A stretch of 64,000 nucleotides of DNA from Bacillus sp. MM2020_4 (GTDB taxonomy: Bacteria; Bacillota; Bacilli; Bacillales; Cytobacillaceae): the NCBI RefSeq assembly GCF_011250555.1, contig NZ_JAANMZ010000022.1:1-64000 (forward strand), written 5' to 3'. The position numbers and the translations under genes are program-made. The notes under the pieces were generated by a model. The model was given only the letters and a program-made list of their open reading frames with translations, made no database searches and was not told the origin of the DNA. Below, one piece after another: positions 1 to 64,000 of this stretch; position 1 is the stretch's first letter, and each line of letters opens with the position of its first letter.

Positions 1-1
1 A

Positions 2-1060
2 ACCTACCACAATACAAAAGTAGAAATTTCAGAAGACGGTATTACATGGACGACTTTATTTGATAGTTCAATTACTGGTGAGTACAAAGAAACAGCAAAT
101 GGGTTGGTTGTTCAGGTAAATAATTCAATCGTTAATAGTTTTTATTCCAGACTCTCAACAGCTGAATCAAGCATAACCCAACAAGCTGGGCAGATATCAT
201 CTAAAGTTTCTCAATCCACCTATGACGTGGACATCCCAAACATAAAGAATCGTTTGAGTTCTGCCGAATCGAACATCACTCAACAAGCAACAGATATTAG
301 TTTACGGGTCAAGACAACCGACTATAACGGAAATCAGATTGCCTCTTTAATCAATCAGACAGCGACTACAATTAAATTAGTTGCTTCGAAGATTGACCTA
401 GATGGTGATGTAGATATTTTAAACGGGCGCACCAGGATAAAAGATGCGGTCATCACAAATGCAAAAATAGAAAGTATGTCAGCGGATAAGTTGACCGCTG
501 GAAATGTCAATAGCGATACATTGGGAATTGGGAGTAATAGCGGCTATAGACTTGTGTTTGGTACTAGGGACACAGGCAATGGTGGAGTAAAGAGTTCAAT
601 TTATTCCACAAATAACGATGGCTTATGGATTCGTTCACAGTTTGGTTCTGTTGATATTAGTTCCCCAGACAGGGTTAGGCTGTTATCGGTTACCGAGGCA
701 ACAAATATCCTTTTAACGGGTGATTATTATATTTCTACCAAAGACAGGACGTGGATTTCTCCTACCTTTACAAACGGATGGTCAAATTATAGCAATGGAT
801 ATGAGCCTGCCGGATATTACAAAGATCCAAATAATTTAATGCGTCTTAAGGGTCTAGTTAAGGGCGGGAACTTTGGATATGCCATATTCCAGCTTCCATC
901 AGGGTATAGACCAACGTATAGGCGGATATTTAACGTAATTTCATATAACGGGACCGCAATTGTGGCAGGCAGAGTAGATATAGATGCCAGCGGTTATGTT
1001 TACGCGATGACAGGCGCTAATGCTTGGTTATCGTTAGACGGTATTTGGTTTAACTTCTAA
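2..1060 (+). CDS. Phage tail fibre / minor structural protein, 3' part (5' end outside window)
   Basis: The reading frame is open from base 2, so this is the C-terminal 352 residues of a larger gene; an internal TTG at 104 is not a real start. The visible part has repeated heptad-like segments (SSITQQAGQISSKVS, then SNITQQATDISLRV) followed by a DGDVDILNGRTRIKDAVITN-type stretch, a pattern typical of Siphoviridae tail-tip or tail-fibre proteins. The C-terminal ~200 residues are Gly/Tyr/Asn rich, as expected for a receptor-binding head. It is followed at 17 nt by small tail-associated genes and then lysis genes, the usual order of late phage operons. The exact receptor is unknown. Confidence 0.8.
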   Translation, partial: TYHNTKVEISEDGITWTTLFDSSITGEYKETANGLVVQVNNSIVNSFYSRLSTAESSITQQAGQISSKVSQSTYDVDIPNIKNRLSSAESNITQQATDISLRVKTTDYNGNQIASLINQTATTIKLVASKIDLDGDVDILNGRTRIKDAVITNAKIESMSADKLTAGNVNSDTLGIGSNSGYRLVFGTRDTGNGGVKSSIYSTNNDGLWIRSQFGSVDISSPDRVRLLSVTEATNILLTGDYYISTKDRTWISPTFTNGWSNYSNGYEPAGYYKDPNNLMRLKGLVKGGNFGYAIFQLPSGYRPTYRRIFNVISYNGTAIVAGRVDIDASGYVYAMTGANAWLSLDGIWFNF

Positions 1061-1076
1061 TCTAGGGGGAATTAGT

Positions 1077-1376
1077 TTGATAGAACAAGTTTCAATTGTG
1101 GATGATCAAGGAAACTACCTAGAGCCTCTTTTAGTTTTTCCGTATGATATTCTCCCCGTTAATTGGGTTCGGGAGCCGGTGCCGGAAGGTCTTTATCAGC
1201 CAAGATGGGATGGAGCAAAATGGGTGGAAGGGTTGTCTGATGATGAATTAAGGAATAGACAGTTACAAGATATTCCTGTTTCTGAGATTGATAGAATCAA
1301 ACAGGAAAACGCTGAATTAAAAGAACGTTTAGAAACTGCCGAGATGGCCATTATCACGTTAATGGACTTTTTGTAG
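1077..1376 (+). CDS. Small phage tail-associated protein with C-terminal coiled coil
   Basis: 99 residues from a TTG start preceded by AGGGGGAATTAG. The middle carries YQPRWDGAKWVEGLSDDEL, a motif seen in short proteins encoded just after phage tail fibres (XkdW-like or tail-fibre assembly-like). The last ~30 residues (IDRIKQENAELKERLETAE) form a clear coiled coil. It lies between the tail fibre and the XkdX-like gene and is co-transcribed with them. Family assignment is by motif and position only; a chaperone or baseplate accessory role is inference. Confidence 0.6.
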   Translation: MIEQVSIVDDQGNYLEPLLVFPYDILPVNWVREPVPEGLYQPRWDGAKWVEGLSDDELRNRQLQDIPVSEIDRIKQENAELKERLETAEMAIITLMDFL

Positions 1377-1391
1377 AGGGGAAAAGGAGAG

Positions 1392-1535
1392 ATGAATAAT
1401 ATGTATCAGTTTGTTCTCAATATGTGGGTTTTCAGGAGAATTACTGAAGAGCAGGTAAATAGTTATGCAACAAAAGGATTTATCGAACCAGAAGAAGCAA
1501 CGCGAATATTAGCAACCCCACAGGAGGTAAAATAA
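1392..1535 (+). CDS. XkdX family short phage protein
   Basis: A 47-residue protein starting MNNMYQFVLNMWVFRRITEE and ending in EEATRILATPQEVK, preceded by AAAAGGAGAG. Size, the aromatic/basic NMWVxRRITEEQV segment and the C-terminal xxxILATPQ ending match the XkdX family, which follows tail-fibre genes in PBSX-like and many Bacillus phages. Function is unknown in the family. The stop codon directly abuts the next start. Confidence 0.75.
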   Translation: MNNMYQFVLNMWVFRRITEEQVNSYATKGFIEPEEATRILATPQEVK

Positions 1536-1772
1536 ATGAGTGCAAGCACCGATTTAGTCATAGAAAACCTAACAGATCAAATAGCCAATCTTAGCCGAGA
1601 AAAGGCTATTTTTTTTGCCATTGCAACGGAAAAGGAGCAGGAGAATCAGCAATTAAGACAAGCAGAGGAAGAATCAAAAATTAGATTACAACAGGTAGAA
1701 AATGAATTACTCATAGAAAAAGCTAAAACTGCTGGACCTATTCCAGTAAAGAAAGAAGGTGAGGAAGAATGA
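1536..1772 (+). CDS. Coiled-coil phage protein of unknown function
   Basis: 78 residues, ATG immediately after the previous stop, with AGGAGG 8 nt upstream inside the previous gene. Almost the entire protein is predicted helix, rich in Glu/Gln/Lys, with heptad hydrophobics (LTDQIANLSREKAIF, then NQQLRQAEEESKIRLQQVENELL). No catalytic motif is visible. The tight spacing says it is translated with the tail module. I do not recognise the family. Confidence 0.6.
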   Translation: MSASTDLVIENLTDQIANLSREKAIFFAIATEKEQENQQLRQAEEESKIRLQQVENELLIEKAKTAGPIPVKKEGEEE

Positions 1773-1981
1773 AAATCCAAATCGCATCAGTAAATGTAAG
1801 TTATTCTCCAGAAGGCGAAGTGGTCAGCGTCCAGGTGTTTTTCCAGGGATACGACGAAGAAAGAACAATTAATATTAATGGCTACTTGCCGTTAACCGCC
1901 GGTGAATACAGCGGAAATGAGTCTATCAAAGCTTTAACAGAAATAGTAAAAAACAGTGTAGCCAGTAAGTTGTTAGATTAA
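1769..1981 (+). CDS. Small phage protein of unknown function
   Basis: 70 residues, overlapping the previous gene by ATGA, which suggests translational coupling. The sequence reads as a beta-rich small domain (SVNVSYSPEGEVVSVQVFFQGYD followed by a helix). I know similar short genes between the tail fibre and holin of Bacillus phages but cannot assign a function. Confidence 0.6.
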   Translation: MKIQIASVNVSYSPEGEVVSVQVFFQGYDEERTININGYLPLTAGEYSGNESIKALTEIVKNSVASKLLD

Positions 1982-2030
1982 GAGAGTCCTTCCAGGGCTC
2001 TTCTTTATATTGAAATTAGGAGAGTGAAGT

Positions 2031-2519
2031 ATGTTTGGAAATGTAACAGAGGTATTTACTAAGATGGTTAGTAATAAAAGTTTAGCTTTAGGGACTCTAA
2101 CCGGGACGGTGGGAGCTTTTTTTGATGCCGTGCTGCAGGCTAAAGGCTTTAATAAACTACACATCTATATTGCGGCAGCTTTAGCGATAATCGTTGTCCT
2201 TGATTATGTTGTAGGTGATAGACTCGCCAAGAAAAATGATCTGTATAAAAGTAACATTGGCATCGATGCGTGTATTAGAGACGGTATTATCTTTGGGATA
2301 GTTGGAGTTGGGTGGATATTTGATCAGCTTTTAGGCACTGGAGCCCTAGTCTTTGCAGTGTTGGCATTCTCTTTCATCTACCACAATTTACAGTCTTTTG
2401 TATCAAATTTGTATGTACTTGGTTGGGATAAATATTTCCCTATGTGGCTTTTCAAAATTCTCGAATCAGAGATCAATGCAAAAATAAAAAAATATAGTGA
2501 TCAAGGAGTGGGTAAATAA
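2031..2519 (+). CDS. Phage holin, Phage_holin_4 (toxin secretion/lysis) type
   Basis: 162 residues with three or four hydrophobic segments: roughly residues 19-36, 43-62, 84-100 and 106-122. The motif LDYVVGDRLAKK after the second segment is typical of the phage_holin_4_1 family, where (L/T)D(Y/W)xxG is conserved. The gene has a good ribosome binding site (TTAGGAGAG) and overlaps the endolysin start by one base (TAATG). The product should form the membrane lesion that lets the endolysin reach peptidoglycan. Confidence 0.85.
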   Translation: MFGNVTEVFTKMVSNKSLALGTLTGTVGAFFDAVLQAKGFNKLHIYIAAALAIIVVLDYVVGDRLAKKNDLYKSNIGIDACIRDGIIFGIVGVGWIFDQLLGTGALVFAVLAFSFIYHNLQSFVSNLYVLGWDKYFPMWLFKILESEINAKIKKYSDQGVGK

Positions 2520-3358
2520 TGCCACCATGGACAGAGGATATAATCAAAATCAATAAATATTCAAGACCAGGACTTAAATTAACTGCTGTTAAAAAAATAG
2601 TGGAGCATTTTACGGCTAATCCCGGCGGTTCAGCCAAAAACCATGTAACGTATTTCGGCAAAACATTAATCGAACAAAATGAGAAGCTCCCTAAAAAGGA
2701 TAGGCGGTACGCATCAGCTCATATTTTTGTTGATAAAAAAGAAGCCTTACTGTTGGTACCTCTCAATGAAGCAGCTTACCATGCCAATGATGTACAGCAA
2801 AAAAATAAAAACGGCAGCCCGTGGCGCGGTATTAAAGATCTGGCGCCAAATGCCAACTTATTATCTATTGGAGTGGAGCTTTGCATTGAGTCTGACGGCA
2901 CGTTTCATCCGGATACCATCCAGAGAGCTGCAGAGGTTAACGCAGAACTTTGTAAAATGTATAAACTAGATCCTATCGATGATATTGTCCGGCACTATGA
3001 TGTGACACATAAAAATTGTCCGGCACCGTGGGTAGCAAATCCACAGGCATTTATCGGCTTTAAAAATTCAGTAAAAACTTACATGACACCAGAAAAGGGA
3101 GTGGAAGATGTGCTAAAAGCAGGAGACAAGGGTGAAGCTGTAAAAGTATTAAATTATCAATTAGCAAGTTTGGGGTATATATCTTGGGCTGATCGTGAGA
3201 GTGATGTGTTCGGTAACAGTACATTAAAAGCGTTGAAAAAATTTCAAAAAGAACAACGAATTAAAGAAACTGGCGAGTATGATGCGAAGACCGCTTTGCA
3301 GTTTGCGAAGATTCTTGCGATTTATTATGACAGGTTGAAGAAAAATTTGATGTTATAA
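2519..3358 (+). CDS. N-acetylmuramoyl-L-alanine amidase endolysin (Amidase_2 + peptidoglycan-binding)
   Basis: 279 residues. Residues ~20-170 form an Amidase_2 zinc amidase: H30 (EHFTAN), H159 (RHYDVTHKNCP) and C167 fit the zinc ligands, and IGVEL lies near residue 120. Residues ~200-270 form a PG_binding_1-like domain (LKAGDKGEAVKVLNYQLASLGY, then FGNSTLKALKKFQKEQ). It cuts the amide bond between MurNAc and L-Ala during phage lysis. There is no signal peptide, so release depends on the holin upstream, with which it is translationally coupled. A terminator follows directly. Confidence 0.92.
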   Translation: MPPWTEDIIKINKYSRPGLKLTAVKKIVEHFTANPGGSAKNHVTYFGKTLIEQNEKLPKKDRRYASAHIFVDKKEALLLVPLNEAAYHANDVQQKNKNGSPWRGIKDLAPNANLLSIGVELCIESDGTFHPDTIQRAAEVNAELCKMYKLDPIDDIVRHYDVTHKNCPAPWVANPQAFIGFKNSVKTYMTPEKGVEDVLKAGDKGEAVKVLNYQLASLGYISWADRESDVFGNSTLKALKKFQKEQRIKETGEYDAKTALQFAKILAIYYDRLKKNLML

Positions 3359-3360
3359 AA

Positions 3361-3398
3361 ATAATTACCCCTGTCTTTATTTGAGACGGGGGCAATTA
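3361..3398. terminator. Bidirectional terminator between endolysin and the convergent secreted-protein gene
   Basis: Inverted repeat ATAATTACCCCTGTCT / AGACGGGGGCAATTAT with a 5-6 nt loop, one mismatch and one G-T pair. It lies 2 nt after the endolysin stop and 20 nt before the stop of the minus-strand gene. T-tracts are short, so efficiency is uncertain. Confidence 0.6.
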
Positions 3399-3417
3399 TC
3401 CTTACTTCATTCTTAAT

Positions 3418-4065
3418 TTAATGGGTTCTATTATAAGCGTCCAACTGTAATTGATATTCATATTCAAGCATGTCGAAGTCGAAACCCCAATCTAAGTAAG
3501 CAGCAGTAAGAATATCTTGTTTGACCTTGTTATCAATTTTTAACGCTAATAATCTATTATATGCAGCAGTTTGTAGTTGGATTTCATATGCAACCATATC
3601 GTAATCAGTTCCCCAATTCCGGTCTGCGTTGGTCTTAATGGTATTATGGACTCCAGTTACCCATAAATCTTTAATAATATTCTTATAAACTGGTACTGGT
3701 GGTGCTGGTGGGGTATAAATCCTGTAATAAGCTGTAGCCCCCGGAACTGCCACTTTATAATTACTTACCGTAACATATTTGGCTTTTATATAAACTTCCG
3801 ATACTATTACCTGTTTTACCCTTTTGCCGCTAACCAATTTGTAATAATTATATGAGATTTTTGTTTTGTCCCAATCCTTATTAACTCTTGTAACCTTTAC
3901 ACCAACTGGGACAGTAATCGTTTCACTTTTTAACTGATAATTAACTGTTCTTACTCTGTAGTCTTCTTGACTTGTTACTGCAGCTTCTACTTTGTGCACT
4001 CCGAAACTCGGTAATCCACTAAGTAACATTGCTGCTAATGCTAACCCTGACACAAATTTTTTCAC
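3418..4065 (-). CDS. Secreted protein of unknown function with WG-x-D-x-DM repeats (prophage moron candidate)
   Basis: 215 residues from a GTG start preceded by AAAGGGGG. A Sec signal peptide covers about residues 1-28, with likely cleavage after VEA. The middle is Lys/Tyr/Val rich beta-type sequence. The end carries two copies of a ~25-residue motif: NWGTDYDMVAYEIQLQTAAYNR and DWGFDFDMLEYEYQLQLDAYNR are cores of the two copies. It sits opposite to the late phage genes, behind a terminator, in the position where lysogenic-conversion (moron) genes are often found. No known domain was recognised; a surface or host-interaction role is only inferred. Confidence 0.65.
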   Translation of the reverse strand: MKKFVSGLALAAMLLSGLPSFGVHKVEAAVTSQEDYRVRTVNYQLKSETITVPVGVKVTRVNKDWDKTKISYNYYKLVSGKRVKQVIVSEVYIKAKYVTVSNYKVAVPGATAYYRIYTPPAPPVPVYKNIIKDLWVTGVHNTIKTNADRNWGTDYDMVAYEIQLQTAAYNRLLALKIDNKVKQDILTAAYLDWGFDFDMLEYEYQLQLDAYNRTH

Positions 4066-4180
4066 TTGGTATTTCCCCCTTTATATGTATGCAACACATA
4101 ATACTTCAATAAAGTGCATTTATTTTCCTTCTAAAAATTGGGGGATTAATAAAATAATTACAATAATGAATAAGCGACGC

Positions 4181-4450
4181 TTAAAAATGTAAATCATCCG
4201 CTGCATAAAAAGCTTTCAGATCCTCTTGTCTTTCTAACTCCAAAACAGCCTCAGTGATGTCCTGGCCACCATCTACAATTACCTTCTCCAATTTAGCACG
4301 ATAAGACAATTCCTTATTAATTTGCTTCCAAAACTGCAGGGCTAAAAATTCCGGTTTTCTTCCTCGAAGTTGAAATTCTCCTTTTTTATATCCACGACTC
4401 GCAGCAGTAAAGTGTATTTCAATTATTACTGTCATTTTCATCTTCCTCAT
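4181..4450 (-). CDS. Small prophage protein of unknown function
   Basis: 89 residues, MRKMKMTVIIEIHFTAASRGY at the start, mixed beta/alpha composition (beta hairpin, then ALQFWKQINKEL helix). It is the last gene of a minus-strand cassette headed by the XRE repressor, and its first 32 bases overlap the preceding 52-residue gene. I recognise no family. Confidence 0.5.
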   Translation of the reverse strand: MRKMKMTVIIEIHFTAASRGYKKGEFQLRGRKPEFLALQFWKQINKELSYRAKLEKVIVDGGQDITEAVLELERQEDLKAFYAADDLHF

Positions 4451-4577
4451 AATATTTCTTCATAATCTTATGCTGCTCTTTCATTAAGTCATAAAAATGC
4501 ACGATCATTTGAATATCACGTGGAGTATATCCATTTTCCTCGAAATTTTCAATTAGTTTCTTCCATTTTTCGTTCAT
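4419..4577 (-). CDS. 52-residue acidic/basic helical protein in the repressor cassette
   Basis: A short frame MNEKWKKLIENFEENGYTPR... to DENDSNN, overlapping the XRE gene by 29 bases and the next gene by 32 bases, all on the minus strand. AAAGGT lies 12 nt before the ATG. The overlaps at both ends and the plausible helical product support a real gene. Similar tiny genes next to phage repressors sometimes act as repressor partners (anti-repressor or Sda-like inhibitors); nothing here proves that. Confidence 0.5.
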   Translation of the reverse strand: MNEKWKKLIENFEENGYTPRDIQMIVHFYDLMKEQHKIMKKYYEEDENDSNN

Positions 4578-4758
4578 ATAGATCATCTACCTTTACTTCC
4601 AGTAAGTCAGCCAGTATAAAAGCTTTGTCCATTGTAGGATATGTATTACCTACACTCCAATTAGACAGGGTATTTTGACTAACTCCTAATTCTTTAATTA
4701 TGTACTCTCTTCTGTATTTACAAACACGTAATAATTCTCCGATTCGGCTCCTAAGCAT
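4549..4758 (-). CDS. XRE-family (Cro/CI-type) repressor
   Basis: 69 residues from the internal ATG, chosen because AGAGGTG lies 7 nt upstream; a TTG 30 nt earlier has no binding site. The protein is a single helix-turn-helix domain: IGELLRVCKYRREYIIKELGVSQNTLSNWSVG (recognition helix QNTLSNWS) followed by ILADLLEVKVDDLYE. It lacks a C-terminal oligomerisation or peptidase domain. It is divergent from the gene at 4889 across a short AT-rich region with a perfect inverted repeat, the usual arrangement of a phage or mobile-element switch. Confidence 0.8.
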   Translation of the reverse strand: MLRSRIGELLRVCKYRREYIIKELGVSQNTLSNWSVGNTYPTMDKAFILADLLEVKVDDLYERKMEETN

Positions 4759-4811
4759 GACAAACACCTCTGTAAGTAGTTTCTCCAAGCAAACAATAAA
4801 ATCCTTTCACA

Positions 4812-4830
4812 AATATTTGGGATAAATATT
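4812..4830. promoter_or_regulatory. Candidate XRE operator
   Basis: Perfect inverted repeat AATATTT-GGGAT-AAATATT in the region between the divergent XRE gene (start 4758) and the gene at 4889. Size and symmetry fit a small Cro/CI-like dimer. Only one copy is obvious. Confidence 0.45.
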
Positions 4831-4888
4831 CATAAAGTGGTAGTGACGGTAATATCATATATCAAACAAGCAAAGGAAGTGATTATGA

Positions 4889-5125
4889 TTGAGTGGAAAA
4901 AGGCCTAAATCAGTATCATTTAACGAGAAAAATATGAGGGAGAATGAAATCCTGAAGTACCTAAAAGATGAAAAAATAAGTTTTGCACCATACGTTAAGG
5001 ATCTGATTTTTGCAGACATGCAACGAAGAAAAGAAGGGCTCCGAATTATCCAGAAGAATAAAGGTGGGGGGATAAAAATCGTTGTAGGCGGTAGTACTCC
5101 TCCTCCCTCCGCAGTTGGAGTGTAA
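4889..5125 (+). CDS. Small ParR/RHH-like protein of mobile-element type
   Basis: 78 residues, TTG start with AAAGGAAG about 9 nt upstream; an ATG three bases earlier is in a frame that stops at once. The N-terminal half KRPKSVSFNEKNMRENEILKYLKDE...FAPYVKDLI resembles the short KxxSFN...YLK...YVKxLI pattern of ribbon-helix-helix proteins found beside plasmid partition and phage-plasmid maintenance genes. The tail (GGGIKIVVGGSTPPPSAVGV) is flexible. It may be partition- or copy-control related, but no ParM-like gene is present here. Confidence 0.5.
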   Translation: MSGKRPKSVSFNEKNMRENEILKYLKDEKISFAPYVKDLIFADMQRRKEGLRIIQKNKGGGIKIVVGGSTPPPSAVGV

Positions 5126-5217
5126 CACTGTAACACGGTTGACACTGTCAATTGTCATGACAAAGTGAAAGGGGATGTTGAAAATTGATTGAGGGGAAAG
5201 GCTTAGGAGGAAAGCGA

Positions 5218-5451
5218 GTGAACCGGGTCGGGTTATCACTAACAAATGAATATGAAACCAAACTTCTTAAGTTAGCAACTGCATGCAATTTTAGACATCA
5301 TACTACTTTTGCAAATTTGCTTATTGAAATGTGTTTGGATAACGCCCAGCTGGTGAGTGATCTTCAAAAAAAATATTGTACTCAATCAGCTTATAAAATT
5401 TTTATCGTCAATGGTGAATATGTTTTAAGTGGAAGGGAGGATATACGGTGA
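5218..5451 (+). CDS. Small ribbon-helix-helix-like protein
   Basis: 77 residues. The GTG at 5218 is chosen because AGGAGG sits 7 nt before it; an upstream TTG at 5185 would add 11 residues. The product begins MNRVGLSLTNEYETKLLKLA, a beta strand followed by two helices as in ribbon-helix-helix DNA-binding proteins, and ends with a short beta-hairpin-like tail. It overlaps the next gene by 4 nt. The trio 4889-5711 looks like one early phage or mobile-element operon. Confidence 0.55.
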   Translation: MNRVGLSLTNEYETKLLKLATACNFRHHTTFANLLIEMCLDNAQLVSDLQKKYCTQSAYKIFIVNGEYVLSGREDIR

Positions 5452-5711
5452 ACTGGCAGGACTTTATCATGGGCGGTATTAGCGTAATTTTTACCTATGC
5501 GCTATTTTCAAGTGGCTCTTGCGAAGAGGATACCGATATAGATCCAGATGAGGATTTAGAAAACAATGTAGTTGTAAATGACTTTTCTAGTCGACATGTT
5601 ATTTTATCTTGTCAAACTTGTCGTAAACAGAAAAGACATAAAGAAATTGAATCGAATCTTTATCAATGCACTAAATGCAAAAGACATGTTGATTTAAGAA
5701 GAGTATCCTAA
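5448..5711 (+). CDS. Membrane-anchored zinc-ribbon protein
   Basis: 87 residues, GTG start with GGAAGGGAGG 7 nt upstream. Residues ~5-25 form one membrane segment (FIMGGISVIFTYALFSSG), followed by an acidic linker (EEDTDIDPDEDLE) and a C-terminal zinc ribbon with CQTC and CTKC pairs. Such proteins occur in Bacillus prophages; function unknown. It is the last intact phage-type gene before chromosomal nag genes. Confidence 0.6.
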   Translation: MNWQDFIMGGISVIFTYALFSSGSCEEDTDIDPDEDLENNVVVNDFSSRHVILSCQTCRKQKRHKEIESNLYQCTKCKRHVDLRRVS

Positions 5712-5924
5712 TTATATATCCTCATTTTAGTCCTCATTTACCCTCCTTTATTATGTGTATATGGTGTACACGTCAATCAGTACAACAGACACTCAACCTT
5801 AATGTCGGCATACAAGAATATCAAGGATGAACATTTCCGCTATTATATTCTTAAGCAAAAAGCGGATGTCTTCCATGCAATGAAGAGCTTCTTTCAACAA
5901 GAAGAGTCAAAATTATTTGCCTAA
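5712..5924 (+). pseudogene. 3' remnant of a coding gene at the prophage/chromosome junction
   Basis: The frame stays open from the preceding stop to TAA at 5922 and its second half reads like real protein: [18 protein letters not shown] and then [20 protein letters not shown]. There is no ribosome binding site or start that fits, and the upstream half (PPLLCVYGV) looks non-coding. It is directly followed by a good terminator. This is best read as the end of a gene cut by prophage integration or decay; whether the parent was host or phage is open. Confidence 0.4.
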
Positions 5925-5928
5925 AAAA

Positions 5929-5959
5929 CCGACAGGTCTAGGTACCTGTCGATTTTTTT
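5929..5959 (+). terminator. Rho-independent terminator
   Basis: Perfect 8-bp stem CGACAGGT / ACCTGTCG with a 6-nt loop and ATTTTTTT after it, five bases past the stop of the gene remnant. It insulates the nag operon. Confidence 0.85.
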
Positions 5960-5970
5960 ATATTCTATAA

Positions 5971-5986
5971 ATTGGTATAGACAACT
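5971..5986 (+). promoter_or_regulatory. NagR (YvoA) dre operator with nag promoter
   Basis: ATTGGTATAGACAACT matches the GntR/HutC-type dre site bound by Bacillus NagR. It covers a plausible -35 TAGACA (5978-5983); a -10 TAAGAT follows at 6001-6006 with 17 bp spacing. Binding of NagR here would block transcription of nagAB-nagR until GlcN6P or GlcNAc6P accumulates. Confidence 0.8.
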
Positions 5987-6037
5987 ATACTTTTTGGGTA
6001 TAAGATAAAGATATAACCTGAAAGGAAGTAATGGAAG

Positions 6038-7237
6038 ATGAATCAAAAAGATAATCATATTTTACTCAAGGGTATTCAAATTTATACAGAGGATCATGTT
6101 ATCGAAAAAGGGTATATAAAAATAATAGACGATAAAATAGCAGAACTTGGTACCTTGGAAGAACTTGTTCAGGACGAGGACTATGATGTAATAGAGATTC
6201 CGGCACATTTTAGGGCGGTACCTGGTTTTATTGATGTGCATATACACGGTGTAAATGGTGCGGACACAATGGACGGAACAAAGGAAGCATTGGATACGAT
6301 GGTTGCGGCATTGCCCAAAGAAGGAACCACAAGCTTTTTGGCTACTACTATGACCCAAGAAGGCAAACAAATTGAAAAGGCGTTAGAAAATGCCGGTGAA
6401 TATATGCAAACCCAGCCAGCATATGGTAAGGCAGAAATACTAGGACTCCATCTTGAGGGACCGTTTGTAAATGCCAATAAAGCAGGGGCCCAGCCAATTC
6501 AGCATATTGTCGACCCAAATCTACCATTATTTAAAGAGTGGCAACAGTTATCCCGTGGAACAATAAGGTTGGTGACACTGGCACCAGAGCAGCCAGGTGG
6601 ATTAGAAATGATTCGTTACTTAAAGGATCAAGGTATCATTGCATCGATTGGCCATACTGATGCAACCTTTGAACAGGTAAACGAGGCCATTGAAGCAGGG
6701 GCAAACCACGTGACACACCTGTTTAATCAAATGAGAGGACTTCATCACCGTGAACCAGGTGTTGTTGGGGCGGCATTTTTACGTAAAGAATTAAAAGCGG
6801 AAATCATTGTTGATGGGGTCCATGTTCATCCTGAGATGGTGAATCTTGCTTTTAAAAATAAACAAAGCGACGGTTTAATATTAATCACTGATTCAATGCG
6901 GGCAAAATGCTTAAAGAATGGAATGTATGACTTGGGTGGCCAAGAAGTGACAGTAAAGGATGGAAAAGCAGTTCTTGCTGACGGGACACTTGCGGGAAGT
7001 ATTTTAAAATTAGGGCATGCCGTAAAGAATATTTTATCCTATACAGGTTGTTCCATAGAGGAAGCGATTGAAATGGCTTCTGTTAATCCGGCAAAGCAAT
7101 TGAATGTATTTGACAGGAAGGGAAGCATTGCAGTCGGGAAGGATGCAGACCTTGTCATCCTCGATGAGAACTTGGATGTTTTTATGACATTTTGTCGTGG
7201 GAAACTTTCATATAAAAGGGAGGAAAACGAGCAATGA
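6038..7237 (+). CDS. nagA: N-acetylglucosamine-6-phosphate deacetylase
   Basis: 399 residues, amidohydrolase fold. Visible catalytic residues: H68 and H70 (DVHIHG), metal-binding E140 (GLHLEGPF), H206 (GHTDAT), H227 (HVTHLFN) and D285 (ITDSM). It converts GlcNAc-6-phosphate to glucosamine-6-phosphate and acetate in the cytoplasm, supplying NagB whose gene overlaps by 4 nt. AAAGGAAG precedes the ATG. The length is normal for Bacillus NagA. The dre site upstream puts it under NagR control. Confidence 0.96.
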   Translation: MNQKDNHILLKGIQIYTEDHVIEKGYIKIIDDKIAELGTLEELVQDEDYDVIEIPAHFRAVPGFIDVHIHGVNGADTMDGTKEALDTMVAALPKEGTTSFLATTMTQEGKQIEKALENAGEYMQTQPAYGKAEILGLHLEGPFVNANKAGAQPIQHIVDPNLPLFKEWQQLSRGTIRLVTLAPEQPGGLEMIRYLKDQGIIASIGHTDATFEQVNEAIEAGANHVTHLFNQMRGLHHREPGVVGAAFLRKELKAEIIVDGVHVHPEMVNLAFKNKQSDGLILITDSMRAKCLKNGMYDLGGQEVTVKDGKAVLADGTLAGSILKLGHAVKNILSYTGCSIEEAIEMASVNPAKQLNVFDRKGSIAVGKDADLVILDENLDVFMTFCRGKLSYKREENEQ

Positions 7238-7974
7238 AAATTATCGAAGTGAATGATTACACAGAAATGAGTCAGAAAGCAGCTGAATATATTATTGAAA
7301 AAGTTTGTCAAAATCCTAAGATCAACCTAGGGCTTGCCACAGGTGGAACGCCTGTAGGAACCTACAAGAAAATAATTGAAGACTATCGGAAAAATGGGAC
7401 TTCTTATCGAAACGTTACCACATTCAATTTAGATGAATACATTGGACTTTCAGGTGAAGATAAAAATAGCTATCGTTATTTTATGGATGAGCAGTTGTTT
7501 AATCACATTGATATCAATAAAAATAACACCTATGTTCCGCAGGGAAATAGTAACGATGCTGAAGAAGAATGTCTTCGGTATGAATCATTACTTGTCAAAA
7601 ATGGTGGGGTTGATTTGCAAGTTCTTGGAATTGGCAGCAATGGTCATATTGGTTTTAACGAGCCTGGGACCGCCTTTAGCTCTCAAACACATGTCATTGA
7701 ATTGGCGCCTTCGACAATTAATGCCAATGCAAGGTACTTTAATCGAATTGAAGAAGTACCAACAAAGGCAATAACAATGGGGATTTCAACGATAATGAAA
7801 AGCAGGGAAATTCTCCTATTAGTTTCTGGTGAAGCCAAAAAAGAAGCGATGGGCAGGCTTTTAAATGGAACAATAACAGAAAATTTTCCTGCTTCTGTGT
7901 TGAAGAATCATCCATATGTTACAATTATTGCTGATAAAGCAGCAGTTTCAGGTTTGAAAATTCCCAGTTTATAA
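7234..7974 (+). CDS. nagB: Glucosamine-6-phosphate deaminase
   Basis: 246 residues, typical length for Bacillus. The active-site base D67 is in FNLDEY, H138 in GIGSNGHIGFNEPG, and the phosphate loop is GLATGGTPVGTY near residue 35. It turns glucosamine-6-phosphate into fructose-6-phosphate plus ammonia. ATGA overlap with nagA indicates translational coupling. The gap of 83 nt to nagR has no strong terminator, so the three genes are likely one operon. Confidence 0.96.
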   Translation: MKIIEVNDYTEMSQKAAEYIIEKVCQNPKINLGLATGGTPVGTYKKIIEDYRKNGTSYRNVTTFNLDEYIGLSGEDKNSYRYFMDEQLFNHIDINKNNTYVPQGNSNDAEEECLRYESLLVKNGGVDLQVLGIGSNGHIGFNEPGTAFSSQTHVIELAPSTINANARYFNRIEEVPTKAITMGISTIMKSREILLLVSGEAKKEAMGRLLNGTITENFPASVLKNHPYVTIIADKAAVSGLKIPSL

Positions 7975-8057
7975 ATGTAAACAAGAGATCAAAAAAAATA
8001 AAGGGATAATCAAAACCTGTTATTGTTAGTTAAATTAGAAGGGTGTATGTAAGGAGA

Positions 8058-8780
8058 ATGATAAACAAAAATTCCCCCATTCCACTTTATTATCAGCTTG
8101 AGGAACACATTAAAGGATTAATTGAAAATGGTGAATTGTCTCCAGGTGATGCTCTTCCGCCGGAGAGAGAATATGCTGAAAAATATCAGATTAGCCGGAT
8201 GACAGTCAGACAGGCCTTTACCCAGCTAGTGAATGAAGGGTATTTATATCGGTTGCAAGGAAAGGGAACTTTTATAGCGGAACGGAAAATTGAACAGCCC
8301 TTGCAGGGACTTACAAGCTTCACAGAAGACATGAAAGCAAGAGGACTTACCCCTGAGAGCATCCTTGTAAGGTTTGAAATTATTCCAGCTTCAAATCAGA
8401 TTGCAGGTCAATTAAAAATTCCTGAAAATAAACCTGTTTATGAAATAAAACGTATCCGTTTAGCGGATGGCGTCCCAATGGCATTGGAAACAAATTATCT
8501 CTCATCGGATCTTATTAAGGGGTTAACAGAAGAAATTGTTAATAAATCCCTTTATGGATATATTGAAGGTGAATTAAACCTGCGAATCGAAAGTGCTTCA
8601 CAGATTATTGAGTCATCCATTGCGAGTCAAGATGAGGCAGGCCATTTAAATATTACAAAAGGGGCACCAGTAATGCACATCCAACAAAATACCTTTTTGA
8701 ATAATGGCACCCCAGTAGAATTTGTGAAATCAGTTTACCGTGCAGATCGATATAAATTCATGATTCAAATGAAACGATAA
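8058..8780 (+). CDS. nagR: GntR/HutC-family repressor of GlcNAc use
   Basis: 240 residues. N-terminal winged helix (residues ~5-70: PLYYQLEEHIKGLIENGELSPGDALPPEREYAEKY, then ISRMTVRQAF) and a C-terminal UTRA effector domain. The sequence matches Bacillus NagR/YvoA in layout. Start is uncertain: ATG 8058 gives MINKNSPIP, like known NagR proteins, although AAGGAG lies unusually close; GTG 8043 is the alternative. Its dre operator lies before nagA, so it probably autoregulates its operon. Confidence 0.88.
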   Translation: MINKNSPIPLYYQLEEHIKGLIENGELSPGDALPPEREYAEKYQISRMTVRQAFTQLVNEGYLYRLQGKGTFIAERKIEQPLQGLTSFTEDMKARGLTPESILVRFEIIPASNQIAGQLKIPENKPVYEIKRIRLADGVPMALETNYLSSDLIKGLTEEIVNKSLYGYIEGELNLRIESASQIIESSIASQDEAGHLNITKGAPVMHIQQNTFLNNGTPVEFVKSVYRADRYKFMIQMKR

Positions 8781-8869
8781 CTAATTAAGTCGGATATTAC
8801 CACTAATAACTTCCCCCGAAAAATCAAAAATAAGAAGGCAAGAGGATTTTTCAAAAGGGGGTAGTACAA

Positions 8870-9862
8870 TTGATAAAAAAACCGGCAGGGTTACTATTAA
8901 CAGCGGTTCTAACAATGGGACTTGCTGCTTGTAATAATAATGACAATGATCAAATAAATGATAAAACCGGTAATCGGGTAGGCATGAATACAGCCAACAG
9001 GAATAACCACTTTATGGATGTACGAAATGGCAGAGATGATGGTATCGACCATAATGGTCTGCTTACCGAGGATTATTCAAATCGTAACAACAGTGAAAGT
9101 GATTTAAATTTGTTTAAGGATCGGAAAAAGAATAGAAAAAATAATGAAGACATGATTTCTGCATACCAGACAACATTGAATAGTGATCAATATCCTCATA
9201 CTCGGGCGGTTTTAATCCGAGATGCAAAATATCAGTTTATTCGTATTGACCCTAGACAAGGGAATTGGTTTCAGTCTGGAGTAATCCAACAGGTACAGCC
9301 AAATATTGGGCAGCAGCAAAACCCTGTTCCAAATGTACCGGCTCCAAAGCAAACGAAGCCGGCACCGGTTCCAAAGCAAGCACAGCCGGCACCGGCACCA
9401 GCACCAGCACCAAAGCAAACACAACCAGCACCTGCAGCAAAACCGGCTGCTCCGTCTCAAAATACTACATCAACTACTGGAACAGTAAGTCAATATGTTC
9501 AGCAAGTAATCAATTTAACCAATGCTGAGCGAAGTAAGAAGGGACTTCCGGCATTAAAAGCCGATACACAGTTAAGTGGAGTTGCACAAAAGAAAGCTCA
9601 GGATATGCAGCAAAATCACTACTTTTCACATACAAGTCCTACTTACGGATCCCCGTTCGATATGATGAGAGATTTTGGGGTAACCTATAAGGCTGCTGGA
9701 GAAAATATTGCTCAAGGTCAAAGAACACCGCAAGAAGTTGTAAATGCCTGGATGAACAGCGAGGGACATCGAGCGAATATTCTTAGTTCGAAATATACAA
9801 ATATTGGGGTTGGATTTGAGGGAGCAGGGAAGAATTGGTCACAAATGTTTATAGGTAAATAA
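8870..9862 (+). CDS. CAP (SCP/PR1)-domain lipoprotein, YkwD-like
   Basis: 330 residues from a TTG start behind AAAGGGGGTAG. A lipoprotein signal ends at the lipobox LAAC (C21), so the protein is membrane anchored. An Asn/Asp-rich region follows, then a Pro/Ala/Lys/Gln linker of PAPxPKQ repeats at ~150-195, and a C-terminal CAP domain (~205-330) with conserved HYFSHTSP, GENIA and GHRANIL motifs. Such proteins are common in spore-formers; their activity is not settled. Upstream is nagR; no operon link is apparent. Confidence 0.88.
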   Translation: MIKKPAGLLLTAVLTMGLAACNNNDNDQINDKTGNRVGMNTANRNNHFMDVRNGRDDGIDHNGLLTEDYSNRNNSESDLNLFKDRKKNRKNNEDMISAYQTTLNSDQYPHTRAVLIRDAKYQFIRIDPRQGNWFQSGVIQQVQPNIGQQQNPVPNVPAPKQTKPAPVPKQAQPAPAPAPAPKQTQPAPAAKPAAPSQNTTSTTGTVSQYVQQVINLTNAERSKKGLPALKADTQLSGVAQKKAQDMQQNHYFSHTSPTYGSPFDMMRDFGVTYKAAGENIAQGQRTPQEVVNAWMNSEGHRANILSSKYTNIGVGFEGAGKNWSQMFIGK

Positions 9863-9865
9863 TTA

Positions 9866-9907
9866 GAAAAGCGCAAGCGCCCTGGTCAGCGGCGTATGGC
9901 CTGGAGC
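9866..9907. repeat. Dispersed repeat, partial copy (inverse of 29435-29476)
   Basis: 42 bases from GAAAAGCGCAAGCGCC to GGCCTGGAGC are the exact reverse complement of 29435-29476. The element is a known kind of GC-richer Bacillus intergenic repeat with a CGCAAGCG/GCTCCAG signature; here only about one end is present, followed by unrelated sequence. Confidence 0.8.
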
Positions 9908-9954
9908 TGGACATTTCTCGAAGTCGAATGATATAAAATTTCTATATTATAAGA

Positions 9955-10000
9955 AAAGGAACAAACCAGCAGATTCTATTCTCTGAAGGTTTGTTCCTTT
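9955..10000. terminator. Bidirectional terminator overlapping the histidine kinase 3' end
   Basis: Perfect 13-bp stem AAAGGAACAAACC / GGTTTGTTCCTTT. The stop codon of the minus-strand kinase (9976-9978) lies in the loop, so the last kinase codons form one arm. Confidence 0.8.
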
Positions 10001-11262
10001 TTCTTGATGGCCGTAATCGTTGGAAATTCAAAAAGAAAGATTGTCCCTTTGCCTACTTCACTTTCTACCCAAATCGACCCATCCATTGCACGGACAATAC
10101 TATAAACGACCATCATTCCGAGCCCAGTTCCCTTTTTCCCTTTTGTGGAATAGAAAGGTTCTCCTAATCGTTCCAACTGCCCATTTGTCATTCCCACACC
10201 TGTATCTTCGACTTTAATGGTTACAGAGCTTTGGCTAAATTCGGTTGAAATGGTTAAATACCCGCCTGACGGCATTGATTCAATTGCATTTTTGAGTACA
10301 TTGACAAAGCACTGGCGGAACTTCTGTCCATCCCCCTTTATAAAACCTATGACGGAAAAGTTAGTAATAATTTCAACCGAATTTTGTTTTGCTAAGGGTT
10401 GAAGAATATTGATAATTTGCCGGAGTTCACTTTTTACATTCAATTCCTCAATCGTCTCCAAAGATGGCTTGGCGAAGGTTAAGTAATCCTGAATGACCCT
10501 TTCAGCAGAATTTAATTCCTCTTTAACGATGGATAAGTATTCTTTTCTTTTTTGTCTTGAAAGGTAATCATCTTGGAGAAGTTGAACAAATCCACTGGCA
10601 GCAGTTAAAGGATTTCGAATTTCATGGGAAATAGCTGCCCCCATTTGCTCGACTGCCTTTAATTTCTCTGCTTTAATCAGTTGCTGCTGCATTTCATTAT
10701 TTTTTCTAACAAATTCAATTCCATACGAAATGATGCCAATTCCGAGCGAAGGAACAACAAGGTAGGCAAACCAAGCATCAAACAAGTCTGAGTGTTTTTG
10801 CGTGAGGCTCATCCCGAACACGGTCAGAATAGCAAGGACCATCCCCATACAAATCGTTATAAAAATTCTTCGTTCAGGGGATTGTTTCAAAAACCATGGA
10901 TGTAGCTTCCAAAAAAATATGGCAAATGGTATATAAAGGATAGTTGTTTCTATAAAACCTATATCCAATCCGTAGAGGATTCTTAAAAAAACTAGAGCTA
11001 AAATAAGTATTGGCCCGATTCCAACATAAAGTCCACCAAGGACGAGGGGAATAATCCTTAAATCGTACCTAGTAAAAGGATCGGGAGTATAGGAAAACTG
11101 AATACAAAACCATAATGTCGCAATAAAGATAATAATTAATGAAGATTTAGTAGGGGCAAATTTTTTACCCTTTTCGAGAAATATCAAACAAAAAAAGAGA
11201 ATAACGATAAAAAGGGAGAGATTTAAGAAAAGGTGTTTCGTAATTTCCATTTCCTTCACCAT
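9976..11262 (-). CDS. Membrane sensor histidine kinase, sporulation-kinase (KinB/5TM-LYT) type
   Basis: 428 residues from the ATG at 11262; the open frame extends 50 codons further upstream, but that part is Phe/Cys rich and unlikely to be translated. Residues ~5-185 hold about six hydrophobic segments with DLRIIPLVLGGLYVGIGP, typical of the 5TM-5TMR_LYT input domain. Then HisKA (ISHEIRNPL, phospho-His ~213), N-box (VLKNAIESMP), G1 (DTGVGM) and G2 (TGLGM). No response regulator is adjacent, as for orphan kinases feeding Spo0F. Signal and partner are inferred. Confidence 0.85.
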   Translation of the reverse strand: MVKEMEITKHLFLNLSLFIVILFFCLIFLEKGKKFAPTKSSLIIIFIATLWFCIQFSYTPDPFTRYDLRIIPLVLGGLYVGIGPILILALVFLRILYGLDIGFIETTILYIPFAIFFWKLHPWFLKQSPERRIFITICMGMVLAILTVFGMSLTQKHSDLFDAWFAYLVVPSLGIGIISYGIEFVRKNNEMQQQLIKAEKLKAVEQMGAAISHEIRNPLTAASGFVQLLQDDYLSRQKRKEYLSIVKEELNSAERVIQDYLTFAKPSLETIEELNVKSELRQIINILQPLAKQNSVEIITNFSVIGFIKGDGQKFRQCFVNVLKNAIESMPSGGYLTISTEFSQSSVTIKVEDTGVGMTNGQLERLGEPFYSTKGKKGTGLGMMVVYSIVRAMDGSIWVESEVGKGTIFLFEFPTITAIKKKEQTFRE

Positions 11263-11453
11263 CCAAAACTTGTGCTCCGCCCCTTTTCCGCTACAGGGCT
11301 TATAGGAAAATTTTACATGTATTTTCCGCAAGTTACAACAAAATTTGCAAAATATTTGGAAAAGGGGGAGCTTTTGACGAAAAAACAAACTAAAAAAAGG
11401 AAAGGATACCATTTCTGATTTCCTTCCGCCTTCTTGAATAGTATAGATGGTAT

Positions 11454-12104
11454 TTAATTGCCTATTGCTAATTCTTTAGCAGCAAGTCTGGCATTTTCCT
11501 TTGCCTTTCCAATAATTTCTGTTACCTTTTGTGGAAATAAATCGAATCCTTCCGCGAGTATAGTTTCCATCACCTCAATCCCCAAGAAGCGGAGTGCTAT
11601 TTTTAAATAGCGATCACCTGATTCCATTTCCTGCATCGGTGTCCCTGTATATTGACCGCCTCTTGTTTGGATGTGAATAGCTTTCTTATTGGTTAAAAGA
11701 CCTTTTGGCCCGTTGGGAGTATGAACAAATGTCTTTCCAGCTACAAACAAATTATCAAGGAAGGCCTTTAAAACCGCAGGGGAACTCAAATTCCACATTG
11801 GGGAAACAAAAACATAATAGTCATAACTAATAAATTCATCGGCAAGGGCATGCATTTTGAGGATTTTTTCTCGTTCCGGATCTGTCAGCTGATCAAGAGT
11901 ATAGCCATAACCAGCTAATTTGCCTCTAGCAGAAACGAGATCCGCATCCATTTGGGCAAAATCTAAAGTGAACAAATCCATTTTCTTTATTTGTACGTCA
12001 GGAAGTTCCTGCTTAAAAGTTTCAAGAAAGGCTTCCCCAATTTGCAGCCCCTTTGATTTTTCTAACCCTTTTGGATTTGCTGTCACATACAGTAGCTTTT
12101 CCAT
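11454..12104 (-). CDS. azoR: FMN-dependent NADH:quinone oxidoreductase / azoreductase
   Basis: 216 residues, flavodoxin-like fold of the AzoR family. Visible are LYVTANPKGLEKSKGLQIGEAF near the N-terminus (FMN phosphate loop), VFVSPMWNLSSPAVLKAFLDN (FMN isoalloxazine) and QTRGGQYTG. It reduces quinones and azo compounds with NADH, usually for thiol or quinone stress. Start is the MEKLLY methionine, which matches family N-termini; an ATG 15 nt upstream is possible. It stands alone, divergent from the small gene at 12280. Confidence 0.92.
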   Translation of the reverse strand: MEKLLYVTANPKGLEKSKGLQIGEAFLETFKQELPDVQIKKMDLFTLDFAQMDADLVSARGKLAGYGYTLDQLTDPEREKILKMHALADEFISYDYYVFVSPMWNLSSPAVLKAFLDNLFVAGKTFVHTPNGPKGLLTNKKAIHIQTRGGQYTGTPMQEMESGDRYLKIALRFLGIEVMETILAEGFDLFPQKVTEIIGKAKENARLAAKELAIGN

Positions 12105-12279
12105 TCCTACACAACCCATCTATTTAATTTCATTTATATATTTATTATAGAAAAGAAACCTATGCCCAATATTGAACAAAGCGTGAAATTCTTGAACATT
12201 AAATGACTTTTAATCATGATGTGAGTTAACCATAAACAAAATGAACAAACTATGTTTAATTGATTTTTTGGAGGTATAG

Positions 12280-12420
12280 ATGATGAAGGAGAAGAAGAAT
12301 GAAAAAGTCATGATTGTTACAAATGAGGCAATAAGGGGCAAGCCCTATCTTGATATTGATCGTGTCATTCTAGAAGGAAAAACCGCCGGCTCGGCTCAAA
12401 AAGAAAGGGATAACAATTGA
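12280..12420 (+). CDS. 46-residue small protein
   Basis: A short frame MMKEKKNEKVMIVTNEAIR..., with TTGGAGG placed 6-7 nt before the ATG pair and a strong terminator 37 nt after the stop. The core MIVTNEAIRGKPYLDIDRVILEGKTAG is well formed and not low complexity. No family was recognised. The combination of ribosome binding site, clean frame and dedicated terminator supports a real single-gene transcript. Confidence 0.6.
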   Translation: MMKEKKNEKVMIVTNEAIRGKPYLDIDRVILEGKTAGSAQKERDNN

Positions 12421-12456
12421 GAGTAATGAGTTATCTTTTTGTCTAGTAAGTATAGA

Positions 12457-12499
12457 GGATGTAAGTTGTGGTAATTTCCACGACTTACATCCCTTTTTT
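12457..12499 (+). terminator. Rho-independent terminator
   Basis: 15-bp stem GGATGTAAGTTGTGG / CCACGACTTACATCC with one G-C/T variation, 6-nt loop and CTTTTTT. Confidence 0.9.
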
Positions 12500-12547
12500 A
12501 CACACGGCTTCGATAAATACTGAGTTTAAAAATTCAAAAAACATTTT

Positions 12548-12561
12548 TATCAGCGCTTACA
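12548..12561 (+). promoter_or_regulatory. Candidate CcpA cre site
   Basis: TATCAGCGCTTACA fits the cre core (…A-N-CG-N-T-N-A-C-A) with two mismatches. It ends 8 bp before the -35 box of the symporter promoter, a place where CcpA could influence RNA polymerase. Catabolite control of a sugar-acid transporter would be expected. Confidence 0.5.
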
Positions 12562-12569
12562 AAAAGTTG

Positions 12570-12638
12570 TTGACGTATAAAATGATGGGTGATATTCTAA
12601 ATGTACAAATTAATTTGTAAGTTTAATAAACAAATTAA
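12570..12638 (+). promoter_or_regulatory. Sigma-A promoter and ROK operator site A (symporter)
   Basis: -35 TTGACG (12570-12575), 17 bp, -10 TATTCT (12593-12598). Operator at 12614-12638: perfect right half AAACAAATTAA, spacer AAT, degenerate left half TTTGTAAGTTT (7 of 11 match). A second palindrome ACAAATTAATTTGT (12605-12618) overlaps. The same half-site is found before uxaC and the larA-like gene. Confidence 0.75.
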
Positions 12639-12790
12639 TGGAATTTAAAACCAATCTCGAGTTGGAATGGAAATTTTTTAAACGTAAATGAAAAGGGTTT
12701 CATGTTTAGGAAAAAGAAAATCCAGATAAAAAAAGGCATATTTGTAAGAGATATCTCCCAAATACAGCTAATCAAATGGAGGGGTTAGAA

Positions 12791-14200
12791 ATGGGTCAAC
12801 CTGCTAAAAAATTAGATACGCCAGCAACAAATATCATTGGAAATGCTGTCCGTCCTTTTGGGATGAGGGATAAAATTGGTTATATGTTTGGTGACTGGGG
12901 CAATGACTTTTTCTTTATCTTAGCAGCATCGTTCCTCATGGTTTTCTATACGGATGTATATCATATAAGTCCAGCACTTGTAGGAACTCTCTTTTTAGTT
13001 GCCCGTTTGTGGGATGCTATTGCTGATGTAACAGTTGGACGTTTCATTGACTCAAGAAAGGCCGGGAAAAACGGCAAATTCAGACCATGGATTTTCAGAA
13101 TGTCTTTTCCCCTTGTAATAGTGGGTGTATTAATGTTCGTTCATATCCCAGGGATGTCTACTGGATTTTATGAAGCCTATGCATTTGTAACCTATCTTTT
13201 ATGGGGAACTTTATATAGCACTGTGAATATTCCATACGGTTCTATGGCGTCTGTGATGACCGCAGATCCAGTTGAACGAACAACCTTATCAACCTTCCGT
13301 TCACTTGGTGGAGCGTTAGCGGGATTAATTATAAACGTTGTTGGTCCATTAATCTTATTTGTAGATAATAAGGCTGATGCAAATCGTTTTATTCTCGGTG
13401 CCGTCATTTTCGGTGTTCTTTCTCTAGCATGTTATATGGCTTGTTATACATTAACAGTTGAACGAATTGTTGCTCCTAATTCTGAAACACCAAAAGGAAA
13501 CTTTGCCCAAACAGTAAAAGGCCTTGGAAAAAACAAACCATTAATTTGGATTTTAGTTGCTTCATTACTTTTCTTGGTATGTTTCATGCTCGTGGGTACA
13601 GTAAATGTTTACTTATTTAAAGATTATTTCAGCAACGCCAAGGCATTAAGTATGGTAGGTCTTATCCAGACAGTTGCGTTAATTATTGCTATGCCGATGG
13701 TTAAACCGTTAGTAGCTAAGTTTGGTAAAAAGGAATTAGCATCTGCAGGACTACTTCTCTCTATTGTTGTATACGCGCTATTATATTTCTTGCCTAACGT
13801 AACTGTAGGTCAATTTACCGGTGTTTTAGCTGTTGGAATGTTTGGATTCTCCTTCTTTAATCTAGTGATTTGGGCATTCGTAACAGATGTCATAGATTAT
13901 CATGAATACGTAACTGGATTGCGAGAAGATGGAACTGTATACTCTATCTATTCATTTGCTCGTAAAGTAGGTCAAGCTGTTGCTGGTGGTCTTGGTGGTT
14001 ATGCGATTGCAGCAGTTGGATATAATTCAGCAAGTCAGACACAAACACAAGAAGCACTGCATGGTATTCATTCACTGGCAACTTTAGTACCTGCCTTACT
14101 TCTTCTAGTTGTATTCTTAATCTTGGTATTCTTTTATCCATTAAATAAAAAACGTACTATTCAGCTTACAGCTGATTTAGCTGAAAGAAGAAAGGTATAA
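12791..14200 (+). CDS. GPH-family sugar/uronide:cation symporter (YjmB-like)
   Basis: 469 residues. The ATG at 12791 is used because GGAGGGG sits 6 nt before it. Twelve hydrophobic segments, with GDWGNDFFF near residue 35 and the RLWDAIADVTVGRFIDSRK loop typical of glycoside-pentoside-hexuronide symporters. B. subtilis has a homologous transporter (YjmB) next to uxaC, and here it shares an operator with uxaC. Uronate uptake (glucuronate, galacturonate or a uronide) is the likely job; the exact substrate cannot be read from sequence. Confidence 0.88.
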   Translation: MGQPAKKLDTPATNIIGNAVRPFGMRDKIGYMFGDWGNDFFFILAASFLMVFYTDVYHISPALVGTLFLVARLWDAIADVTVGRFIDSRKAGKNGKFRPWIFRMSFPLVIVGVLMFVHIPGMSTGFYEAYAFVTYLLWGTLYSTVNIPYGSMASVMTADPVERTTLSTFRSLGGALAGLIINVVGPLILFVDNKADANRFILGAVIFGVLSLACYMACYTLTVERIVAPNSETPKGNFAQTVKGLGKNKPLIWILVASLLFLVCFMLVGTVNVYLFKDYFSNAKALSMVGLIQTVALIIAMPMVKPLVAKFGKKELASAGLLLSIVVYALLYFLPNVTVGQFTGVLAVGMFGFSFFNLVIWAFVTDVIDYHEYVTGLREDGTVYSIYSFARKVGQAVAGGLGGYAIAAVGYNSASQTQTQEALHGIHSLATLVPALLLLVVFLILVFFYPLNKKRTIQLTADLAERRKV

Positions 14201-14231
14201 AACTAAATCACGGTATTTGTTATAGTCATCC

Positions 14232-14266
14232 CCGGTTACCCATATGAATGGTAATCGGTTTTTTTG
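14232..14266 (+). terminator. Terminator of the symporter gene
   Basis: Stem CCGGTTACC / GGTAATCGG (one G-T pair), 9-nt loop, then TTTTTTTG. Confidence 0.85.
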
Positions 14267-14303
14267 TATGAAAAGTGATATTTGAAACCGTTTAAGAAGT
14301 CCA

Positions 14304-14338
14304 GAAAAAAAGAACCTTCTGCTTCAACAGAGGTTCTT
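14304..14338 (-). terminator. Terminator of ROK repressor 1
   Basis: On the minus strand AGAACCTCTG...CAGAAGGTTCT followed by a run of seven T; it lies 20 nt past the stop of the ROK gene. Confidence 0.8.
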
Positions 14339-14357
14339 CCATTTAAAGTAGTGTGCA

Positions 14358-15551
14358 TTATTTGTTTCCGCTTTCATTTTTCTCCCTTTGGTCATTGTAA
14401 GTAAAATTCAGCATTGGCACCTCAAGGAATTGTTTAATAGCAAGTGCGCATGCTCCAAGTCCACAGGATTTTTTTCCAATCGTAGAAATCAATAATTCAC
14501 GATAGTGGCTGATGGAAGAATGTAGGTTATTACGGATTTTCTCCAAAGAGTTCGGAACCATCTGCAGCAATTCACTATCCAATACAAGTACGTCTGGATT
14601 GTACATGTTAATCATATTATTTAATCCAATTGAAAGGTAATAAATGAATTGCTCCAGCAACTCGTGTACCTCTTCGTCACCTTCATCCAGCCATTGTTGA
14701 ATTTGTTCATAGGTTAGATTTTTAATCCCTCTTTTTTCAGAAAGATAATCAAAAATACTCGATTCTGAGGCATACTTTTCCCAGCATCCTTTGTTTCCAC
14801 AGTTGCAAGGTTTTCCACCTGGCATGATAATCATGTGACCTGCTTCACCCGCGTACCCGTCATGACCGCGAAAAAATTCGCTGTTCATCATCATCCCGAG
14901 ACCGATTCCAGAGTAGAGGGTAGCACATAAAAGATTATTCGTTCCATGGTGCACAAACACTCTCTCTGCGAACGCAGATAGATTTGCATTGTTTTCAAGA
15001 TATATATTGATACCCAGTACATTTTCTAAATCATTTTTCAAGTGTACATCATGCCAGTTAAACTTGGGTACATAATGCACAAGTTCGTCTGTCGAGACAA
15101 GGCCGTGAATAGCAATGACAATTCCAACAATCCCATAACGACTGTCAATACACTCAGATCTGTATTTTTGAATCTGCTCAAGTAAGAGATGCAGAATCTT
15201 ATAATAATCTGTAGTATCTATTCCAATAGTAGTAGAAGAAATAGGCTGACCTAAAAGATTGGAAAGGGTAAATGATAGTTGACCATAATCGAGGTCAATT
15301 CCAAGTGCATAGCCAGCTTGTCCATTTAAAGACAGCATGATTGGCTTCCGGCCGACATGATTATGCTCTAGTTGTGTTTCGACAATTAATCCTTCATCTA
15401 GTAAGTCTGCTACTTGTGCTGAAATCGTTGCTCGTGTTAGAGCAGTGACTTTTGATAAATCCGCCCTTGAAATCATTCCTTCTTTTACAATTTCTCTGAT
15501 GATTAAGGAGCGATTAATTTTTTTGATATAAGCCGCATCACCGGTAACCAT
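14358..15551 (-). CDS. ROK-family transcriptional repressor 1 (XylR-like)
   Basis: 397 residues. N-terminal winged helix (~10-75: RSLIIREIVKEGMISRADLSK, then LTRATISAQVADLLDEGLI) joined to a ROK sugar-kinase-like domain with IAIHGLV, LENNANLSAFAE and the zinc motif CNCGNKGCWE. GGAGG lies 7 nt before the ATG. It is divergent from uxaC; the palindrome at 15687 lies in between. It closely resembles ROK repressor 2 at 32617 along the whole length. Likely effector: a uronate or its breakdown product (inferred). Confidence 0.92.
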   Translation of the reverse strand: MVTGDAAYIKKINRSLIIREIVKEGMISRADLSKVTALTRATISAQVADLLDEGLIVETQLEHNHVGRKPIMLSLNGQAGYALGIDLDYGQLSFTLSNLLGQPISSTTIGIDTTDYYKILHLLLEQIQKYRSECIDSRYGIVGIVIAIHGLVSTDELVHYVPKFNWHDVHLKNDLENVLGINIYLENNANLSAFAERVFVHHGTNNLLCATLYSGIGLGMMMNSEFFRGHDGYAGEAGHMIIMPGGKPCNCGNKGCWEKYASESSIFDYLSEKRGIKNLTYEQIQQWLDEGDEEVHELLEQFIYYLSIGLNNMINMYNPDVLVLDSELLQMVPNSLEKIRNNLHSSISHYRELLISTIGKKSCGLGACALAIKQFLEVPMLNFTYNDQREKNESGNK

Positions 15552-15647
15552 ACTTATCCTCCATTTTCATTCTTACAATCTACAATCATTATAACAGGTA
15601 ATGACATGCATAGTTTAGCATATTTAATTTAAATCATAAATTGTCAA

Positions 15648-15711
15648 TTGACGAAACAAACTAAACATGATAATGTAGAAATATAGTTAATTTGTTTATT
15701 AAACAAATTAA
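15648..15711 (+). promoter_or_regulatory. uxaC promoter and ROK operator site B
   Basis: -35 TTGACG (15648-15653), 17 bp, -10 TAATGT (15671-15676). A perfect 25-bp palindrome fills 15687-15711: half-sites TTAATTTGTTT and AAACAAATTAA around ATT, placed at or just after the expected +1. Repressor binding would block initiation or clearance. Confidence 0.85.
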
Positions 15712-15805
15712 AGAGGAAGACGCAATTTTTATTTTTTTTACCTTGGAAGGGTTTACAAAAGAGCGTGATAGTAGTATTTATATCAGTAAATCGGGAGGAA
15801 TTTTG

Positions 15806-17209
15806 ATGAAGTCCTTTTTAGACAAACACTTTTTGCTAAACACAGACACCGCAATCAAACTATATAAAAATGCTGCAGCCGAGGCACCCATTTTTGATTT
15901 TCATTGCCATTTGAACCCACAAGAAGTATGGGAAAACAAGTCATATGAAAATATAACTCAAATCTGGCTTGGGGGAGATCATTATAAATGGCGGACTATG
16001 CGGATGCATGGTGTAGCGGAAAAATACATTACCGGTGATGCTACGGATTGGGAGAAATTCGAAGTTTGGGCAGAAACGATGCCTCATTTAATCGGAAATC
16101 CTGTTTATCATTGGGCACAATTAGAATTGAAAATGTATTTCGGTATTGATACACTACTAAGTCCGGAAACAGCCCGTGAGGTATGGGAAGAGTGTAACGA
16201 AAAATTACAAAAGCCTGAATTTAGTGCGAGAGCATTCATTGAGAAATCTAATGTGAAGTTTATTGGTACGACAGATGATCCAATTTCAACCCTTGAATAC
16301 CATCAATTATTAAAAAATGATGATTCATTTAAAACAATGATTGCTCCAACATTCCGTCCGGATGGTGCACTTTTCATTGATCGTCCTACCTTCACTAGCT
16401 GGATTGGAAAGTTAGCTCAGGTTTCAGGTATAAATGTAGATACATTTGATGGATTTATAGGCGCACTGAGACAGCGGGTTGATTTTTTTCATGAAAACGG
16501 GGGCCGTGCTTCCGATCATGACATTCAAAAAATGGACTATGTGGAAACAACGAAGGATCAGGTTGAAGCTATTTTCAATAAACGTTTAAACGGGGAACCA
16601 CTTACAAATGATGAAGTAGTAGCGTATCGTATTTTCGTTTTGAAAGAATTAGGAAAAATGTACGCTGAAAAACAATGGGTTATGCAGCTTCATATGGGTG
16701 CAATGAGAAGCAATAACTCGAGAATGAAAGAGCTAATTGGACCTGACACAGGATTTGATTCTGTTGGCGAAGCGAATATGGCTGAAGGTCTGTCCCGCTT
16801 CCTTGATGCACTTGATCAGGAAAATGCCTTACCAAGAACAGTATTATTTAACTTAAATCAAAAAGATAATGTCGTTTTAGCAGGGATGATGGGGAACTTC
16901 TATGAAGAAGGAATTCCAGGAAAAGTCCAACTAGGCTCTGGCTGGTGGTTCCTTGACCATATTGATGGCATGGAAAGACAAATGAAGGACTTTGCTAATG
17001 TTGGCTTACTCAGCCACTTTATTGGTATGTTGACAGACTCACGCAGCTTCCTTTCTTATGCACGTCATGACTATTTCCGTCGCATACTTTGTAACCTTCT
17101 TGGTGGATGGGTAGAGCAAGGCTTGGCACCGAATAATATGAAGCATATGGAACAAATGGTACGGAATATATGTTATCATAATGCAGAAAAATTCTTTTTA
17201 GAAAGATAA
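15806..17209 (+). CDS. uxaC: Glucuronate (uronate) isomerase
   Basis: 467 residues, the usual UxaC size. The ATG at 15806 follows GGGAGGA; the open frame reaches back into the operator but that part is leader. DFHCHL (H33, H35) gives the metal/catalytic histidines of the amidohydrolase-type barrel, and WGGDHYKWRTMRMHGV-like and YARHDYFRRILC motifs are as in UxaC. It interconverts glucuronate/fructuronate and galacturonate/tagaturonate. The following gene is gnd at 141 nt with no terminator, so co-transcription is likely. Confidence 0.95.
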   Translation: MKSFLDKHFLLNTDTAIKLYKNAAAEAPIFDFHCHLNPQEVWENKSYENITQIWLGGDHYKWRTMRMHGVAEKYITGDATDWEKFEVWAETMPHLIGNPVYHWAQLELKMYFGIDTLLSPETAREVWEECNEKLQKPEFSARAFIEKSNVKFIGTTDDPISTLEYHQLLKNDDSFKTMIAPTFRPDGALFIDRPTFTSWIGKLAQVSGINVDTFDGFIGALRQRVDFFHENGGRASDHDIQKMDYVETTKDQVEAIFNKRLNGEPLTNDEVVAYRIFVLKELGKMYAEKQWVMQLHMGAMRSNNSRMKELIGPDTGFDSVGEANMAEGLSRFLDALDQENALPRTVLFNLNQKDNVVLAGMMGNFYEEGIPGKVQLGSGWWFLDHIDGMERQMKDFANVGLLSHFIGMLTDSRSFLSYARHDYFRRILCNLLGGWVEQGLAPNNMKHMEQMVRNICYHNAEKFFLER

Positions 17210-17350
17210 TGGCTTCAGAAAGACAGGGAGAGCCACATCGAGGGTTCTTCCTTGATTACATATGTAAAATAAGTGTTTAATTAGATGAGTTAAAATAAAA
17301 AATAGGTTAGAATAGGATAATATTGATTTTAGAAAGGAAAGGGATTAAAT

Positions 17351-18766
17351 ATGTCAAAACAACAAATTGGTGTAGTTGGCCTAGCGGTAATGGGGAAAAA
17401 CCTCGCTTTGAATATTGAAAGCCGCGGCTATTCGGTTGCCGTTTTTAACCGTTCATATGATAAAACTGAAGCGTTTCTGAAAAATGAAGCGGAGGGTAAA
17501 AACTTTGTCGGTGCTCGTACCGTTGAGGAATTTGTTCATTCGTTAGAAAAACCACGTAAAATCTTATTGATGGTTAAAGCTGGTAATGCAACAGATGGAA
17601 CGATTGATTCATTAAAACCATTCCTTGAAGAAGGCGATATCCTCATTGATGGCGGTAATACCTTTTTCCAAGATACAATTAGACGTAATAAAGAACTTGC
17701 AAATGCAGGGTTCCATTTTATCGGAACGGGTGTTTCCGGCGGTGAAGAAGGGGCATTAAAAGGTCCTTCCATTATGCCTGGCGGTAATAAAGAAGCCTAT
17801 GATTTAGTAAAGCCAATCCTAGAGGCGATTTCAGCTAAGGTTGAAGGGGACCCATGCTGTACATATATTGGACCAAACGGTGCAGGTCATTATGTGAAAA
17901 TGGTTCATAATGGAATTGAATATGGTGATATGCAATTAATTTGTGAAGCATACTTTATTCTGAAGAATGTCCTTGGTTTAAGCACTGAAGAGCTTCATGA
18001 TGTGTTTGCAGAATGGAATAAAGGCGAGCTTGACAGCTACTTAATTGAAATTACCGCAGATATTTTTACAAAAGTGGATGAAGAAACAGGTAAACCTTTG
18101 GTGGACGTGATTCTAGATACTGCTGGTCAAAAAGGAACTGGTAAATGGACAAGCCAAAACGCTTTAGATTTAGGTGTCCCGCTTCCCATCATCACAGAAT
18201 CAGTTTTTGCCCGTTTTATCTCAGCAATGAAAGAAGAACGTGTGAAGGCTAGTCAAGTTTTAAATGGTCCAGCTGTAAAACCATTTGAAGGAAATAAAGA
18301 AGAATTAATTGAAGCAGTTCGTAAAGCACTATATATGAGCAAAATTGTGTCATATGCACAAGGCTTTGCCCAAATGCGTGTGGCATCTGAAGAATACGAT
18401 TGGAATCTTCAATACGGAAATATCGCGATGATTTTCCGCGGCGGCTGCATTATTCGTGCTCAATTCTTACAAAAAATTAAAGATGCGTACGACCGTGATT
18501 CTCAGTTAGCAAATCTATTATTAGATCCATACTTTAAAGAAATTGTTGAAGGGTATCAACCGGCACTTCGTCAAGTGCTTTCAGTAGCTATTGAACGTGG
18601 TATCCCAGTGCCATCATTCGCAAGTGCTATCGCATATTATGACAGTTATCGTACGGAAACACTTCCTGCAAACCTATTGCAAGCACAGCGTGATTACTTT
18701 GGTGCCCATACGTATCAACGTGTGGATAAAGAAGGAATATTCCATACAAATTGGATGCAAAAATAA
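17351..18766 (+). CDS. gnd: 6-phosphogluconate dehydrogenase (decarboxylating)
   Basis: 471 residues. N-terminal Rossmann motif [18 protein letters not shown], the [19 protein letters not shown] loop, catalytic K/N in [17 protein letters not shown], and the all-helical C-terminal domain ending in [13 protein letters not shown] with a HTNW tail. It oxidises 6-phosphogluconate to ribulose 5-phosphate + CO2. The NR(S)-type residues after strand 2 ([10 protein letters not shown]) agree with NADP preference. Placement downstream of uxaC under the ROK operator suggests a catabolic role in sugar-acid breakdown in addition to, or instead of, housekeeping. Confidence 0.95.
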
Positions 18767-18786
18767 GGCTTTTCCACATCTTCTAT

Positions 18787-18837
18787 AAAAGAGACAAAAC
18801 AAAGCATAAAAGGCTTGTTTTGTCTCTTTTTTTCTTT
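18787..18837 (+). terminator. Strong terminator after gnd
   Basis: Perfect 16-bp stem AAAAGAGACAAAACAA / TTGTTTTGTCTCTTTT plus AGC/GGC extension, then a T-run. Confidence 0.92.
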
Positions 18838-18949
18838 ATTATTGACTAAAGTTTCAGCGCAAAAAGCAATACCAGTCAAATAAAGAAATAAATTAAGCAT
18901 TTCGAGAGAATGATTTTTAAGTCATTTAGGTCTAAAATAAAAATGTAAA

Positions 18950-18964
18950 TTGCTACCGCTTACT
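18950..18964 (+). promoter_or_regulatory. Candidate CcpA cre site before the AraC operon
   Basis: TTGCTACCGCTTACT agrees with WTGNAANCGNWNNCW at all but one fixed position. It lies 19 nt before the chosen start of the AraC-type gene, so bound CcpA would act as a roadblock. Confidence 0.45.
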
Positions 18965-18982
18965 TAGAAAGGTATGGGTGCT

Positions 18983-19915
18983 ATGGATTTGGAAGCAGCT
19001 ATAAATCATCAAAGTATGATGAATAAATGGATCACTGCAGCTTACAGAGTTAAAGGTGTGCATTCCTATTCCTTTCAGTATCATTCCCATCATGAATATG
19101 AAATTTATTTCTTTTGTGGTGGTGATTGTAAGTATTTAATTAGTAATCGGATTTATGAACTAGAGCCTGGTGATATCATTCTATTGGATGGCATGACACT
19201 GCATAAACCGAATCCGAAAATAGAAAGTACCTATACAAGAAGTATGCTTCATTTTTCACCCACATGGATGGCAGAAATAGCAGCAGTTCTAGGGATTCCT
19301 AATTTGTTGGATCCATTTAAGAAGCTCAATAATTATCTACTACGAACGGGCTACAATGAATCTGGCCAATATATTGACCAACAGATAAAGAAAATCGTTG
19401 GACTTTTGGCCCGGATGAATGAAGAAATGCTCCAGACAGGCACAAATAATAGGCTGTTAGAGGCCGAAATAAAGCTTGAATTAGTTCAATTACTCGTAAA
19501 AATATATAAAATGAGTCAAGAAGAATTAGCACATGTTTCGAATAAAAAAACAGAAAAAGAGGTCCATGCCGAGGCAATTGCCTCATGGATAAAAGACCAT
19601 TTTGCTGAAAAAATGAATTTGGATCGGATTTCGACTGAACTAAATTTAAGTAAATATTATACTTCACATGTTTTTAAAGAGATTACTGGTTTTACTGTGA
19701 TGGAATATGTGATGGGCTGCAGGCTTAATCAGGTCAAGTTTTTATTAGAAATGGAGCCTGACCTCACTCTTGCTGAAGTATCAAGTGCAGCTGGATTTGA
19801 AAGTCTTGCCCATTTCAGCCGTTATTTTAAGGAAAAGGTAGGGGTTACGCCCTCTCGTTACCGCAAAAATAAACGAATAGCCGATACATCGGGAACAAAG
19901 GAGGATTCGCTATAA
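18983..19915 (+). CDS. AraC-family regulator with cupin sensor domain
   Basis: 310 residues from the second ATG, which has AAAGG 10 nt upstream; an ATG 9 nt earlier is too close to it. Residues ~20-110 form an AraC_binding cupin (HSHHEYEIYFFCGGDCKYLI, LEPGDIILLDGMTLHKP). The last ~100 residues hold two helix-turn-helix units (MNLDRISTELNLSKYYTSHVFKE and LAEVSSAAGFESLAHFSRYFK). It heads a tight operon of sugar dehydrogenase and isomerase-like genes (1-70 nt gaps) and probably activates it in response to a sugar. Confidence 0.9.
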   Translation: MDLEAAINHQSMMNKWITAAYRVKGVHSYSFQYHSHHEYEIYFFCGGDCKYLISNRIYELEPGDIILLDGMTLHKPNPKIESTYTRSMLHFSPTWMAEIAAVLGIPNLLDPFKKLNNYLLRTGYNESGQYIDQQIKKIVGLLARMNEEMLQTGTNNRLLEAEIKLELVQLLVKIYKMSQEELAHVSNKKTEKEVHAEAIASWIKDHFAEKMNLDRISTELNLSKYYTSHVFKEITGFTVMEYVMGCRLNQVKFLLEMEPDLTLAEVSSAAGFESLAHFSRYFKEKVGVTPSRYRKNKRIADTSGTKEDSL

Positions 19916-20803
19916 ATGAATCAGGATTTATGGATTTCCGGCTTTTCAGATGAAATCTCGTCTGATTTTGAGACACAACTTGAGGTTGTTTCAAACCTTG
20001 GCATGCGTTATCTCTCATTACGGGGCATTGATGGGAAAAACATCGGCGACTTTACAGTTGAAGAAATAAAAGAAAATGTACAGCCAAGGTTGCAAAAATA
20101 TGGTATTCAAGTTTCTTCAATCGGTTCACCGATTGGGAAAGTATTTATCAATGATGAAGAAGGATTTGCAAAGCAAAAGCTGATGTTGGACACGCTTTGC
20201 CAAATTAGCAATTTGCTTGATTGCCAATATATACGAATCTTCAGCTTCTATATTCCTAAAGGTGAGGATGCAGATCAATATCGTAGTGAAGTGGTAGGTA
20301 AGCTTAAGGAATACGCTGCCATTGCAGCAAAGTACAATGTGATATTGCTGCATGAAAATGAAAAGGATATTTTTGGTGATATCGCGAGACGCTGTCATGA
20401 GATTTTAACGGAAGTAGGATCTCCTTATTTTAAAGGGATTTTTGACTTTGCTAATTTCGTACAGTGCGGAGAAGATACACAGGAGTGTTACGACCTCTTA
20501 AGAGATGAGATTGTTTATATACACATTAAGGATGCTGTAACAGCGGATAGCCAAAATGTTGTCTGTGGAACTGGCGAAGGAAAAATACCAGAATTGTTAG
20601 CCCAGTTTATGAAGAGCGGCTATAAGGGATTTTTAACGCTTGAGCCACATCTTGTCCTCTTTGATTCTTTAAAGGACTTAGAGCTAGAAGATGCATCCGA
20701 AATTATTAAGGACAACAAAGGGCTAGACGGTGCCGGCGGTTACAAGCTTCAATATGAAGCCTTATTAGACATTCTTAACAAAATTGAAAGCGAGGGAAAT
20801 TAA
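19916..20803 (+). CDS. TIM-barrel sugar isomerase/epimerase-like protein (AP endonuclease 2 fold), copy 1
   Basis: 295 residues, starting right after the AraC stop with GGAGGA 10 nt upstream. The xylose-isomerase-like barrel shows metal-ligand type residues in LLHENEKDIFGD (E), GIFDFANF (D), YIHIKDA (H) and FLTLEPHL (E). Members act as epimerases, isomerases, dehydratases or 3-keto-glycoside lyases on sugars and inositols. Adjacent Gfo/Idh dehydrogenases favour action on an oxidised (keto) sugar. Substrate not identifiable. Confidence 0.82.
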   Translation: MNQDLWISGFSDEISSDFETQLEVVSNLGMRYLSLRGIDGKNIGDFTVEEIKENVQPRLQKYGIQVSSIGSPIGKVFINDEEGFAKQKLMLDTLCQISNLLDCQYIRIFSFYIPKGEDADQYRSEVVGKLKEYAAIAAKYNVILLHENEKDIFGDIARRCHEILTEVGSPYFKGIFDFANFVQCGEDTQECYDLLRDEIVYIHIKDAVTADSQNVVCGTGEGKIPELLAQFMKSGYKGFLTLEPHLVLFDSLKDLELEDASEIIKDNKGLDGAGGYKLQYEALLDILNKIESEGN

Positions 20804-20805
20804 TT

Positions 20806-21966
20806 ATGGCAGATGTAAGATTAGGGATTATTGGATTAGGTGCAGAAGGTGGTATGTACGCTAATTTTATCGCTGAAGGTAAAGTGCAAAACATGGTGAT
20901 TGGTGCAATCTGTGATAATGATCCTGCTAAAAAACAGGTTGCAGAAGAAAAGTATCCTGGTGTTCCTTTCTACGATAATTATATCGATATGCTTGAAAGT
21001 GGTGACGTAGATGCGGTCGTTACAACTGTTCCACATTACCTCCATCCAGAAATGGGAATTGAAGCATTAAAACGTAACCTTCATGCGTTAGTGGAAAAAC
21101 CAGCTGGTGTTTATACAAAACAAGTGAAAGAGTTAAACGATTTTGCAGCAGCAAAGCCTGAACTTAAGTTTGCCATCTTCTTTAACCAACGGACAAATCC
21201 GCTTTATAAAAAAGTAAAAGAACTTATTGATAATGGTGAAATTGGCAACATTCGTAGCACCAACTGGATTATTACTACTTGGTGGAGACCTCAAGGGTAC
21301 TACAATCAAAGTGAATGGAGAGCAACTTGGGGCGGGGAAGGCGGCGGTGTCCTTGTAAACCAAGCACCACACCAAATTGACTTGCTTCAATGGATTTGCG
21401 GTATGCCGAAAAAGGTTTATGCAAAATTAAACTTTGGCTATCAAAGAGATATTGTGGTTGAAGACGATGTAACTGCCGTTTTTGATTATGGAAATGGTGC
21501 TACTGGTGTATTTGTAACTAAGACACACGATGTAGTAGGGACAGACCGTTTAGAAATCCATGGCGATAAAGGAAAAATCGTGGTTGATGATAGTAAGAAA
21601 ATTACGATCAAACGGCTAAATAAGCCTGAAGATGAAATGAGCGCAACCATGAGCATGCAAGATGTTATGAGTATTTTCATGGGTGGCGGTCAAGGTGATA
21701 TTTTCACTGAGGAAGTAATTGAATTTGAAAGTGTTTGGGGCGGTCAGCACATTGCTGTATTAGAAGACTTCGCTTCCGCGATTGTAAATGGTACACCATT
21801 ACTAGCTCCAGGAAGCGACGGTATTAATGGTGTTAGACTTGCAAATGCCATGCACCTGTCAAGCTGGTTAGGAAAAGAAATTGATGTACCATTTGATGAA
21901 GATTTGTTCCTAGAAGAATTAAATAAAAGAATTGCTGAAGAAGGTAAATATCCGGTTAGAAAGTAA
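20806..21966 (+). CDS. Gfo/Idh/MocA-family oxidoreductase, copy 1
   Basis: 386 residues. Rossmann motif GIIGLGAEGGMYA, EKPAG (catalytic Lys), and GGGVLVNQAPHQIDLLQW (catalytic Asp/His region of the C-terminal sheet domain). It is an NAD(P)-dependent sugar or polyol dehydrogenase; WWRPQGYYNQSEWRATWGGEGGG is shared with YcjS/YteT-type members. Only 2 nt separate it from the upstream isomerase-like gene. An intercistronic stem-loop follows. Confidence 0.88.
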   Translation: MADVRLGIIGLGAEGGMYANFIAEGKVQNMVIGAICDNDPAKKQVAEEKYPGVPFYDNYIDMLESGDVDAVVTTVPHYLHPEMGIEALKRNLHALVEKPAGVYTKQVKELNDFAAAKPELKFAIFFNQRTNPLYKKVKELIDNGEIGNIRSTNWIITTWWRPQGYYNQSEWRATWGGEGGGVLVNQAPHQIDLLQWICGMPKKVYAKLNFGYQRDIVVEDDVTAVFDYGNGATGVFVTKTHDVVGTDRLEIHGDKGKIVVDDSKKITIKRLNKPEDEMSATMSMQDVMSIFMGGGQGDIFTEEVIEFESVWGGQHIAVLEDFASAIVNGTPLLAPGSDGINGVRLANAMHLSSWLGKEIDVPFDEDLFLEELNKRIAEEGKYPVRK

Positions 21967-21975
21967 TCACCACAC

Positions 21976-22014
21976 GAAACGAACTCATTGCTGCTCAAGC
22001 TTTGAGTTCGTTTC
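21976..22014 (+). other. Intercistronic stem-loop next to the ribosome binding site of the following gene
   Basis: Perfect 12-bp inverted repeat GAAACGAACTCA / TGAGTTCGTTTC with a 15-nt loop between the two dehydrogenase genes. No T-run follows; instead AAAAAGGGG, the ribosome binding site of the next gene, starts at once. It is more likely an mRNA-stability or translation element than a terminator. Confidence 0.6.
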
Positions 22015-22031
22015 AAAAAGGGGAAATGCTT

Positions 22032-23036
22032 ATGCTAAAAGTAGCGTTAATTGGGCTAGGGGATATATCTAACATACATCTGCCGGCGATAAAAGCAAAT
22101 CCGAATGTGGAATTGACCGCGGTTTGTGATATAGATGAAGGTGCTAGAAAAATTGCCCCTGAAGCACGCTTTTATACCGATTATCAAGAAATGTTGGAAT
22201 CAGAAGCATTAGATGTTGTTCATATCTGCCTGCCACATTATCTGCACAATCCAGTGACAAAGGCATGTGTCGAAAAAGGTGTTCACGTATTTCTTGAAAA
22301 GCCGCTTGGCCTGAATACAGAAGAAGCGCTTGAGCTAGTAGAGCTTGAGCAAAAACATCCGGATATTAAAATTTGTGTTTGTTTTCAAAACAGATACAAT
22401 GAGTCGTTTGAAATGCTTCAAGAGATCGCTGAGAGCGGTGAGTATGGCAGGATCGTGGGGATTAAGGGGCTTGTTGCATGGTATCGCCCTAAATCCTATT
22501 ATGATCTTAAGCCATGGCGCGCACAAATGAAATATGCCGGCGGCGGCGTAATGATCAATCAGGCGCTTCATACGATGGATTTGATGCAATTACTTGGAGG
22601 GAAAATGGAGTCAATCCGCGGAAATGTGGATCAGCTTCTAGATTACGGAATTGAGGTAGAGGATACAGCAACAGCACGTATTCAATTTGCAAACGGTGCC
22701 ACAGGTTTATTTTTTGCTACGAATGCAAATGCCGTGAATTCCAGTGTAGAACTTCAAGTCATTTTTGAAAAAGGGAAATTTACGATTAAAGATAGTATTT
22801 TAACTAGAGTACATGAAGACGGAAAGAAGGAAGAACTAGTAGAGGATGCCAAGCTTCCTGGAACTAAATTTTATTATGGGGCAAGCCATGCAAAATTAAT
22901 TCACTTATTCCATCAATGTATTGAAGAAGATACTAACAACTATGTTCTTGCCAAAGATGCACTTGTGGCGATTCAAATGATTGATGCTATTCGCAAGTCT
23001 TCAGAATTAAAACAAACAGTCAAAATGGAGGGATAA
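22032..23036 (+). CDS. Gfo/Idh/MocA-family oxidoreductase, copy 2
   Basis: 334 residues from the ATG at 22032 (AAGGGG 8 nt upstream); the frame is open further upstream through the stem-loop but that is not coding. Motifs GLGDISNIHLPAI, LEKPLGLN and GGGVMINQALHTMDLM mark the family. It is clearly related to copy 1 but shorter, so the two may catalyse successive or opposite oxidation steps on one sugar. It is followed after 3 nt by the second TIM-barrel gene. Confidence 0.88.
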   Translation: MLKVALIGLGDISNIHLPAIKANPNVELTAVCDIDEGARKIAPEARFYTDYQEMLESEALDVVHICLPHYLHNPVTKACVEKGVHVFLEKPLGLNTEEALELVELEQKHPDIKICVCFQNRYNESFEMLQEIAESGEYGRIVGIKGLVAWYRPKSYYDLKPWRAQMKYAGGGVMINQALHTMDLMQLLGGKMESIRGNVDQLLDYGIEVEDTATARIQFANGATGLFFATNANAVNSSVELQVIFEKGKFTIKDSILTRVHEDGKKEELVEDAKLPGTKFYYGASHAKLIHLFHQCIEEDTNNYVLAKDALVAIQMIDAIRKSSELKQTVKMEG

Positions 23037-23039
23037 ACA

Positions 23040-23900
23040 ATGGAAAAAGGTAAAATTGGCGTGCAAATGATGATGCTAAAGGGCAAAGTGGAAGAACTAG
23101 GTGCCTATGAAACCATGAAAAATGTTAGTGAGCTTGGCTATCATGCGGTAGAAGTTTCGCAAATTCCTATGACTCCAGAAAATGTTGCTGAATTAAGAAG
23201 AGCGAGTGTAGACTTCGATATTAAAATTGCTGCCATGTCAGCTGCTTTAGAACCAATGCTTCCAGGTGCTCCTGGTGAGACCTTAACAAGTGATTTTGAT
23301 AAAATTGTGAGTGATTGTAAAGCGCTGGATTGTAACTTTTTACGGATCGGTATGCTTCCATTAACATGTATGGGGCATAAAGATAAAATTATGGAATTTA
23401 TTGAAAAAGCAGAAGCAATGGCTCATAAATTAGCTGATCACGGAATCGAATTATACTACCATACCCATCACCTCGAATTCCAAAAATACGATGGTGTCTA
23501 CCTCTTGGATCTCATTAAAAATAACACATCTAAGCTTGGCTTTGAACTGGATGTTCACTGGATTCAAAGAGCAGGTGAAAATCCTGTCGAGTTTGTTAAG
23601 CAATATGCAGGCCGAATTTCATTATTGCACTTAAAAGATTATCGAATTGGTCAGATGGATTTAAGTAACGTCGACTTTAAAGATATGGCTAAATTCTTTG
23701 ATATCTTTACGAATACAATTGAATTTGCAGAGCTTGGAGAGGGTAATCTAAATATCAAAGCAATTGTAGAGGCTGGACTTGAAAGCGGCGCACAGTATTT
23801 CTTAGTTGAACAAGATGATACCTATGGCCGCGATCCGTTTGAGTGTCTTGAAATCTCTGCAAAGCACTTAAGAGAATTAGGTTTTGGTGATTGGTTTTAA
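23040..23900 (+). CDS. TIM-barrel sugar isomerase/epimerase-like protein, copy 2
   Basis: 286 residues, xylose-isomerase-like barrel. Candidate metal ligands appear in YYHTHHLEF (H/E), GFELDVHW (D), LLHLKDY (H) and FLVEQDD (E). TGG AGG GAT AAA CA before the ATG gives the ribosome binding site inside the upstream gene end. It closes the AraC operon, with a terminator 14 nt later. It differs strongly from copy 1 and so probably acts on a different intermediate. Confidence 0.85.
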   Translation: MEKGKIGVQMMMLKGKVEELGAYETMKNVSELGYHAVEVSQIPMTPENVAELRRASVDFDIKIAAMSAALEPMLPGAPGETLTSDFDKIVSDCKALDCNFLRIGMLPLTCMGHKDKIMEFIEKAEAMAHKLADHGIELYYHTHHLEFQKYDGVYLLDLIKNNTSKLGFELDVHWIQRAGENPVEFVKQYAGRISLLHLKDYRIGQMDLSNVDFKDMAKFFDIFTNTIEFAELGEGNLNIKAIVEAGLESGAQYFLVEQDDTYGRDPFECLEISAKHLRELGFGDWF

Positions 23901-23913
23901 TAGGTAATAGGGG

Positions 23914-23943
23914 AAAGCAGCTGTGTGTGCAGCTGCTTTTTCT
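23914..23943 (+). terminator. Terminator of the AraC/dehydrogenase operon
   Basis: 10-bp stem AAAGCAGCTG / CAGCTGCTTT, 6-nt loop TGTGTG, then T-rich sequence. Confidence 0.9.
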
Positions 23944-23969
23944 CATTTGAAGAAAACAAAAATGCAAAA

Positions 23970-24114
23970 CTCCAAGAATCCCGGAAGAAATGCCCGATAG
24001 AAGGGTTCTAAAGGACAAAACTCCAAGAACCCCGGAAGAAATGTCCGATAGAAGGGTTCTAAAGGACAATATTCCAAGAATCCCGGAAGAAATGTCCGAT
24101 AGAAGTACCTTTCA
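23970..24114. repeat. 51-bp tandem repeat, nearly three copies
   Basis: Copies start at 23970, 24021 and 24072 with a few base differences; the third is cut after GTCCGATAGAAG. Each unit carries CCAAGAAYCCCGGAAGAAATG and the inverted pair AGAACCC / GGGTTCT, so each can fold into a hairpin. The unit length of 17 codons keeps frames open, which creates a false minus-strand ORF. It lies between a terminator and the NERD pseudogene. Confidence 0.9.
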
Positions 24115-24140
24115 AATACTGATATAGGAAAGTACCACTT

Positions 24141-25051
24141 TCACTCGTAAAAGACCCATCGTCGGTTGCCAAAAATTTTAAAGTTTTCCCCAAGAATTCT
24201 TCTAATTCTCCTTTCAGAATCTACCACCCCGCACCATTCATGAACAAGACTCGTTGTAATCTTCAAATCAGGAAAAAGCAGTTTTATTTCCCTCACACTC
24301 CGCAAAACTGCAGCTTCCATCAACTCTTCATGCCCACAATCACCGCACACACATTTCTTCCCCTGAACGGATATCGAAAACGAGTCGCACACTTCACAAG
24401 TCATCCCCTTTCGCAATTGCCCATATGTATATGAGGGTAGCGTTGTATAAGGGTTTTTTTCTATATGAAGGGAAATCAACTTATCTGCTAGCATTTTATG
24501 TCTACCGTTTAATTGCGATGGTGTCGAATCTAATTTCTTCAAATAATTTTCTACTTGTGTTGGAAAAATAAATGGTTTGTCCATGGGGGCTTGGTATAAG
24601 GTGAATTTAGGATTGATAAAAACGACCTGTGCCTCGATAGGAAAGTTATACCCAATATTCTGTAGTAATTGACGGAGCAGGGATTCGCTGCGATTCAATT
24701 GGGTTAGTGGATTACTATATTCTTTTTGCGGCTTCTTATATAATATATCTTTTTCGGAATCGTAAAAATAATCATCTTCATTATTTTTAACTTCATAAAA
24801 ACAAACTTTGGAAGAAATAATAATTAATGTATCAACTGAAATGTAATGTTGTTTACCTTTAACAGCAAATCATTCAAAATATAGCACTCACATTGGAGTT
24901 TCTCCGTTAATGTATCAAACATTTCCTCTCCTTCATATCCCTTTTTTAGTCTGAAATAACGCTGCTTATCCTTTTTCGGCATCGTCATTCGTATTTTTAA
25001 AACTCTCAAAATCAAATATTCTTTAGATCTAATACGAGGCTTATAAGCCAT
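24141..25051 (-). pseudogene. NERD-domain (nuclease-related) protein, broken by a frameshift
   Basis: Two minus-strand frames join into one protein. The 5' part (start ATG 25051 behind AAGAAAGGA) reads KKGYEGEEMFDTLTEKL...ILNDLLLKVNNITFQ, the start of a NERD domain, then runs into a stop. A one-base shift near 24834-24837 continues with TLIIISSKVCFYEVKNNEDDYFY and the rest of the protein to 24141, ending in a zinc-ribbon-like CEVC...CGDC segment. Restoring one base gives the expected FQ-x-DTLIII. NERD proteins have a predicted nuclease-like fold; function is unclear. Sequencing error cannot be excluded. Confidence 0.8.
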
Positions 25052-25303
25052 ATGCCACATCCTTTCTTCAAGTCCATTTTATTAAATAAGATAGGTGATT
25101 TTGGCCTCTCTAAGTGAAAGTTTTGTTAAATTTTATTAAAAAATAACAACATGATAGCAAAAAATATATTTCAGGATTTTACAAAATGTCAAAATATTTT
25201 CGAATGGGTAAAAAAAATCTATATGAATATTTTGAAAATTTACTTACAATTATTAATATAGTCATTGAACAAATGAAAAATACAGACCAATGGGGGAGGA
25301 ACG

Positions 25304-25975
25304 ATGGAATCTTACAGACTTATAAATAATGTAAATGCTGCTTGTGACTGGGTAATGAAATTACTTTATCTTAATCTCCTATGGATCCTATTTACTCTTG
25401 CAGGATTGATAATAGCTGGGCTATTTCCGGCAACGGTTGCTATGTTTACAGTCATGAAAGGGTATCTTGCAGGTGAAAATGTAAGGGTTTTCAATGCGTT
25501 TAAGAAGGTATATAAAGAGGAATTTAGAAGGGCAAACCGACTGGGTCTCGTGCTCCTACTCCTACCAATTATTTTGTATACGGATTGGCAATTTACGAAC
25601 TATTTATCCGGAACCGTGGAAATGATGGCTAAGGGAATTCTCATTGGCAGTACTTGTTTATACGTGGTGATGCTAATTTATATCTTCCCAGTCTATCTAC
25701 AGATAAACAGGAAGGTGTTTACAGCCTTGAAAATGGCTTTTCTAATCGGAATAACGTATCCCTTCAATACTTTTATGATGCTTACTTCTATCGCATCCTT
25801 ATTATTTTTATTTGTCTTCCTTCCGATGGCGGGATATCTCTTTTTTTCAAGTGGTTTAGCATGTATGGTGTCGTTTTTCTCTTTCCGCTTATTTCAAAAA
25901 ATAGGAGACCGGGCAGAGAAACTACAAAATAGGGAAAGACCACGATGGACATCAATAACTAACACGATAGATTAG
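25304..25975 (+). CDS. YesL-like DUF624 membrane protein
   Basis: 223 residues, start behind GGGGGAGGA. Five to six membrane segments; the N-terminal INNVNAACDWVMKLLYLNLLWILFTLAG and ATVAMFTVMKGYL match DUF624, known from B. subtilis YesL beside the rhamnogalacturonan two-component/ABC genes. Role unknown; it is consistently found with carbohydrate ABC importers. It leads an operon with the permeases 14 nt downstream. The ~250 bp upstream are very AT-rich and hold no gene; they presumably carry the response-regulator target, which I could not define. Confidence 0.85.
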   Translation: MESYRLINNVNAACDWVMKLLYLNLLWILFTLAGLIIAGLFPATVAMFTVMKGYLAGENVRVFNAFKKVYKEEFRRANRLGLVLLLLPIILYTDWQFTNYLSGTVEMMAKGILIGSTCLYVVMLIYIFPVYLQINRKVFTALKMAFLIGITYPFNTFMMLTSIASLLFLFVFLPMAGYLFFSSGLACMVSFFSFRLFQKIGDRAEKLQNRERPRWTSITNTID

Positions 25976-25989
25976 GAGAGGTGAGGGAT

Positions 25990-26937
25990 ATGAATATTGA
26001 AGCAAAAACTGTATTTGAAAAAGTAGACGTCGAAGTGAAAGTAAAGAAAAAGAAAAGTGCCATCCAAAAACGAGAGAGTTTGACAGGTATTTTGTTTGTT
26101 TCCCCGATGTTGATCGGCGTGAGTGTGTTAACGCTTTTACCAATCCTGGCAACTTTTCTATTAAGCTTTGCAGATTGGAATTTTATTGTTGGATTTAACT
26201 CAATCAAATTTGTGGGATTGGATAATTTTAAAGCTCTATTTGAAAATGAAGTGTTTCTAAAATCGGTGTTGAACAATTTACTTTTTCTACTAACAGTTCC
26301 ATTATCCATGTTATTCTCATTAATCATTGCCATCGTCATTGATAAACATGTGTATGCAAAAAGTTATTTCAAAGTAGCCTTTTTCATGCCCTATATTTCA
26401 AGTATTGTTGCCATTGCCGTAGTTTGGCAGGTTCTATTTAATCCGACTGAGGGGCCGATCAATCAATTGTTATTTTCACTTGGTATTGATAATCCGCCAA
26501 CCTGGATAGCAGATCCGGATTTCGCGTTAATCTCAGTTATGGTTATTCAGATTTGGGCATCAATCGGATTTAGTATGATTATCTATTTAGCCGGTTTGCA
26601 GTCGATTCCAAAAGAACTTTACGAAGCAGCAGATATGGACGGGGCACGGGCATGGGATAAATTTAAACATATCATGCTTCCGGTTTTATCGCCGACAACT
26701 TTCTTTCTATTAATCACAGGAATCATTGGCACATTTAAAGTATTCGATTTAATTGCTGTATTAACCAAGGGCGGGCCAATTAATTCAACCACCATGTTGG
26801 TATGGCACTTGTATGAAAGTGCGTTTGTTAATTTGAAAATTGGCTATGCCTCAGCGATTGCGGTGGTCCTCTTCTTCTTCGTGCTGATCATAACCTTAGT
26901 GCAGTGGGTTGGACAGAAAAAATGGGTGAATTATTAG
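25990..26937 (+). CDS. Carbohydrate ABC transporter permease (MalF/LplB-type)
   Basis: 315 residues from ATG 25990 with AGGAGAGG 8 nt upstream. Six membrane segments; the EAA loop reads YEAADMDGARAWDKFKHIMLPVLSP, the contact site for the ATPase. A basic N-terminal region (VKVKKKKSAIQKRES) precedes the first segment. It pairs with the permease at 26967 and the lipoprotein at 27855 (CUT1 family importer). Oligosaccharide substrate is likely; identity unknown. Confidence 0.92.
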   Translation: MNIEAKTVFEKVDVEVKVKKKKSAIQKRESLTGILFVSPMLIGVSVLTLLPILATFLLSFADWNFIVGFNSIKFVGLDNFKALFENEVFLKSVLNNLLFLLTVPLSMLFSLIIAIVIDKHVYAKSYFKVAFFMPYISSIVAIAVVWQVLFNPTEGPINQLLFSLGIDNPPTWIADPDFALISVMVIQIWASIGFSMIIYLAGLQSIPKELYEAADMDGARAWDKFKHIMLPVLSPTTFFLLITGIIGTFKVFDLIAVLTKGGPINSTTMLVWHLYESAFVNLKIGYASAIAVVLFFFVLIITLVQWVGQKKWVNY

Positions 26938-26966
26938 GTTGACGAAATGAACAAGGAGGGACATCC

Positions 26967-27800
26967 ATGGAGAAAAAAATTAATCTTCGGAAGACCATCA
27001 TTACGATTATTGCCTTTATTGTAAGCATCGCCTTTTTACTTCCCTTTATTTGGATGCTATCTACCTCTTTTAAAATAGAGGCAGATGTATTTAAATTTCC
27101 GATCGAGTGGATACCAAAAAGATGGAACGGGATCGAAAACTATAAAGAAGTTTGGTTAGGTAAATATCCTTTTGCATTATATTATTGGAATTCGATTAAA
27201 ATCACGGTGATTACGACACTTATTTCCGTAACAGTATCCGCGATGGCTGCATATGGATTCTCAAAAGTGAATTTTCCGGCAGGTAAATTCCTGTTCATTA
27301 TTGTGTTGGCCACCTTCATGGTGCCACAACAGTCAATTTTAGTGCCTCAGTTTATTTTATATCGTTATTTGGGACTTTTTGATAGCCATATTGGATTAAT
27401 TCTATTGGGAAGCTTTAGTGTTTTAGGTACCTTTATGTTACGACAATTTTTTATGGGGATTCATTCAGATTATATCGATGCCGCAAAAATAGACGGTGCA
27501 GGCCATTTTAGAATATTCTGGTCAATTGCCCTGCCAATCGTCCGACCGGCAATCGCCACCTATGGAATCTTACGATTCATTTGGACTTGGAATGATTATC
27601 AGAATCCGTTGATCTTCTTGCGTACTGATGGGTTATATACGATTCAGTTAGCCATGCAAAAATTCACCTCATTGAATGGCGAATTTTACTCATTGATTAT
27701 GGCGGCGGCGGTTTCATCTATTCTTCCGCTCATTATTGTCTTTATTATCGGCCAGAAGCAGGTAATTGAGGGGATTGCACTTGGCGGTGTAAAGGGGTAA
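26967..27800 (+). CDS. Carbohydrate ABC transporter permease (MalG/YtcP-type)
   Basis: 277 residues, AAGGAGGG before the ATG. Six membrane segments, EAA loop DAAKIDGAGHFRIFWSIALPIVRP. It forms the heterodimeric channel with the preceding permease. No ATP-binding subunit is encoded nearby, so the shared MsmX-type ATPase of Bacillus probably drives it. Confidence 0.92.
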   Translation: MEKKINLRKTIITIIAFIVSIAFLLPFIWMLSTSFKIEADVFKFPIEWIPKRWNGIENYKEVWLGKYPFALYYWNSIKITVITTLISVTVSAMAAYGFSKVNFPAGKFLFIIVLATFMVPQQSILVPQFILYRYLGLFDSHIGLILLGSFSVLGTFMLRQFFMGIHSDYIDAAKIDGAGHFRIFWSIALPIVRPAIATYGILRFIWTWNDYQNPLIFLRTDGLYTIQLAMQKFTSLNGEFYSLIMAAAVSSILPLIIVFIIGQKQVIEGIALGGVKG

Positions 27801-27854
27801 TTTCAGATTCACAGCATCAAAAAAATAAATACTAACTAATAGGGGGTAGGGAAA

Positions 27855-29204
27855 GTGAAAAAAATTCTATTATTGTTTTTAAGCCTCAGTTTAGTTCTAG
27901 GAGTCCTCGCTGCCTGCAGCAAGCCTGATAAGACATCAAGTTCAGGCGAAAAGGGTGATACGGAAGAACCGGTCACAATTAAATTTTATACACATGGTAC
28001 TGAAGATGGTTACGCATGGGATAGAACAATCAAAGCTTTTGAAGAAAAGAATCCAAATATCAAAGTGGACGTTGTTCAATTAAGTGAAAAGCAGGATAGT
28101 CAAGAAGCATTGAAAAAGATTGATTTAGCTGCCGCTTCAGGAGAAGAAATGGATGTCGTCATGTTCACAAATACCGCTAACTACGCACAGCGAGTAAATT
28201 TAGGTATGCTGGAACCACTAGATGAAATGATTAAAAAAGATGGCTTTAAAATGGAAGATGAATATAAAGTTGATACTAAGATCAATGGCAAATATTACGG
28301 TCTTCCAGGAAAATATGTATCATGGTTTGTCCTGTTAAATAAAGACCGGTTAGATGCGGCAGGACTTGAAGTTCCGAAAAGTTGGACATGGGACGAGTAC
28401 ATGGAATACGCTAAAAAACTGACGAAAGACGGAAAGTATGGAACCTACTTTCATGGTCCGTGGCAAGGTGCATGGGCAAACTATATGAGCCTAAGATTAC
28501 AGTCACAGGAAAAAGATGCCGGTTTCTTGAAAACCGACGGAACCTCCAATATCGACAGCCCGCTTTATAAGGAATCACTAGCAATGCGTGTGAAAATGGA
28601 GAAGGAAGACAAGTCAGCGGTCCCATATTCTTCGATGATTTCACAAAAAATGAATTATCGTGATCAATTCTTTACGCAGCAGGTTAGCATGATTATTACA
28701 GGAACCTTTATGATTGCGGAACTTGGAGGATCAGAGCGATTCCCGGCTGATTTCAATGTGGCAGTCGCACCATTCCCACAAAATAAAGTAGACGAAAAAG
28801 GTGCATATTCCGCGGCTGATGCCGATATTTTGGGTGTTGCAGCTAACTCGAAACATAAAGAGGCCGCATACAAATTTATCAGATGGTACACAACGGAAGG
28901 GCAAATTGCTCAAGGAATTAATATTTCATCATGGAAAAAAACCACAGATGACCAAGTAATCAAATTAATCAATGATACTCTAGCAGAAGCCCAGAATCCT
29001 GAAAAGGTTGATAAGGAGTCTTTAATACACTCTGTTCAAACAACTATTTCAGCTAAAGTAGGAAAACCAGTACCATACCAGTCGGAAATTGACTTAGCAC
29101 TTTCTACAGAATTTGAAAAATTAATTCTTGGGAAACAAAGTCTTGACGAAACAGTAGCAAGCTCTAAGAAAGTCGTACAAGAGATAATTGATAAAAATAG
29201 GTAA
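27855..29204 (+). CDS. Sugar-binding lipoprotein of the CUT1 ABC importer
   Basis: 449 residues, GTG start with a GGGGGTAGGG ribosome binding site. Lipoprotein signal with lipobox LAAC near residue 21, then a family 1 solute-binding fold (EDGYAWDRTIKAFEEKNPNIKVDVVQ; aromatic-rich pocket segments YVSWFVLLNKDRLDAAG and PKSWTWDEYMEYAKKL). It captures the sugar outside the membrane for the two permeases upstream. It is followed by a repeat element and the two-component genes. Confidence 0.92.
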   Translation: MKKILLLFLSLSLVLGVLAACSKPDKTSSSGEKGDTEEPVTIKFYTHGTEDGYAWDRTIKAFEEKNPNIKVDVVQLSEKQDSQEALKKIDLAAASGEEMDVVMFTNTANYAQRVNLGMLEPLDEMIKKDGFKMEDEYKVDTKINGKYYGLPGKYVSWFVLLNKDRLDAAGLEVPKSWTWDEYMEYAKKLTKDGKYGTYFHGPWQGAWANYMSLRLQSQEKDAGFLKTDGTSNIDSPLYKESLAMRVKMEKEDKSAVPYSSMISQKMNYRDQFFTQQVSMIITGTFMIAELGGSERFPADFNVAVAPFPQNKVDEKGAYSAADADILGVAANSKHKEAAYKFIRWYTTEGQIAQGINISSWKKTTDDQVIKLINDTLAEAQNPEKVDKESLIHSVQTTISAKVGKPVPYQSEIDLALSTEFEKLILGKQSLDETVASSKKVVQEIIDKNR

Positions 29205-29325
29205 ATAGATTAATCCCAACTTTCTTGCAATTGAAGCTGAGTATATAATAGGGACAGGGGCGATACCCGCTTTTTTAGCCCCAATCTTTATCAAAAGATA
29301 AGAAAGAAATCTTGATTTTGAGAAT

Positions 29326-29476
29326 TGTCCAGCTCCAGCGCCCTAGCGGCTAATGTCCTTCGCTCTCCGCCCTACGATAAGTCAAGCACGAATGCGCCTC
29401 CGGCTCTTCGTGTTTCCTTTATCTCAGTTGGAGTGCTCCAGGCCATACGCCGCTGACCAGGGCGCTTGCGCTTTTC
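29326..29476. repeat. Dispersed Bacillus-type repeat element (~150 bp)
   Basis: The element runs from TTGTCCAGCTCCAGCGCC to CAGGGCGCTTGCGCTTTTC and is much richer in GC than its surroundings. Its ends are inverted relatives (AGCGCCCT..AGCGGC against GCCGCTGACCAGGGCGCT). Bases 29435-29476 are the exact reverse complement of 9866-9907. It fills the gap between the binding-protein gene and the sensor kinase and ends one base before the kinase ribosome binding site. Confidence 0.85.
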
Positions 29477-29489
29477 GAGGAGGTTGGAA

Positions 29490-31310
29490 GTGAAAACGCG
29501 AGTGATACATTTCGTATCGTCCCTGTCTTTTCGTGATAGAGTCCTTTTAATTGCGATAACATGTTTGATCCTTCCTGCCATAACGACATTCACCGTCTAC
29601 AATTATTTGACAAAAGATGCTGTGAAAGAGCAGGCCATTAGTAGTGCACAAAATGAATTAAAACTTACAAATGAATATTTGAAAAAGGAATTTGAAGATA
29701 TGTTATACACGCTGAATTTTATTCAGCTCGACACAGAGCTAAACACAATCTTTAAATATCCAAGTAGTTATTCCTCGGCATTAGAGAATGGAACAGAATA
29801 TGATGAATTCATAAATGATCAAAAGGTTCAACAGAAATTAGATACAATTACTTTATTAGATCAGAAGGCATACGTGACAATCCTGCTGAATAACGGGAAA
29901 TTTTATACGAACTATTCATTCCATGAATTTAATCCGCTCGAGTTAAAAAACGAACCATGGTTTAAAATCTTAAGCAGGCTAAAAGGATATCGGTCTATTT
30001 GGATTGCCCCCCAGCCAACCATGATTATATCTGAAAGAAAAAATAATCCTTTTCAATTATCTGTTGCAAGACCTTTACGTGACAGTAATCAAGGTGTCTA
30101 CGGATATGCTGTGGTGACAGTGATGGAAAATAGAATCATAGATATATTAAATAGCGAAAATACCGGCCATAGCATGATACTACTAAATGAAAGAAATAAT
30201 TTGATTGCAAAGAATCAATTTTTTGATTGGAAACTTACTAAGGAAGTGACCGAAGAATTAGGCCGCAATACATCAGATGTGATGACAATAAAAGGTGAAA
30301 AATATTTGATTAATTCTCGCGAACTTTCTATTACAGGATGGAAATTAATCTCTCTTAATCCTTATGAAAATGCGATCTCGAAAATTAATGCGATTTTCAA
30401 ACGGGTATTTCTCGTTCAAGCACTTGCTTACGTTTTATTTTTAATTTTACTTGTCTATCTTTTACGGAAAATATTAAATCGACTGGTGGATTTAAAAAAC
30501 TTAGCAAAAAAAGTTCAAAAGGGCGATTTATCAGTGCGATCTGAAGCGAAGGGGAACGATGAAATTGCCACCCTTTCAACTTCCTTTAATCTTATGTTAG
30601 ATAAGGTTAATAAAGTAATCGAGGAGAATACACTCACCGAAACAAGAAAACGACAAGCAGAATTGGCGATGTTACAAGCGCAAATAAATCCTCACTTTTT
30701 GTTTAATGTATTAAATTCGATTCGCATGAAAGTGATGATGAAAGGTGATTATGACAGTGCTGGAATGCTTAGTTCATTATCAAAGCTTTTAAGAATGACA
30801 ATCGATAAACATAAAGGGATGATCCCTTTTCATGAAGAATTAGCGATCAATAAAGACTATATTCGTTTAATGAATATGCGCAAACGGCATAAGATTGAAT
30901 TGAAAATGGAAGTTTCCATCGAAACGTCAAACATTAAATTGCCACGATTAGTATTACAACCAATTATTGAAAATGCCATCATTCACGGGTTAAACGAGCA
31001 GGAAGGGCACATTTTGATTAAAGCACATTACACCTCTCCTACTTTTACCATTGAGATTGAAGACAATGGAACAGGGATGCGGAAGGAGCACCTTACTAGA
31101 ATTCAGGAAAGACTGAGTAATCCGGGATTAGAAACTTCAGCTAAAAGTGAACGAAGCGAGGGATTTTCAAGTATTGGCCTATCAAATGTTTATGAAAGAA
31201 TAGCATTAACTTTTGGTGAAGGCTTTTTAATGCAGGTACAAAGTGAACCGGACAAGGGTACCAAAGTATCCATGTTTATCCCTATTCAAGAGGAGGAAAA
31301 TCATGTATAA
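29490..31310 (+). CDS. YesM-like sensor histidine kinase
   Basis: 606 residues from GTG 29490, chosen because GAGGAGG lies 7 nt upstream; earlier in-frame codons belong to the repeat element. Membrane segments at ~20-40 and ~306-326 flank an extracellular Cache-type sensor. HAMP follows (ILNRLVDLKNLAKKVQKGDL), then the His_kinase domain with phospho-acceptor H402 in QINPHFLFN and an HATPase_c with NAIIHGL and DNGTGM. It works with the overlapping response regulator gene to sense the sugar handled by the ABC importer. Confidence 0.93.
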   Translation: MKTRVIHFVSSLSFRDRVLLIAITCLILPAITTFTVYNYLTKDAVKEQAISSAQNELKLTNEYLKKEFEDMLYTLNFIQLDTELNTIFKYPSSYSSALENGTEYDEFINDQKVQQKLDTITLLDQKAYVTILLNNGKFYTNYSFHEFNPLELKNEPWFKILSRLKGYRSIWIAPQPTMIISERKNNPFQLSVARPLRDSNQGVYGYAVVTVMENRIIDILNSENTGHSMILLNERNNLIAKNQFFDWKLTKEVTEELGRNTSDVMTIKGEKYLINSRELSITGWKLISLNPYENAISKINAIFKRVFLVQALAYVLFLILLVYLLRKILNRLVDLKNLAKKVQKGDLSVRSEAKGNDEIATLSTSFNLMLDKVNKVIEENTLTETRKRQAELAMLQAQINPHFLFNVLNSIRMKVMMKGDYDSAGMLSSLSKLLRMTIDKHKGMIPFHEELAINKDYIRLMNMRKRHKIELKMEVSIETSNIKLPRLVLQPIIENAIIHGLNEQEGHILIKAHYTSPTFTIEIEDNGTGMRKEHLTRIQERLSNPGLETSAKSERSEGFSSIGLSNVYERIALTFGEGFLMQVQSEPDKGTKVSMFIPIQEEENHV

Positions 31311-32565
31311 CGTAATGTTAGTAGATGATGATTATCCTGTGTTGGAATTCCTTTCAGAAATGATCGACTGGGATGGCCTTGGGCTGACATTGCAAAGTAC
31401 CCATGTAAATGGAATGAGTGCTTTAAACGAAGCAGAAGAAAGTATGCCTGATATCCTTATAACAGATATAGGCATGCCAAAATTAAATGGAATTGAACTA
31501 ACGAAAAGATTAAAGGGAAAATATCCTTCATTGTTAGTTACAATCCTATCGTGCCATAATGAGTTCGAATTCGCGCAACAGGCGCTTAAATTAAATGTTC
31601 AAGAATATATCCTCAAAGATGTGTTAGATGTAAATGAAATAATACATATACTGCGCCAGTTTGTAGATACACTTAACAATGAAAAGAAGAATAAAATGAA
31701 TCAATTACAAATGGCTCAAACCATCGAACAAAACAAGGGGTTAATGTTAGAAAGATTTATAAATAAAACAATATATCATCCCATCCATAATCCGAATGTT
31801 TGGCAGGATGAAGCTTATTTACTAGGCTTCCAGCCAAATCAACGATATATGGTTATCCTTTGTATGATTAATCAATATCAATCAGTTCTTCATTATTTTC
31901 AATCAACCGATTTGCTAAATTACTTTATTCAAAATGTCATAGCGGAGGTAGTGGAAAAGGATGGAGTAAATGCCGTTCATGGTCAATTTGAAAAAGAGAA
32001 ATCCTTTTTATTTGTAAGCATGGTGGAAGACGAGGAATTTCTAAAAATAAAAAGCTTGATGAAAAAGATACAAATTATTTTTCAGGACACCTTTGGAATT
32101 TCTCTTTCATTTAGAAAGGGCCATGCTGCTGAAAAGCCCGTAGATATAAAAATGCAAATGATGAAACTGATCGAATTCAATGATTCAAAAATCTGTTCAA
32201 ACACAGAAATTGAAAATGCCTGCAAGTATATTTTAGATAATCTGCATAGGAAAATAACGTTGGAAGAAGTAGCGAATTACCTGCACCTAAATTCCAGTTA
32301 TTTTAGCCGATTATTTAAAAAGGAAATTGGTGTTAATTTTGTTAAATATGTTGTGAAACTGAAAATGAACCGTGCTAAGGATTTATTGGATCAAACCAAC
32401 TATACCATTCTTGAGATTAGCGAAATGTTAGGATATGAGAATCAGAGTTATTTTAATAAAACCTTTAAATCATTTGAGGGTATAGCACCGATTGAATATA
32501 GAAATGGGGTAATGCGGATAAAAAGAAAGGAAAAAGCCAACTCACATTTCAATTTTGTGAATTGA
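31303..32565 (+). CDS. YesN-like AraC-type response regulator
   Basis: 420 residues from ATG 31303 (AGAGGAGG upstream), overlapping the kinase end by 8 nt. Receiver domain ~1-120 with D8-D10 cluster, phospho-acceptor D55 (LITDIGMP) and K105 (ILKD). The C-terminal ~100 residues form an AraC DNA-binding domain (LHRKITLEEVANYLHLNSSYFSRLFKK and ILEISEMLGYENQSYFNKTFK). It should activate the YesL/ABC operon. The genes downstream are convergent. Confidence 0.93.
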   Translation: MYNVMLVDDDYPVLEFLSEMIDWDGLGLTLQSTHVNGMSALNEAEESMPDILITDIGMPKLNGIELTKRLKGKYPSLLVTILSCHNEFEFAQQALKLNVQEYILKDVLDVNEIIHILRQFVDTLNNEKKNKMNQLQMAQTIEQNKGLMLERFINKTIYHPIHNPNVWQDEAYLLGFQPNQRYMVILCMINQYQSVLHYFQSTDLLNYFIQNVIAEVVEKDGVNAVHGQFEKEKSFLFVSMVEDEEFLKIKSLMKKIQIIFQDTFGISLSFRKGHAAEKPVDIKMQMMKLIEFNDSKICSNTEIENACKYILDNLHRKITLEEVANYLHLNSSYFSRLFKKEIGVNFVKYVVKLKMNRAKDLLDQTNYTILEISEMLGYENQSYFNKTFKSFEGIAPIEYRNGVMRIKRKEKANSHFNFVN

Positions 32566-32616
32566 CCTTTCCGGTTGTTTTATTCGTTTTTTTCATGGTA
32601 AGCTACCTTTTCTCCA

Positions 32617-33774
32617 TTAAAGCGATAAGCAGATAGTTGAGACATTCAAAAACTTTTTAATCGCAAAAGCACATGCGCCCATTACACACGCTTTGTTTCC
32701 CAGTTCTGATACCCGCAATTCACAATAATGGCTAATCGTTGAAGTAAGATGATTTTTTATTTCCGCTACAGCATCCTGATAGTTTCGAAGTAATTCACTG
32801 TTAATGACCAAAATCTCAGGATTATAGAGATTGATAATATTATTAAGGCCAATTGATAGATACTTAATATATTGTTTCATTTGTTCACACGTAATTGGTT
32901 CTTGCCCCCTGATTAACTTTTGAATAGCATCATAGCTTAATTCAGGAGTATTCTGCTTTTCAGATAATTGTTTCATGAAGCTTGATTCTGATGCATATTG
33001 TTCCCAACACCCGAAATTCCCGCAGCTGCAGGGTATTCCGTCAGGAACAATGATCATATGGCCAATTTCGCCTGCATAGCCATGATAGCCCTTAAGTGCA
33101 TCACCATTCACCATTATGCCTAGTCCAATTCCGGAGTACAGACTGATTGATAACAAATTCTCACTTTGATGATGTTGATAGACCTTTTCGGCAAAAGAAC
33201 ACAAATTTGCATTGTTTTCGATATAAATGCTCACACTGGTTTGGGTTTGTAGGTCATCTTTTAAATTTTTGTTGTGCCAGCCGTGCTGCGGAACAAAATA
33301 AATCATCTCGTCATTATTTACAATCCCGTGAATCCCAATCACTACCCCTGACAGGCCATAACGAGCTTCTGAACATTGCTGTTTGTAAGCGTTTATTTGT
33401 TTGATCAACATTCCAAGAATAACATCATAATCAGAGGTATCTAGATGAATTGTATCTGTCTGAACCGGCAAACCGCTAATATTAGCTAAGGCAAAGGTAA
33501 CCGAATGTTTATCAAGGTCAATTCCAAGTACAAATCCAGCCTGTTGGTTGATGGAGAGCATGATTGGTCTTCTGCCAAGATTCTTATGATCTTGCTGGGT
33601 CTCGATAATTAAATCCTCCGCTAGTAAATCAGCTGCTTGAACAGAGATCGTTGCTTTATTTAGACCTGTAATTTTTGCCAGGTCGGCTCTGGATATCATC
33701 CCATGTTCAAAAATTTTACTTATGATTAACGATCGGTTGAGTTTTTTGATGTATGCAGCATCACCTGTAATCAT
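32617..33774 (-). CDS. ROK-family transcriptional repressor 2 (paralogue of repressor 1)
   Basis: 385 residues, AAGGAGGG before the ATG. Winged helix at ~10-75 (ISRADLAKITGLNKATISVQAADLL) and ROK domain with IGIHGIV, IENNANLCSFAE and CSCGNFGCWEQ zinc motif. It begins M-I-TGDAAYIKK-L-NRSLII, nearly the same as repressor 1. It is divergent from the LarA-like operon, with the longest operator palindrome in between. The two repressors may share sites or answer to two effectors of one pathway. Confidence 0.92.
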   Translation of the reverse strand: MITGDAAYIKKLNRSLIISKIFEHGMISRADLAKITGLNKATISVQAADLLAEDLIIETQQDHKNLGRRPIMLSINQQAGFVLGIDLDKHSVTFALANISGLPVQTDTIHLDTSDYDVILGMLIKQINAYKQQCSEARYGLSGVVIGIHGIVNNDEMIYFVPQHGWHNKNLKDDLQTQTSVSIYIENNANLCSFAEKVYQHHQSENLLSISLYSGIGLGIMVNGDALKGYHGYAGEIGHMIIVPDGIPCSCGNFGCWEQYASESSFMKQLSEKQNTPELSYDAIQKLIRGQEPITCEQMKQYIKYLSIGLNNIINLYNPEILVINSELLRNYQDAVAEIKNHLTSTISHYCELRVSELGNKACVMGACAFAIKKFLNVSTICLSL

Positions 33775-33821
33775 GTAAGCCCTCCTTGAATGATAATTCG
33801 GTAAATAATCCTACATATTTA

Positions 33822-33888
33822 TTGACGAAAAGGTTAGCATAATGATATTATACAGTTAATTAATTTGTTTGGTAAACAAATTAATTAA
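33822..33888 (+). promoter_or_regulatory. Promoter and ROK operator site C (LarA-like operon)
   Basis: -35 TTGACG (33822-33827), 18 bp, -10 TATTAT (33846-33851). A perfect 15-3-15 inverted repeat fills 33856-33888: half-sites TTAATTAATTTGTTT and AAACAAATTAATTAA around GGT. The inner 11-mers equal those of site B before uxaC. A 136-nt leader without obvious structure follows before the GTG start. Confidence 0.85.
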
Positions 33889-34024
33889 AGAAACACATAA
33901 ATTATGTTAGTATGTTTTTTGAAAGGGATTACAGACAGGAGCTTATAAGAAAATGGACTTCCTGTTTACATGGAAATTTATCCAATGTGGAAAACTTACA
34001 TAAGGAAAAGGAGTGTGTTAGTCC

Positions 34025-35293
34025 GTGGGTATACTTCAAGAATTATTAAAAGATATTCCTGTACCAAAAATGGCAAAAGTGAATGTGAATTTTGATGACA
34101 AAATGATTGATGACCTTCGTAAAGCTTTAATGGAAAAATTACAACAAGAACAGATTATAAAGACCGTTCGGCCTGGAATGGAAATTGCCGTGGCTGTCGG
34201 CAGCAGGGGGCTTGACCGTCTCGTGGAATTAACTGCGGTAACGGTTCAGTTTTTAAAAGATTTAGGGGCAAAGCCATTTATCGTCCCTAGCATGGGTAGC
34301 CACGGTGGTGCAACCGCAGAAGGACAGCGGGAAGTATTAGCACATCTCGGGGTTACAGAGGAAAGTGCGGGCTGTGAAATCCGTTCATCGATGGAAGTAG
34401 TAAAGATCAGCGAATTACCGAACGGTTTGCCTGTATATGTCGATAAATATGCCTCAAAAGCTGATGGGATTGTAGTGATCAATCGTGTGAAGCCGCATAC
34501 GGCATTCCGAGGACCTGTGGAAAGCGGGCTTATGAAGATGATTAGTATCGGCTTAGGGAAACAAAGAGGGGCCGAAGCCTGCCATCAAATGGGTTTTAAA
34601 TATATGGCAGAAAATGTGCCGGCGATGGCGAAAATCATCATGGAAAAAACACCATTTCTATTTGGAATAGCGACAGTTGAAAATGCCTTCGACAAAGTGG
34701 CAATTGTGGAAGCATTAACACAGGCTGAGATTATCGAAAAGGAAGCTGGATTACAGACACAAGCAAAAGCATTATTGCCAAAGTTATATTTTGATCAATT
34801 GGATGTCCTTGTGATTGATGAAATTGGAAAAAACATTAGCGGTGATGGAATGGATCCAAATATTACAGGTCGTTATCCCACACCATATGCAACAGGCGGC
34901 CCAGATGTTAACAAAATGGTAGTGCTGGATGTAACGCATGAATCAGAGGGGAATGCCAATGGAGTAGGAACCGCAGATTTTACAACCAAGCGTCTATTAG
35001 ACAAAATGGATTTAGAAGGAACCTATGCAAATGGGTTAACATCAACCGTTGTGGCTCCTACAAAAATAGCTACGACATTACCAAATGATAAACAAGCAAT
35101 TCAGGCCGCTGTAAAAACAAGTAATATCTTAGATTTTAGAAATGTCAAACTGGTTCGCATTAAAAATACCTTGAAACTTAGTGAAATTGAAGTATCCGAA
35201 CCGTTGCTTGACTATATAGCAAAACATCCAAATATGGAGCAGGTTTCGGATCTATATGAATTTCCATTCGATGAAAACGGGAATTTATTTTAA
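34025..35293 (+). CDS. LarA-superfamily nickel-dependent 2-hydroxyacid racemase/epimerase (candidate mannonate/gluconate 2-epimerase)
   Basis: 422 residues, GTG start with GGAG 11 nt upstream. Two-domain LarA-like layout. Residues that fit the NPN-binding set are H93 (GSHGGAT), H158 (VKPHTAFRG), K171 (SGLMKM; covalent cofactor lysine) and H187 (CHQMGF; nickel ligand), the K-to-H distance of 16 being the same as in lactate racemase. It is far from canonical LarA. Being beside NPN-cofactor genes larE, larB and larC, a UxuB-like SDR and gluconokinase, it most likely inverts C2 of a sugar acid, mannonate to gluconate, rather than lactate. Substrate is inferred. Confidence 0.78.
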   Translation: MGILQELLKDIPVPKMAKVNVNFDDKMIDDLRKALMEKLQQEQIIKTVRPGMEIAVAVGSRGLDRLVELTAVTVQFLKDLGAKPFIVPSMGSHGGATAEGQREVLAHLGVTEESAGCEIRSSMEVVKISELPNGLPVYVDKYASKADGIVVINRVKPHTAFRGPVESGLMKMISIGLGKQRGAEACHQMGFKYMAENVPAMAKIIMEKTPFLFGIATVENAFDKVAIVEALTQAEIIEKEAGLQTQAKALLPKLYFDQLDVLVIDEIGKNISGDGMDPNITGRYPTPYATGGPDVNKMVVLDVTHESEGNANGVGTADFTTKRLLDKMDLEGTYANGLTSTVVAPTKIATTLPNDKQAIQAAVKTSNILDFRNVKLVRIKNTLKLSEIEVSEPLLDYIAKHPNMEQVSDLYEFPFDENGNLF

Positions 35294-35311
35294 CAAAGAG
35301 GAGAGAGAGAA

Positions 35312-36082
35312 ATGACAAATTTATTTGATCTAACAGGAAAGACGGCGGTAGCAATCGGGGGAAATGGTGTATTAGGCTCTGCCATGGCAAAAGGATTGGC
35401 AGACCACGGAGCTAAAGTAGCGATTGTTGGTCGTAATTTGGAAAAGGCAGAAGAAATTGTTAAACAAATAGTCAATAACGGTGGAGAAGCAAAGGCGTTT
35501 TCAGCAGATGTTAGTTCTAAAGATTCCTTGGTTCAGGTTGCGAATGAAATCGAACAATGGTCTGGTGGCTGGGATATTCTCCTGAATGCACCTGGAACAA
35601 ATAGTGCGACACCTTTCTTTGAACTTGATATGGATGAATATGATAAAATAATGGATATCAACTTAAAAGGGATTGTCCTAACCTGTCAAATTTTCGCGAA
35701 AAGAATGATTGAGCAGGATCGTAAAGGCAGTATCATTAACATTTCATCTGTTTCATCGACAACACCGCTTTCAAGAGTATTTACGTATTCTGTTTCGAAA
35801 GCAGGTCTTAACAGTGTAACACAGTTCTTAGCACGTGAATTTGCACCTAATGGAATTCGTGTGAATGCGATTATTCCAGGATTTTTCCCGGCAGAACAAA
35901 ATCGGAAAATATTAGACAAAGAACGAATCGAATCGATCATGAGCCATACCCCGATGAATCGCTTTGGTGAAGCAGAAGAATTACAAGGTGCTACTGTTTG
36001 GCTCGCTTCAGAAAAGGCATCAAGCTTTGTCACTGGTGCAATGATTCGTGTCGATGGCGGATTCGGCTGTATGACAATCTAA
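35312..36082 (+). CDS. Short-chain dehydrogenase, UxuB/YjmF-like (fructuronate reductase candidate)
   Basis: 256 residues, AGAGGAGAG ribosome binding site, 18 nt after the LarA-like gene. Classical SDR: cofactor loop GGNGVLGSAMA, NAPG, catalytic S145/S146, Y159 and K163 (YSVSK). B. subtilis uses an SDR of this type (YjmF/UxuB) for D-fructuronate/D-mannonate interconversion in its uxaC locus, and this protein has the same GxLGSAMA start and FFPAEQN loop. Gluconate 5-dehydrogenase-like SDRs are close relatives, so substrate needs testing. Confidence 0.8.
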   Translation: MTNLFDLTGKTAVAIGGNGVLGSAMAKGLADHGAKVAIVGRNLEKAEEIVKQIVNNGGEAKAFSADVSSKDSLVQVANEIEQWSGGWDILLNAPGTNSATPFFELDMDEYDKIMDINLKGIVLTCQIFAKRMIEQDRKGSIINISSVSSTTPLSRVFTYSVSKAGLNSVTQFLAREFAPNGIRVNAIIPGFFPAEQNRKILDKERIESIMSHTPMNRFGEAEELQGATVWLASEKASSFVTGAMIRVDGGFGCMTI

Positions 36083-36158
36083 TCATATTTTTGCTGCATA
36101 TGAAATAAGGTAACAATGGCATGATTGATTTAATGTAAGGGGAGGGGAGACAAGGACC

Positions 36159-36959
36159 ATGCTAACTGAGAAATATAAAAAATTACAGTCTATTCTCCGT
36201 GAAATGGAATCGGTAGTTGTTGCGTTTTCAGGAGGAGTGGATAGTACGTTTTTACTTAAAGCGGCATTTGACACATTAGGTGCGGATCACGTTCTAGCCG
36301 TAACTGCGGACTCTGAAAGCTATCCCTCAAGTGAGCTTAAAGAAGCAATGGAGCTTGCCGAAAAAATGGGTGTCAGGCACCAAGTGATTGAAACTTCTGA
36401 ACTGGCCATCCCAGGCTATGCTGAGAATAATAAAAATCGATGCTACTTTTGTAAAAGCAGTTTATTCGATCATTTAATTCCAGTCATGGAAGAAATGGGT
36501 TTTCAAAATGTCATATATGGTGTCATTGCTGATGATATGAATGAATTTCGTCCAGGCATGCAGGCTGCTAAAGAAAAGGGGATACGCGGTCCGCTGCAGG
36601 AGGCTGATTTATTTAAGGAAGAAATTAGAGAGCTGTCACGGAATTTTGATTTGCCAACATGGGATAAACCATCACTTGCCTGTCTTTCATCTAGAATTGC
36701 CTATGGGGAGTTTATTACCCAAGAAAAGCTGTCAAAGGTTGAAAGGGCAGAAGATTATTTAAAAAGACTCCATATTCGCCAAGTTCGTGTAAGGACACAC
36801 GAGGACATTGCCCGGATTGAAGTTGAACCAAGTGATATGAGTACCATTTTAGAAAATCATGATTCGATTGTAAAAACGCTGCAAGAGTATGGATATAAAT
36901 ATATTACTTTAGATTTAATAGGATATCAGAGCGGCAGTATGAACAAGGTTCTATCTTAA
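36159..36959 (+). CDS. larE: LarE, ATP-dependent sulfur transferase for the nickel-pincer cofactor
   Basis: 266 residues. PP-loop SGGVDST (24-30) for adenylylation. C175 in DKPSLACLSSRIAYGE corresponds to the sacrificial sulfur-donor cysteine of Lactobacillus LarE (C176). C95 and C98 in RCYFCKSSL give a three-cysteine set with C175, as in LarE forms thought to hold an iron-sulfur cluster and act catalytically. It thiolates pyridinium-biscarboxylate mononucleotide. A strong terminator follows, so this ends the first lar transcription unit. Confidence 0.93.
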   Translation: MLTEKYKKLQSILREMESVVVAFSGGVDSTFLLKAAFDTLGADHVLAVTADSESYPSSELKEAMELAEKMGVRHQVIETSELAIPGYAENNKNRCYFCKSSLFDHLIPVMEEMGFQNVIYGVIADDMNEFRPGMQAAKEKGIRGPLQEADLFKEEIRELSRNFDLPTWDKPSLACLSSRIAYGEFITQEKLSKVERAEDYLKRLHIRQVRVRTHEDIARIEVEPSDMSTILENHDSIVKTLQEYGYKYITLDLIGYQSGSMNKVLS

Positions 36960-36966
36960 AGTGGAT

Positions 36967-37006
36967 AAAACAAAAGGCTTTGGATATATCCAAAGCCTTT
37001 TGTTTT
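36967..37006. terminator. Strong terminator between larE and gntK
   Basis: Perfect 18-bp stem AAAACAAAAGGCTTTGGA / TCCAAAGCCTTTTGTTTT around TATA. It would separate larA-SDR-larE from gntK-larB-larC-nickel permease unless read through. Confidence 0.9.
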
Positions 37007-37084
37007 AAGAGTAGTCCGTGCCAAAAAAGAGTATGATAAAATGGATAATAAATACATAGTGGTAACTGAAAAGGAAGATGAAAT

Positions 37085-38560
37085 ATGCCAAGAGAGTTTG
37101 TAATTGGACTTGATGTCGGAACAACAAGCGTTAAAGCCTGTGTGTTTAACTTACACGGTAAATTAATGGCTGATGTTGAAAAAGTAATTACATCAAATTA
37201 CCCCCAGCAAGGATGGGTAGAGCAAAATCCGGATGAAATTGAACAATCTGCAATCCTAGCAATTAGAGAAGTCATTGAAAAAGCGGCAATTGAGAAAAAT
37301 GAATTGGTTTCTCTTGGTTTTTCTGCTGCGATGCATTCGCTTATTTGTATCAATGGGGAGGGCAAACCGATATCTCCAGCACTTATTTGGGCCGATGGAA
37401 GAAGTTATAAACAGGCTGATGAGGTAATTAATACAATTGGAAATAAGGTTTACGCTAAAACAGGAACACCGATTCACCCCATGACACCCTTTGTAAAATT
37501 ATTATGGATGAAAGAGAATGACTATAAACCATACAAAGAAGCAAAATTTTTCATGTCAATTAAAGAGTACTTACTCCTTTGCTGGTTTGGCGAGAGAGTA
37601 ATTGATTATTCAATGGCATCCGCAACAGGGTTATTCAACCCCACAACCCATAAATGGGAGCAAGAACTATTAGACCTTACGGGTATTTCGGAAGATCAGC
37701 TATCTGAAATTGTTCCACCGACAAAAATAGTGATGGGAATCAACCGAGATAAAGCAGAAGAAATGGGGATTCACCCCGACATGCCTGTAGTTGTTGGAGC
37801 GGCAGATGGACAATTAGCCAACCTGGGAAATGGTGCAATTCTTCCTGGTGAAGTAGCGGTTTCAGTTGGAACAAGCGGGGCTATTAGGCAAGTGACAAAA
37901 GGTGTTAAGATTAGTGAAAGTCGTGAAACGTTTTGTTATTCCTTTACAGAGGATTCTTCCATCATAGGCGGACCGACGAATAATGGAGGAATTGCTATTC
38001 AATGGTTAAAGGAACTATTGAACGATCAAAGAAGCTTTGCTGAATTTCTTTCTGATGCGGAACAGATTCCTCCAGGTGCAGATGGTATGCTTTTTCTTCC
38101 TTATTTAAATGGTGAAAGAGCACCAATTTGGAACCAACGGGCAAAAGGGAATTTTTACGGAGTAACAATCACACATAAAAAGGAACATTTTATTCGTGCC
38201 GTACTTGAAGGAATCACCTTTAATCTCTATCAAATTGGAAAAACCTTGGAACGCTTAGCCGGTGAGCCGCAAAAAGTTTATGTAAACGGTGGTTTAGCCA
38301 GATCTCCATTGTGGCTCCAAATGATGGCTGATATATTTGAGGCGGAAATTTATGTTTCGGAAAGCCATCATAGTGCAGCATGGGGTGCTGCATGGACCGC
38401 GTTAGTGGCAATCCGTAAAGTTGATTCCTTTGAAGAAATTAAAAGAAATATTCCGATGGGAAAAGCCACACTTCCAATTAAAGAAAATAGTGAACAATAT
38501 AAGAAGTTCTATGAGAATTATGAAATGTTAGCAAATGATATGGTAAAGTATTTTAGGTGA
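37085..38560 (+). CDS. gntK: Gluconokinase, FGGY family
   Basis: 491 residues. FGGY kinase with ATP motif GLDVGTTSVKAC, and segments that match B. subtilis GntK: FSAAMHSLI, TGTPIHPMTPFVKLLW, SIKEYLL, VIDYSMASATGLFN, GTSGAIR, GGPTNNGGI and VNGGLARSPLW. It makes 6-phosphogluconate from gluconate. AAAAGGAAG precedes the ATG. No gntP permease or gntR is adjacent; instead lar genes follow, which argues that gluconate arises inside the cell from the LarA-like step. Confidence 0.9.
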   Translation: MPREFVIGLDVGTTSVKACVFNLHGKLMADVEKVITSNYPQQGWVEQNPDEIEQSAILAIREVIEKAAIEKNELVSLGFSAAMHSLICINGEGKPISPALIWADGRSYKQADEVINTIGNKVYAKTGTPIHPMTPFVKLLWMKENDYKPYKEAKFFMSIKEYLLLCWFGERVIDYSMASATGLFNPTTHKWEQELLDLTGISEDQLSEIVPPTKIVMGINRDKAEEMGIHPDMPVVVGAADGQLANLGNGAILPGEVAVSVGTSGAIRQVTKGVKISESRETFCYSFTEDSSIIGGPTNNGGIAIQWLKELLNDQRSFAEFLSDAEQIPPGADGMLFLPYLNGERAPIWNQRAKGNFYGVTITHKKEHFIRAVLEGITFNLYQIGKTLERLAGEPQKVYVNGGLARSPLWLQMMADIFEAEIYVSESHHSAAWGAAWTALVAIRKVDSFEEIKRNIPMGKATLPIKENSEQYKKFYENYEMLANDMVKYFR

Positions 38561-38577
38561 GAATAGGGGGGATAGGC

Positions 38578-39324
38578 ATGCTTGAGGATGTGTTGAAGCA
38601 AGTTCAAGATGGAACCCTTAGTATTACAGCCGCCAAGGAACAATTAGCTACCTTTGAAAATTTGGGTTTTGCGAAAGTCGACCACCATCGAAAAAAACGC
38701 CAGGGCTTTGCAGAGGTCGTTTATGGGGAAGGAAAGACAGCGGAACAAATTATTTCAATTATCTTGACTTTAAGGGCGCGGAATAATGAAATTCTTGTAA
38801 CAAGGGTTGCAATGGAGAAGGCTGAATTAATCCGGAATGAGCTTCCTGAAATGATCTATAATGAGATTGCAAGGATTCTTTTTTGGAAAAATGAAACGAA
38901 TACTGAGAGAAGACCGGAAGGATACATTGCCATCGTAGCAGCAGGAACTTCTGATTTACGGGTTGCAGAAGAAGCGGCAATTACAGCTGAGGTGCTCGGG
39001 AGCAAGGTACGCCGCTTTTATGATGTCGGTGTTGCCGGCATTCATCGCCTCTTGTTTCATGCCGAAGAAATTCAAAAGGCGACAGTCTCCGTTGTTGTTG
39101 CTGGAATGGAAGGGGCTCTCCCAAGTGTAGTGGGCGGACTTGTTTCTCACCCTGTCATTGCTGTCCCGACAAGCATTGGGTATGGAGCGAGTTTTAACGG
39201 CCTATCGGCCTTGCTTACGATGTTAAATTCATGTGCTTCAGGAATTAGTGTAGTAAATATTGATAATGGGTTTGGCGGCGGATATAACGCTGTATTAATA
39301 CATCAGCTGGCACAAAAGGGGTAG
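38578..39324 (+). CDS. larB: LarB, NaAD carboxylase/hydrolase for the nickel-pincer cofactor
   Basis: 248 residues from ATG 38578 with AGGGGGG 6 nt upstream; an in-frame GTG 21 nt earlier overlaps the gntK stop. The C-terminal half is PurE-like (AAGTSDLRVAEEAAITAEVLG, VVVAGMEGALPSVVGGLVSHPVIAVPTSIGYG). LarB makes pyridinium-3,5-biscarboxylic acid mononucleotide from nicotinic acid adenine dinucleotide. It lies 4 nt from larC1. Confidence 0.94.
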   Translation: MLEDVLKQVQDGTLSITAAKEQLATFENLGFAKVDHHRKKRQGFAEVVYGEGKTAEQIISIILTLRARNNEILVTRVAMEKAELIRNELPEMIYNEIARILFWKNETNTERRPEGYIAIVAAGTSDLRVAEEAAITAEVLGSKVRRFYDVGVAGIHRLLFHAEEIQKATVSVVVAGMEGALPSVVGGLVSHPVIAVPTSIGYGASFNGLSALLTMLNSCASGISVVNIDNGFGGGYNAVLIHQLAQKG

Positions 39325-39328
39325 GGAA

Positions 39329-40183
39329 ATGAAGACACTTTATTTTGATTGTTTTTCGGGAATCAGCGGCGATATGGTCATCGGGGCACTTATCGATGCT
39401 GGAGCTGATCCAAATCTATTAGCAGAGGAATTAAAAAAGCTTCAAATTGAAAATGAATATGAGCTGCAATGGAAAAAAATCATTAAAAATGGTATTAGCA
39501 GCACAAAGTTTGATGTTGTACTGCTAAACAATTCGAATAATCAAAACAACAATCATGAGCACACCGAAGACCATAGTCATAGTCACGAACACGAGCACCA
39601 CCACGATCATAGTCATATCCACGAACACCACCATCATCATAGCCATGATCATGACCATCACCACCAGCATGACCATCGTGCCTATAAAGAGATTGTGGAA
39701 TTAATTGAGGGGGCTGGTTTTTCTGACTCTGTAAAGGAAACCTCCTTAAAAATTTTTAATAAAATTGGTGAAGCAGAAGGGTTGATCCACGGAATACCCT
39801 TGGAAAATGTCCATTTCCACGAAGTAGGAGCCGTTGATTCGATTATTGATATTATCGGTGCGGCGATCTTAATCGACCAATTGGAAATAGACATCATCAA
39901 GTCATCACCTATTCCTGTTGGCACAGGAAGAATTCATATTGACCACGGAGTTTATCCGGTACCGGCTCCCGCGACACTCGAAATTTTAAAAGGAGTGCCG
40001 CTTGACCAATCGGATATCAGAGCGGAGCTTACAACACCAACGGGAGCGGCGATTGTCGCCGTACTTGCTGAGGAATATTGTTCGATTCCTTCATTGAAAG
40101 TTAGGTCAATCGGGTATGGTGCGGGAACAAAAACCTTTAAAAACCACCCAAATGTACTCCGAGTTATTATTGGTGAGCAATAG
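39329..40183 (+). CDS. larC1: LarC N-terminal part (LarC1), nickel insertion, with His-rich insert
   Basis: 284 residues. Starts with LYFDCFSGISGDMVIGALIDAG, the LarC signature. Residues 76-116 contain 24 histidines in 41 positions, a metal-storage type insert. Then ENVHFHEVGAVDSIIDI and TPTGAAIVAVLAEEY motifs. The frame ends in RVIIGEQ, where single-chain LarC would continue; the C-terminal domain is encoded in another frame just downstream. With LarC2 it inserts nickel into the pincer cofactor (CTP-dependent in the family). Confidence 0.92.
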   Translation: MKTLYFDCFSGISGDMVIGALIDAGADPNLLAEELKKLQIENEYELQWKKIIKNGISSTKFDVVLLNNSNNQNNNHEHTEDHSHSHEHEHHHDHSHIHEHHHHHSHDHDHHHQHDHRAYKEIVELIEGAGFSDSVKETSLKIFNKIGEAEGLIHGIPLENVHFHEVGAVDSIIDIIGAAILIDQLEIDIIKSSPIPVGTGRIHIDHGVYPVPAPATLEILKGVPLDQSDIRAELTTPTGAAIVAVLAEEYCSIPSLKVRSIGYGAGTKTFKNHPNVLRVIIGEQ

Positions 40184-40235
40184 AGAGAAAACAAGCTACG
40201 TAAAAAAGTCATCCAACTTGAAAGGGGGTAACCAA

Positions 40236-40715
40236 ATGGCCTCACTTCCTCCCAATCATGAACATTACGATCATCAAATGGTCAAAATGGAAGTGAATCT
40301 TGATGATATACCAGGAGAATGGCTTGGCTATGTGATGGACTTATTATTCGAGGCCGGAGCAAATGATGTGTTCTATACGCCCATTTATATGAAAAAAAAT
40401 AGACCAGGCGTATTACTGCAGTTACTTTGTTCACAAGAAAATAGTAATAGAATGAAGGAGATTCTTTTTAAGGAAACAACCACGTTAGGTCTACGCTATT
40501 ATCCGTTAACCGTACATAGATTAGAAAGAATGTTTACAAAGGTTACTACGGAGTGGGGGAGCGTGACGGTAAAAGAGGGAATATTTGAAGGACAAGTCGT
40601 ACAAAGAGCTCCCGAGTATGAGGAATGTAAACATATTGCGCAGCTTAATAATATTCCTTTAAAACAAGTCTATGAGCAGGTTTGGAAAGTAATAGGGGAA
40701 AAAGATAGACTTTAA
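40236..40715 (+). CDS. larC2: LarC C-terminal part (LarC2)
   Basis: 159 residues from ATG 40236, which has AAAGGGGG about 6 nt upstream; the open frame itself reaches back to 40116, overlapping larC1 in the +1 frame. Motifs EVNLDDIPGEWLGYVMDLLFEAGANDVF, MKKNRPGVLL and ETTTLGLR are those of the LarC C-terminal domain. Lactobacillus LarC is made from two frames by ribosomal frameshifting; here a separate start looks strong enough for independent translation, though a +1 shift near the larC1 stop cannot be excluded. Confidence 0.88.
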   Translation: MASLPPNHEHYDHQMVKMEVNLDDIPGEWLGYVMDLLFEAGANDVFYTPIYMKKNRPGVLLQLLCSQENSNRMKEILFKETTTLGLRYYPLTVHRLERMFTKVTTEWGSVTVKEGIFEGQVVQRAPEYEECKHIAQLNNIPLKQVYEQVWKVIGEKDRL

Positions 40716-40765
40716 GATTTTCTTTTTCTTCATTATTATAATAGAGGAGAGGAAGAAGGTTAGTT

Positions 40766-41407
40766 ATGAGTTTTATCTCTGTATTATTTTTAGGTTTTGT
40801 TTTAGGAATAAAGCATTCCATCGAACCGGATCATATTATTGCCGTTTCCACCATGGTTGGTAAGAGCAATAAGCTGTCTCGTTCTACTTTAACGGGTGTA
40901 TTCTGGGGAATCGGGCATACTAGTACTCTTTTTATTGTCGGGATGATATTGGTTTTGATGAAAGGTGAGTTATCAGAGAAATGGGCCATGTCACTCGAAT
41001 TTTTAGTGGGCATTATGTTAGTGTATTTAGGTATAAAAAGTATGCTATTTTTTAATAACTTTCAAAGGAATTCCGATAACCATGCTCGCTCATCATTCAT
41101 AAAAATTACCTTTATTGGGTTTATTCATGGATTGGCAGGGAGTGCAGCGATGGTTATTTTAACTATGTCAACTGCGTCGTCTGTCTGGGAGTGTGCCTTA
41201 TATATTTTGATATTTGGTGCAGGAACGATTATTGGGATGCTCATGTTTACAACGATCATTGGAATTCCGTTTGTTTATAGTAAAAAAAGCGTGGGTCTTA
41301 ATCGTCGTTTGACCCAATTTGCCGGGACGGTAAGTTTTCTATTTGGGATCTACTATATGTATAACTTGGGTATTACAGAAGGACTATTTCAGATGTGGGT
41401 ACAGTAG
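40766..41407 (+). CDS. Nickel permease, NiCoT/UreH-like
   Basis: 213 residues, six membrane segments, GAGGAGAGG before the ATG. H17-x4-D22-H23 (KHSIEPDHI) is the HX4DH nickel-binding signature in the first helix; GHTSTL and FIHGLAGSAAM are later conserved motifs. It imports Ni2+ and directly follows the LarC genes, so it most likely feeds cofactor synthesis for the LarA-like enzyme. No urease or hydrogenase genes are present in the window. Confidence 0.88.
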   Translation: MSFISVLFLGFVLGIKHSIEPDHIIAVSTMVGKSNKLSRSTLTGVFWGIGHTSTLFIVGMILVLMKGELSEKWAMSLEFLVGIMLVYLGIKSMLFFNNFQRNSDNHARSSFIKITFIGFIHGLAGSAAMVILTMSTASSVWECALYILIFGAGTIIGMLMFTTIIGIPFVYSKKSVGLNRRLTQFAGTVSFLFGIYYMYNLGITEGLFQMWVQ

Positions 41408-41419
41408 AATTTTGAAACT

Positions 41420-41452
41420 AAAAAAAGGCTGCCACCCATGTGGTGTGGCAGC
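41420..41452 (-). terminator. Terminator of the minus-strand gene at 41460
   Basis: Stem GCTGCCAC / GTGGCAGC; on the minus strand it is followed by a seven-T run. It may also end the nickel permease transcript. Confidence 0.8.
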
Positions 41453-41459
41453 AAATCCC

Positions 41460-41741
41460 TTAGCCCCATTTAATTTCCTGCAATAATTCCTGTCTAAATA
41501 ATTGAATCAAAAATTCATTATAAAAGTCCTTTCTGACAATCACCTGATACTTATTATTAGGATGGATATAATAATGGATATCAGTTAACACTTTATTTTC
41601 CTCAAAAAACTCGCGGACTTTTTTCAAGTTTTTCTTAAATTCACTATTATGAAGGTTTATCGAGAATTCAATGTCATCCCCGTTAGCAGTTTCCTTAAGG
41701 TCTAGTAGCTTTTCGTCATATTTATAGAGTACCTTCATCAT
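41460..41741 (-). CDS. Small conserved-type protein of unknown function
   Basis: 93 residues, MMKVLYKYDEKLLDLKETANGDD start, charged alpha/beta protein (EFKKNLKKVREFFEENK helix, then HYYIHPNNKYQVIVRKDFY). It lies 7 nt after the transporter gene on the same strand and has its own terminator, so it is co-transcribed with it. I do not recognise the family. Confidence 0.6.
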   Translation of the reverse strand: MMKVLYKYDEKLLDLKETANGDDIEFSINLHNSEFKKNLKKVREFFEENKVLTDIHYYIHPNNKYQVIVRKDFYNEFLIQLFRQELLQEIKWG

Positions 41742-41748
41742 TTGCCCC

Positions 41749-43029
41749 CTAAATTAAATATCGTAAATAAATGTAGACTGTACTGATTATGATAGAAAGG
41801 ATCATTAGTGGAAAGGCAATTAATAAAAATTTCCCAAACGTAATCGAATGACCTTCTTTGGCGGCAAGGCCGGCAACGATGACGTTGGCACTCGCCCCAA
41901 TTAATGTTCCGTTTCCTCCCAGACAGGCACCGAGTGATAAGCTCCACCAAAGTGGCTCTAAATTATTGACGCCTAATTCCCCCATATCTTTTATCATCGG
42001 GATCATCGTGGCAACAAATGGAATATTATCAATAAAGGCAGAGGCAATTGCACTTACCCATAGAATTAAGATTGATGTCGAGGTCACATTTCCCCCGGTA
42101 AGGTGTACGGAGTAATCAGCTAATAATGATATCACTCCTGTTTCTATCAATCCCGATACGAGAACAAACAGACCAATAAAGAAGAAGATGGTTGTCCATT
42201 CAACTTTCGAAAAAGCTTTATCCAAATAACTTTCCCCAGTTAATAAAAGTAACAAAAATGCTCCGGTTAGAGCGACTGTCGCTGATTCAATATGTAACAG
42301 CTGATGCAGGAAGAAACCTAAAATAGTAATTGTAAGGGCAATTAACGACTTGATCAATAAAGGTTTGTCTGTAATTTCTTCTTTTTCATCCAAGTCCATT
42401 AACGTGGCCTTTAATTCTGCAGATGTCCGAAGCTGTTTGCGATAAATAAAAGCTAAAATAGCAATATTCACAAATAAGATAAAAAATGAAATCGCGGTAA
42501 GGTTATTAATAAAGGCCATAAAGGTTAATTCCTTAACAGCACTTCCAAGCATGATATTGGGCGGGTCACCGATTAAGGTAGAGGTGCCACCAATATTGGA
42601 TGCAATAATTTCGGTTACTAGGAATGGAATGGGGTTTACACGTAATTGCCTGGTGATGCTGAAAGTTACGGGAACCATTAATAAAACAGTTGTAACATTA
42701 TCCAAGAAGGCAGAGCCTAATGCAGTAATGACTCCAAGGACTAGTAAAGTTTTTAATGGGTCACCCTTTACTTTTTTTGCTGCCCAAATGGCTATGTATT
42801 TGAACAAACCTGTTTCCGCAGTGATGGAAACAATAATCATCATCCCTGTCAGCAATCCGAGCGTATTAAAATCGATATGGTGCAGTGCCTTTTCCTGACC
42901 GACAATTCCTAATAAAACCATCATGATTCCGCCGGCCATTGCGATGATAGTCCGGTGTATTTTTTCTGTGACGATGAAAGCATAAGTAATGAGAAATACA
43001 CCAATGGCGATGATAGCTTGTGTTGACAT
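41749..43029 (-). CDS. ArsB/NhaD (IT superfamily) ion transporter
   Basis: 426 residues, ~11 membrane segments, start behind AGAAGAGG. The signature GGTSTLIGDPPNIM near residue 150 and the later pseudo-repeat GGNGTLIGASANVI near 390 are typical of the ArsB/NhaD/CitM-like ion transporter superfamily. Candidates are Na+/H+ antiport or anion efflux. No arsenic genes are nearby, so arsenite export is not supported. The small gene at 41460 follows it. Confidence 0.85.
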   Translation of the reverse strand: MSTQAIIAIGVFLITYAFIVTEKIHRTIIAMAGGIMMVLLGIVGQEKALHHIDFNTLGLLTGMMIIVSITAETGLFKYIAIWAAKKVKGDPLKTLLVLGVITALGSAFLDNVTTVLLMVPVTFSITRQLRVNPIPFLVTEIIASNIGGTSTLIGDPPNIMLGSAVKELTFMAFINNLTAISFFILFVNIAILAFIYRKQLRTSAELKATLMDLDEKEEITDKPLLIKSLIALTITILGFFLHQLLHIESATVALTGAFLLLLLTGESYLDKAFSKVEWTTIFFFIGLFVLVSGLIETGVISLLADYSVHLTGGNVTSTSILILWVSAIASAFIDNIPFVATMIPMIKDMGELGVNNLEPLWWSLSLGACLGGNGTLIGASANVIVAGLAAKEGHSITFGKFLLIAFPLMILSIIISTVYIYLRYLI

Positions 43030-43080
43030 ATATCGACCTCTTCTCCCAAATTATTTCTACATATCATTGAAAAAAATGCA

Positions 43081-43108
43081 AAAAGGAGCCCGATTTGACA
43101 GACTCCAC
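43081..43108 (-). terminator. Hairpin with T-run between metallophosphoesterase and transporter genes
   Basis: Minus-strand stem GGAGTC / GGCTCC with a 10-nt loop and TTTTT. A promoter-like pair (TTTACA, 17 bp, TAAAAT at 43166-43138) lies just upstream, so it may be either the terminator of the phosphoesterase gene or an early attenuator of the transporter gene. Confidence 0.6.
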
Positions 43109-43215
43109 CTAAAATCAACATATGTAGTTTACACTTTATTTTATAAAACTATTCAAAAGATGTAAAGAAAAACATATTCTGAAAATTGTGTCGACGGTAT
43201 TCAAGACCTTTTGTG

Positions 43216-44334
43216 TCACAGACCTAGCTTTTTGATAAAATCCACGGTTTCCTCGTGTTCGGTTTTAATTAAGTTATAAAGACGTTTGTCCGTTTTTACA
43301 AGTGAATGACCTTTCTCATCAGCAATTGGTCTTGTAAAGGAAGTACTATTGATTACCTTCCACTTGCCCTCGGTATATGAAAGTGTAAGATCAATTACTC
43401 CAAGCCGGCTGCCAAAAGCACCAGCCATTACGACTGGCTTTCCATTGATTTGTCCTGTTTCCATATTGGTATTAGGCAGATCAATAAAAACAGGGCCTGG
43501 AAAAGTACTATGGGAATGCCCTGATAAAATAGCATCAATTTCAGGAATTTGTGTCAAATAATAAACTGCATTCTCTGTCTCCGGATTGTATGGTTCGCTG
43601 CTGATACCTGTATGGGCGAGGGCGATAATAATGTCTGCACCTTCAGCCTTCATTATGGGGACAAATTTCTTCGCAGTTTCTACCATGGGTTTAGCAATAA
43701 CCTTGCCCTCGAGATTACCCTTGTCCCATCTCATAATTTGGGTAGGCATAAGGGCCATAACCCCAATATGAAGTTCATGCTGTTTGCCATTTTGATCAAC
43801 TACCATTTTTTTTAAAATAACATAAGGAGTAAAGTACGGCTTATTTTTTTTGACGGAAACTACATTTGCATTTAGAGCTGGCATCTTTAAGCCTTTCAAA
43901 GCTGCATTTAAAAACCCTAGGCCATAGTTAAATTCATGATTTCCAATCGCGATCGCATCATATTTTAAATAATTGAAGGCACGGTACACAGGATGGGTTT
44001 TACCCTTATGCATACTTTTAATTCTTGCTAAATATTCGCCTAGAGGGTTTCCCTTTAGATGGTCACCATCATCAAACAATAATGAATTGTTGACTTCTTT
44101 TCTTGCCTCATGAATAAGGGTTGCCGTTTTAATCAGTCCAATTCGATTGTCTGTCTTTGTTTGATAATAATCATAATTAACCAAATCGGCATGTAAATCA
44201 GTTGTTTCAAGTATGCGTAAATCCACCATTCCTTTGGGGCTTGGTACGGTCTCGGCGGCATAAGAAAGAGTAGAACAAGAAAACCAACCAAGGGTCAGCA
44301 GGATCAGTAATACAGGAACCCTGTTTTTGTCCAC
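43216..44334 (-). CDS. Secreted metallophosphoesterase (CpdB/YfkN N-domain), short form
   Basis: 372 residues from GTG 44334, which has GGAGG 8 nt upstream. Sec signal peptide ~1-26 (cleavage near YA-AE). Calcineurin-type metal motifs: ILETTDLHAD, FDDGDHLKGN, IGNHEFNYG, ALAHTG and LSGHSHS, as in 2',3'-cyclic-nucleotide 2'-phosphodiesterases. Full-length CpdB-like proteins continue with a 5'-nucleotidase C-terminal domain; this one stops at KTEHEETVDFIKKLGL, exactly where that domain should start. It may keep phosphodiesterase but not nucleotidase activity. Confidence 0.85.
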   Translation of the reverse strand: MDKNRVPVLLILLTLGWFSCSTLSYAAETVPSPKGMVDLRILETTDLHADLVNYDYYQTKTDNRIGLIKTATLIHEARKEVNNSLLFDDGDHLKGNPLGEYLARIKSMHKGKTHPVYRAFNYLKYDAIAIGNHEFNYGLGFLNAALKGLKMPALNANVVSVKKNKPYFTPYVILKKMVVDQNGKQHELHIGVMALMPTQIMRWDKGNLEGKVIAKPMVETAKKFVPIMKAEGADIIIALAHTGISSEPYNPETENAVYYLTQIPEIDAILSGHSHSTFPGPVFIDLPNTNMETGQINGKPVVMAGAFGSRLGVIDLTLSYTEGKWKVINSTSFTRPIADEKGHSLVKTDKRLYNLIKTEHEETVDFIKKLGL

Positions 44335-44467
44335 TAAAATTACCTCCATTATATTGCTTGAAGCATGCTAATCATAGTATTGGTTTTTCCTTCATATTTA
44401 TGACATTTAAGTGAATAGTACCTTTATTTAAGGCGGGGCAGATACAAATTATTTTATAATATAAGTG

Positions 44468-44515
44468 TTGATATTCTTGGAAAAATTTAGATAGGTATTT
44501 TTGGAAACGCTTGCA
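44468..44515 (+). promoter_or_regulatory. Promoter and CcpA cre site of the 2-oxoacid:ferredoxin oxidoreductase operon
   Basis: -35-like TTGATA (44468-44473) and -10-like TAGGTA (44492-44497). TTGGAAACGCTTGCA at 44501-44515 fits WTGNAANCGNWNNCW at every fixed position, placed at the expected start of transcription, a position for repression by CcpA. Confidence 0.7.
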
Positions 44516-44542
44516 AGGCGATGAAGGGAAGTGACTTAATCG

Positions 44543-45247
44543 TTGAATGAAAATAAAATCACTATTTTATCCGGTCATTATGGCAGCGGAAAAACAGAAA
44601 TCGCGATTAATCTGGCTATAGCAGAAAGATGGAAACACGAAAAGGTAGCCATTAATGATTTAGACGTTATAAACCCGTATTTTCGCTCTCGGGAGATGGC
44701 GAGTATCTTTCAACAATTTGAAGTTGAATTACTTGCCCCGAGGAATGGCTTAGCGGCGGCCGATCTCCCAATAGTGTCCGGTGAGATGTATCGAGTTTTG
44801 CATGATCATAGATATCGAGTCATTGTCGATGCCGGTGGTGATAAAGACGGGGCAACGGCACTAGGACAATACTATCACGAATGGAAGGGATTAAACCCGG
44901 AATTACTCTTTGTTCTCAATGGAAAACGTCCGTATGTCAGTACAGTGGAGGGGGCGCTTTACACAGTCCGTCAGATTGAAATGGCCTCTCGGCTTAAGGT
45001 CAGCGGCATAATTAATAACTCAAATATCGGTGCTGAAACGACGATAAAAGAGATTATGCAAGGATATAAATTATCTTCAGGCCTAGCAGAAAGACTCGAG
45101 ATTCCATTTTTATATACTACCATCTCCAATCATTTAAAGGCGGAGGCTGAAGACTTTGCCAACACTCATAAAGTTGTTTTTATTAAACGGTATATGACTT
45201 TACCCTGGGAAAAGGAGCATTCATATGGAGAAAAAGGTCGTTTTTAA
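44543..45247 (+). CDS. P-loop ATPase (MinD/ParA-like) linked to the oxidoreductase operon
   Basis: 234 residues, TTG start. Deviant Walker [10 protein letters not shown] (11-19), [14 protein letters not shown] switch-like segment and VDAGGDKDG (Walker B type). It is the first gene of a five-gene operon with 2-oxoacid:ferredoxin oxidoreductase subunits and overlaps the ferredoxin gene by 23 nt. Such ATPases occur beside these enzymes in Bacillales and clostridia; a maturation role (metal cluster or cofactor loading) is a guess. Confidence 0.7.
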
Positions 45248-45455
45248 TGAAGCCATTTGTAAGTCCTGCGGTCTATGTGTTGAAGTATGTCCAACAAAGG
45301 TTATTTTTCTGGCGGACTATTTAAATGGGAAAGGATACCGTCCAGCAACAGTGGTGAACCAAGAAAATTGTATCAGTTGCGCCAAATGTGCACAAATATG
45401 CCCTGATGCTGTAATAGCTGTATTTAAACCGGTAAAGATGTTGCAAACAGTGTGA
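45225..45455 (+). CDS. 2[4Fe-4S] ferredoxin subunit
   Basis: 76 residues, AAAGGAG upstream. Two cluster motifs: C12-x2-C15-x2-C18-x3-C22P and C49-x2-C52-x2-C55-x3-C59P. It is the delta-type ferredoxin of a 2-oxoacid:ferredoxin oxidoreductase, passing electrons from the catalytic core. Adjacent alpha, beta and gamma genes follow at once. Confidence 0.93.
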
Positions 45456-45474
45456 TTTGAAGGGAGTTATTCTC

Positions 45475-46539
45475 ATGGGTAAAGTGTTAATGAAAGGAAA
45501 TGAAGTGATTGCGGAAGCGGCCGTACATGCAGGATGTAAGTACTTTTTTGGCTATCCAATTACACCGCAGAGTGAACTTGTTGCTTATATGGCAAGAAGG
45601 CTGCCGGAAGTAGGCGGATTATTTTTACAGGCTGAAAGTGAAATAGCGGCGATTAATATGGTGTATGGTGCAGCGGGCACAGGTGTCAGGGTAATGACCT
45701 CCTCCTCAAGTCCAGGATTCAGTTTGAAGCAAGAGGGAATATCCTATTTAGTGGGATCAGAACTTCCTGCAGTCATCTGTAACATCGTTCGCGGCGGCCC
45801 AGGACTTGGCAATATTCAGCCTGCCCAATCGGATTATTTTCAAGTAACAAAAGGGGGCGGACATGGGGACTACAACATCCCGGTTTTAGCACCAGCAAGC
45901 TTACAGGAAATCGTGGAATTGACACAAGAGGCATTCGACATTGCTGACCGTTACCGGACACCGGTGATCATAATGGGCGATGGGATGCTTGGGCAAATGA
46001 TGGAACCTGTTGATTTTGGCGAACGTACCGAAATAGAACAGTTTAATAAAGAATGGGCAACAACAGGTACACGCGGTGACGGCGGTCCCAAAATTATCAC
46101 GTCACTTGAACTTGATGCAGAAAGTTTGGAAAAACGTAACCAAAATCTGCAGAAAAAATTTGCTTTAATAAGAGAAAATGAAGTTCGTTATGAAACATAC
46201 CAAACCGATGACGCAGATTATATTATGGTGGCATTCGGGACGGTGGCCAGGATTACCATGAATGCCATTAACAGAGCAAGACATGAAGGAATCAAGGTTG
46301 GATTAATAAGACCGATTTCCCTATGGCCATTTCCGGATAAGCCGTTTATTGAAACAAGGGATCGGGTAAAAGCATATATCTCTGTTGAAATGAGCGCCGG
46401 TCAAATGATCGAAGATGTCAGGCTTGCCGTGAATGGTCGTGCCCTCGTAGACTTTTACGGTCGAACAGGCGGTGTGGTTCCAACGCAAGAAGAGATTTAT
46501 GAGAAGATTAAGTCGGTAGCCGGAGGGGTAACGATATGA
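45475..46539 (+). CDS. 2-oxoacid:ferredoxin oxidoreductase, alpha subunit (VorB/KorA-type)
   Basis: 354 residues from ATG 45475 with AAGGGAG upstream; an in-frame TTG at 45457 is less likely. FFGYPITPQSEL, ETDE-like AESEIAAINMVYGAAGTGVRVMTSSSSPG and NIVRGGPGLGN are the pyrimidine-binding domain motifs. The enzyme decarboxylates a branched-chain or other 2-oxoacid to the acyl-CoA with reduced ferredoxin. Three-chain architecture (alpha, beta, gamma plus ferredoxin) fits the VOR/KOR type; the substrate is not fixed by sequence. Confidence 0.9.
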   Translation: MGKVLMKGNEVIAEAAVHAGCKYFFGYPITPQSELVAYMARRLPEVGGLFLQAESEIAAINMVYGAAGTGVRVMTSSSSPGFSLKQEGISYLVGSELPAVICNIVRGGPGLGNIQPAQSDYFQVTKGGGHGDYNIPVLAPASLQEIVELTQEAFDIADRYRTPVIIMGDGMLGQMMEPVDFGERTEIEQFNKEWATTGTRGDGGPKIITSLELDAESLEKRNQNLQKKFALIRENEVRYETYQTDDADYIMVAFGTVARITMNAINRARHEGIKVGLIRPISLWPFPDKPFIETRDRVKAYISVEMSAGQMIEDVRLAVNGRALVDFYGRTGGVVPTQEEIYEKIKSVAGGVTI

Positions 46540-47291
46540 CCATGAAAACAGTTTTTAAAAGAACAGGCGGTTTGACAGACAAGCCTACACATTATTGTCC
46601 CGGCTGCACGCACGGTGTGATACACAGACTTGTTGGCGAAGTGTTAGAGGAAATGGATATTTTAGAAGATACAATTGGGGTGGCATCGGTAGGATGTTCG
46701 GTGTTATCGTATGAATATTTTAATTGTGATATGACACAGGCGGCACATGGACGTGCCCCAGCAGTGGCCACGGGAGTGAAGCGGGTTCTGCCGAATCGGT
46801 TTGTCTTTACGTATCAAGGTGACGGGGATCTTGCTTCAATTGGAATTAGTGAAGTCATTCATGCCGCGGCGAGGGGAGAGAAGATCACCGTTATTTTTGT
46901 CAATAATGCTATTTACGGGATGACAGGCGGACAAATGGCACCTACCACATTGATTGGTCAAAAAACGGCGACCACTCCCTTCGGGCGCGATGTCACGATT
47001 CAAGGGCCACCAATTAAGGTATGTGAAATGATTGCGACGCTTGATGGCGCAGCATATATTGAGCGGGTTTCCACCCATGATGTTCCACATATTCAAAAGG
47101 CAAAAAAGGCTATTAAGAAGGCATTTGAAACTCAGAAAAAAGGTTTGGGATTTTCCATGATTGAAATACTTTCTACATGCCCGACAAACTGGGGACTTAA
47201 CCCAGTGGAATCCCTTGACTGGGTAAAGGACAATATGGTTCCTGTCTATCCTCTTGGTGTTTATAAAAACAGCGAGGAAGTGAAAAAGTGA
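46536..47291 (+). CDS. 2-oxoacid:ferredoxin oxidoreductase, beta subunit (TPP-binding)
   Basis: 251 residues, 4-nt overlap with the alpha gene. YCPGCTHGVIHR, VGCSV, and the TPP motif GDGDLASIG...NNAIYGMTGGQ. It carries thiamine diphosphate and helps hold an iron-sulfur cluster. Coupled translation with alpha and gamma suggests a fixed stoichiometry. Confidence 0.92.
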   Translation: MTMKTVFKRTGGLTDKPTHYCPGCTHGVIHRLVGEVLEEMDILEDTIGVASVGCSVLSYEYFNCDMTQAAHGRAPAVATGVKRVLPNRFVFTYQGDGDLASIGISEVIHAAARGEKITVIFVNNAIYGMTGGQMAPTTLIGQKTATTPFGRDVTIQGPPIKVCEMIATLDGAAYIERVSTHDVPHIQKAKKAIKKAFETQKKGLGFSMIEILSTCPTNWGLNPVESLDWVKDNMVPVYPLGVYKNSEEVKK

Positions 47292-47839
47292 TGCTAGAGG
47301 AAATAATTATTGCAGGATTCGGCGGCCAGGGAGTTATGTCTATGGGGCAATTGATTGCCTACGCCGGTATGCTTGAAGGAAAAGGTGTTTCATGGCTTCC
47401 TTCCTATGGACCGGAACAACGGGGAGGTACGGCTAACTGTGCCGTTGTTGTCAGTGATGAGCCTGTTGGGTCACCGCTGGTTACAAGACCATCGACAGCG
47501 ATTGTATTGAATAACCCATCATTCGATAAATTCGAACCGCGAGTTCGCCCTGGCGGGATGTTAATGCTTAATTCTTCACTGGTGAATAAAGTCTCGGGAC
47601 GCAAGGATATAAAAGTCTTCGAAATCAGTGCAACAGACATGGCTAACGACCTTGGAAATACTCGAGTGGCAAATATGATTTTATTAGGGGCCTTTTTGGA
47701 GCGCAGCAAGCTTGTTTCGAATGATTCCATCATTGATTCATTAAAGAAAGTTCTTTCACCTGATAAATACCATTTAATAGAGATCAACAAACTTGCATTG
47801 GAAAAAGGAGCTTCGCTTGTTAAGGTACACATGGCTTAA
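47291..47839 (+). CDS. 2-oxoacid:ferredoxin oxidoreductase, gamma subunit
   Basis: 182 residues from ATG 47291 (GTG 47288 is an alternative), overlapping the beta stop. IIIAGFGGQGVMSMGQLIAYAG and LPSYGPEQRGGTANC are the conserved gamma-subunit motifs of VOR/KOR enzymes; this domain binds CoA in the family. It is the last gene of the operon and is followed by a terminator. Confidence 0.92.
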   Translation: MLEEIIIAGFGGQGVMSMGQLIAYAGMLEGKGVSWLPSYGPEQRGGTANCAVVVSDEPVGSPLVTRPSTAIVLNNPSFDKFEPRVRPGGMLMLNSSLVNKVSGRKDIKVFEISATDMANDLGNTRVANMILLGAFLERSKLVSNDSIIDSLKKVLSPDKYHLIEINKLALEKGASLVKVHMA

Positions 47840-47843
47840 TGAG

Positions 47844-47875
47844 AGGAAGTAGGCTGTTTTTTGGGCTTCCTTTTT
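47844..47875 (+). terminator. Terminator of the oxidoreductase operon
   Basis: Stem AGGAAG / CTTCCT with a 16-nt loop, then TTTTT. Short stem, moderate strength. Confidence 0.6.
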
Positions 47876-47980
47876 CGATAAATATGTAAAAATTGTGACA
47901 TACTAAAAACTTGATATGAGTCAATTAATTAAAAGTGATTTTCGATTAAACTTACGTTATCGATAATCAAGGAGGAATTA

Positions 47981-48325
47981 ATGATGGAAAAAAGCTCAGT
48001 TAAAGCATTCATGGAATATAGCGAAGAAAGATTTACGAAACGAGTAATCTATAAAAAAGGTGAAACAACAGCATTTATTTTGAACTTTATGCCAGGTCAG
48101 CAGCTTCCGGCACACAGACATCCGGGAACAGAGGTTTATTTATATGTTGTAACTGGAAATGGAACAATCATCATTGACGGTGCGGAGACAGAAGTAGCAG
48201 AGGCAGATCTTATTCATGTAACTAGTGAAGAAGAGATGGCCTTTAACAATAACGGAAGTGAACCACTAAGTTTATATGTCGTTTTAAGTAAAATCCCAAA
48301 TGAAAATTATGCTAAAAATATTTAA
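47981..48325 (+). CDS. Small cupin-domain protein
   Basis: 114 residues, AAGGAGG before two adjacent ATGs. Cupin_2 motif 1 GQQLPAHRHPGTEVYLYVVTGNG (metal ligands in HRHPGTE) and a second motif without the usual His (EEMAFNNNGSEPL), so metal binding may be incomplete. Single gene with its own terminator; function unknown, possibly a stress or sugar-related regulator/isomerase fold. Confidence 0.75.
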   Translation: MMEKSSVKAFMEYSEERFTKRVIYKKGETTAFILNFMPGQQLPAHRHPGTEVYLYVVTGNGTIIIDGAETEVAEADLIHVTSEEEMAFNNNGSEPLSLYVVLSKIPNENYAKNI

Positions 48326-48330
48326 ATGGA

Positions 48331-48358
48331 AGCCAGCCTAAAGTTAGGCTGGCTTTTT
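48331..48358. terminator. Bidirectional terminator between cupin and MMPL genes
   Basis: Stem AGCCAGCCTA / TAGGCTGGCT followed by TTTTT. The TAA stop of the minus-strand MMPL gene (48344-48346) lies inside the hairpin. Confidence 0.88.
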
Positions 48359-50518
48359 GCGACTTTCTCTGCGCTGTTTATGTTTATAGCCAAAAAACCA
48401 CCAATTCCAATCCCCTAACAGCTTCATTAAAGCGGGTACTAACACCATCCTCACAATCGTTGCATCTATAAATATGGCGATAGCAATGCCTACACCAAGT
48501 TGCTTTACAGGCATGACACCCGTAAAGGCAAACGCTCCTGTTACAACAATCATGATAGCTGCTGCGGAAGTAATAATCTTACTTGTGTAGGTTAGACCGG
48601 CAATGGTTGCTTGGCTGTTATCACCTGAACTTAAATAAAACTCCTGAATCCTTGAGATAAGAAAGACCTCATAATCCATTGACAAGCCGAAAACAAGGGT
48701 AAACACGAATACTGGCAAAATTAGAGCAATATCCACTGGTGTGATCCCTAAATGTCCCTGCTGAAAAATCCAAACGACAATCCCAAATGTACAGCCCAGG
48801 CTTAAAACGTTCATTAAGATGGCTTTTATAGGAATCAGAATGGATCGGAAGGCCGCCATTAGAATAACGAAGGTAGAAACAACAATTAATACTAATCCAT
48901 ATGGTGCTTTTTTAACTATCTCCGCAAAAATTTCCTGCTCAAATTTAATGGGTCCGCCAAAAGATGCCTTTAATCCTAAATCCTTTTCAGTCCACTCACT
49001 TACCCATTTTCTAGCTTTAGCAGAATGTTCACCTGTTTTTAAATACACATCCAAGCGTAATTGATTGTCTCTGATAAAGTAGTTTGTAACCTGCGCCACC
49101 ATGGCTTTGTCACCATGGATAAGAAATTGAAATAGCTGATCAGCCTCGTTTATTCCTGACGCTGAAAATGGTGAGTCAACTATAGATACTAGTTTGTCTT
49201 TCTCAAGTTTGTTAATTATCTGACTAACTTTTTCTAAATTCCTTTTATCCATCATGCTGCCCTGGGATTGGAGGACAATTGTAACCTTTTTCTCATCGCG
49301 TTTTTCGCTGGCAATAAAATGGTCCTGAAATGTTTCTAAGGCTAACCTTGAAGGGTAGTTTGTTGGTAGGGAATCTGTCCCTGGAATGGCTAAAACCATT
49401 TGCTTTACTGGAATAAGCCCGACTAACAGAATAACAAGTGCCGCTGTGACCATCATAATTGGGCGTTTCATCACCAGCCCAGCAAATTTATGCCATATGC
49501 TTGTTTGGGTTTTCGATATCTTAAAAATACTCAGTTTGTTAATATTTTCCCCTAAAATAGCAAGGAGGGCGGGAAGAAAGGTTAAGGCGCATAGTGCAGA
49601 AATGAAGACAACGGTCATCCCGCCAAGGGCAACATTTTGAAAAATATCAATCTTGATAAACCAAAGCCCTGATAACCCGATAAACACACATAGCCCAGAA
49701 AAGATAATCGACCGACCTGCAGTGGCGACAGTAATCTCAAGTGCTTCACGGATGGATTTCGTCTTAACTTCTTCTTTGTACCGATTGATAAATAACAAAG
49801 CAAAATCGATGCTTAGAGCGAGGCCAATCATTGGGACAATATTTAAAATAAAGATGGTTAAATCAGCACCATAACTGAAAAAATAAACAGTTCCCATTGT
49901 CGTCAAAATGGAAACTACCCCGATTACAAGCGGCAGCGACGCAGCAACCAGACCACCGAATGCAAAAATGAGGACGACTAAGGCAATCGGTAAACCAATC
50001 ATTTCTGCTTTGGCCAGATCCTCCTGACTGGCAACATTTAAGTCTTGGACAATGATCGGTTCCCCCGTCATGGTGACCTTTAAACCCTGTTTGTTTTTAA
50101 GCAGGCCATTTAATTGCTCAATTTCATTGCCAAGGCTTTCAGCTTTTTTGTTAAATGTGAGAAGGCCATAAGCATACTGCCCCTTGATCATTCCTTCTCG
50201 TTCGAAAGGAGTGATGATTTGTTTAGCCCCATTAAAGTCAGCTAACTTTTCAAATGTTTCTTCAATAAAGGTCCTAAAGCGGTCTTCACTAACTGTTTGC
50301 TTCTTTTCAAAAACCAGAATAATCGATGATTTAGCTTGTCCAAAGTTATTTTCCATGACTTTCCTTGTTGCGGCGTATTCACCCTTGTATTCGAAACCAT
50401 TCCCACTTAAAACTGAGGGTAATTTCAATGCGAAAAATCCTAAGACGCAAATCACTGCTATCCAAATCACCAGCACCCATTTGCGATTCCGGTAGATGTA
50501 ACTACCCAATTTCTGCAC
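48344..50518 (-). CDS. MMPL/RND-family membrane transporter (YdfJ-like)
   Basis: 724 residues from GTG 50518, which has GGAGG 7 nt upstream; the upstream ATG of the open frame lacks one. Twelve membrane segments in two MMPL halves with large outer loops after segments 1 and 7. Motifs: NIVPMIGLALSIDFALLFINRYKEE in the first half and LPVFVFTLVFGLSMDYEVFLISRIQEFY in the second (GLSMDYE proton-relay region). Probable export of lipids, pigments or antimicrobials; no regulator is adjacent, so substrate is unknown. Confidence 0.9.
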   Translation of the reverse strand: MQKLGSYIYRNRKWVLVIWIAVICVLGFFALKLPSVLSGNGFEYKGEYAATRKVMENNFGQAKSSIILVFEKKQTVSEDRFRTFIEETFEKLADFNGAKQIITPFEREGMIKGQYAYGLLTFNKKAESLGNEIEQLNGLLKNKQGLKVTMTGEPIIVQDLNVASQEDLAKAEMIGLPIALVVLIFAFGGLVAASLPLVIGVVSILTTMGTVYFFSYGADLTIFILNIVPMIGLALSIDFALLFINRYKEEVKTKSIREALEITVATAGRSIIFSGLCVFIGLSGLWFIKIDIFQNVALGGMTVVFISALCALTFLPALLAILGENINKLSIFKISKTQTSIWHKFAGLVMKRPIMMVTAALVILLVGLIPVKQMVLAIPGTDSLPTNYPSRLALETFQDHFIASEKRDEKKVTIVLQSQGSMMDKRNLEKVSQIINKLEKDKLVSIVDSPFSASGINEADQLFQFLIHGDKAMVAQVTNYFIRDNQLRLDVYLKTGEHSAKARKWVSEWTEKDLGLKASFGGPIKFEQEIFAEIVKKAPYGLVLIVVSTFVILMAAFRSILIPIKAILMNVLSLGCTFGIVVWIFQQGHLGITPVDIALILPVFVFTLVFGLSMDYEVFLISRIQEFYLSSGDNSQATIAGLTYTSKIITSAAAIMIVVTGAFAFTGVMPVKQLGVGIAIAIFIDATIVRMVLVPALMKLLGDWNWWFFGYKHKQRRESRKKPA

Positions 50519-50651
50519 GTGATAACCTCCATTATCGAGTTCTATGTTAATAGTATACATAAGATTGATAAGGTAATCCGTTGTCTTTTTTGTGTCTAGT
50601 TAGACCACTAAAGTACAATAAACCCAAAATGAAATTTTGTTCATAATTGTA

Positions 50652-50681
50652 TTTACAAATGTTCAATTTCTTTGTTATAGT
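50652..50681 (+). promoter_or_regulatory. deoC promoter
   Basis: TTTACA (50652-50657), 18 bp, TATAGT (50676-50681), about 52 nt before the deoC ribosome binding site. A DeoR-type operator could not be confirmed. Confidence 0.6.
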
Positions 50682-50739
50682 AACATTATGTTAAAGTACT
50701 AATTGAAATAAAAATTCTATTAAATAGGAAGGTGTAAAA

Positions 50740-51414
50740 ATGTCTCAAAATGTTGTTAGAATGATCGATCATACCTTATTAAAAGCTGATGCAACACGTG
50801 AAGAAATCATTAAAATTGTCGAGGAAGCAAAAAAGTATTTATTTGCGTCAGTGTGTGTAAACCCAACTTGGGTTAAAACAGCTGCTGACATGCTTGCAGA
50901 TACTAATGAAGTAAAAGTTTGTACTGTAATTGGTTTCCCTCTAGGTGCCTCAACAACTGAAACAAAGGCTTTTGAAACAAAAAATGCCATTGAAAATGGC
51001 GCAAATGAAATTGATATGGTCATCAACATAGCGGCCCTAAAAGATGGCCAGGACGAATTGGTTGAAAAAGATATCCGCGCTGTTGTCGAAGCTGCAAAGG
51101 GAAAGGCAATTGTAAAGGTAATCATCGAAACGTGCTTATTAACGAATGAAGAAAAAGTAAGAGCATGTGAGCTTTCTGTAAAAGCAGGAGCAAATTTTGT
51201 CAAAACATCTACAGGTTTTTCGACTGGAGGAGCAACAGTCGAGGATATCCGCTTAATGCGTCAAACAGTCGGCCCTGAGATAGGTGTGAAGGCATCCGGC
51301 GGTGTCCGCAGCCGTGAAGATGCAGTTGCGATGGTTGAGGCAGGAGCTACCCGGATTGGTGCCAGTTCCGGTGTTTCCATCGCCAAAGGTGAACTTTCAG
51401 ACAGTAACTATTAA
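50740..51414 (+). CDS. deoC: Deoxyribose-phosphate aldolase
   Basis: 224 residues, TAGGAAGGTG before the ATG. Class I aldolase barrel: [11 protein letters not shown] at the start, [25 protein letters not shown], Schiff-base lysine in [17 protein letters not shown] and the second lysine in GVKASGGVR. It cleaves deoxyribose 5-phosphate to acetaldehyde and glyceraldehyde 3-phosphate in nucleoside salvage. Unlike B. subtilis deoC-nupC-pdp, it stands alone here. Confidence 0.96.
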
Positions 51415-51435
51415 GAATATAAATTGAGCAAAAAT

Positions 51436-51465
51436 GGAGCTATTCTTACGAGTAGCTTCTTTTTT
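51436..51465 (+). terminator. Terminator after deoC
   Basis: Stem GAGCTA / TAGCTT(C), 10-nt loop, then a six-T run. Confidence 0.65.
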
Positions 51466-51549
51466 GCTCTTAACAGTAAAATTCATCCCAGAATTGAAGA
51501 AAGTGTATAAGTACATACTATAAATATAGAAAATAAAAGGGATGAGAGC

Positions 51550-52062
51550 ATGATTTATATTTATAATGATTATGGAGGAACACATACTACATCACTAGCC
51601 GCTGCGTACCATTTAAAACAACTTCCTCAATCAGAGCGGAAACTTTCAAGGGAGGAAATATTAAATGTGAATTTCTTTAATAAATTAACAAAGGAAGACT
51701 TCGGAAAACTAATCCTTCACGGTGTTGATGATGAAAGTAATCCAGTGTATACGATCGGGCGCAAAAGGAATAAATATGTTGTTCCGGCATTAAAAGAAAT
51801 GAGTTTACTGCTTCAGGAAAAGTTTAAATTCGATGAAAAGATTGTCTTTTCAAATACCTCACCGACCGTTCCCTTTGCCATGTCAATGGGGGGATTCTTC
51901 TCAAGGGGGTTAAAAATTGACGTAATTGGGGTTCCGTTATTAGTGATAGGCGCCAAACAATGCTGCGATAATATTTATCGCTTGGTTGAAAATACGAAAG
52001 AAGTGGGAAGGACCACTTTTTCAGAAAATGTGATTATCTTAGATAATAAAATGTATAAGTAA
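51550..52062 (+). CDS. DUF3189 family protein
   Basis: 170 residues, GGGATGAGAG-like ribosome binding site. Begins MIYIYNDYGGTHTTSLAAAYHLKQLP, the characteristic start of DUF3189 proteins, with Gly/Thr/Ser and His residues suggesting a nucleotide- or metal-binding pocket. Known from spore-forming Firmicutes, without assigned function. It lies 19 nt ahead of the P5C reductase gene and is probably co-transcribed. Confidence 0.8.
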   Translation: MIYIYNDYGGTHTTSLAAAYHLKQLPQSERKLSREEILNVNFFNKLTKEDFGKLILHGVDDESNPVYTIGRKRNKYVVPALKEMSLLLQEKFKFDEKIVFSNTSPTVPFAMSMGGFFSRGLKIDVIGVPLLVIGAKQCCDNIYRLVENTKEVGRTTFSENVIILDNKMYK

Positions 52063-52081
52063 AGAAAAGGTGTTGAAGAGT

Positions 52082-52885
52082 ATGGAGAAAAAGATAGGTT
52101 TTATTGGGGCGGGGAAAATGGCTCAAGCCATGATTGCGGGAATGGTTCATTCTGGTATCATCCCTCGGGAAAATATTATGGCAAGTTCTGCTACAAAAAC
52201 AACTGTTGATAAAGTTGAAGCGAAGTATGGCATTTCCACATCGTTACATAACGTTGACGTTGCAAGATATGCTGACATTCTTATTCTTGCGGTGAAACCA
52301 GATCTTCATCCATCCGTCATTAATGAAATAAAAATGAATATGAAACAGCATGTCATCATTGTTACGATTGCTGCTGGAATTACATTAGGTAATCTTGAAC
52401 AGTTATTTGGTTACCAAATAAAAGCAGTCCGGACGATGCCAAATACGCCATCATTGGTGGGGGAAGGTATGAGTGTTATCTGTGGAAATCATTACATATG
52501 TGAACATGAACTTGCTGAGGTGGAAGTTTTGTTCAGTTGTTTTGGGAAAACGGAGCGTCTTGAGGAAAAGGTCATGGATGCCGTTCCATCCATAAGTGGT
52601 TCTTCCCCAGCATATGTTTACATGTTAATCGAAGCAATGGCAGATGGTGGTGTACGTCAGGGAATACCAAGAGATAAAGCGTATCGGCTGGCAGCACAGG
52701 CTGTTTTAGGGGCTGCTAAAATGGTACTTGAAACAGAATTACATCCTGGGGAACTAAAAGACCAGGTTTGTACGCCTGGGGGAGCCACGATAGAGGCAGT
52801 GGCAACGCTGGAAAAGGAGTATTTTCGGGGAACCATCCTGGCAGCAATGGAGAGTTGTTCTAAAAAAGTAACAACACTTACTTAG
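52082..52885 (+). CDS. proI: Pyrroline-5-carboxylate reductase
   Basis: 267 residues from ATG 52082; GTG and TTG codons lie in frame up to 12 nt upstream. NAD(P) motif IGFIGAGKMAQAMIAGM, the VRTMPNTPSLVGEGMS loop and the C-terminal LKDQVCTPGGATIEAV signature with catalytic Thr/Ser region. It performs the last step of proline synthesis. Bacillus has several paralogues (ProG, ProH, ProI); assignment to ProI type is by similarity of length and context only. Confidence 0.93.
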   Translation: MEKKIGFIGAGKMAQAMIAGMVHSGIIPRENIMASSATKTTVDKVEAKYGISTSLHNVDVARYADILILAVKPDLHPSVINEIKMNMKQHVIIVTIAAGITLGNLEQLFGYQIKAVRTMPNTPSLVGEGMSVICGNHYICEHELAEVEVLFSCFGKTERLEEKVMDAVPSISGSSPAYVYMLIEAMADGGVRQGIPRDKAYRLAAQAVLGAAKMVLETELHPGELKDQVCTPGGATIEAVATLEKEYFRGTILAAMESCSKKVTTLT

Positions 52886-52953
52886 TATTAAGAATTTTGG
52901 ATCCCTTAAATTGGATCCTCTTTTTATATAGTAATTATTGAAGGGTGTAGTTT

Positions 52954-54012
52954 ATGGACAGTCATACGCCTTATCTACATGAAAATGAGTTATTTATCCT
53001 TTTGAATATGACCATCGTAATAGTAACAATATTGGTCATGTTATTAGTATACCTCCTTATTCGAAAATCCCATGATAGTAAGAAAAGGAAGAAAATTGAA
53101 TACTATAAAGAAAAATACAATCCCCACATTTTTCAATTGGTGACCGATGGAATCTCTTCATGTGAACTGTGGCCGGAAACAGCCATCCAGCAAAAGGCCA
53201 TCGAAAAGCTGTTGAGTAGTTATTTAAAAGTAGTAGAGGGTGATGTAGAAAAGAACCGATTATCGGAACTAGCTGCCATGTATTTAACGGAAAATTATCG
53301 TAAGCGGCTTAAGAGTAAAAAGTGGAGTACACGTATGAATACTCTGTACTATATTGAGGGCTTCAATATGATTTCCCTGTTAAATGATGTGAATAGATTA
53401 TTGAAATATAAACGGCTTTCCCATGAAGAATTGGTCCATATTTTAAGAATCCTTGCCATGTTTCAATTTAACCCACTATTTCATTTGCTTACCAACCACT
53501 ATCAGTATCTAACTGAATATGATTATCGTCATATCTTGATTCGTTTACAAAATCAACAATTTCAACAGTTTATAGATTATTTCCACCAGACAGATTCTAC
53601 CTTACAGAAAGCCGTTCTTGAAGTCATTGGGTTAAAGAGGGAGACCAATTACCTTTCCTTCCTAGAAAATATTATTTTCAGCTACTGTGGTGAAATAAAA
53701 CTACGGGCCCTAAAGGCATTAGCAGAAATCGGCTTTGTGGAAGATATTAATCCTTATTTAGATATTCTCCATTCTACAATATGGCAGGAACGGATGCTTG
53801 CTGCAAAACTAATGGGGTCAGTTAAAGAAGAAAAAGCCATGCCCAGATTAATCGAGCTTTTACACGATCAAACATGGTGGGTTCGTTCTCAAGCGGGCCA
53901 ATCAATCTGTCAATTTGGAAACGGGAAAGATATTCTTCGAACAGTTTTAGAAACATCAAAGGATCCTTTTGCAAAAGACATGGCCTGGGAATGGCTCCAT
54001 AAAGGGGTATGA
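52954..54012 (+). CDS. Membrane-anchored HEAT-repeat protein of a polysaccharide locus
   Basis: 352 residues. One N-terminal membrane segment (~17-36, LLNMTIVIVTILVMLLVYLLI), a basic stretch, then an all-helical domain; the end holds clear HEAT-like repeats (KLRALKALAEIGFVEDINPYL-type, LAAKLMGSVKEEKAMPRLIELL, and WWVRSQAGQSICQFG). GGTG-type ribosome binding site. It lies 3 nt before a membrane glycosyltransferase, so it is probably a cytoplasmic scaffold for that enzyme. Function is inferred from the operon. Confidence 0.75.
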   Translation: MDSHTPYLHENELFILLNMTIVIVTILVMLLVYLLIRKSHDSKKRKKIEYYKEKYNPHIFQLVTDGISSCELWPETAIQQKAIEKLLSSYLKVVEGDVEKNRLSELAAMYLTENYRKRLKSKKWSTRMNTLYYIEGFNMISLLNDVNRLLKYKRLSHEELVHILRILAMFQFNPLFHLLTNHYQYLTEYDYRHILIRLQNQQFQQFIDYFHQTDSTLQKAVLEVIGLKRETNYLSFLENIIFSYCGEIKLRALKALAEIGFVEDINPYLDILHSTIWQERMLAAKLMGSVKEEKAMPRLIELLHDQTWWVRSQAGQSICQFGNGKDILRTVLETSKDPFAKDMAWEWLHKGV

Positions 54013-54015
54013 ACA

Positions 54016-55428
54016 ATGCATTTTATTCACTGGAGCGACATTGTTACGGCTTTTGCTTCATTTATTGCCGGTTACATGGTACTAGTCATTATCTTTTACA
54101 CCGTTTTTTTGTTTATTTCCATGATTCAACTTCGTAAGGAATACCAACTTGATCGAATACAGGTCTACGATGATTACTTGGAAGGAATCTACACCAAACC
54201 TGTTTCGATTATCGTCCCTGCCTTTAATGAAGAAGCTGGTATTGTCCATAGTGTACGTTCCTTATTACGTGTGAATTACCCAATATTTGAAGTCATTGTC
54301 GTGAACGATGGCTCCACCGACCACACTCTCAAAAAAATGATTGATCACTATGATATGAAAGAGATCCAAAAGGTTGTTCGCATACAAATTAGCACCAAAG
54401 CAATCGGAAAGATTTATCAATCCGCCAGATTTGCGAACCTATTTTTTATTGATAAAGAGAACGGAGGAAAAGCAGATGCGCTTAATGTGGGCCTGAATTT
54501 TTCCCATTATCCGTATTTTTGTTCTTTAGATGGTGATTCTGTTCTTGAACAGGATGCTTTTTTAAAGGTGATGAAGCCGATTATCGACTCTAATGAGGAA
54601 GTGATTGCTTCCGGAGGAAGTATACGAATTGCGAATGGTTGTCATATTCAAAATGGGCGAATTGAAAAAATTGGGTTATCAGATAAACCATTAGTTGTTA
54701 TGCAAATCATTGAGTATTTACGAGCTTTTTTAATGGGAAGGATTGGTCTTAGCAGGCATAATCTACTGCTCATTATCTCTGGTGCCTTTGGGGTCTTTTC
54801 AAAGAATTGGGTGATTGCTGCCGGCGGGTACCGAACCGATACGGTTGGGGAGGATATGGAATTAGTGGTGAGAATGCACCGGATATTGAGAGAAAAAGGT
54901 GAAAAGAAGAAAATTGTCTATGTTCCTGACCCTGTATGTTGGACAGAAGTTCCGGAAGACATGAAATTTTTAAGAAGACAGAGGAGACGATGGCATCGAG
55001 GGCTATTTGAAAGTTTATGGATTCATAAAAAAGTAAGCTTTAATCCAAGATACGGTTCAATTGGACTACTGGCCTTTCCCTACTTTTGGATTGTGGAGTT
55101 CTTGGGGCCAATTATTGAATTATCCGGCTATATTTTTATGGTTCTCTGTTTTGTTCTCGGGGGAATTTACATAGAATTTGCTATTTTATTATTTCTATTA
55201 TCCTGTTTATACGGATCGATTTTTTCGATGGCAGCAGTACTTTTAGAAGAATGGAGTTTGACGAAATATCCCAAGGTTACAGATATCCTTAAGTTATTCC
55301 TTTATTCCTTGACAGAAACTTTATGGTACCGACCGCTAACTGTATTTTGGCGCTGTGAAGGAGTATGGCAGATGCTAAAAGGGGATAAAAGCTGGGGAGA
55401 AATGAAAAGAAAAGGTGTTTCGGAATGA
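54016..55428 (+). CDS. Processive-type GT2 membrane glycosyltransferase
   Basis: 470 residues. N-terminal membrane segment (~15-37), GT2 catalytic domain ~60-340 with IIVPAFNEEAGIVHSVRSLL, VVNDGSTDHT, CSLDGDSVLE (DxD), TVGEDMELVVRMH (ED) and RRQRRRWHRG (QxxRW), then three or four C-terminal membrane segments. This is the architecture of poly-GlcNAc, hyaluronan and cellulose synthases, which extend and export a polymer. No PilZ domain is visible. The sugar is not predictable. It overlaps the next gene by ATGA. Confidence 0.9.
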   Translation: MHFIHWSDIVTAFASFIAGYMVLVIIFYTVFLFISMIQLRKEYQLDRIQVYDDYLEGIYTKPVSIIVPAFNEEAGIVHSVRSLLRVNYPIFEVIVVNDGSTDHTLKKMIDHYDMKEIQKVVRIQISTKAIGKIYQSARFANLFFIDKENGGKADALNVGLNFSHYPYFCSLDGDSVLEQDAFLKVMKPIIDSNEEVIASGGSIRIANGCHIQNGRIEKIGLSDKPLVVMQIIEYLRAFLMGRIGLSRHNLLLIISGAFGVFSKNWVIAAGGYRTDTVGEDMELVVRMHRILREKGEKKKIVYVPDPVCWTEVPEDMKFLRRQRRRWHRGLFESLWIHKKVSFNPRYGSIGLLAFPYFWIVEFLGPIIELSGYIFMVLCFVLGGIYIEFAILLFLLSCLYGSIFSMAAVLLEEWSLTKYPKVTDILKLFLYSLTETLWYRPLTVFWRCEGVWQMLKGDKSWGEMKRKGVSE

Positions 55429-58400
55429 AAAGACAAACCAACCTATGGATCTATTCGGTATTCCTCATCCTATTTTTGACGAGCCCCTTTTGGTTATGGA
55501 AGATTCAGCCTTCAAAAAAATTAAACGTGTTAATCGTGGATAAAACAGTACCCACTCAATCCTTCCGGGAACATAAAGGACTTGTGTGGATATTAAACAA
55601 CGCAAAATACTATAAAAATGGGACAACCCCATATTCAGTAAAAAATGATTATAAAGGCTTTAAACCGCAAAATGGACAGGAATATACGATTACACCCCTA
55701 CCAAGAGATTTAAAACCGTTTGATGTGATCTATTTAACTGATCAATATGGCGTATATAAAGAGGACATTAATCGTAGGAATACTGAAGGCAAACATTCAA
55801 AAAAAGTTTATGGCGGGCTTACATCCAGTGAAGTTAATAAAATTGAAAGGGCACTAATCGAATCAAAAGGTAAGACATTAATCGCAGAATTTAATACGTT
55901 TGCAAGTCCCACTTCAGAAAAGGCCAAGGAGGAAATCTCCAATTTACTTAATGTTGAATGGTCTGGCTGGATTGGCCGCTATTTTTCAGATCTTTCGAAT
56001 TCTGAAGTGCCAGAGTGGATCAAAGCGAACTATCGGAAACAAAATATGAAGTGGGGCTTTGATGGAGAAGGTTTTGTTTTTATAGGTAGAAATAATTATG
56101 TAGTGGTTATCGGAAAAGAGGAGGTTAAGGATACAGGGCTTCTGTTTGAAGTATCAAAAAAGGGGAAGAAATATTTTACCGATGAAATCAAGGGGAAATA
56201 TCCGTATTGGTTCGATATTATCGAGGCAAGAGATAAGAATGAAATTTTGGCTGCTTACCGTTTGCCGATTTCACATGCTGCAGTGAAAAGGCTTGAAGGA
56301 TACGGGATTCCCGCCAGCTTCCCGGCAGTCATTTATCACCAAAATACGAAATTCTCATCCTATTATTTTTCCGGTGATTATGCGGATGAAGCGGAAGTGC
56401 CGAGAATGTATCAAACAAAAGGTTTTGATACATGGAAAAGAAAACTTGGTGCAAAAGATTCTTTTTACTGGCAGACATATGTACCGATGATGAAAGATAT
56501 TTTACATCATGGGCTAAGGCAAGTAAAATCACAGGAAAAGATAGGACTAGTTGAACAAAACGGGGTTAAGACAAATAGCAAAACCGGAAATACGTATATT
56601 CAAATTCAAAGAGGTGGAAAGTGGCAGGACTATCTTATCAAGGGTGTGAATATGGGGATTAGCAAACCAGGTTATTTTCCTGGCGAAACAGCCATAACGA
56701 AGGAAGAGTATTTTCGCTGGTTTAAAGCAATTGGAGCCATGAATGCAAATGCTTTAAGAATTTATACGCTTCATCCGCCACAATTCTACGAAGCATTTTA
56801 TCTCTATAATCAAATCGCTGAACAGCCCTTATATTTATTTCATGGGACATGGGTCAGTGAAGAGAATTTGACACAGACCCAGGATGCCTTTGCCCGGATA
56901 AATGTAGATGACGCTAAGCTGGAAATAAGAAATATGATTGATATTATTCATGGTAATTCCAATTTGGCCGAACGCCCCGGACATGCAGCAGGCACTTATC
57001 AATACGATATCTCCAAATATGTCCTTGGAATGATCATAGGAACGGAATGGGATCCAGAGATGGTGAAGAATACAAATACCGTCCATGCCGGAATAGCCCA
57101 ATATAAGGGCAATTATTTTAAAACGGAAAATGCAAGCCCATTTGAGGTTTGGCTTGCTGGGCTTATGGACTATGCCGCTGCCTACGAAGCAAAGCAATAT
57201 TCCTGGCAGCATTCGCTCAGCTTTACGAATTGGGTGACCACCGATATATTGCATCATCCCGCGGAACCACTTGAGAAGGAAGATATGGTTTCAATTAATC
57301 CGAATCATATTAAAATCTCTCAATCCTTCCATGCTGGGATGTTTGCTTCGTACCACATCTATCCTTACTACCCGGATTTTATGAACTTTGAGCAAAAGTA
57401 TCTTGATTATGTAGATAGAAAAGGAAAGAAAAATAATTATGAAGGGTACCTTCATGAGTTTCGTCCTGCACATCAAATGCCAGTTTTAGTTGCTGAATTT
57501 GGCGTGCCATCATCAAGGGGGTTAACACATAAAAATCCGTTTGGAATGAATCAGGGCTTTCATTCAGAGAAAGAGCAGGGGGAAATTAATAGCCGTTTAT
57601 ACCAATCAATCGTAACGGAGGGGTATGCGGGCGGGCTAGTTTTTACATGGCAGGATGAATGGTTTAAACGTACCTGGAATACGATGGATTTCGATAATCC
57701 CGACCGCAGGCCCTATTGGAATAACCAGCAAACAAATGAGCAGCATTTTGGTTTGCTTAGTTTCGAACCAGGAAAAAGGGCATCAGGGATAGTTGTGGAT
57801 GGCACAGCCTCAGATTGGGACATGGCTGCAGTAAAAAAGGGCTATTGGACGACGGATAAAAAGAAGGATGTAAAGGAAGTTCGTTTCACATCGGACAGCG
57901 GGTATTTTTATTTTTTAGTTACCTATAATCGTCCCGTGAATTTGTCTAAACAAGGAGTTTTCTTACTCCTGGATACTGCCCCGAATCAGGGACAAACCAA
58001 GATTTCTTTAAATGAGCATACAAAGGTTGAAACGGATTATGGTGTAGATTTTTTTGTCAAATTAGCAGGAGCAGGGGAGTCTAGGATAGTGGTCGATAGT
58101 TATTATGATACATTCTATTACCAATATGCAAGAATTTTACACATGATTCCGGAAGTGCCAAATGCCGCTCAAAAAGACAATGGAGTATTTCATCCCATCC
58201 GTTTGGCACTTAATAAACAATTAATCATTCCTTCTACTGCAACAGTTATCCCCTTTCAGGATTATGAAACGGGTGTCATGAGGTTTGGAAATGCCAATCC
58301 AAAAAGTAAAATGTTTGATTCTTTAACGGATATAAGTATTGGTAGCAATAAAAAGGTGATCGAAGGAAGGATTCCATGGCAGCTTTTGAATGTTAGAGAC

Positions 58401-58664
58401 CCTAGCTCAAAGGAAGTGATCGGCGACATTTGGGAAAACGGCATATCAGCCTGTGTGGAAACAACCGGTATCCGCGTTGCCATTGTTACAACAAAAGCAG
58501 GCAAGGTGCAACAATCATTTCCAACAGCGGTTAACGGCAGGTTTCAGCAAAATGCTACCTATATTTACAGCTGGAATGGCTGGGATATTCCCATATACTA
58601 TGAACGCTTGAAGAAATCTTATGACATAATGGCGGAAACATTCCGAACATCCATAATAAAATAG
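55425..58664 (+). CDS. Large exported glycoside-hydrolase-like protein with CBM9-like C-terminus
   Basis: 1079 residues. An N-terminal membrane anchor (~8-26) puts the body outside. A central TIM-barrel glycosidase-like region (~380-780) carries IKGVNMGISKPG, ALRIYTLHPPQFYEAF, IIGTEWDPEM (Glu ~541) and VLVAEFGVPSSRG (Glu ~691), the last two fitting acid/base and nucleophile positions of clan-A enzymes. Residues ~790-1030 resemble a CBM9-like beta sandwich (VVDGTASDWDMAAVKKGYW, FYFLVTYN). It is coupled to the GT2 gene, so it probably trims, cuts or modifies the secreted polymer. Confidence 0.75.
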   Translation: MKRQTNLWIYSVFLILFLTSPFWLWKIQPSKKLNVLIVDKTVPTQSFREHKGLVWILNNAKYYKNGTTPYSVKNDYKGFKPQNGQEYTITPLPRDLKPFDVIYLTDQYGVYKEDINRRNTEGKHSKKVYGGLTSSEVNKIERALIESKGKTLIAEFNTFASPTSEKAKEEISNLLNVEWSGWIGRYFSDLSNSEVPEWIKANYRKQNMKWGFDGEGFVFIGRNNYVVVIGKEEVKDTGLLFEVSKKGKKYFTDEIKGKYPYWFDIIEARDKNEILAAYRLPISHAAVKRLEGYGIPASFPAVIYHQNTKFSSYYFSGDYADEAEVPRMYQTKGFDTWKRKLGAKDSFYWQTYVPMMKDILHHGLRQVKSQEKIGLVEQNGVKTNSKTGNTYIQIQRGGKWQDYLIKGVNMGISKPGYFPGETAITKEEYFRWFKAIGAMNANALRIYTLHPPQFYEAFYLYNQIAEQPLYLFHGTWVSEENLTQTQDAFARINVDDAKLEIRNMIDIIHGNSNLAERPGHAAGTYQYDISKYVLGMIIGTEWDPEMVKNTNTVHAGIAQYKGNYFKTENASPFEVWLAGLMDYAAAYEAKQYSWQHSLSFTNWVTTDILHHPAEPLEKEDMVSINPNHIKISQSFHAGMFASYHIYPYYPDFMNFEQKYLDYVDRKGKKNNYEGYLHEFRPAHQMPVLVAEFGVPSSRGLTHKNPFGMNQGFHSEKEQGEINSRLYQSIVTEGYAGGLVFTWQDEWFKRTWNTMDFDNPDRRPYWNNQQTNEQHFGLLSFEPGKRASGIVVDGTASDWDMAAVKKGYWTTDKKKDVKEVRFTSDSGYFYFLVTYNRPVNLSKQGVFLLLDTAPNQGQTKISLNEHTKVETDYGVDFFVKLAGAGESRIVVDSYYDTFYYQYARILHMIPEVPNAAQKDNGVFHPIRLALNKQLIIPSTATVIPFQDYETGVMRFGNANPKSKMFDSLTDISIGSNKKVIEGRIPWQLLNVRDPSSKEVIGDIWENGISACVETTGIRVAIVTTKAGKVQQSFPTAVNGRFQQNATYIYSWNGWDIPIYYERLKKSYDIMAETFRTSIIK

Positions 58665-58670
58665 AAAAAT

Positions 58671-58720
58671 AAGCAACAAAAGAACCAGATACAAATAATA
58701 ATCTGGTTCTTTTGTTGCTT
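58671..58720. terminator. Very strong bidirectional terminator
   Basis: Perfect 20-bp stem with a 10-nt loop (arms start AAGCAACAAAAG and end CTTTTGTTGCTT). It separates the polysaccharide operon from the convergent phosphate transporter gene. Confidence 0.95.
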
Positions 58721-58725
58721 ACATA

Positions 58726-59727
58726 TTAAAAGATAAGATTTAGAATAAGGTAAAGGAACGCAGCGATTAATGCCGAAATCGGAAGGGTAATGACCCAGGT
58801 GATAAGCATACGCTGGGCTGTATCCCACTTAACCCCTTTAAGCCGGTGTGCAGAACCAACCCCCAGGATTCCCGATGAGATAACATGTGTCGTACTTACC
58901 GGAAGGTGAATTAAGCTTGCACCAAAAATAATCCCGGCGCCAGTTAAATCAGCGGCCACTCCGTTAATTGGACGTATTTTCATTATTTTCCCGCCGACGG
59001 TTTTAATGATTTTCCATCCGCCAATTGACGTACCTAATCCCATCGCGGTAGCACAGGATATTTGAACCCAAAGAGGAACATCCGCATCTTTAGGGAGATA
59101 CTCATTTGCAATTAGAGCCATGGTGATAATCCCCATGGATTTCTGCGCATCATTCGTTCCGTGGGAATAGGATTGCAATGCAGCCGTGGCTATCTGAATA
59201 AAACGGAAATTTCGATTCGTCTTTGTTAAATTAAAATTCTTAAATGCCACTTTGAAAATACTGTAAATTATATAACCAACTACAAAAGCGATAATAGGTG
59301 AAAGTATAAGTGCTTCAATAATTTTAGTAAATCCACCATAGTTGAGAACACCAAAACCACTAGCGGCGATAGCTGCCCCGGCAATCGATCCAATCAGCGC
59401 ATGTGAAGAACTGCTTGGAATTCCAAAATACCAGGTAAGTAAATTCCAGATGACGGCCGATAATAACGCGGCCAAAATAACAACAGAGCCATTGGTAAGA
59501 TCGAATGGATTAACAATATCCTTTGAAATTGTTTTTGCCACTCCGGTAAATGTCATCGCTCCAACAAAATTCATAATGGCTGCTAACAAAATGGCATGAC
59601 GTGGTTTTAGTGCTTTCGTTGAAACAGATGTTGCGATTGCATTAGCAGTATCATGGAACCCATTAATAAAGTCAAATGCAAGGGCACATATTACGATTGC
59701 TATCGTTAGTATGAATAAAAGGCTCAT
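58726..59727 (-). CDS. pit: Low-affinity inorganic phosphate transporter, PiT family
   Basis: 333 residues, about ten membrane segments. The two inverted PiT signatures are visible: FDFINGFHDTANAIATSVSTKAL at the N-terminus and SYSHGTNDAQKSMGII in the second half, and GIPSSSSHALIGSIAGAA plus LPVSTTHVISSGILG. It moves metal-phosphate complexes with H+. Its gene follows the DUF47 regulator gene at 11 nt, the usual Bacillus pit pair. Confidence 0.94.
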   Translation of the reverse strand: MSLLFILTIAIVICALAFDFINGFHDTANAIATSVSTKALKPRHAILLAAIMNFVGAMTFTGVAKTISKDIVNPFDLTNGSVVILAALLSAVIWNLLTWYFGIPSSSSHALIGSIAGAAIAASGFGVLNYGGFTKIIEALILSPIIAFVVGYIIYSIFKVAFKNFNLTKTNRNFRFIQIATAALQSYSHGTNDAQKSMGIITMALIANEYLPKDADVPLWVQISCATAMGLGTSIGGWKIIKTVGGKIMKIRPINGVAADLTGAGIIFGASLIHLPVSTTHVISSGILGVGSAHRLKGVKWDTAQRMLITWVITLPISALIAAFLYLILNLIF

Positions 59728-59738
59728 TTTTTTGCTCC

Positions 59739-60356
59739 TTAGGCATTTTTCATGATAATGGTTTCAAGCGTGTTTGCGACAGTTTGGCAGTAGTCAGCAA
59801 TATCTTCAAGATTTTCGTAAATTTCTTTATATTGAATAATCCGGATTGGGTCTTTTTCAACCGTAAATAAATGTTTAATCGATTGACGCAGAATATTATC
59901 GCAATTCGATTCGTAATCCTTTATTTTAATGGCATGTTCTCTAATTTGTTGCAGTTTTTTATTCGATAATAATTCAACGGCCTTATCGATTTCATGAACA
60001 CTTCCCTGTATGGCCGAAACGAACTGGAGCATAAAATCATCTGCTTGGGTAATGGAATACATTTCAAATAATGCAGAAGTAGCTTCAAGGCCGTCGATTA
60101 CATCATCCATGCTCATCGCAAGGTGTAAAATATCTTCACGTTCAATAGGTGTGATAAAAGCATCATTTAGTTCTTTTATTACTTCATGAACAAATGTATC
60201 CCCTTGGGTTTCATATTCCTTCATTTTCTCGGAAAAGATTTTTAAATCACTAATGTTATTCAATTTATATTCTGTGAAAAAATCTACTCCTTCATCTAAA
60301 TTGGCAGAAATTTTACGTAAAAGAGCTGAGAATTTATCCACTTTCTTAAATGCCAT
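59739..60356 (-). CDS. DUF47 PhoU-like regulator of the phosphate transporter (YkaA-like)
   Basis: 205 residues from the ATG 7 nt after GGGGGT; the longer frame adds eight unlikely residues. All-helical PhoU-like protein with repeated ExxxD metal-site residues (EKMKEYETQGDTFVHEV, TPIEREDILHLAMSMDDVIDGLEA, IKDYESNCDNILR). Partner of PiT transporters across bacteria, thought to control their activity. Confidence 0.92.
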   Translation of the reverse strand: MAFKKVDKFSALLRKISANLDEGVDFFTEYKLNNISDLKIFSEKMKEYETQGDTFVHEVIKELNDAFITPIEREDILHLAMSMDDVIDGLEATSALFEMYSITQADDFMLQFVSAIQGSVHEIDKAVELLSNKKLQQIREHAIKIKDYESNCDNILRQSIKHLFTVEKDPIRIIQYKEIYENLEDIADYCQTVANTLETIIMKNA

Positions 60357-60716
60357 TGATGTTACCCCCATTTTTATCATCCATAGTTATGAATCAACTC
60401 AATAAGTTTATATGAAAAATGTCGAAAAAAGTATTATATAGCAGTGAAATTTACAAAAACTTAACATTAGAATCTTCAGAATTTTCCTCTTTGTTAGATG
60501 CACTTCCTTACTTTTACCTAGAATCATGAATTTATGTAAATGGTTTACGCTGATACCAAAACCAGATTAATTATTTCCGGTTTATATTTTTTTATGAGTA
60601 AAAATATAAAATGGGGGTAATTTAACTATACAGGCAGCATGAAAAAATTCTTTCCACTACTGCCTGAGCTTTATGCTAATAAATGAAAGATGAATACTAA
60701 AAAGGAGTGTTCTATA
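60357..60716. other. Non-coding gap between divergent DUF47 and GlsB-type genes
   Basis: About 360 bp of AT-rich sequence without a supported gene. It must hold the promoters of both neighbours. An inverted pair AGGCAG / CTGCCT (60632-60666 region) could form a leader hairpin before the GlsB-type gene. No clear sigma-B or PhoP box was identified. Confidence 0.5.
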
Positions 60717-60971
60717 ATGAGTTTCATTTGGGCATTAATAGTCGGTGGAATTATTGGCTGGTTAGCAGGTCTTATCGTTGGCAGGAATATTCCTGGTGGC
60801 ATTATTGGTAATATCATAGCTGGATTTGTTGGTGCATGGCTGGGAACAGCGGTATTAGGTAATTGGGGGCCGCATGTGTCCGATTTTGCCATTATCCCGG
60901 CAATCATCGGTTCTGCTGTGTTGGTTCTACTGCTAAGCTTCATTATGAGGGCCTTTAGAAAAGCTGATTAA
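60717..60971 (+). CDS. GlsB/YeaQ/YmgE family small membrane protein
   Basis: 84 residues from ATG 60717 with AAAAGGAG about 9 nt upstream; an earlier in-frame ATG overlaps that site. Three hydrophobic Gly-rich segments (FIWALIVGGIIGWLAGLIVG, GIIGNIIAGFVGAWLG, IPAIIGSAVLVLLLSFI). The family is called transglycosylase-associated and is often stress induced. A terminator follows. Confidence 0.9.
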   Translation: MSFIWALIVGGIIGWLAGLIVGRNIPGGIIGNIIAGFVGAWLGTAVLGNWGPHVSDFAIIPAIIGSAVLVLLLSFIMRAFRKAD

Positions 60972-60995
60972 TTAACCACATAAAACTTAGATGTA

Positions 60996-61023
60996 AAAAG
61001 CCTCCCAATTGCGGGAGGCTTTT
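60996..61023. terminator. Bidirectional terminator
   Basis: Perfect 11-bp stem AAAAGCCTCCC / GGGAGGCTTTT with loop AATTGC; serves the GlsB-type gene and the convergent pseudouridine synthase gene. Confidence 0.93.
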
Positions 61024-61028
61024 GCTGT

Positions 61029-61952
61029 TTAGATTGAATAAATATCGATCTGTTTAAAGATATCTAATGAATCAGTCACAGGTGCATGACATATCACTTT
61101 TTCTTTCGTTAAAGGGTGACTAAATTCAAGTTTGGCGGCATGTAATGCTTGCCTTTTCGTTAAGGGCTTTCCGCCATATTCGATATCGCCCACTATGGAA
61201 TGCCCTATATGACTTAAATGTACCCTTATCTGATGGGTTCTTCCTGTCTCAAGCCAGCATTTTACATAGGAAAGCTGTTTGTTTTTATCTTCTTTTACCA
61301 ATTGAAAATGGGTAGTAGCTTCCTGACCGGATGGTGAAACTCTTCGTTTCGTTGCATGATGGCGATCACGGCCAATTGGCAGATGGATTGTCCCCTTTTT
61401 TTGCTGGAACAGTCCATGTACGGCAGCAATATAGGTTCGTTTTATATGACGCTTTTCTAGCATATTGTCTAATATTGCGCCAGCTAACGGATGCTTTGCC
61501 AACAGGATAGCACCAGTAGTATCCCGGTCTAAACGATGAATTTGCCGGATATTCCGACATTCTCCTTTAGATTGGAGATAGAAGGAAGCTGCGTTCATAA
61601 GTGTGTTGGTCTCCACTAAAGGATTATTTGGATGAGTGTTCATGTATGCCGGCTTGTTAATCACCAAAACATGATCATCTTCAAATAAGATGTCAATATC
61701 ATGGAAAGTCGGGATTATTTGCGGTTCCTCATCTACAAAAAGTTTTACGAGCAGTGTTGACCCTGTTTTAAGAGGCAAATGCCAGTTAGCACGACTACCA
61801 TCTACCAAAACCTTATTCTCCATTCGAAAAAGATGTGTTAATTTTTTGGGTGCTTCCCAATAGTGACGAAAAACCCAGTCAACTGTTTTGCTGTCCCACT
61901 CTTCTGGGACCATAATATGGAGCCATTCTCCCTTACGTACCGTTTTAAACAT
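61029..61952 (-). CDS. RluA-family pseudouridine synthase (YhcT-like)
   Basis: 307 residues from the ATG preceded by GAAGGAG at 5 nt. A short N-terminal S4-like region, then the RluA catalytic domain with HRLDRDTTGAILLAK (catalytic Asp), and ETGRTHQIRVHLSHIGHSIVGDIEYGG. It isomerises uridine in rRNA or tRNA; target unknown. The gene pair with YhcU downstream and pgcA agrees with B. subtilis yhcT-yhcU neighbourhood. Confidence 0.93.
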   Translation of the reverse strand: MFKTVRKGEWLHIMVPEEWDSKTVDWVFRHYWEAPKKLTHLFRMENKVLVDGSRANWHLPLKTGSTLLVKLFVDEEPQIIPTFHDIDILFEDDHVLVINKPAYMNTHPNNPLVETNTLMNAASFYLQSKGECRNIRQIHRLDRDTTGAILLAKHPLAGAILDNMLEKRHIKRTYIAAVHGLFQQKKGTIHLPIGRDRHHATKRRVSPSGQEATTHFQLVKEDKNKQLSYVKCWLETGRTHQIRVHLSHIGHSIVGDIEYGGKPLTKRQALHAAKLEFSHPLTKEKVICHAPVTDSLDIFKQIDIYSI

Positions 61953-62061
61953 ATTATCTCCTTCGTCATCCACTAATTACCACCGTAAATACCCCGGCAG
62001 TTATGGTATTCTTATGATATAAAATTCGTCTGAAAAAAGCGATGGCAAAGGTGGGTTACAA

Positions 62062-62448
62062 GTGAAAATAGTATTTGCCTCGACACCAAGTCAAGAAGAA
62101 GAAATTAATGGACTGGTGAGGTATGTGTATTCAAATATTTTTCCCCTTTATTATAGTGATGAGGAAATTTGTGAATTTAAACAGTTAAAGGTTTTACGTA
62201 CTCCTGAAGATTTTAACACATTAAAAGATGCCTTTCAGGTGATGACTTGTATTCAAACAATTATATCTATACTTGAATCTTCTCCACTTGATGAGCAATA
62301 CGAAGCTGTTTTTGACAAAAACGTTGCAACTCTTCAAGAATTTGGATTGTTTTTTCCGTTTGAATTTCAACAATTTATTGATGTAAAAAGAATGAAAAAT
62401 ACCATGCTTAGTATATTTACAAAGGCTGATAATGAATTGATTATTTAG
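62062..62448 (+). CDS. YhcU-like protein (DUF5365)
   Basis: 128 residues, GTG start with AAAGGTGGG 7-8 nt upstream. Begins MKIVFASTPSQEEEINGLVRYVYSNIFPLYY and includes LKDAFQVMTCIQTIISILE, as in B. subtilis YhcU. Divergent from the YhcT-like gene. Function unknown in the family. Confidence 0.75.
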   Translation: MKIVFASTPSQEEEINGLVRYVYSNIFPLYYSDEEICEFKQLKVLRTPEDFNTLKDAFQVMTCIQTIISILESSPLDEQYEAVFDKNVATLQEFGLFFPFEFQQFIDVKRMKNTMLSIFTKADNELII

Positions 62449-62458
62449 GAAAGAGGGA

Positions 62459-62487
62459 AAGCCTGTAATTTTTGCAGGCTTTTTTTT
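62459..62487 (+). terminator. Terminator after the YhcU-like gene
   Basis: Stem AGCCTG / CAGGCT with a 9-nt loop and an eight-T run. Confidence 0.9.
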
Positions 62488-62650
62488 AGTTTTACTCTTA
62501 TGGAAGTAAATTTAAGGTATGATAGAATGTGATTGTATTCACCTGCTTCATAGCAAAAATTGTCGGCTTATTTTGCATACGTTTTGCAGGAGTAACGAGC
62601 AAGAACTTAGAAACAATACATAATAAAACAGAAATTGGAGGAGACACCAT

Positions 62651-64000
62651 ATGAATTGGAAAGTAATTGCAAATAGCTGGATTGATTTTGACGGATTGGA
62701 TCTAGAATTAAAGAATCAATTAGAAACATTGAAGAATGATGAAAAGCAATTAGAAGATTCTTTTTACAAGAACTTAGAATTTGGAACGGGTGGAATGCGC
62801 GGTGAAATCGGTGTTGGGACAAACCGAATGAATTTGTATACCGTACGTAAAGCATCAGCCGGCTTAGCAGATTACATAGTAGAACATGGTGAAGAAGCAA
62901 AAAAACGTGGTGTTGTCATTGCATATGATTCGCGTCATAAATCCCCGGAATTCGCATTGGAGGCGGCAAGGACACTCGCAACAAAGGGTATTCAAACGTA
63001 TGTGTTTGATGAACTTAGACCAACTCCGGAGCTCTCGTTTGCCTTACGAACCTTAAATGCCTTTTCTGGTATTGTCATTACTGCCAGCCATAATCCACCT
63101 GAATATAATGGATATAAAGTATATGGATCTGATGGTGGTCAGCTTCCTCCAGATGCAGCTGATGAAGTCATTGCAAAAGTAAACAATATCGAAAATGAAT
63201 TATTAATAAAGGTTGATAGTGAGGACCAATTAAGAGGATCAGGGCTAATTAAGACGATTGGTTCAGAAATTGATCAAGCATACATTGAAAAGTTAAAAAC
63301 GATTTCCGAGAATCCGGGACTCTCGGAAGAAACAGATATTAAGATTGTTTTCACTCCTTTACATGGTACGGCAAATAAACCTGTTCGTGCCGCACTTGCT
63401 GCCTTGGGTTATAAAAATGTAACAGTTGTAAAAGAGCAAGAACAGCCGGATCCGGAATTTTCAACTGTGAAAAGTCCAAATCCAGAAGAACATGCTGCCT
63501 TCGAATTAGCTATTCGTGATGGAAAAAAGGTAGGGGCAGACCTTTTAATTGCGACTGATCCAGACGCCGATCGATTAGGGATTGCTGTTTTAAATCATGA
63601 AGGTGAATATGTTGTTCTCACAGGAAATCAAACAGGGGCATTATTACTTGACTATTTGCTTACCCAGAAGAAGGAAAAAGGAACATTGCCACAAAATGGC
63701 GTTGTATTAAAAACAATTGTTACCTCTGAAATAGGGCGGAATATTGCTTCATCCTACCAATTAGAAACAGTTGATGTTTTAACAGGCTTTAAGTTTATTG
63801 CCGAAAAAATTGACCAATATGAAGCTACAGGTGACCATACTTTCCTATTTGGGTATGAGGAATCCTACGGCTATTTAATTGGTGATTTTGCCCGTGATAA
63901 GGACGCAGTCCAAGCGGCTTTGTTGGCAACAGAAGTATGCGCTTATTATAAAAAACAAGGCATGACCCTTTACGAAGGCTTGATTCAGGTATTTGAAAAA
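62651..64000 (+). CDS. pgcA: Phosphoglucomutase (alpha-PGM/PMM family), 5' part; runs off the window
   Basis: The first 450 codons are present without a stop; Bacillus PgcA has about 565-580 residues, so ~120 are missing. TTGGAGGAG precedes the ATG. Motifs: [18 protein letters not shown], phosphoserine loop [14 protein letters not shown], metal loop [10 protein letters not shown] and sugar loop [13 protein letters not shown]. It interconverts glucose 6- and 1-phosphate for UDP-glucose, teichoic acid glycosylation and glycolipid synthesis. The 160 bp upstream contain the promoter region but no other gene. Confidence 0.95.

What the first reader, a model, noticed from the sequence alone, without database searches (positions are those of the whole stretch)
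12548..41407. Candidate nickel-dependent glucuronate-to-gluconate pathway (UxaC, SDR, LarA-like epimerase, GntK, Gnd)
Seen: uronate-type symporter, uxaC and gnd at 12.8-18.8 kb; LarA-like protein, UxuB-like SDR, larE, gntK, larB, larC1/C2 and a nickel permease at 34-41.4 kb; all three leading promoters share an operator. Known: UxaC makes fructuronate, UxuB-type SDRs reduce it to mannonate, GntK and Gnd turn gluconate into ribulose 5-phosphate, and the LarA superfamily includes sugar-acid 2-epimerases, including, as I recall, activity on D-gluconate. Inferred: the LarA-like enzyme inverts C2 of mannonate to give gluconate, closing a chain with one NADH spent, one NAD(P)H gained and one ATP used. 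No uxuA, kdgK or kdgA is present in the window.
Basis: partly seen in the sequence, partly recalled or inferred. Interest (0 to 1): 0.92.

Follow-up and report, generated by a model that had tools for sequence, protein, structure and literature searches.

The report
Nickel-enzyme shortcut for glucuronate breakdown
Some soil Bacillus-type bacteria appear to digest the sugar acid glucuronate by a side route in which a nickel-cofactor enzyme flips one carbon so that the product can enter the pentose phosphate pathway; the idea was known from Thermotoga, but here it seems to be run by a different, untested branch of the enzyme family.

Summary
The LarA-like protein is not a GntE (known D-gluconate 2-epimerase) but NCBIfam "NPN isomerase group 22", for which I found no reported activity. 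In 59 fetched group-22 loci, one clade (18, plus the window) sits with a fructuronate-reductase-like SDR (17/18), a gluconokinase-like FGGY kinase (16/18), uxaC (10/18) and gnd (10/18), against 0/41 for each in the rest. uxaC is present in 19/19 genomes with this clade, against 64/280 others. The window's genome has no uxuA match and no ManD over cut-off; its one KDPG-type aldolase lies in a galactonate operon. Yet 9/19 clade genomes keep uxuA. Two loci carry uxaC-gnd-larA-SDR-kinase in one row. The uxaC and larA promoters hold the genome's only two perfect copies of one operator. The predicted fold is LarA's. Best reading: glucuronate > fructuronate > mannonate > gluconate > 6-phosphogluconate > ribulose 5-phosphate. 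The idea is published for Thermotoga. New are a different LarA branch as the epimerase, its spread in Bacillaceae and Paenibacillaceae, and a context-based split of group 22 into hexonate, hexarate and tetronate clades. No activity is shown; the order of epimerase, reductase and kinase is unproven.

The parts
12610..12638 (.). variant operator-like palindrome before the symporter gene
   Evidence: arms TTAATTTGT/ACAAATTAA with an 11-base spacer
12776..14200 (+). GPH-family (glycoside-pentoside-hexuronide) cation symporter
   Evidence: TIGR00792 361 bits over cut-off
14358..15551 (-). ROK-family repressor 1, divergent from uxaC
   Evidence: NagC/Mlc-like ROK, below equivalog cut-offs
15687..15711 (.). 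operator TTAATTTGTTTATTAAACAAATTAA
   Evidence: one of two perfect sites in the genome
15806..17209 (+). uxaC, glucuronate/hexuronate isomerase (ORF listed from 15692)
   Evidence: NF002794 633 bits, match from residue 39
17351..18766 (+). gnd, NADP-dependent 6-phosphogluconate dehydrogenase; the only match over cut-off in this genome
32617..33774 (-). ROK-family repressor 2, divergent from the larA-like gene
33860..33884 (.). operator TTAATTTGTTTGGTAAACAAATTAA
34025..35293 (+). LarA-superfamily protein, NPN isomerase group 22; predicted sugar-acid C2-epimerase
35312..36082 (+). SDR, fructuronate reductase (UxuB)-like, own clade beside UxuA-linked UxuB
36159..36959 (+). larE, NPN cofactor sulfur transferase
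   Evidence: TIGR00268 369 bits
37085..38560 (+). FGGY kinase, gluconokinase-like subfamily
   Evidence: TIGR01314 465 bits, below the 649 cut-off
38557..39324 (+). larB
   Evidence: NF033503 307 bits
39329..40183 (+). larC1
   Evidence: TIGR00299 216 bits
40116..40715 (+). larC2, overlapping larC1 in another frame
   Evidence: NF052512 151 bits, PF01969 167 bits
40766..41407 (+). NicO/DsbD-like membrane protein, possible nickel carrier
   Evidence: weak

Best explanation
The two gene clusters form one uronate regulon under ROK repressors. Glucuronate is imported and isomerised by UxaC to fructuronate; the SDR reduces it to D-mannonate; the group-22 LarA homolog, carrying the nickel-pincer nucleotide made by LarB/C/E, inverts C2 to give D-gluconate; the FGGY kinase phosphorylates gluconate; Gnd decarboxylates 6-phosphogluconate to ribulose 5-phosphate. 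In this genome it stands in for UxuA, KdgK and KdgA. Shown by computation: gene identities, co-occurrence, absence of known mannonate dehydratases over cut-off, shared operator, LarA fold and conserved histidines. Inferred: the substrates of the epimerase and kinase, and the order of steps.
Against: No activity measured. uxuA is also over cut-off in 9/19 and 24/49 clade genomes (one, G251, with a stop inside; and L108's own genome G312 has it), so the route is often not a replacement. The LarA profile alignment is weak (6 LarA rows; local probability 69%); D72 has no counterpart in it, and the K184 and K298 equivalents are uncertain. The GntE loop signature is absent. The kinase is below the gluconokinase cut-off, and five of 19 clade genomes also hold a canonical gntK over cut-off. 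The Paenibacillus cellulositrophicus plasmid cluster has no kinase in the annotated stretch. gnd is this genome's only one over cut-off, so its place may be housekeeping. Genomes are related by descent; the Fisher tests ignore that. Four of the 44 hold ManD-like proteins of 370-412 bits, below the 550 cut-off, three of them without uxuA.
Confidence: 0.65

Rival explanations
1. Kinase first: the FGGY kinase phosphorylates mannonate and the LarA homolog epimerises 6-phosphomannonate to 6-phosphogluconate, as activities found in Lactobacillus suebicus extracts.
For: PMC6978723 shows both activities in extracts, gene of the epimerase unknown (passages). The clade's kinases form a band at 409-500 bits, below canonical GntK, and five clade genomes carry both kinds.
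Against: The LarA epimerases described in the passages read act on free hydroxy acids (PMC7583248, PMC11770544). larA and SDR are the most constant neighbours, which fits epimerase and reductase as consecutive steps.
Confidence: 0.12
2. Epimerase first: the LarA homolog inverts C2 of fructuronate (5-keto-D-mannonate) to 5-keto-D-gluconate, and the SDR reduces that to gluconate.
For: Stereochemistry allows it (own reasoning). The LarA-linked SDRs are a clade of their own beside UxuB, and gluconate 5-dehydrogenase is the second-best NCBIfam match (214 bits, below its 279).
Against: D-mannonate oxidoreductase is the best match and the only one over its cut-off among the 25 of 232 shown. In G246 the SDR of the cluster joins the UxuA-linked UxuB clade, though that cluster has stops in larA and uxaC.
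Confidence: 0.1
3. The LarA homolog acts on another sugar acid (for example an aldarate or an oligosaccharide-derived aldonate) that only shares the regulon with uronate genes.
For: The sister clade sits with hexarate genes; Gfo/Idh and TIM-barrel genes lie between the two clusters in the window and some relatives.
Against: Gfo1 is found in 24 of 80 named loci at 40% identity or more (stretches are limited to about 10 kb each side), while the SDR is next to larA in 75; in L108 and L138 larA is between gnd and the SDR.
Confidence: 0.08
4. Ordinary canonical glucuronate catabolism is encoded elsewhere in the genome, by enzymes not of the UxuA or ManD families, and this locus is accessory.
For: The genome is in 150 contigs; kdgK was not searched; many clade genomes do keep uxuA.
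Against: In this genome uxuA has no match and ManD none over cut-off; the only eda-type aldolase is in a galactonate operon; the genome is rated 100% complete.
Confidence: 0.05

Closest known systems
Thermotoga maritima UxaR regulon with gnd-uxaE-uxaD-gntE-gntK, and GntE2 (Rodionova et al. 2012, known to me through other papers; Desguin et al. 2020)
   Same: Uronate to mannonate, epimerised to gluconate by a LarA homolog, then GntK and Gnd; GntE2 assayed on mannonate (PMC7583248; PMC3750489, passages).
   Different: There the epimerase is GntE2 (group 20), the regulator is GntR-type, and a kdgA-kdgK-uxuB-uxuA operon is also present. Here it is group 22, with ROK repressors and no uxuA.
Lactobacillus suebicus galacturonate pathway (PMC6978723, passages)
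   Same: Links mannonate to 6-phosphogluconate; redox-neutral route to ribulose 5-phosphate.
   Different: Phosphorylation precedes epimerisation, and the epimerase gene is unknown; the terms 'LarA' and 'racemase' do not occur in its main text.
Canonical UxaC-UxuB-UxuA-KdgK-KdgA pathway (established knowledge)
   Same: First two steps, UxaC and an UxuB-type reductase.
   Different: No UxuA; mannonate is not dehydrated.
LarAH10 of Megasphaera elsdenii (PMC11770544, passages)
   Same: A LarA homolog outside the GntE branch with D-gluconate/D-mannonate epimerase activity, called possibly convergent by its authors.
   Different: Hydrophobic 2-hydroxyacid racemase branch with low turnover; no uronate cluster is mentioned in the passages read.
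LarA-like enzymes with a single catalytic histidine (PMC12611868, passages; PDB 9q3j, 9q3k)
   Same: LarA fold; authors propose a role in carbohydrate metabolism.
   Different: The second catalytic histidine is an asparagine there; here both histidines are kept.

Membership tests
LarA (NPN-dependent racemase/epimerase) superfamily | LarA fold | tested here: met
LarA (NPN-dependent racemase/epimerase) superfamily | two catalytic histidines (LarA H108, H174) and nickel-ligand H200 | tested here: met
   H93, H158 and H187 align in a profile alignment with 6 LarA rows (local probability 69%) and are invariant in 18+15+15 rows of the three clades
LarA (NPN-dependent racemase/epimerase) superfamily | R75, K184, K298 and D72 | tested here: inconclusive
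   R61 aligns with R75; D72 has no counterpart; K184 falls at a gap (K171 invariant close by); K298 region reads GMDPNITGR without a clear lysine
LarA (NPN-dependent racemase/epimerase) superfamily | NPN biosynthesis genes (larB, larC, larE) in the genome | tested here: met
   in the same cluster; at least one NPN gene in the fetched stretch of 16/18 clade loci and 71/80 named loci
NPN isomerase group 22 (NF052515) | score over the curated cut-off of 400 bits | tested here: met
   558 bits
GntE (D-gluconate 2-epimerase, LarA groups 18-20) | E-V/S loop after the second catalytic histidine | tested here: not met
   T159-A160 invariant in the clade; signature from PMC7583248; rests on the alignment
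GntE (D-gluconate 2-epimerase, LarA groups 18-20) | D-mannonate/D-gluconate epimerase activity | not testable with these tools
   needs an assay
Thermotoga-type uronate-to-gluconate pathway | uxaC, fructuronate reductase, LarA homolog, gluconokinase and gnd linked by position or operator | tested here: met
   kinase below the gluconokinase cut-off
Canonical UxuA pathway | mannonate dehydratase UxuA or ManD in the genome | tested here: not met
   window genome without UxuA match; ManD not over cut-off (best pieces 139 and 136 bits, which lie in the galactonate dehydratase gene)

The most novel reading that the evidence does not exclude
Group 22 is a second family of nickel sugar-acid C2-epimerases, separate from GntE and divided by clade into three substrate classes: hexonates (mannonate/gluconate, the window's clade, replacing UxuA-KdgK-KdgA in about half of the Bacillaceae and Paenibacillaceae that carry it), hexarates (with GucD, IlvD-like and galactarate-dehydratase-like genes) and tetronates (threonate/erythronate, with D-threonate kinase and PdxA).
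Probability: 0.5. Interest if true: 0.72.

Novelty: new variant of a known kind. Interest (0 to 1): 0.6.

Why it matters
It gives a testable substrate to a LarA group for which I found no reported activity, would make nickel a requirement for growth on glucuronate in a number of soil Bacilli, and offers a redox-neutral glucuronate-to-pentose route with a complete, portable gene set. The same analysis predicts substrates for two sister clades.

Tried and rejected
Sequence search of the PDB with the window protein found nothing at E up to 1. A profile of 50 group-22 rows gave mainly chance hits to repeat and other unrelated proteins; two LarA-like entries appeared only at E 0.68 and 1.4. The fold comparison settled it.

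'Simple replacement of uxuA' was rejected as too strong: 9/19 and 24/49 clade genomes keep uxuA.

'Group 22 as a whole is a uronate enzyme' was rejected: 41 of 59 fetched loci have no UxaC, SDR, FGGY or Gnd above the identity floors (weaker SDR, Gnd and FGGY hits, 23-35%, occur in some), and only 4/28 genomes with other group-22 members alone have uxaC. Ten rows of the tree fall in none of the three context clades and their contexts were not worked out.

G246 (L066) was not leaned on: its larA and uxaC frames hold stops. It was left out of the protein alignments and the LarA tree (17 other fetched clade loci plus the window were used) but kept in the counts of 18.

The named loci and the G genomes overlap: matching contig lengths for at least seven (L128, L136, L145, L148, L163, L168, L173), so the two sets are not independent; G180 and G347 look like the same genome, so 44 handles are at most 43 genomes. 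The automatic group labels put L072, L073 and L091 under 'hexarate' on a weak GucD match (35-37%); L072 and L073 lie among the tetronate rows.

In one search four of the ten LarA loci gave no usable frame, so six were used. In one search one of 20 uxuA loci (L200) gave no SDR.

Literature: paper searches showed no paper joining a group-22 LarA to uronate; 'group 22' does not occur in the main text of PMC7583248 or PMC11770544. Papers were seen as listings or passages only, none read whole. The library holds openly licensed papers only, and supplementary tables could not be read, so Table S1 of PMC7583248 (genomic contexts per group) was not seen.
Full report
What is there. The window lies in a 4.9 Mb, 150-contig genome rated 100% complete. 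The closest named relative of its LarA homolog is from Neobacillus soli (93% identity). Between them lie an AraC regulator, two xylose-isomerase-like TIM-barrel proteins, two Gfo/Idh oxidoreductases, an ABC sugar transporter and a two-component system.

Context across genomes. In 299 genomes of the order, 51 match group 22 and 47 are over cut-off. I fetched all 59 over-cut-off places outside the window and compared their neighbours with the window's proteins. One clade, 69-83% identical to the window protein and monophyletic with 100/100 support (L066, too short, was not in the tree), has the SDR directly downstream in 17/18 loci, the FGGY kinase in 16/18, UxaC in 10/18 and Gnd in 10/18 within the stretch. 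The other 41 have none above the identity floors. Genome-wide, uxaC is over cut-off in 19/19 genomes with this clade, 4/28 genomes with only other group-22 members and 64/280 of all genomes without the clade. Of 80 named relatives (best 80 of 561 found, itself a capped list), 75 have the SDR adjacent, 64 the kinase, 46 UxaC and 44 Gnd; all four lie in one stretch in 23. L108 (Mesobacillus campisalis) and L138 (Bacillus sp. FJAT-27251) have uxaC-gnd-larA-SDR-kinase in a row. The genome of L138 has no uxuA match; that of L108 has one.

What is missing. UxuA has no match in 10/19 clade genomes, the window's included, and is not over cut-off in 25/49 named genomes, three of which have weak matches (50 of 80 loci were submitted, 49 held). 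The alternative dehydratase ManD is over cut-off in 0/44 handles (the 19 plus the 25), though 43 have lesser enolase-family matches and four carry 370-412-bit relatives (G315, G337, G306, G164; only G164 has uxuA). KDPG-type aldolase is absent in G150, G269 and G246 of 23 genomes searched. In the window's genome the one copy sits beside a galactonate dehydratase (719 bits), so it more likely serves galactonate. Nine of 19 and 24 of 49 do keep uxuA, so the two routes coexist in many strains.

Regulation. The uxaC and larA promoters carry near-identical 25-base palindromes, the only two perfect matches in the genome. The same palindrome, allowing 2 mismatches, precedes larA in 5/18 and 40/80 clade loci and uxaC in 5/10 and 34/46, against 0/41 for other group-22 loci (the 18 and the 80 overlap in part). 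It resembles the operator of the ROK repressor XylR (recalled). ROK genes stand divergent to both clusters in the window.

Order of steps. The LarA-linked SDRs (23 rows, support 95/94) form a clade beside the SDRs that neighbour uxuA (19 rows), which in canonical operons make mannonate. In G246 the cluster's SDR joins that UxuA-linked clade (100/99), although this genome has no uxuA match; the cluster is damaged, so this is a hint only. The window kinase and its relatives score 409-500 bits with gluconokinase, under the 649 cut-off. Mannonate phosphorylation first, as in L. suebicus (PMC6978723, passages), therefore stays open, as does C2 inversion of fructuronate before reduction.

Other clades of group 22. 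Clade B (15 loci) sits with an IlvD-like dehydratase (14/15), the alpha-ketoglutaric semialdehyde dehydrogenase GucD (11/15) and a galactarate-dehydratase-like protein (12/15). Clade C (15 tree rows) sits with PdxA (15/15) and D-threonate kinase (14/15) (names come from two loci, L054 and L070, and similarity of 35% or more to them). Both clades often carry DctM-like transporter genes. Ten further rows lie in neither clade and were not assigned. The three assigned clades all lie among polyhydroxy-acid genes, which supports a sugar-acid C2-epimerase role.

Compared with what is known. Epimerisation of mannonate to gluconate followed by GntK and Gnd was proposed for Thermotoga by Rodionova et al. 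2012 (known to me through PMC6978723, PMC7583248 and PMC3750489, passages only). GntE2 was shown to act on mannonate in vitro (PMC7583248, passages), and LarAH10 and LarAH15 also do (PMC11770544, passages). PMC7583248 notes that group 19 (GntE1) has a uronate-linked context. I found no report of activity for group 22 in the searches listed under Tried and rejected. The finding is a new variant: same proposed chemistry, different LarA branch, different regulator, and a broad set of Bacillaceae and Paenibacillaceae hosts.

Energetics (established biochemistry plus inference). One reducing equivalent is spent by the SDR and one NADPH regained by Gnd, with one ATP used. If the SDR takes NADPH the route is redox-neutral; its cofactor was not tested.

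Noticed in passing
L035-L093 (41 of 59 loci): Two other group-22 clades sit with hexarate genes (IlvD-like, GucD, galactarate-dehydratase-like) or tetronate genes (D-threonate kinase, PdxA), predicting aldarate and threonate/erythronate epimerases; ten tree rows remain unassigned.
   Followed up: partly
window 18974-29204: AraC regulator, two TIM-barrel isomerase-like and two Gfo/Idh genes plus an ABC sugar transporter lie between the two clusters; Gfo1 recurs in 24 of 80 named loci. Possibly an oxidoreductive (3-keto) cleavage of a glucuronide.
   Followed up: no
window 39329-40715: larC1 and larC2 overlap by 68 bases in different frames, consistent with expression of LarC by frameshifting (recalled for Lactobacillus).
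   Followed up: no
G000:C66 17363-18757: This gnd is the genome's only match over the 6-phosphogluconate dehydrogenase cut-off, so the housekeeping gene may lie inside the uronate regulon.
   Followed up: partly
L066 (G246): larA-like and uxaC frames contain stop codons; the pathway may be decaying in this genome.
   Followed up: no
L185 8001-10827: On a Sporomusa termitida plasmid a group-22-like larA homolog (49% identity) is followed by two UxaA-family hydrolases and preceded by tripartite tricarboxylate transporter genes and a mandelate-racemase-family gene.
   Followed up: no
window 43216-44349: A 377-aa protein matches only the first part of 2',3'-cyclic-nucleotide phosphodiesterase models.
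   Followed up: no
window 24141-24698: 185-aa ORF on the minus strand with no Pfam or NCBIfam match at the thresholds used.
   Followed up: no
L184 and L186: The cluster (without the kinase) lies on a large plasmid in Paenibacillus cellulositrophicus, annotated 'lactate racemase domain-containing protein', and a larA homolog lies on a Niallia taxi megaplasmid.
   Followed up: partly
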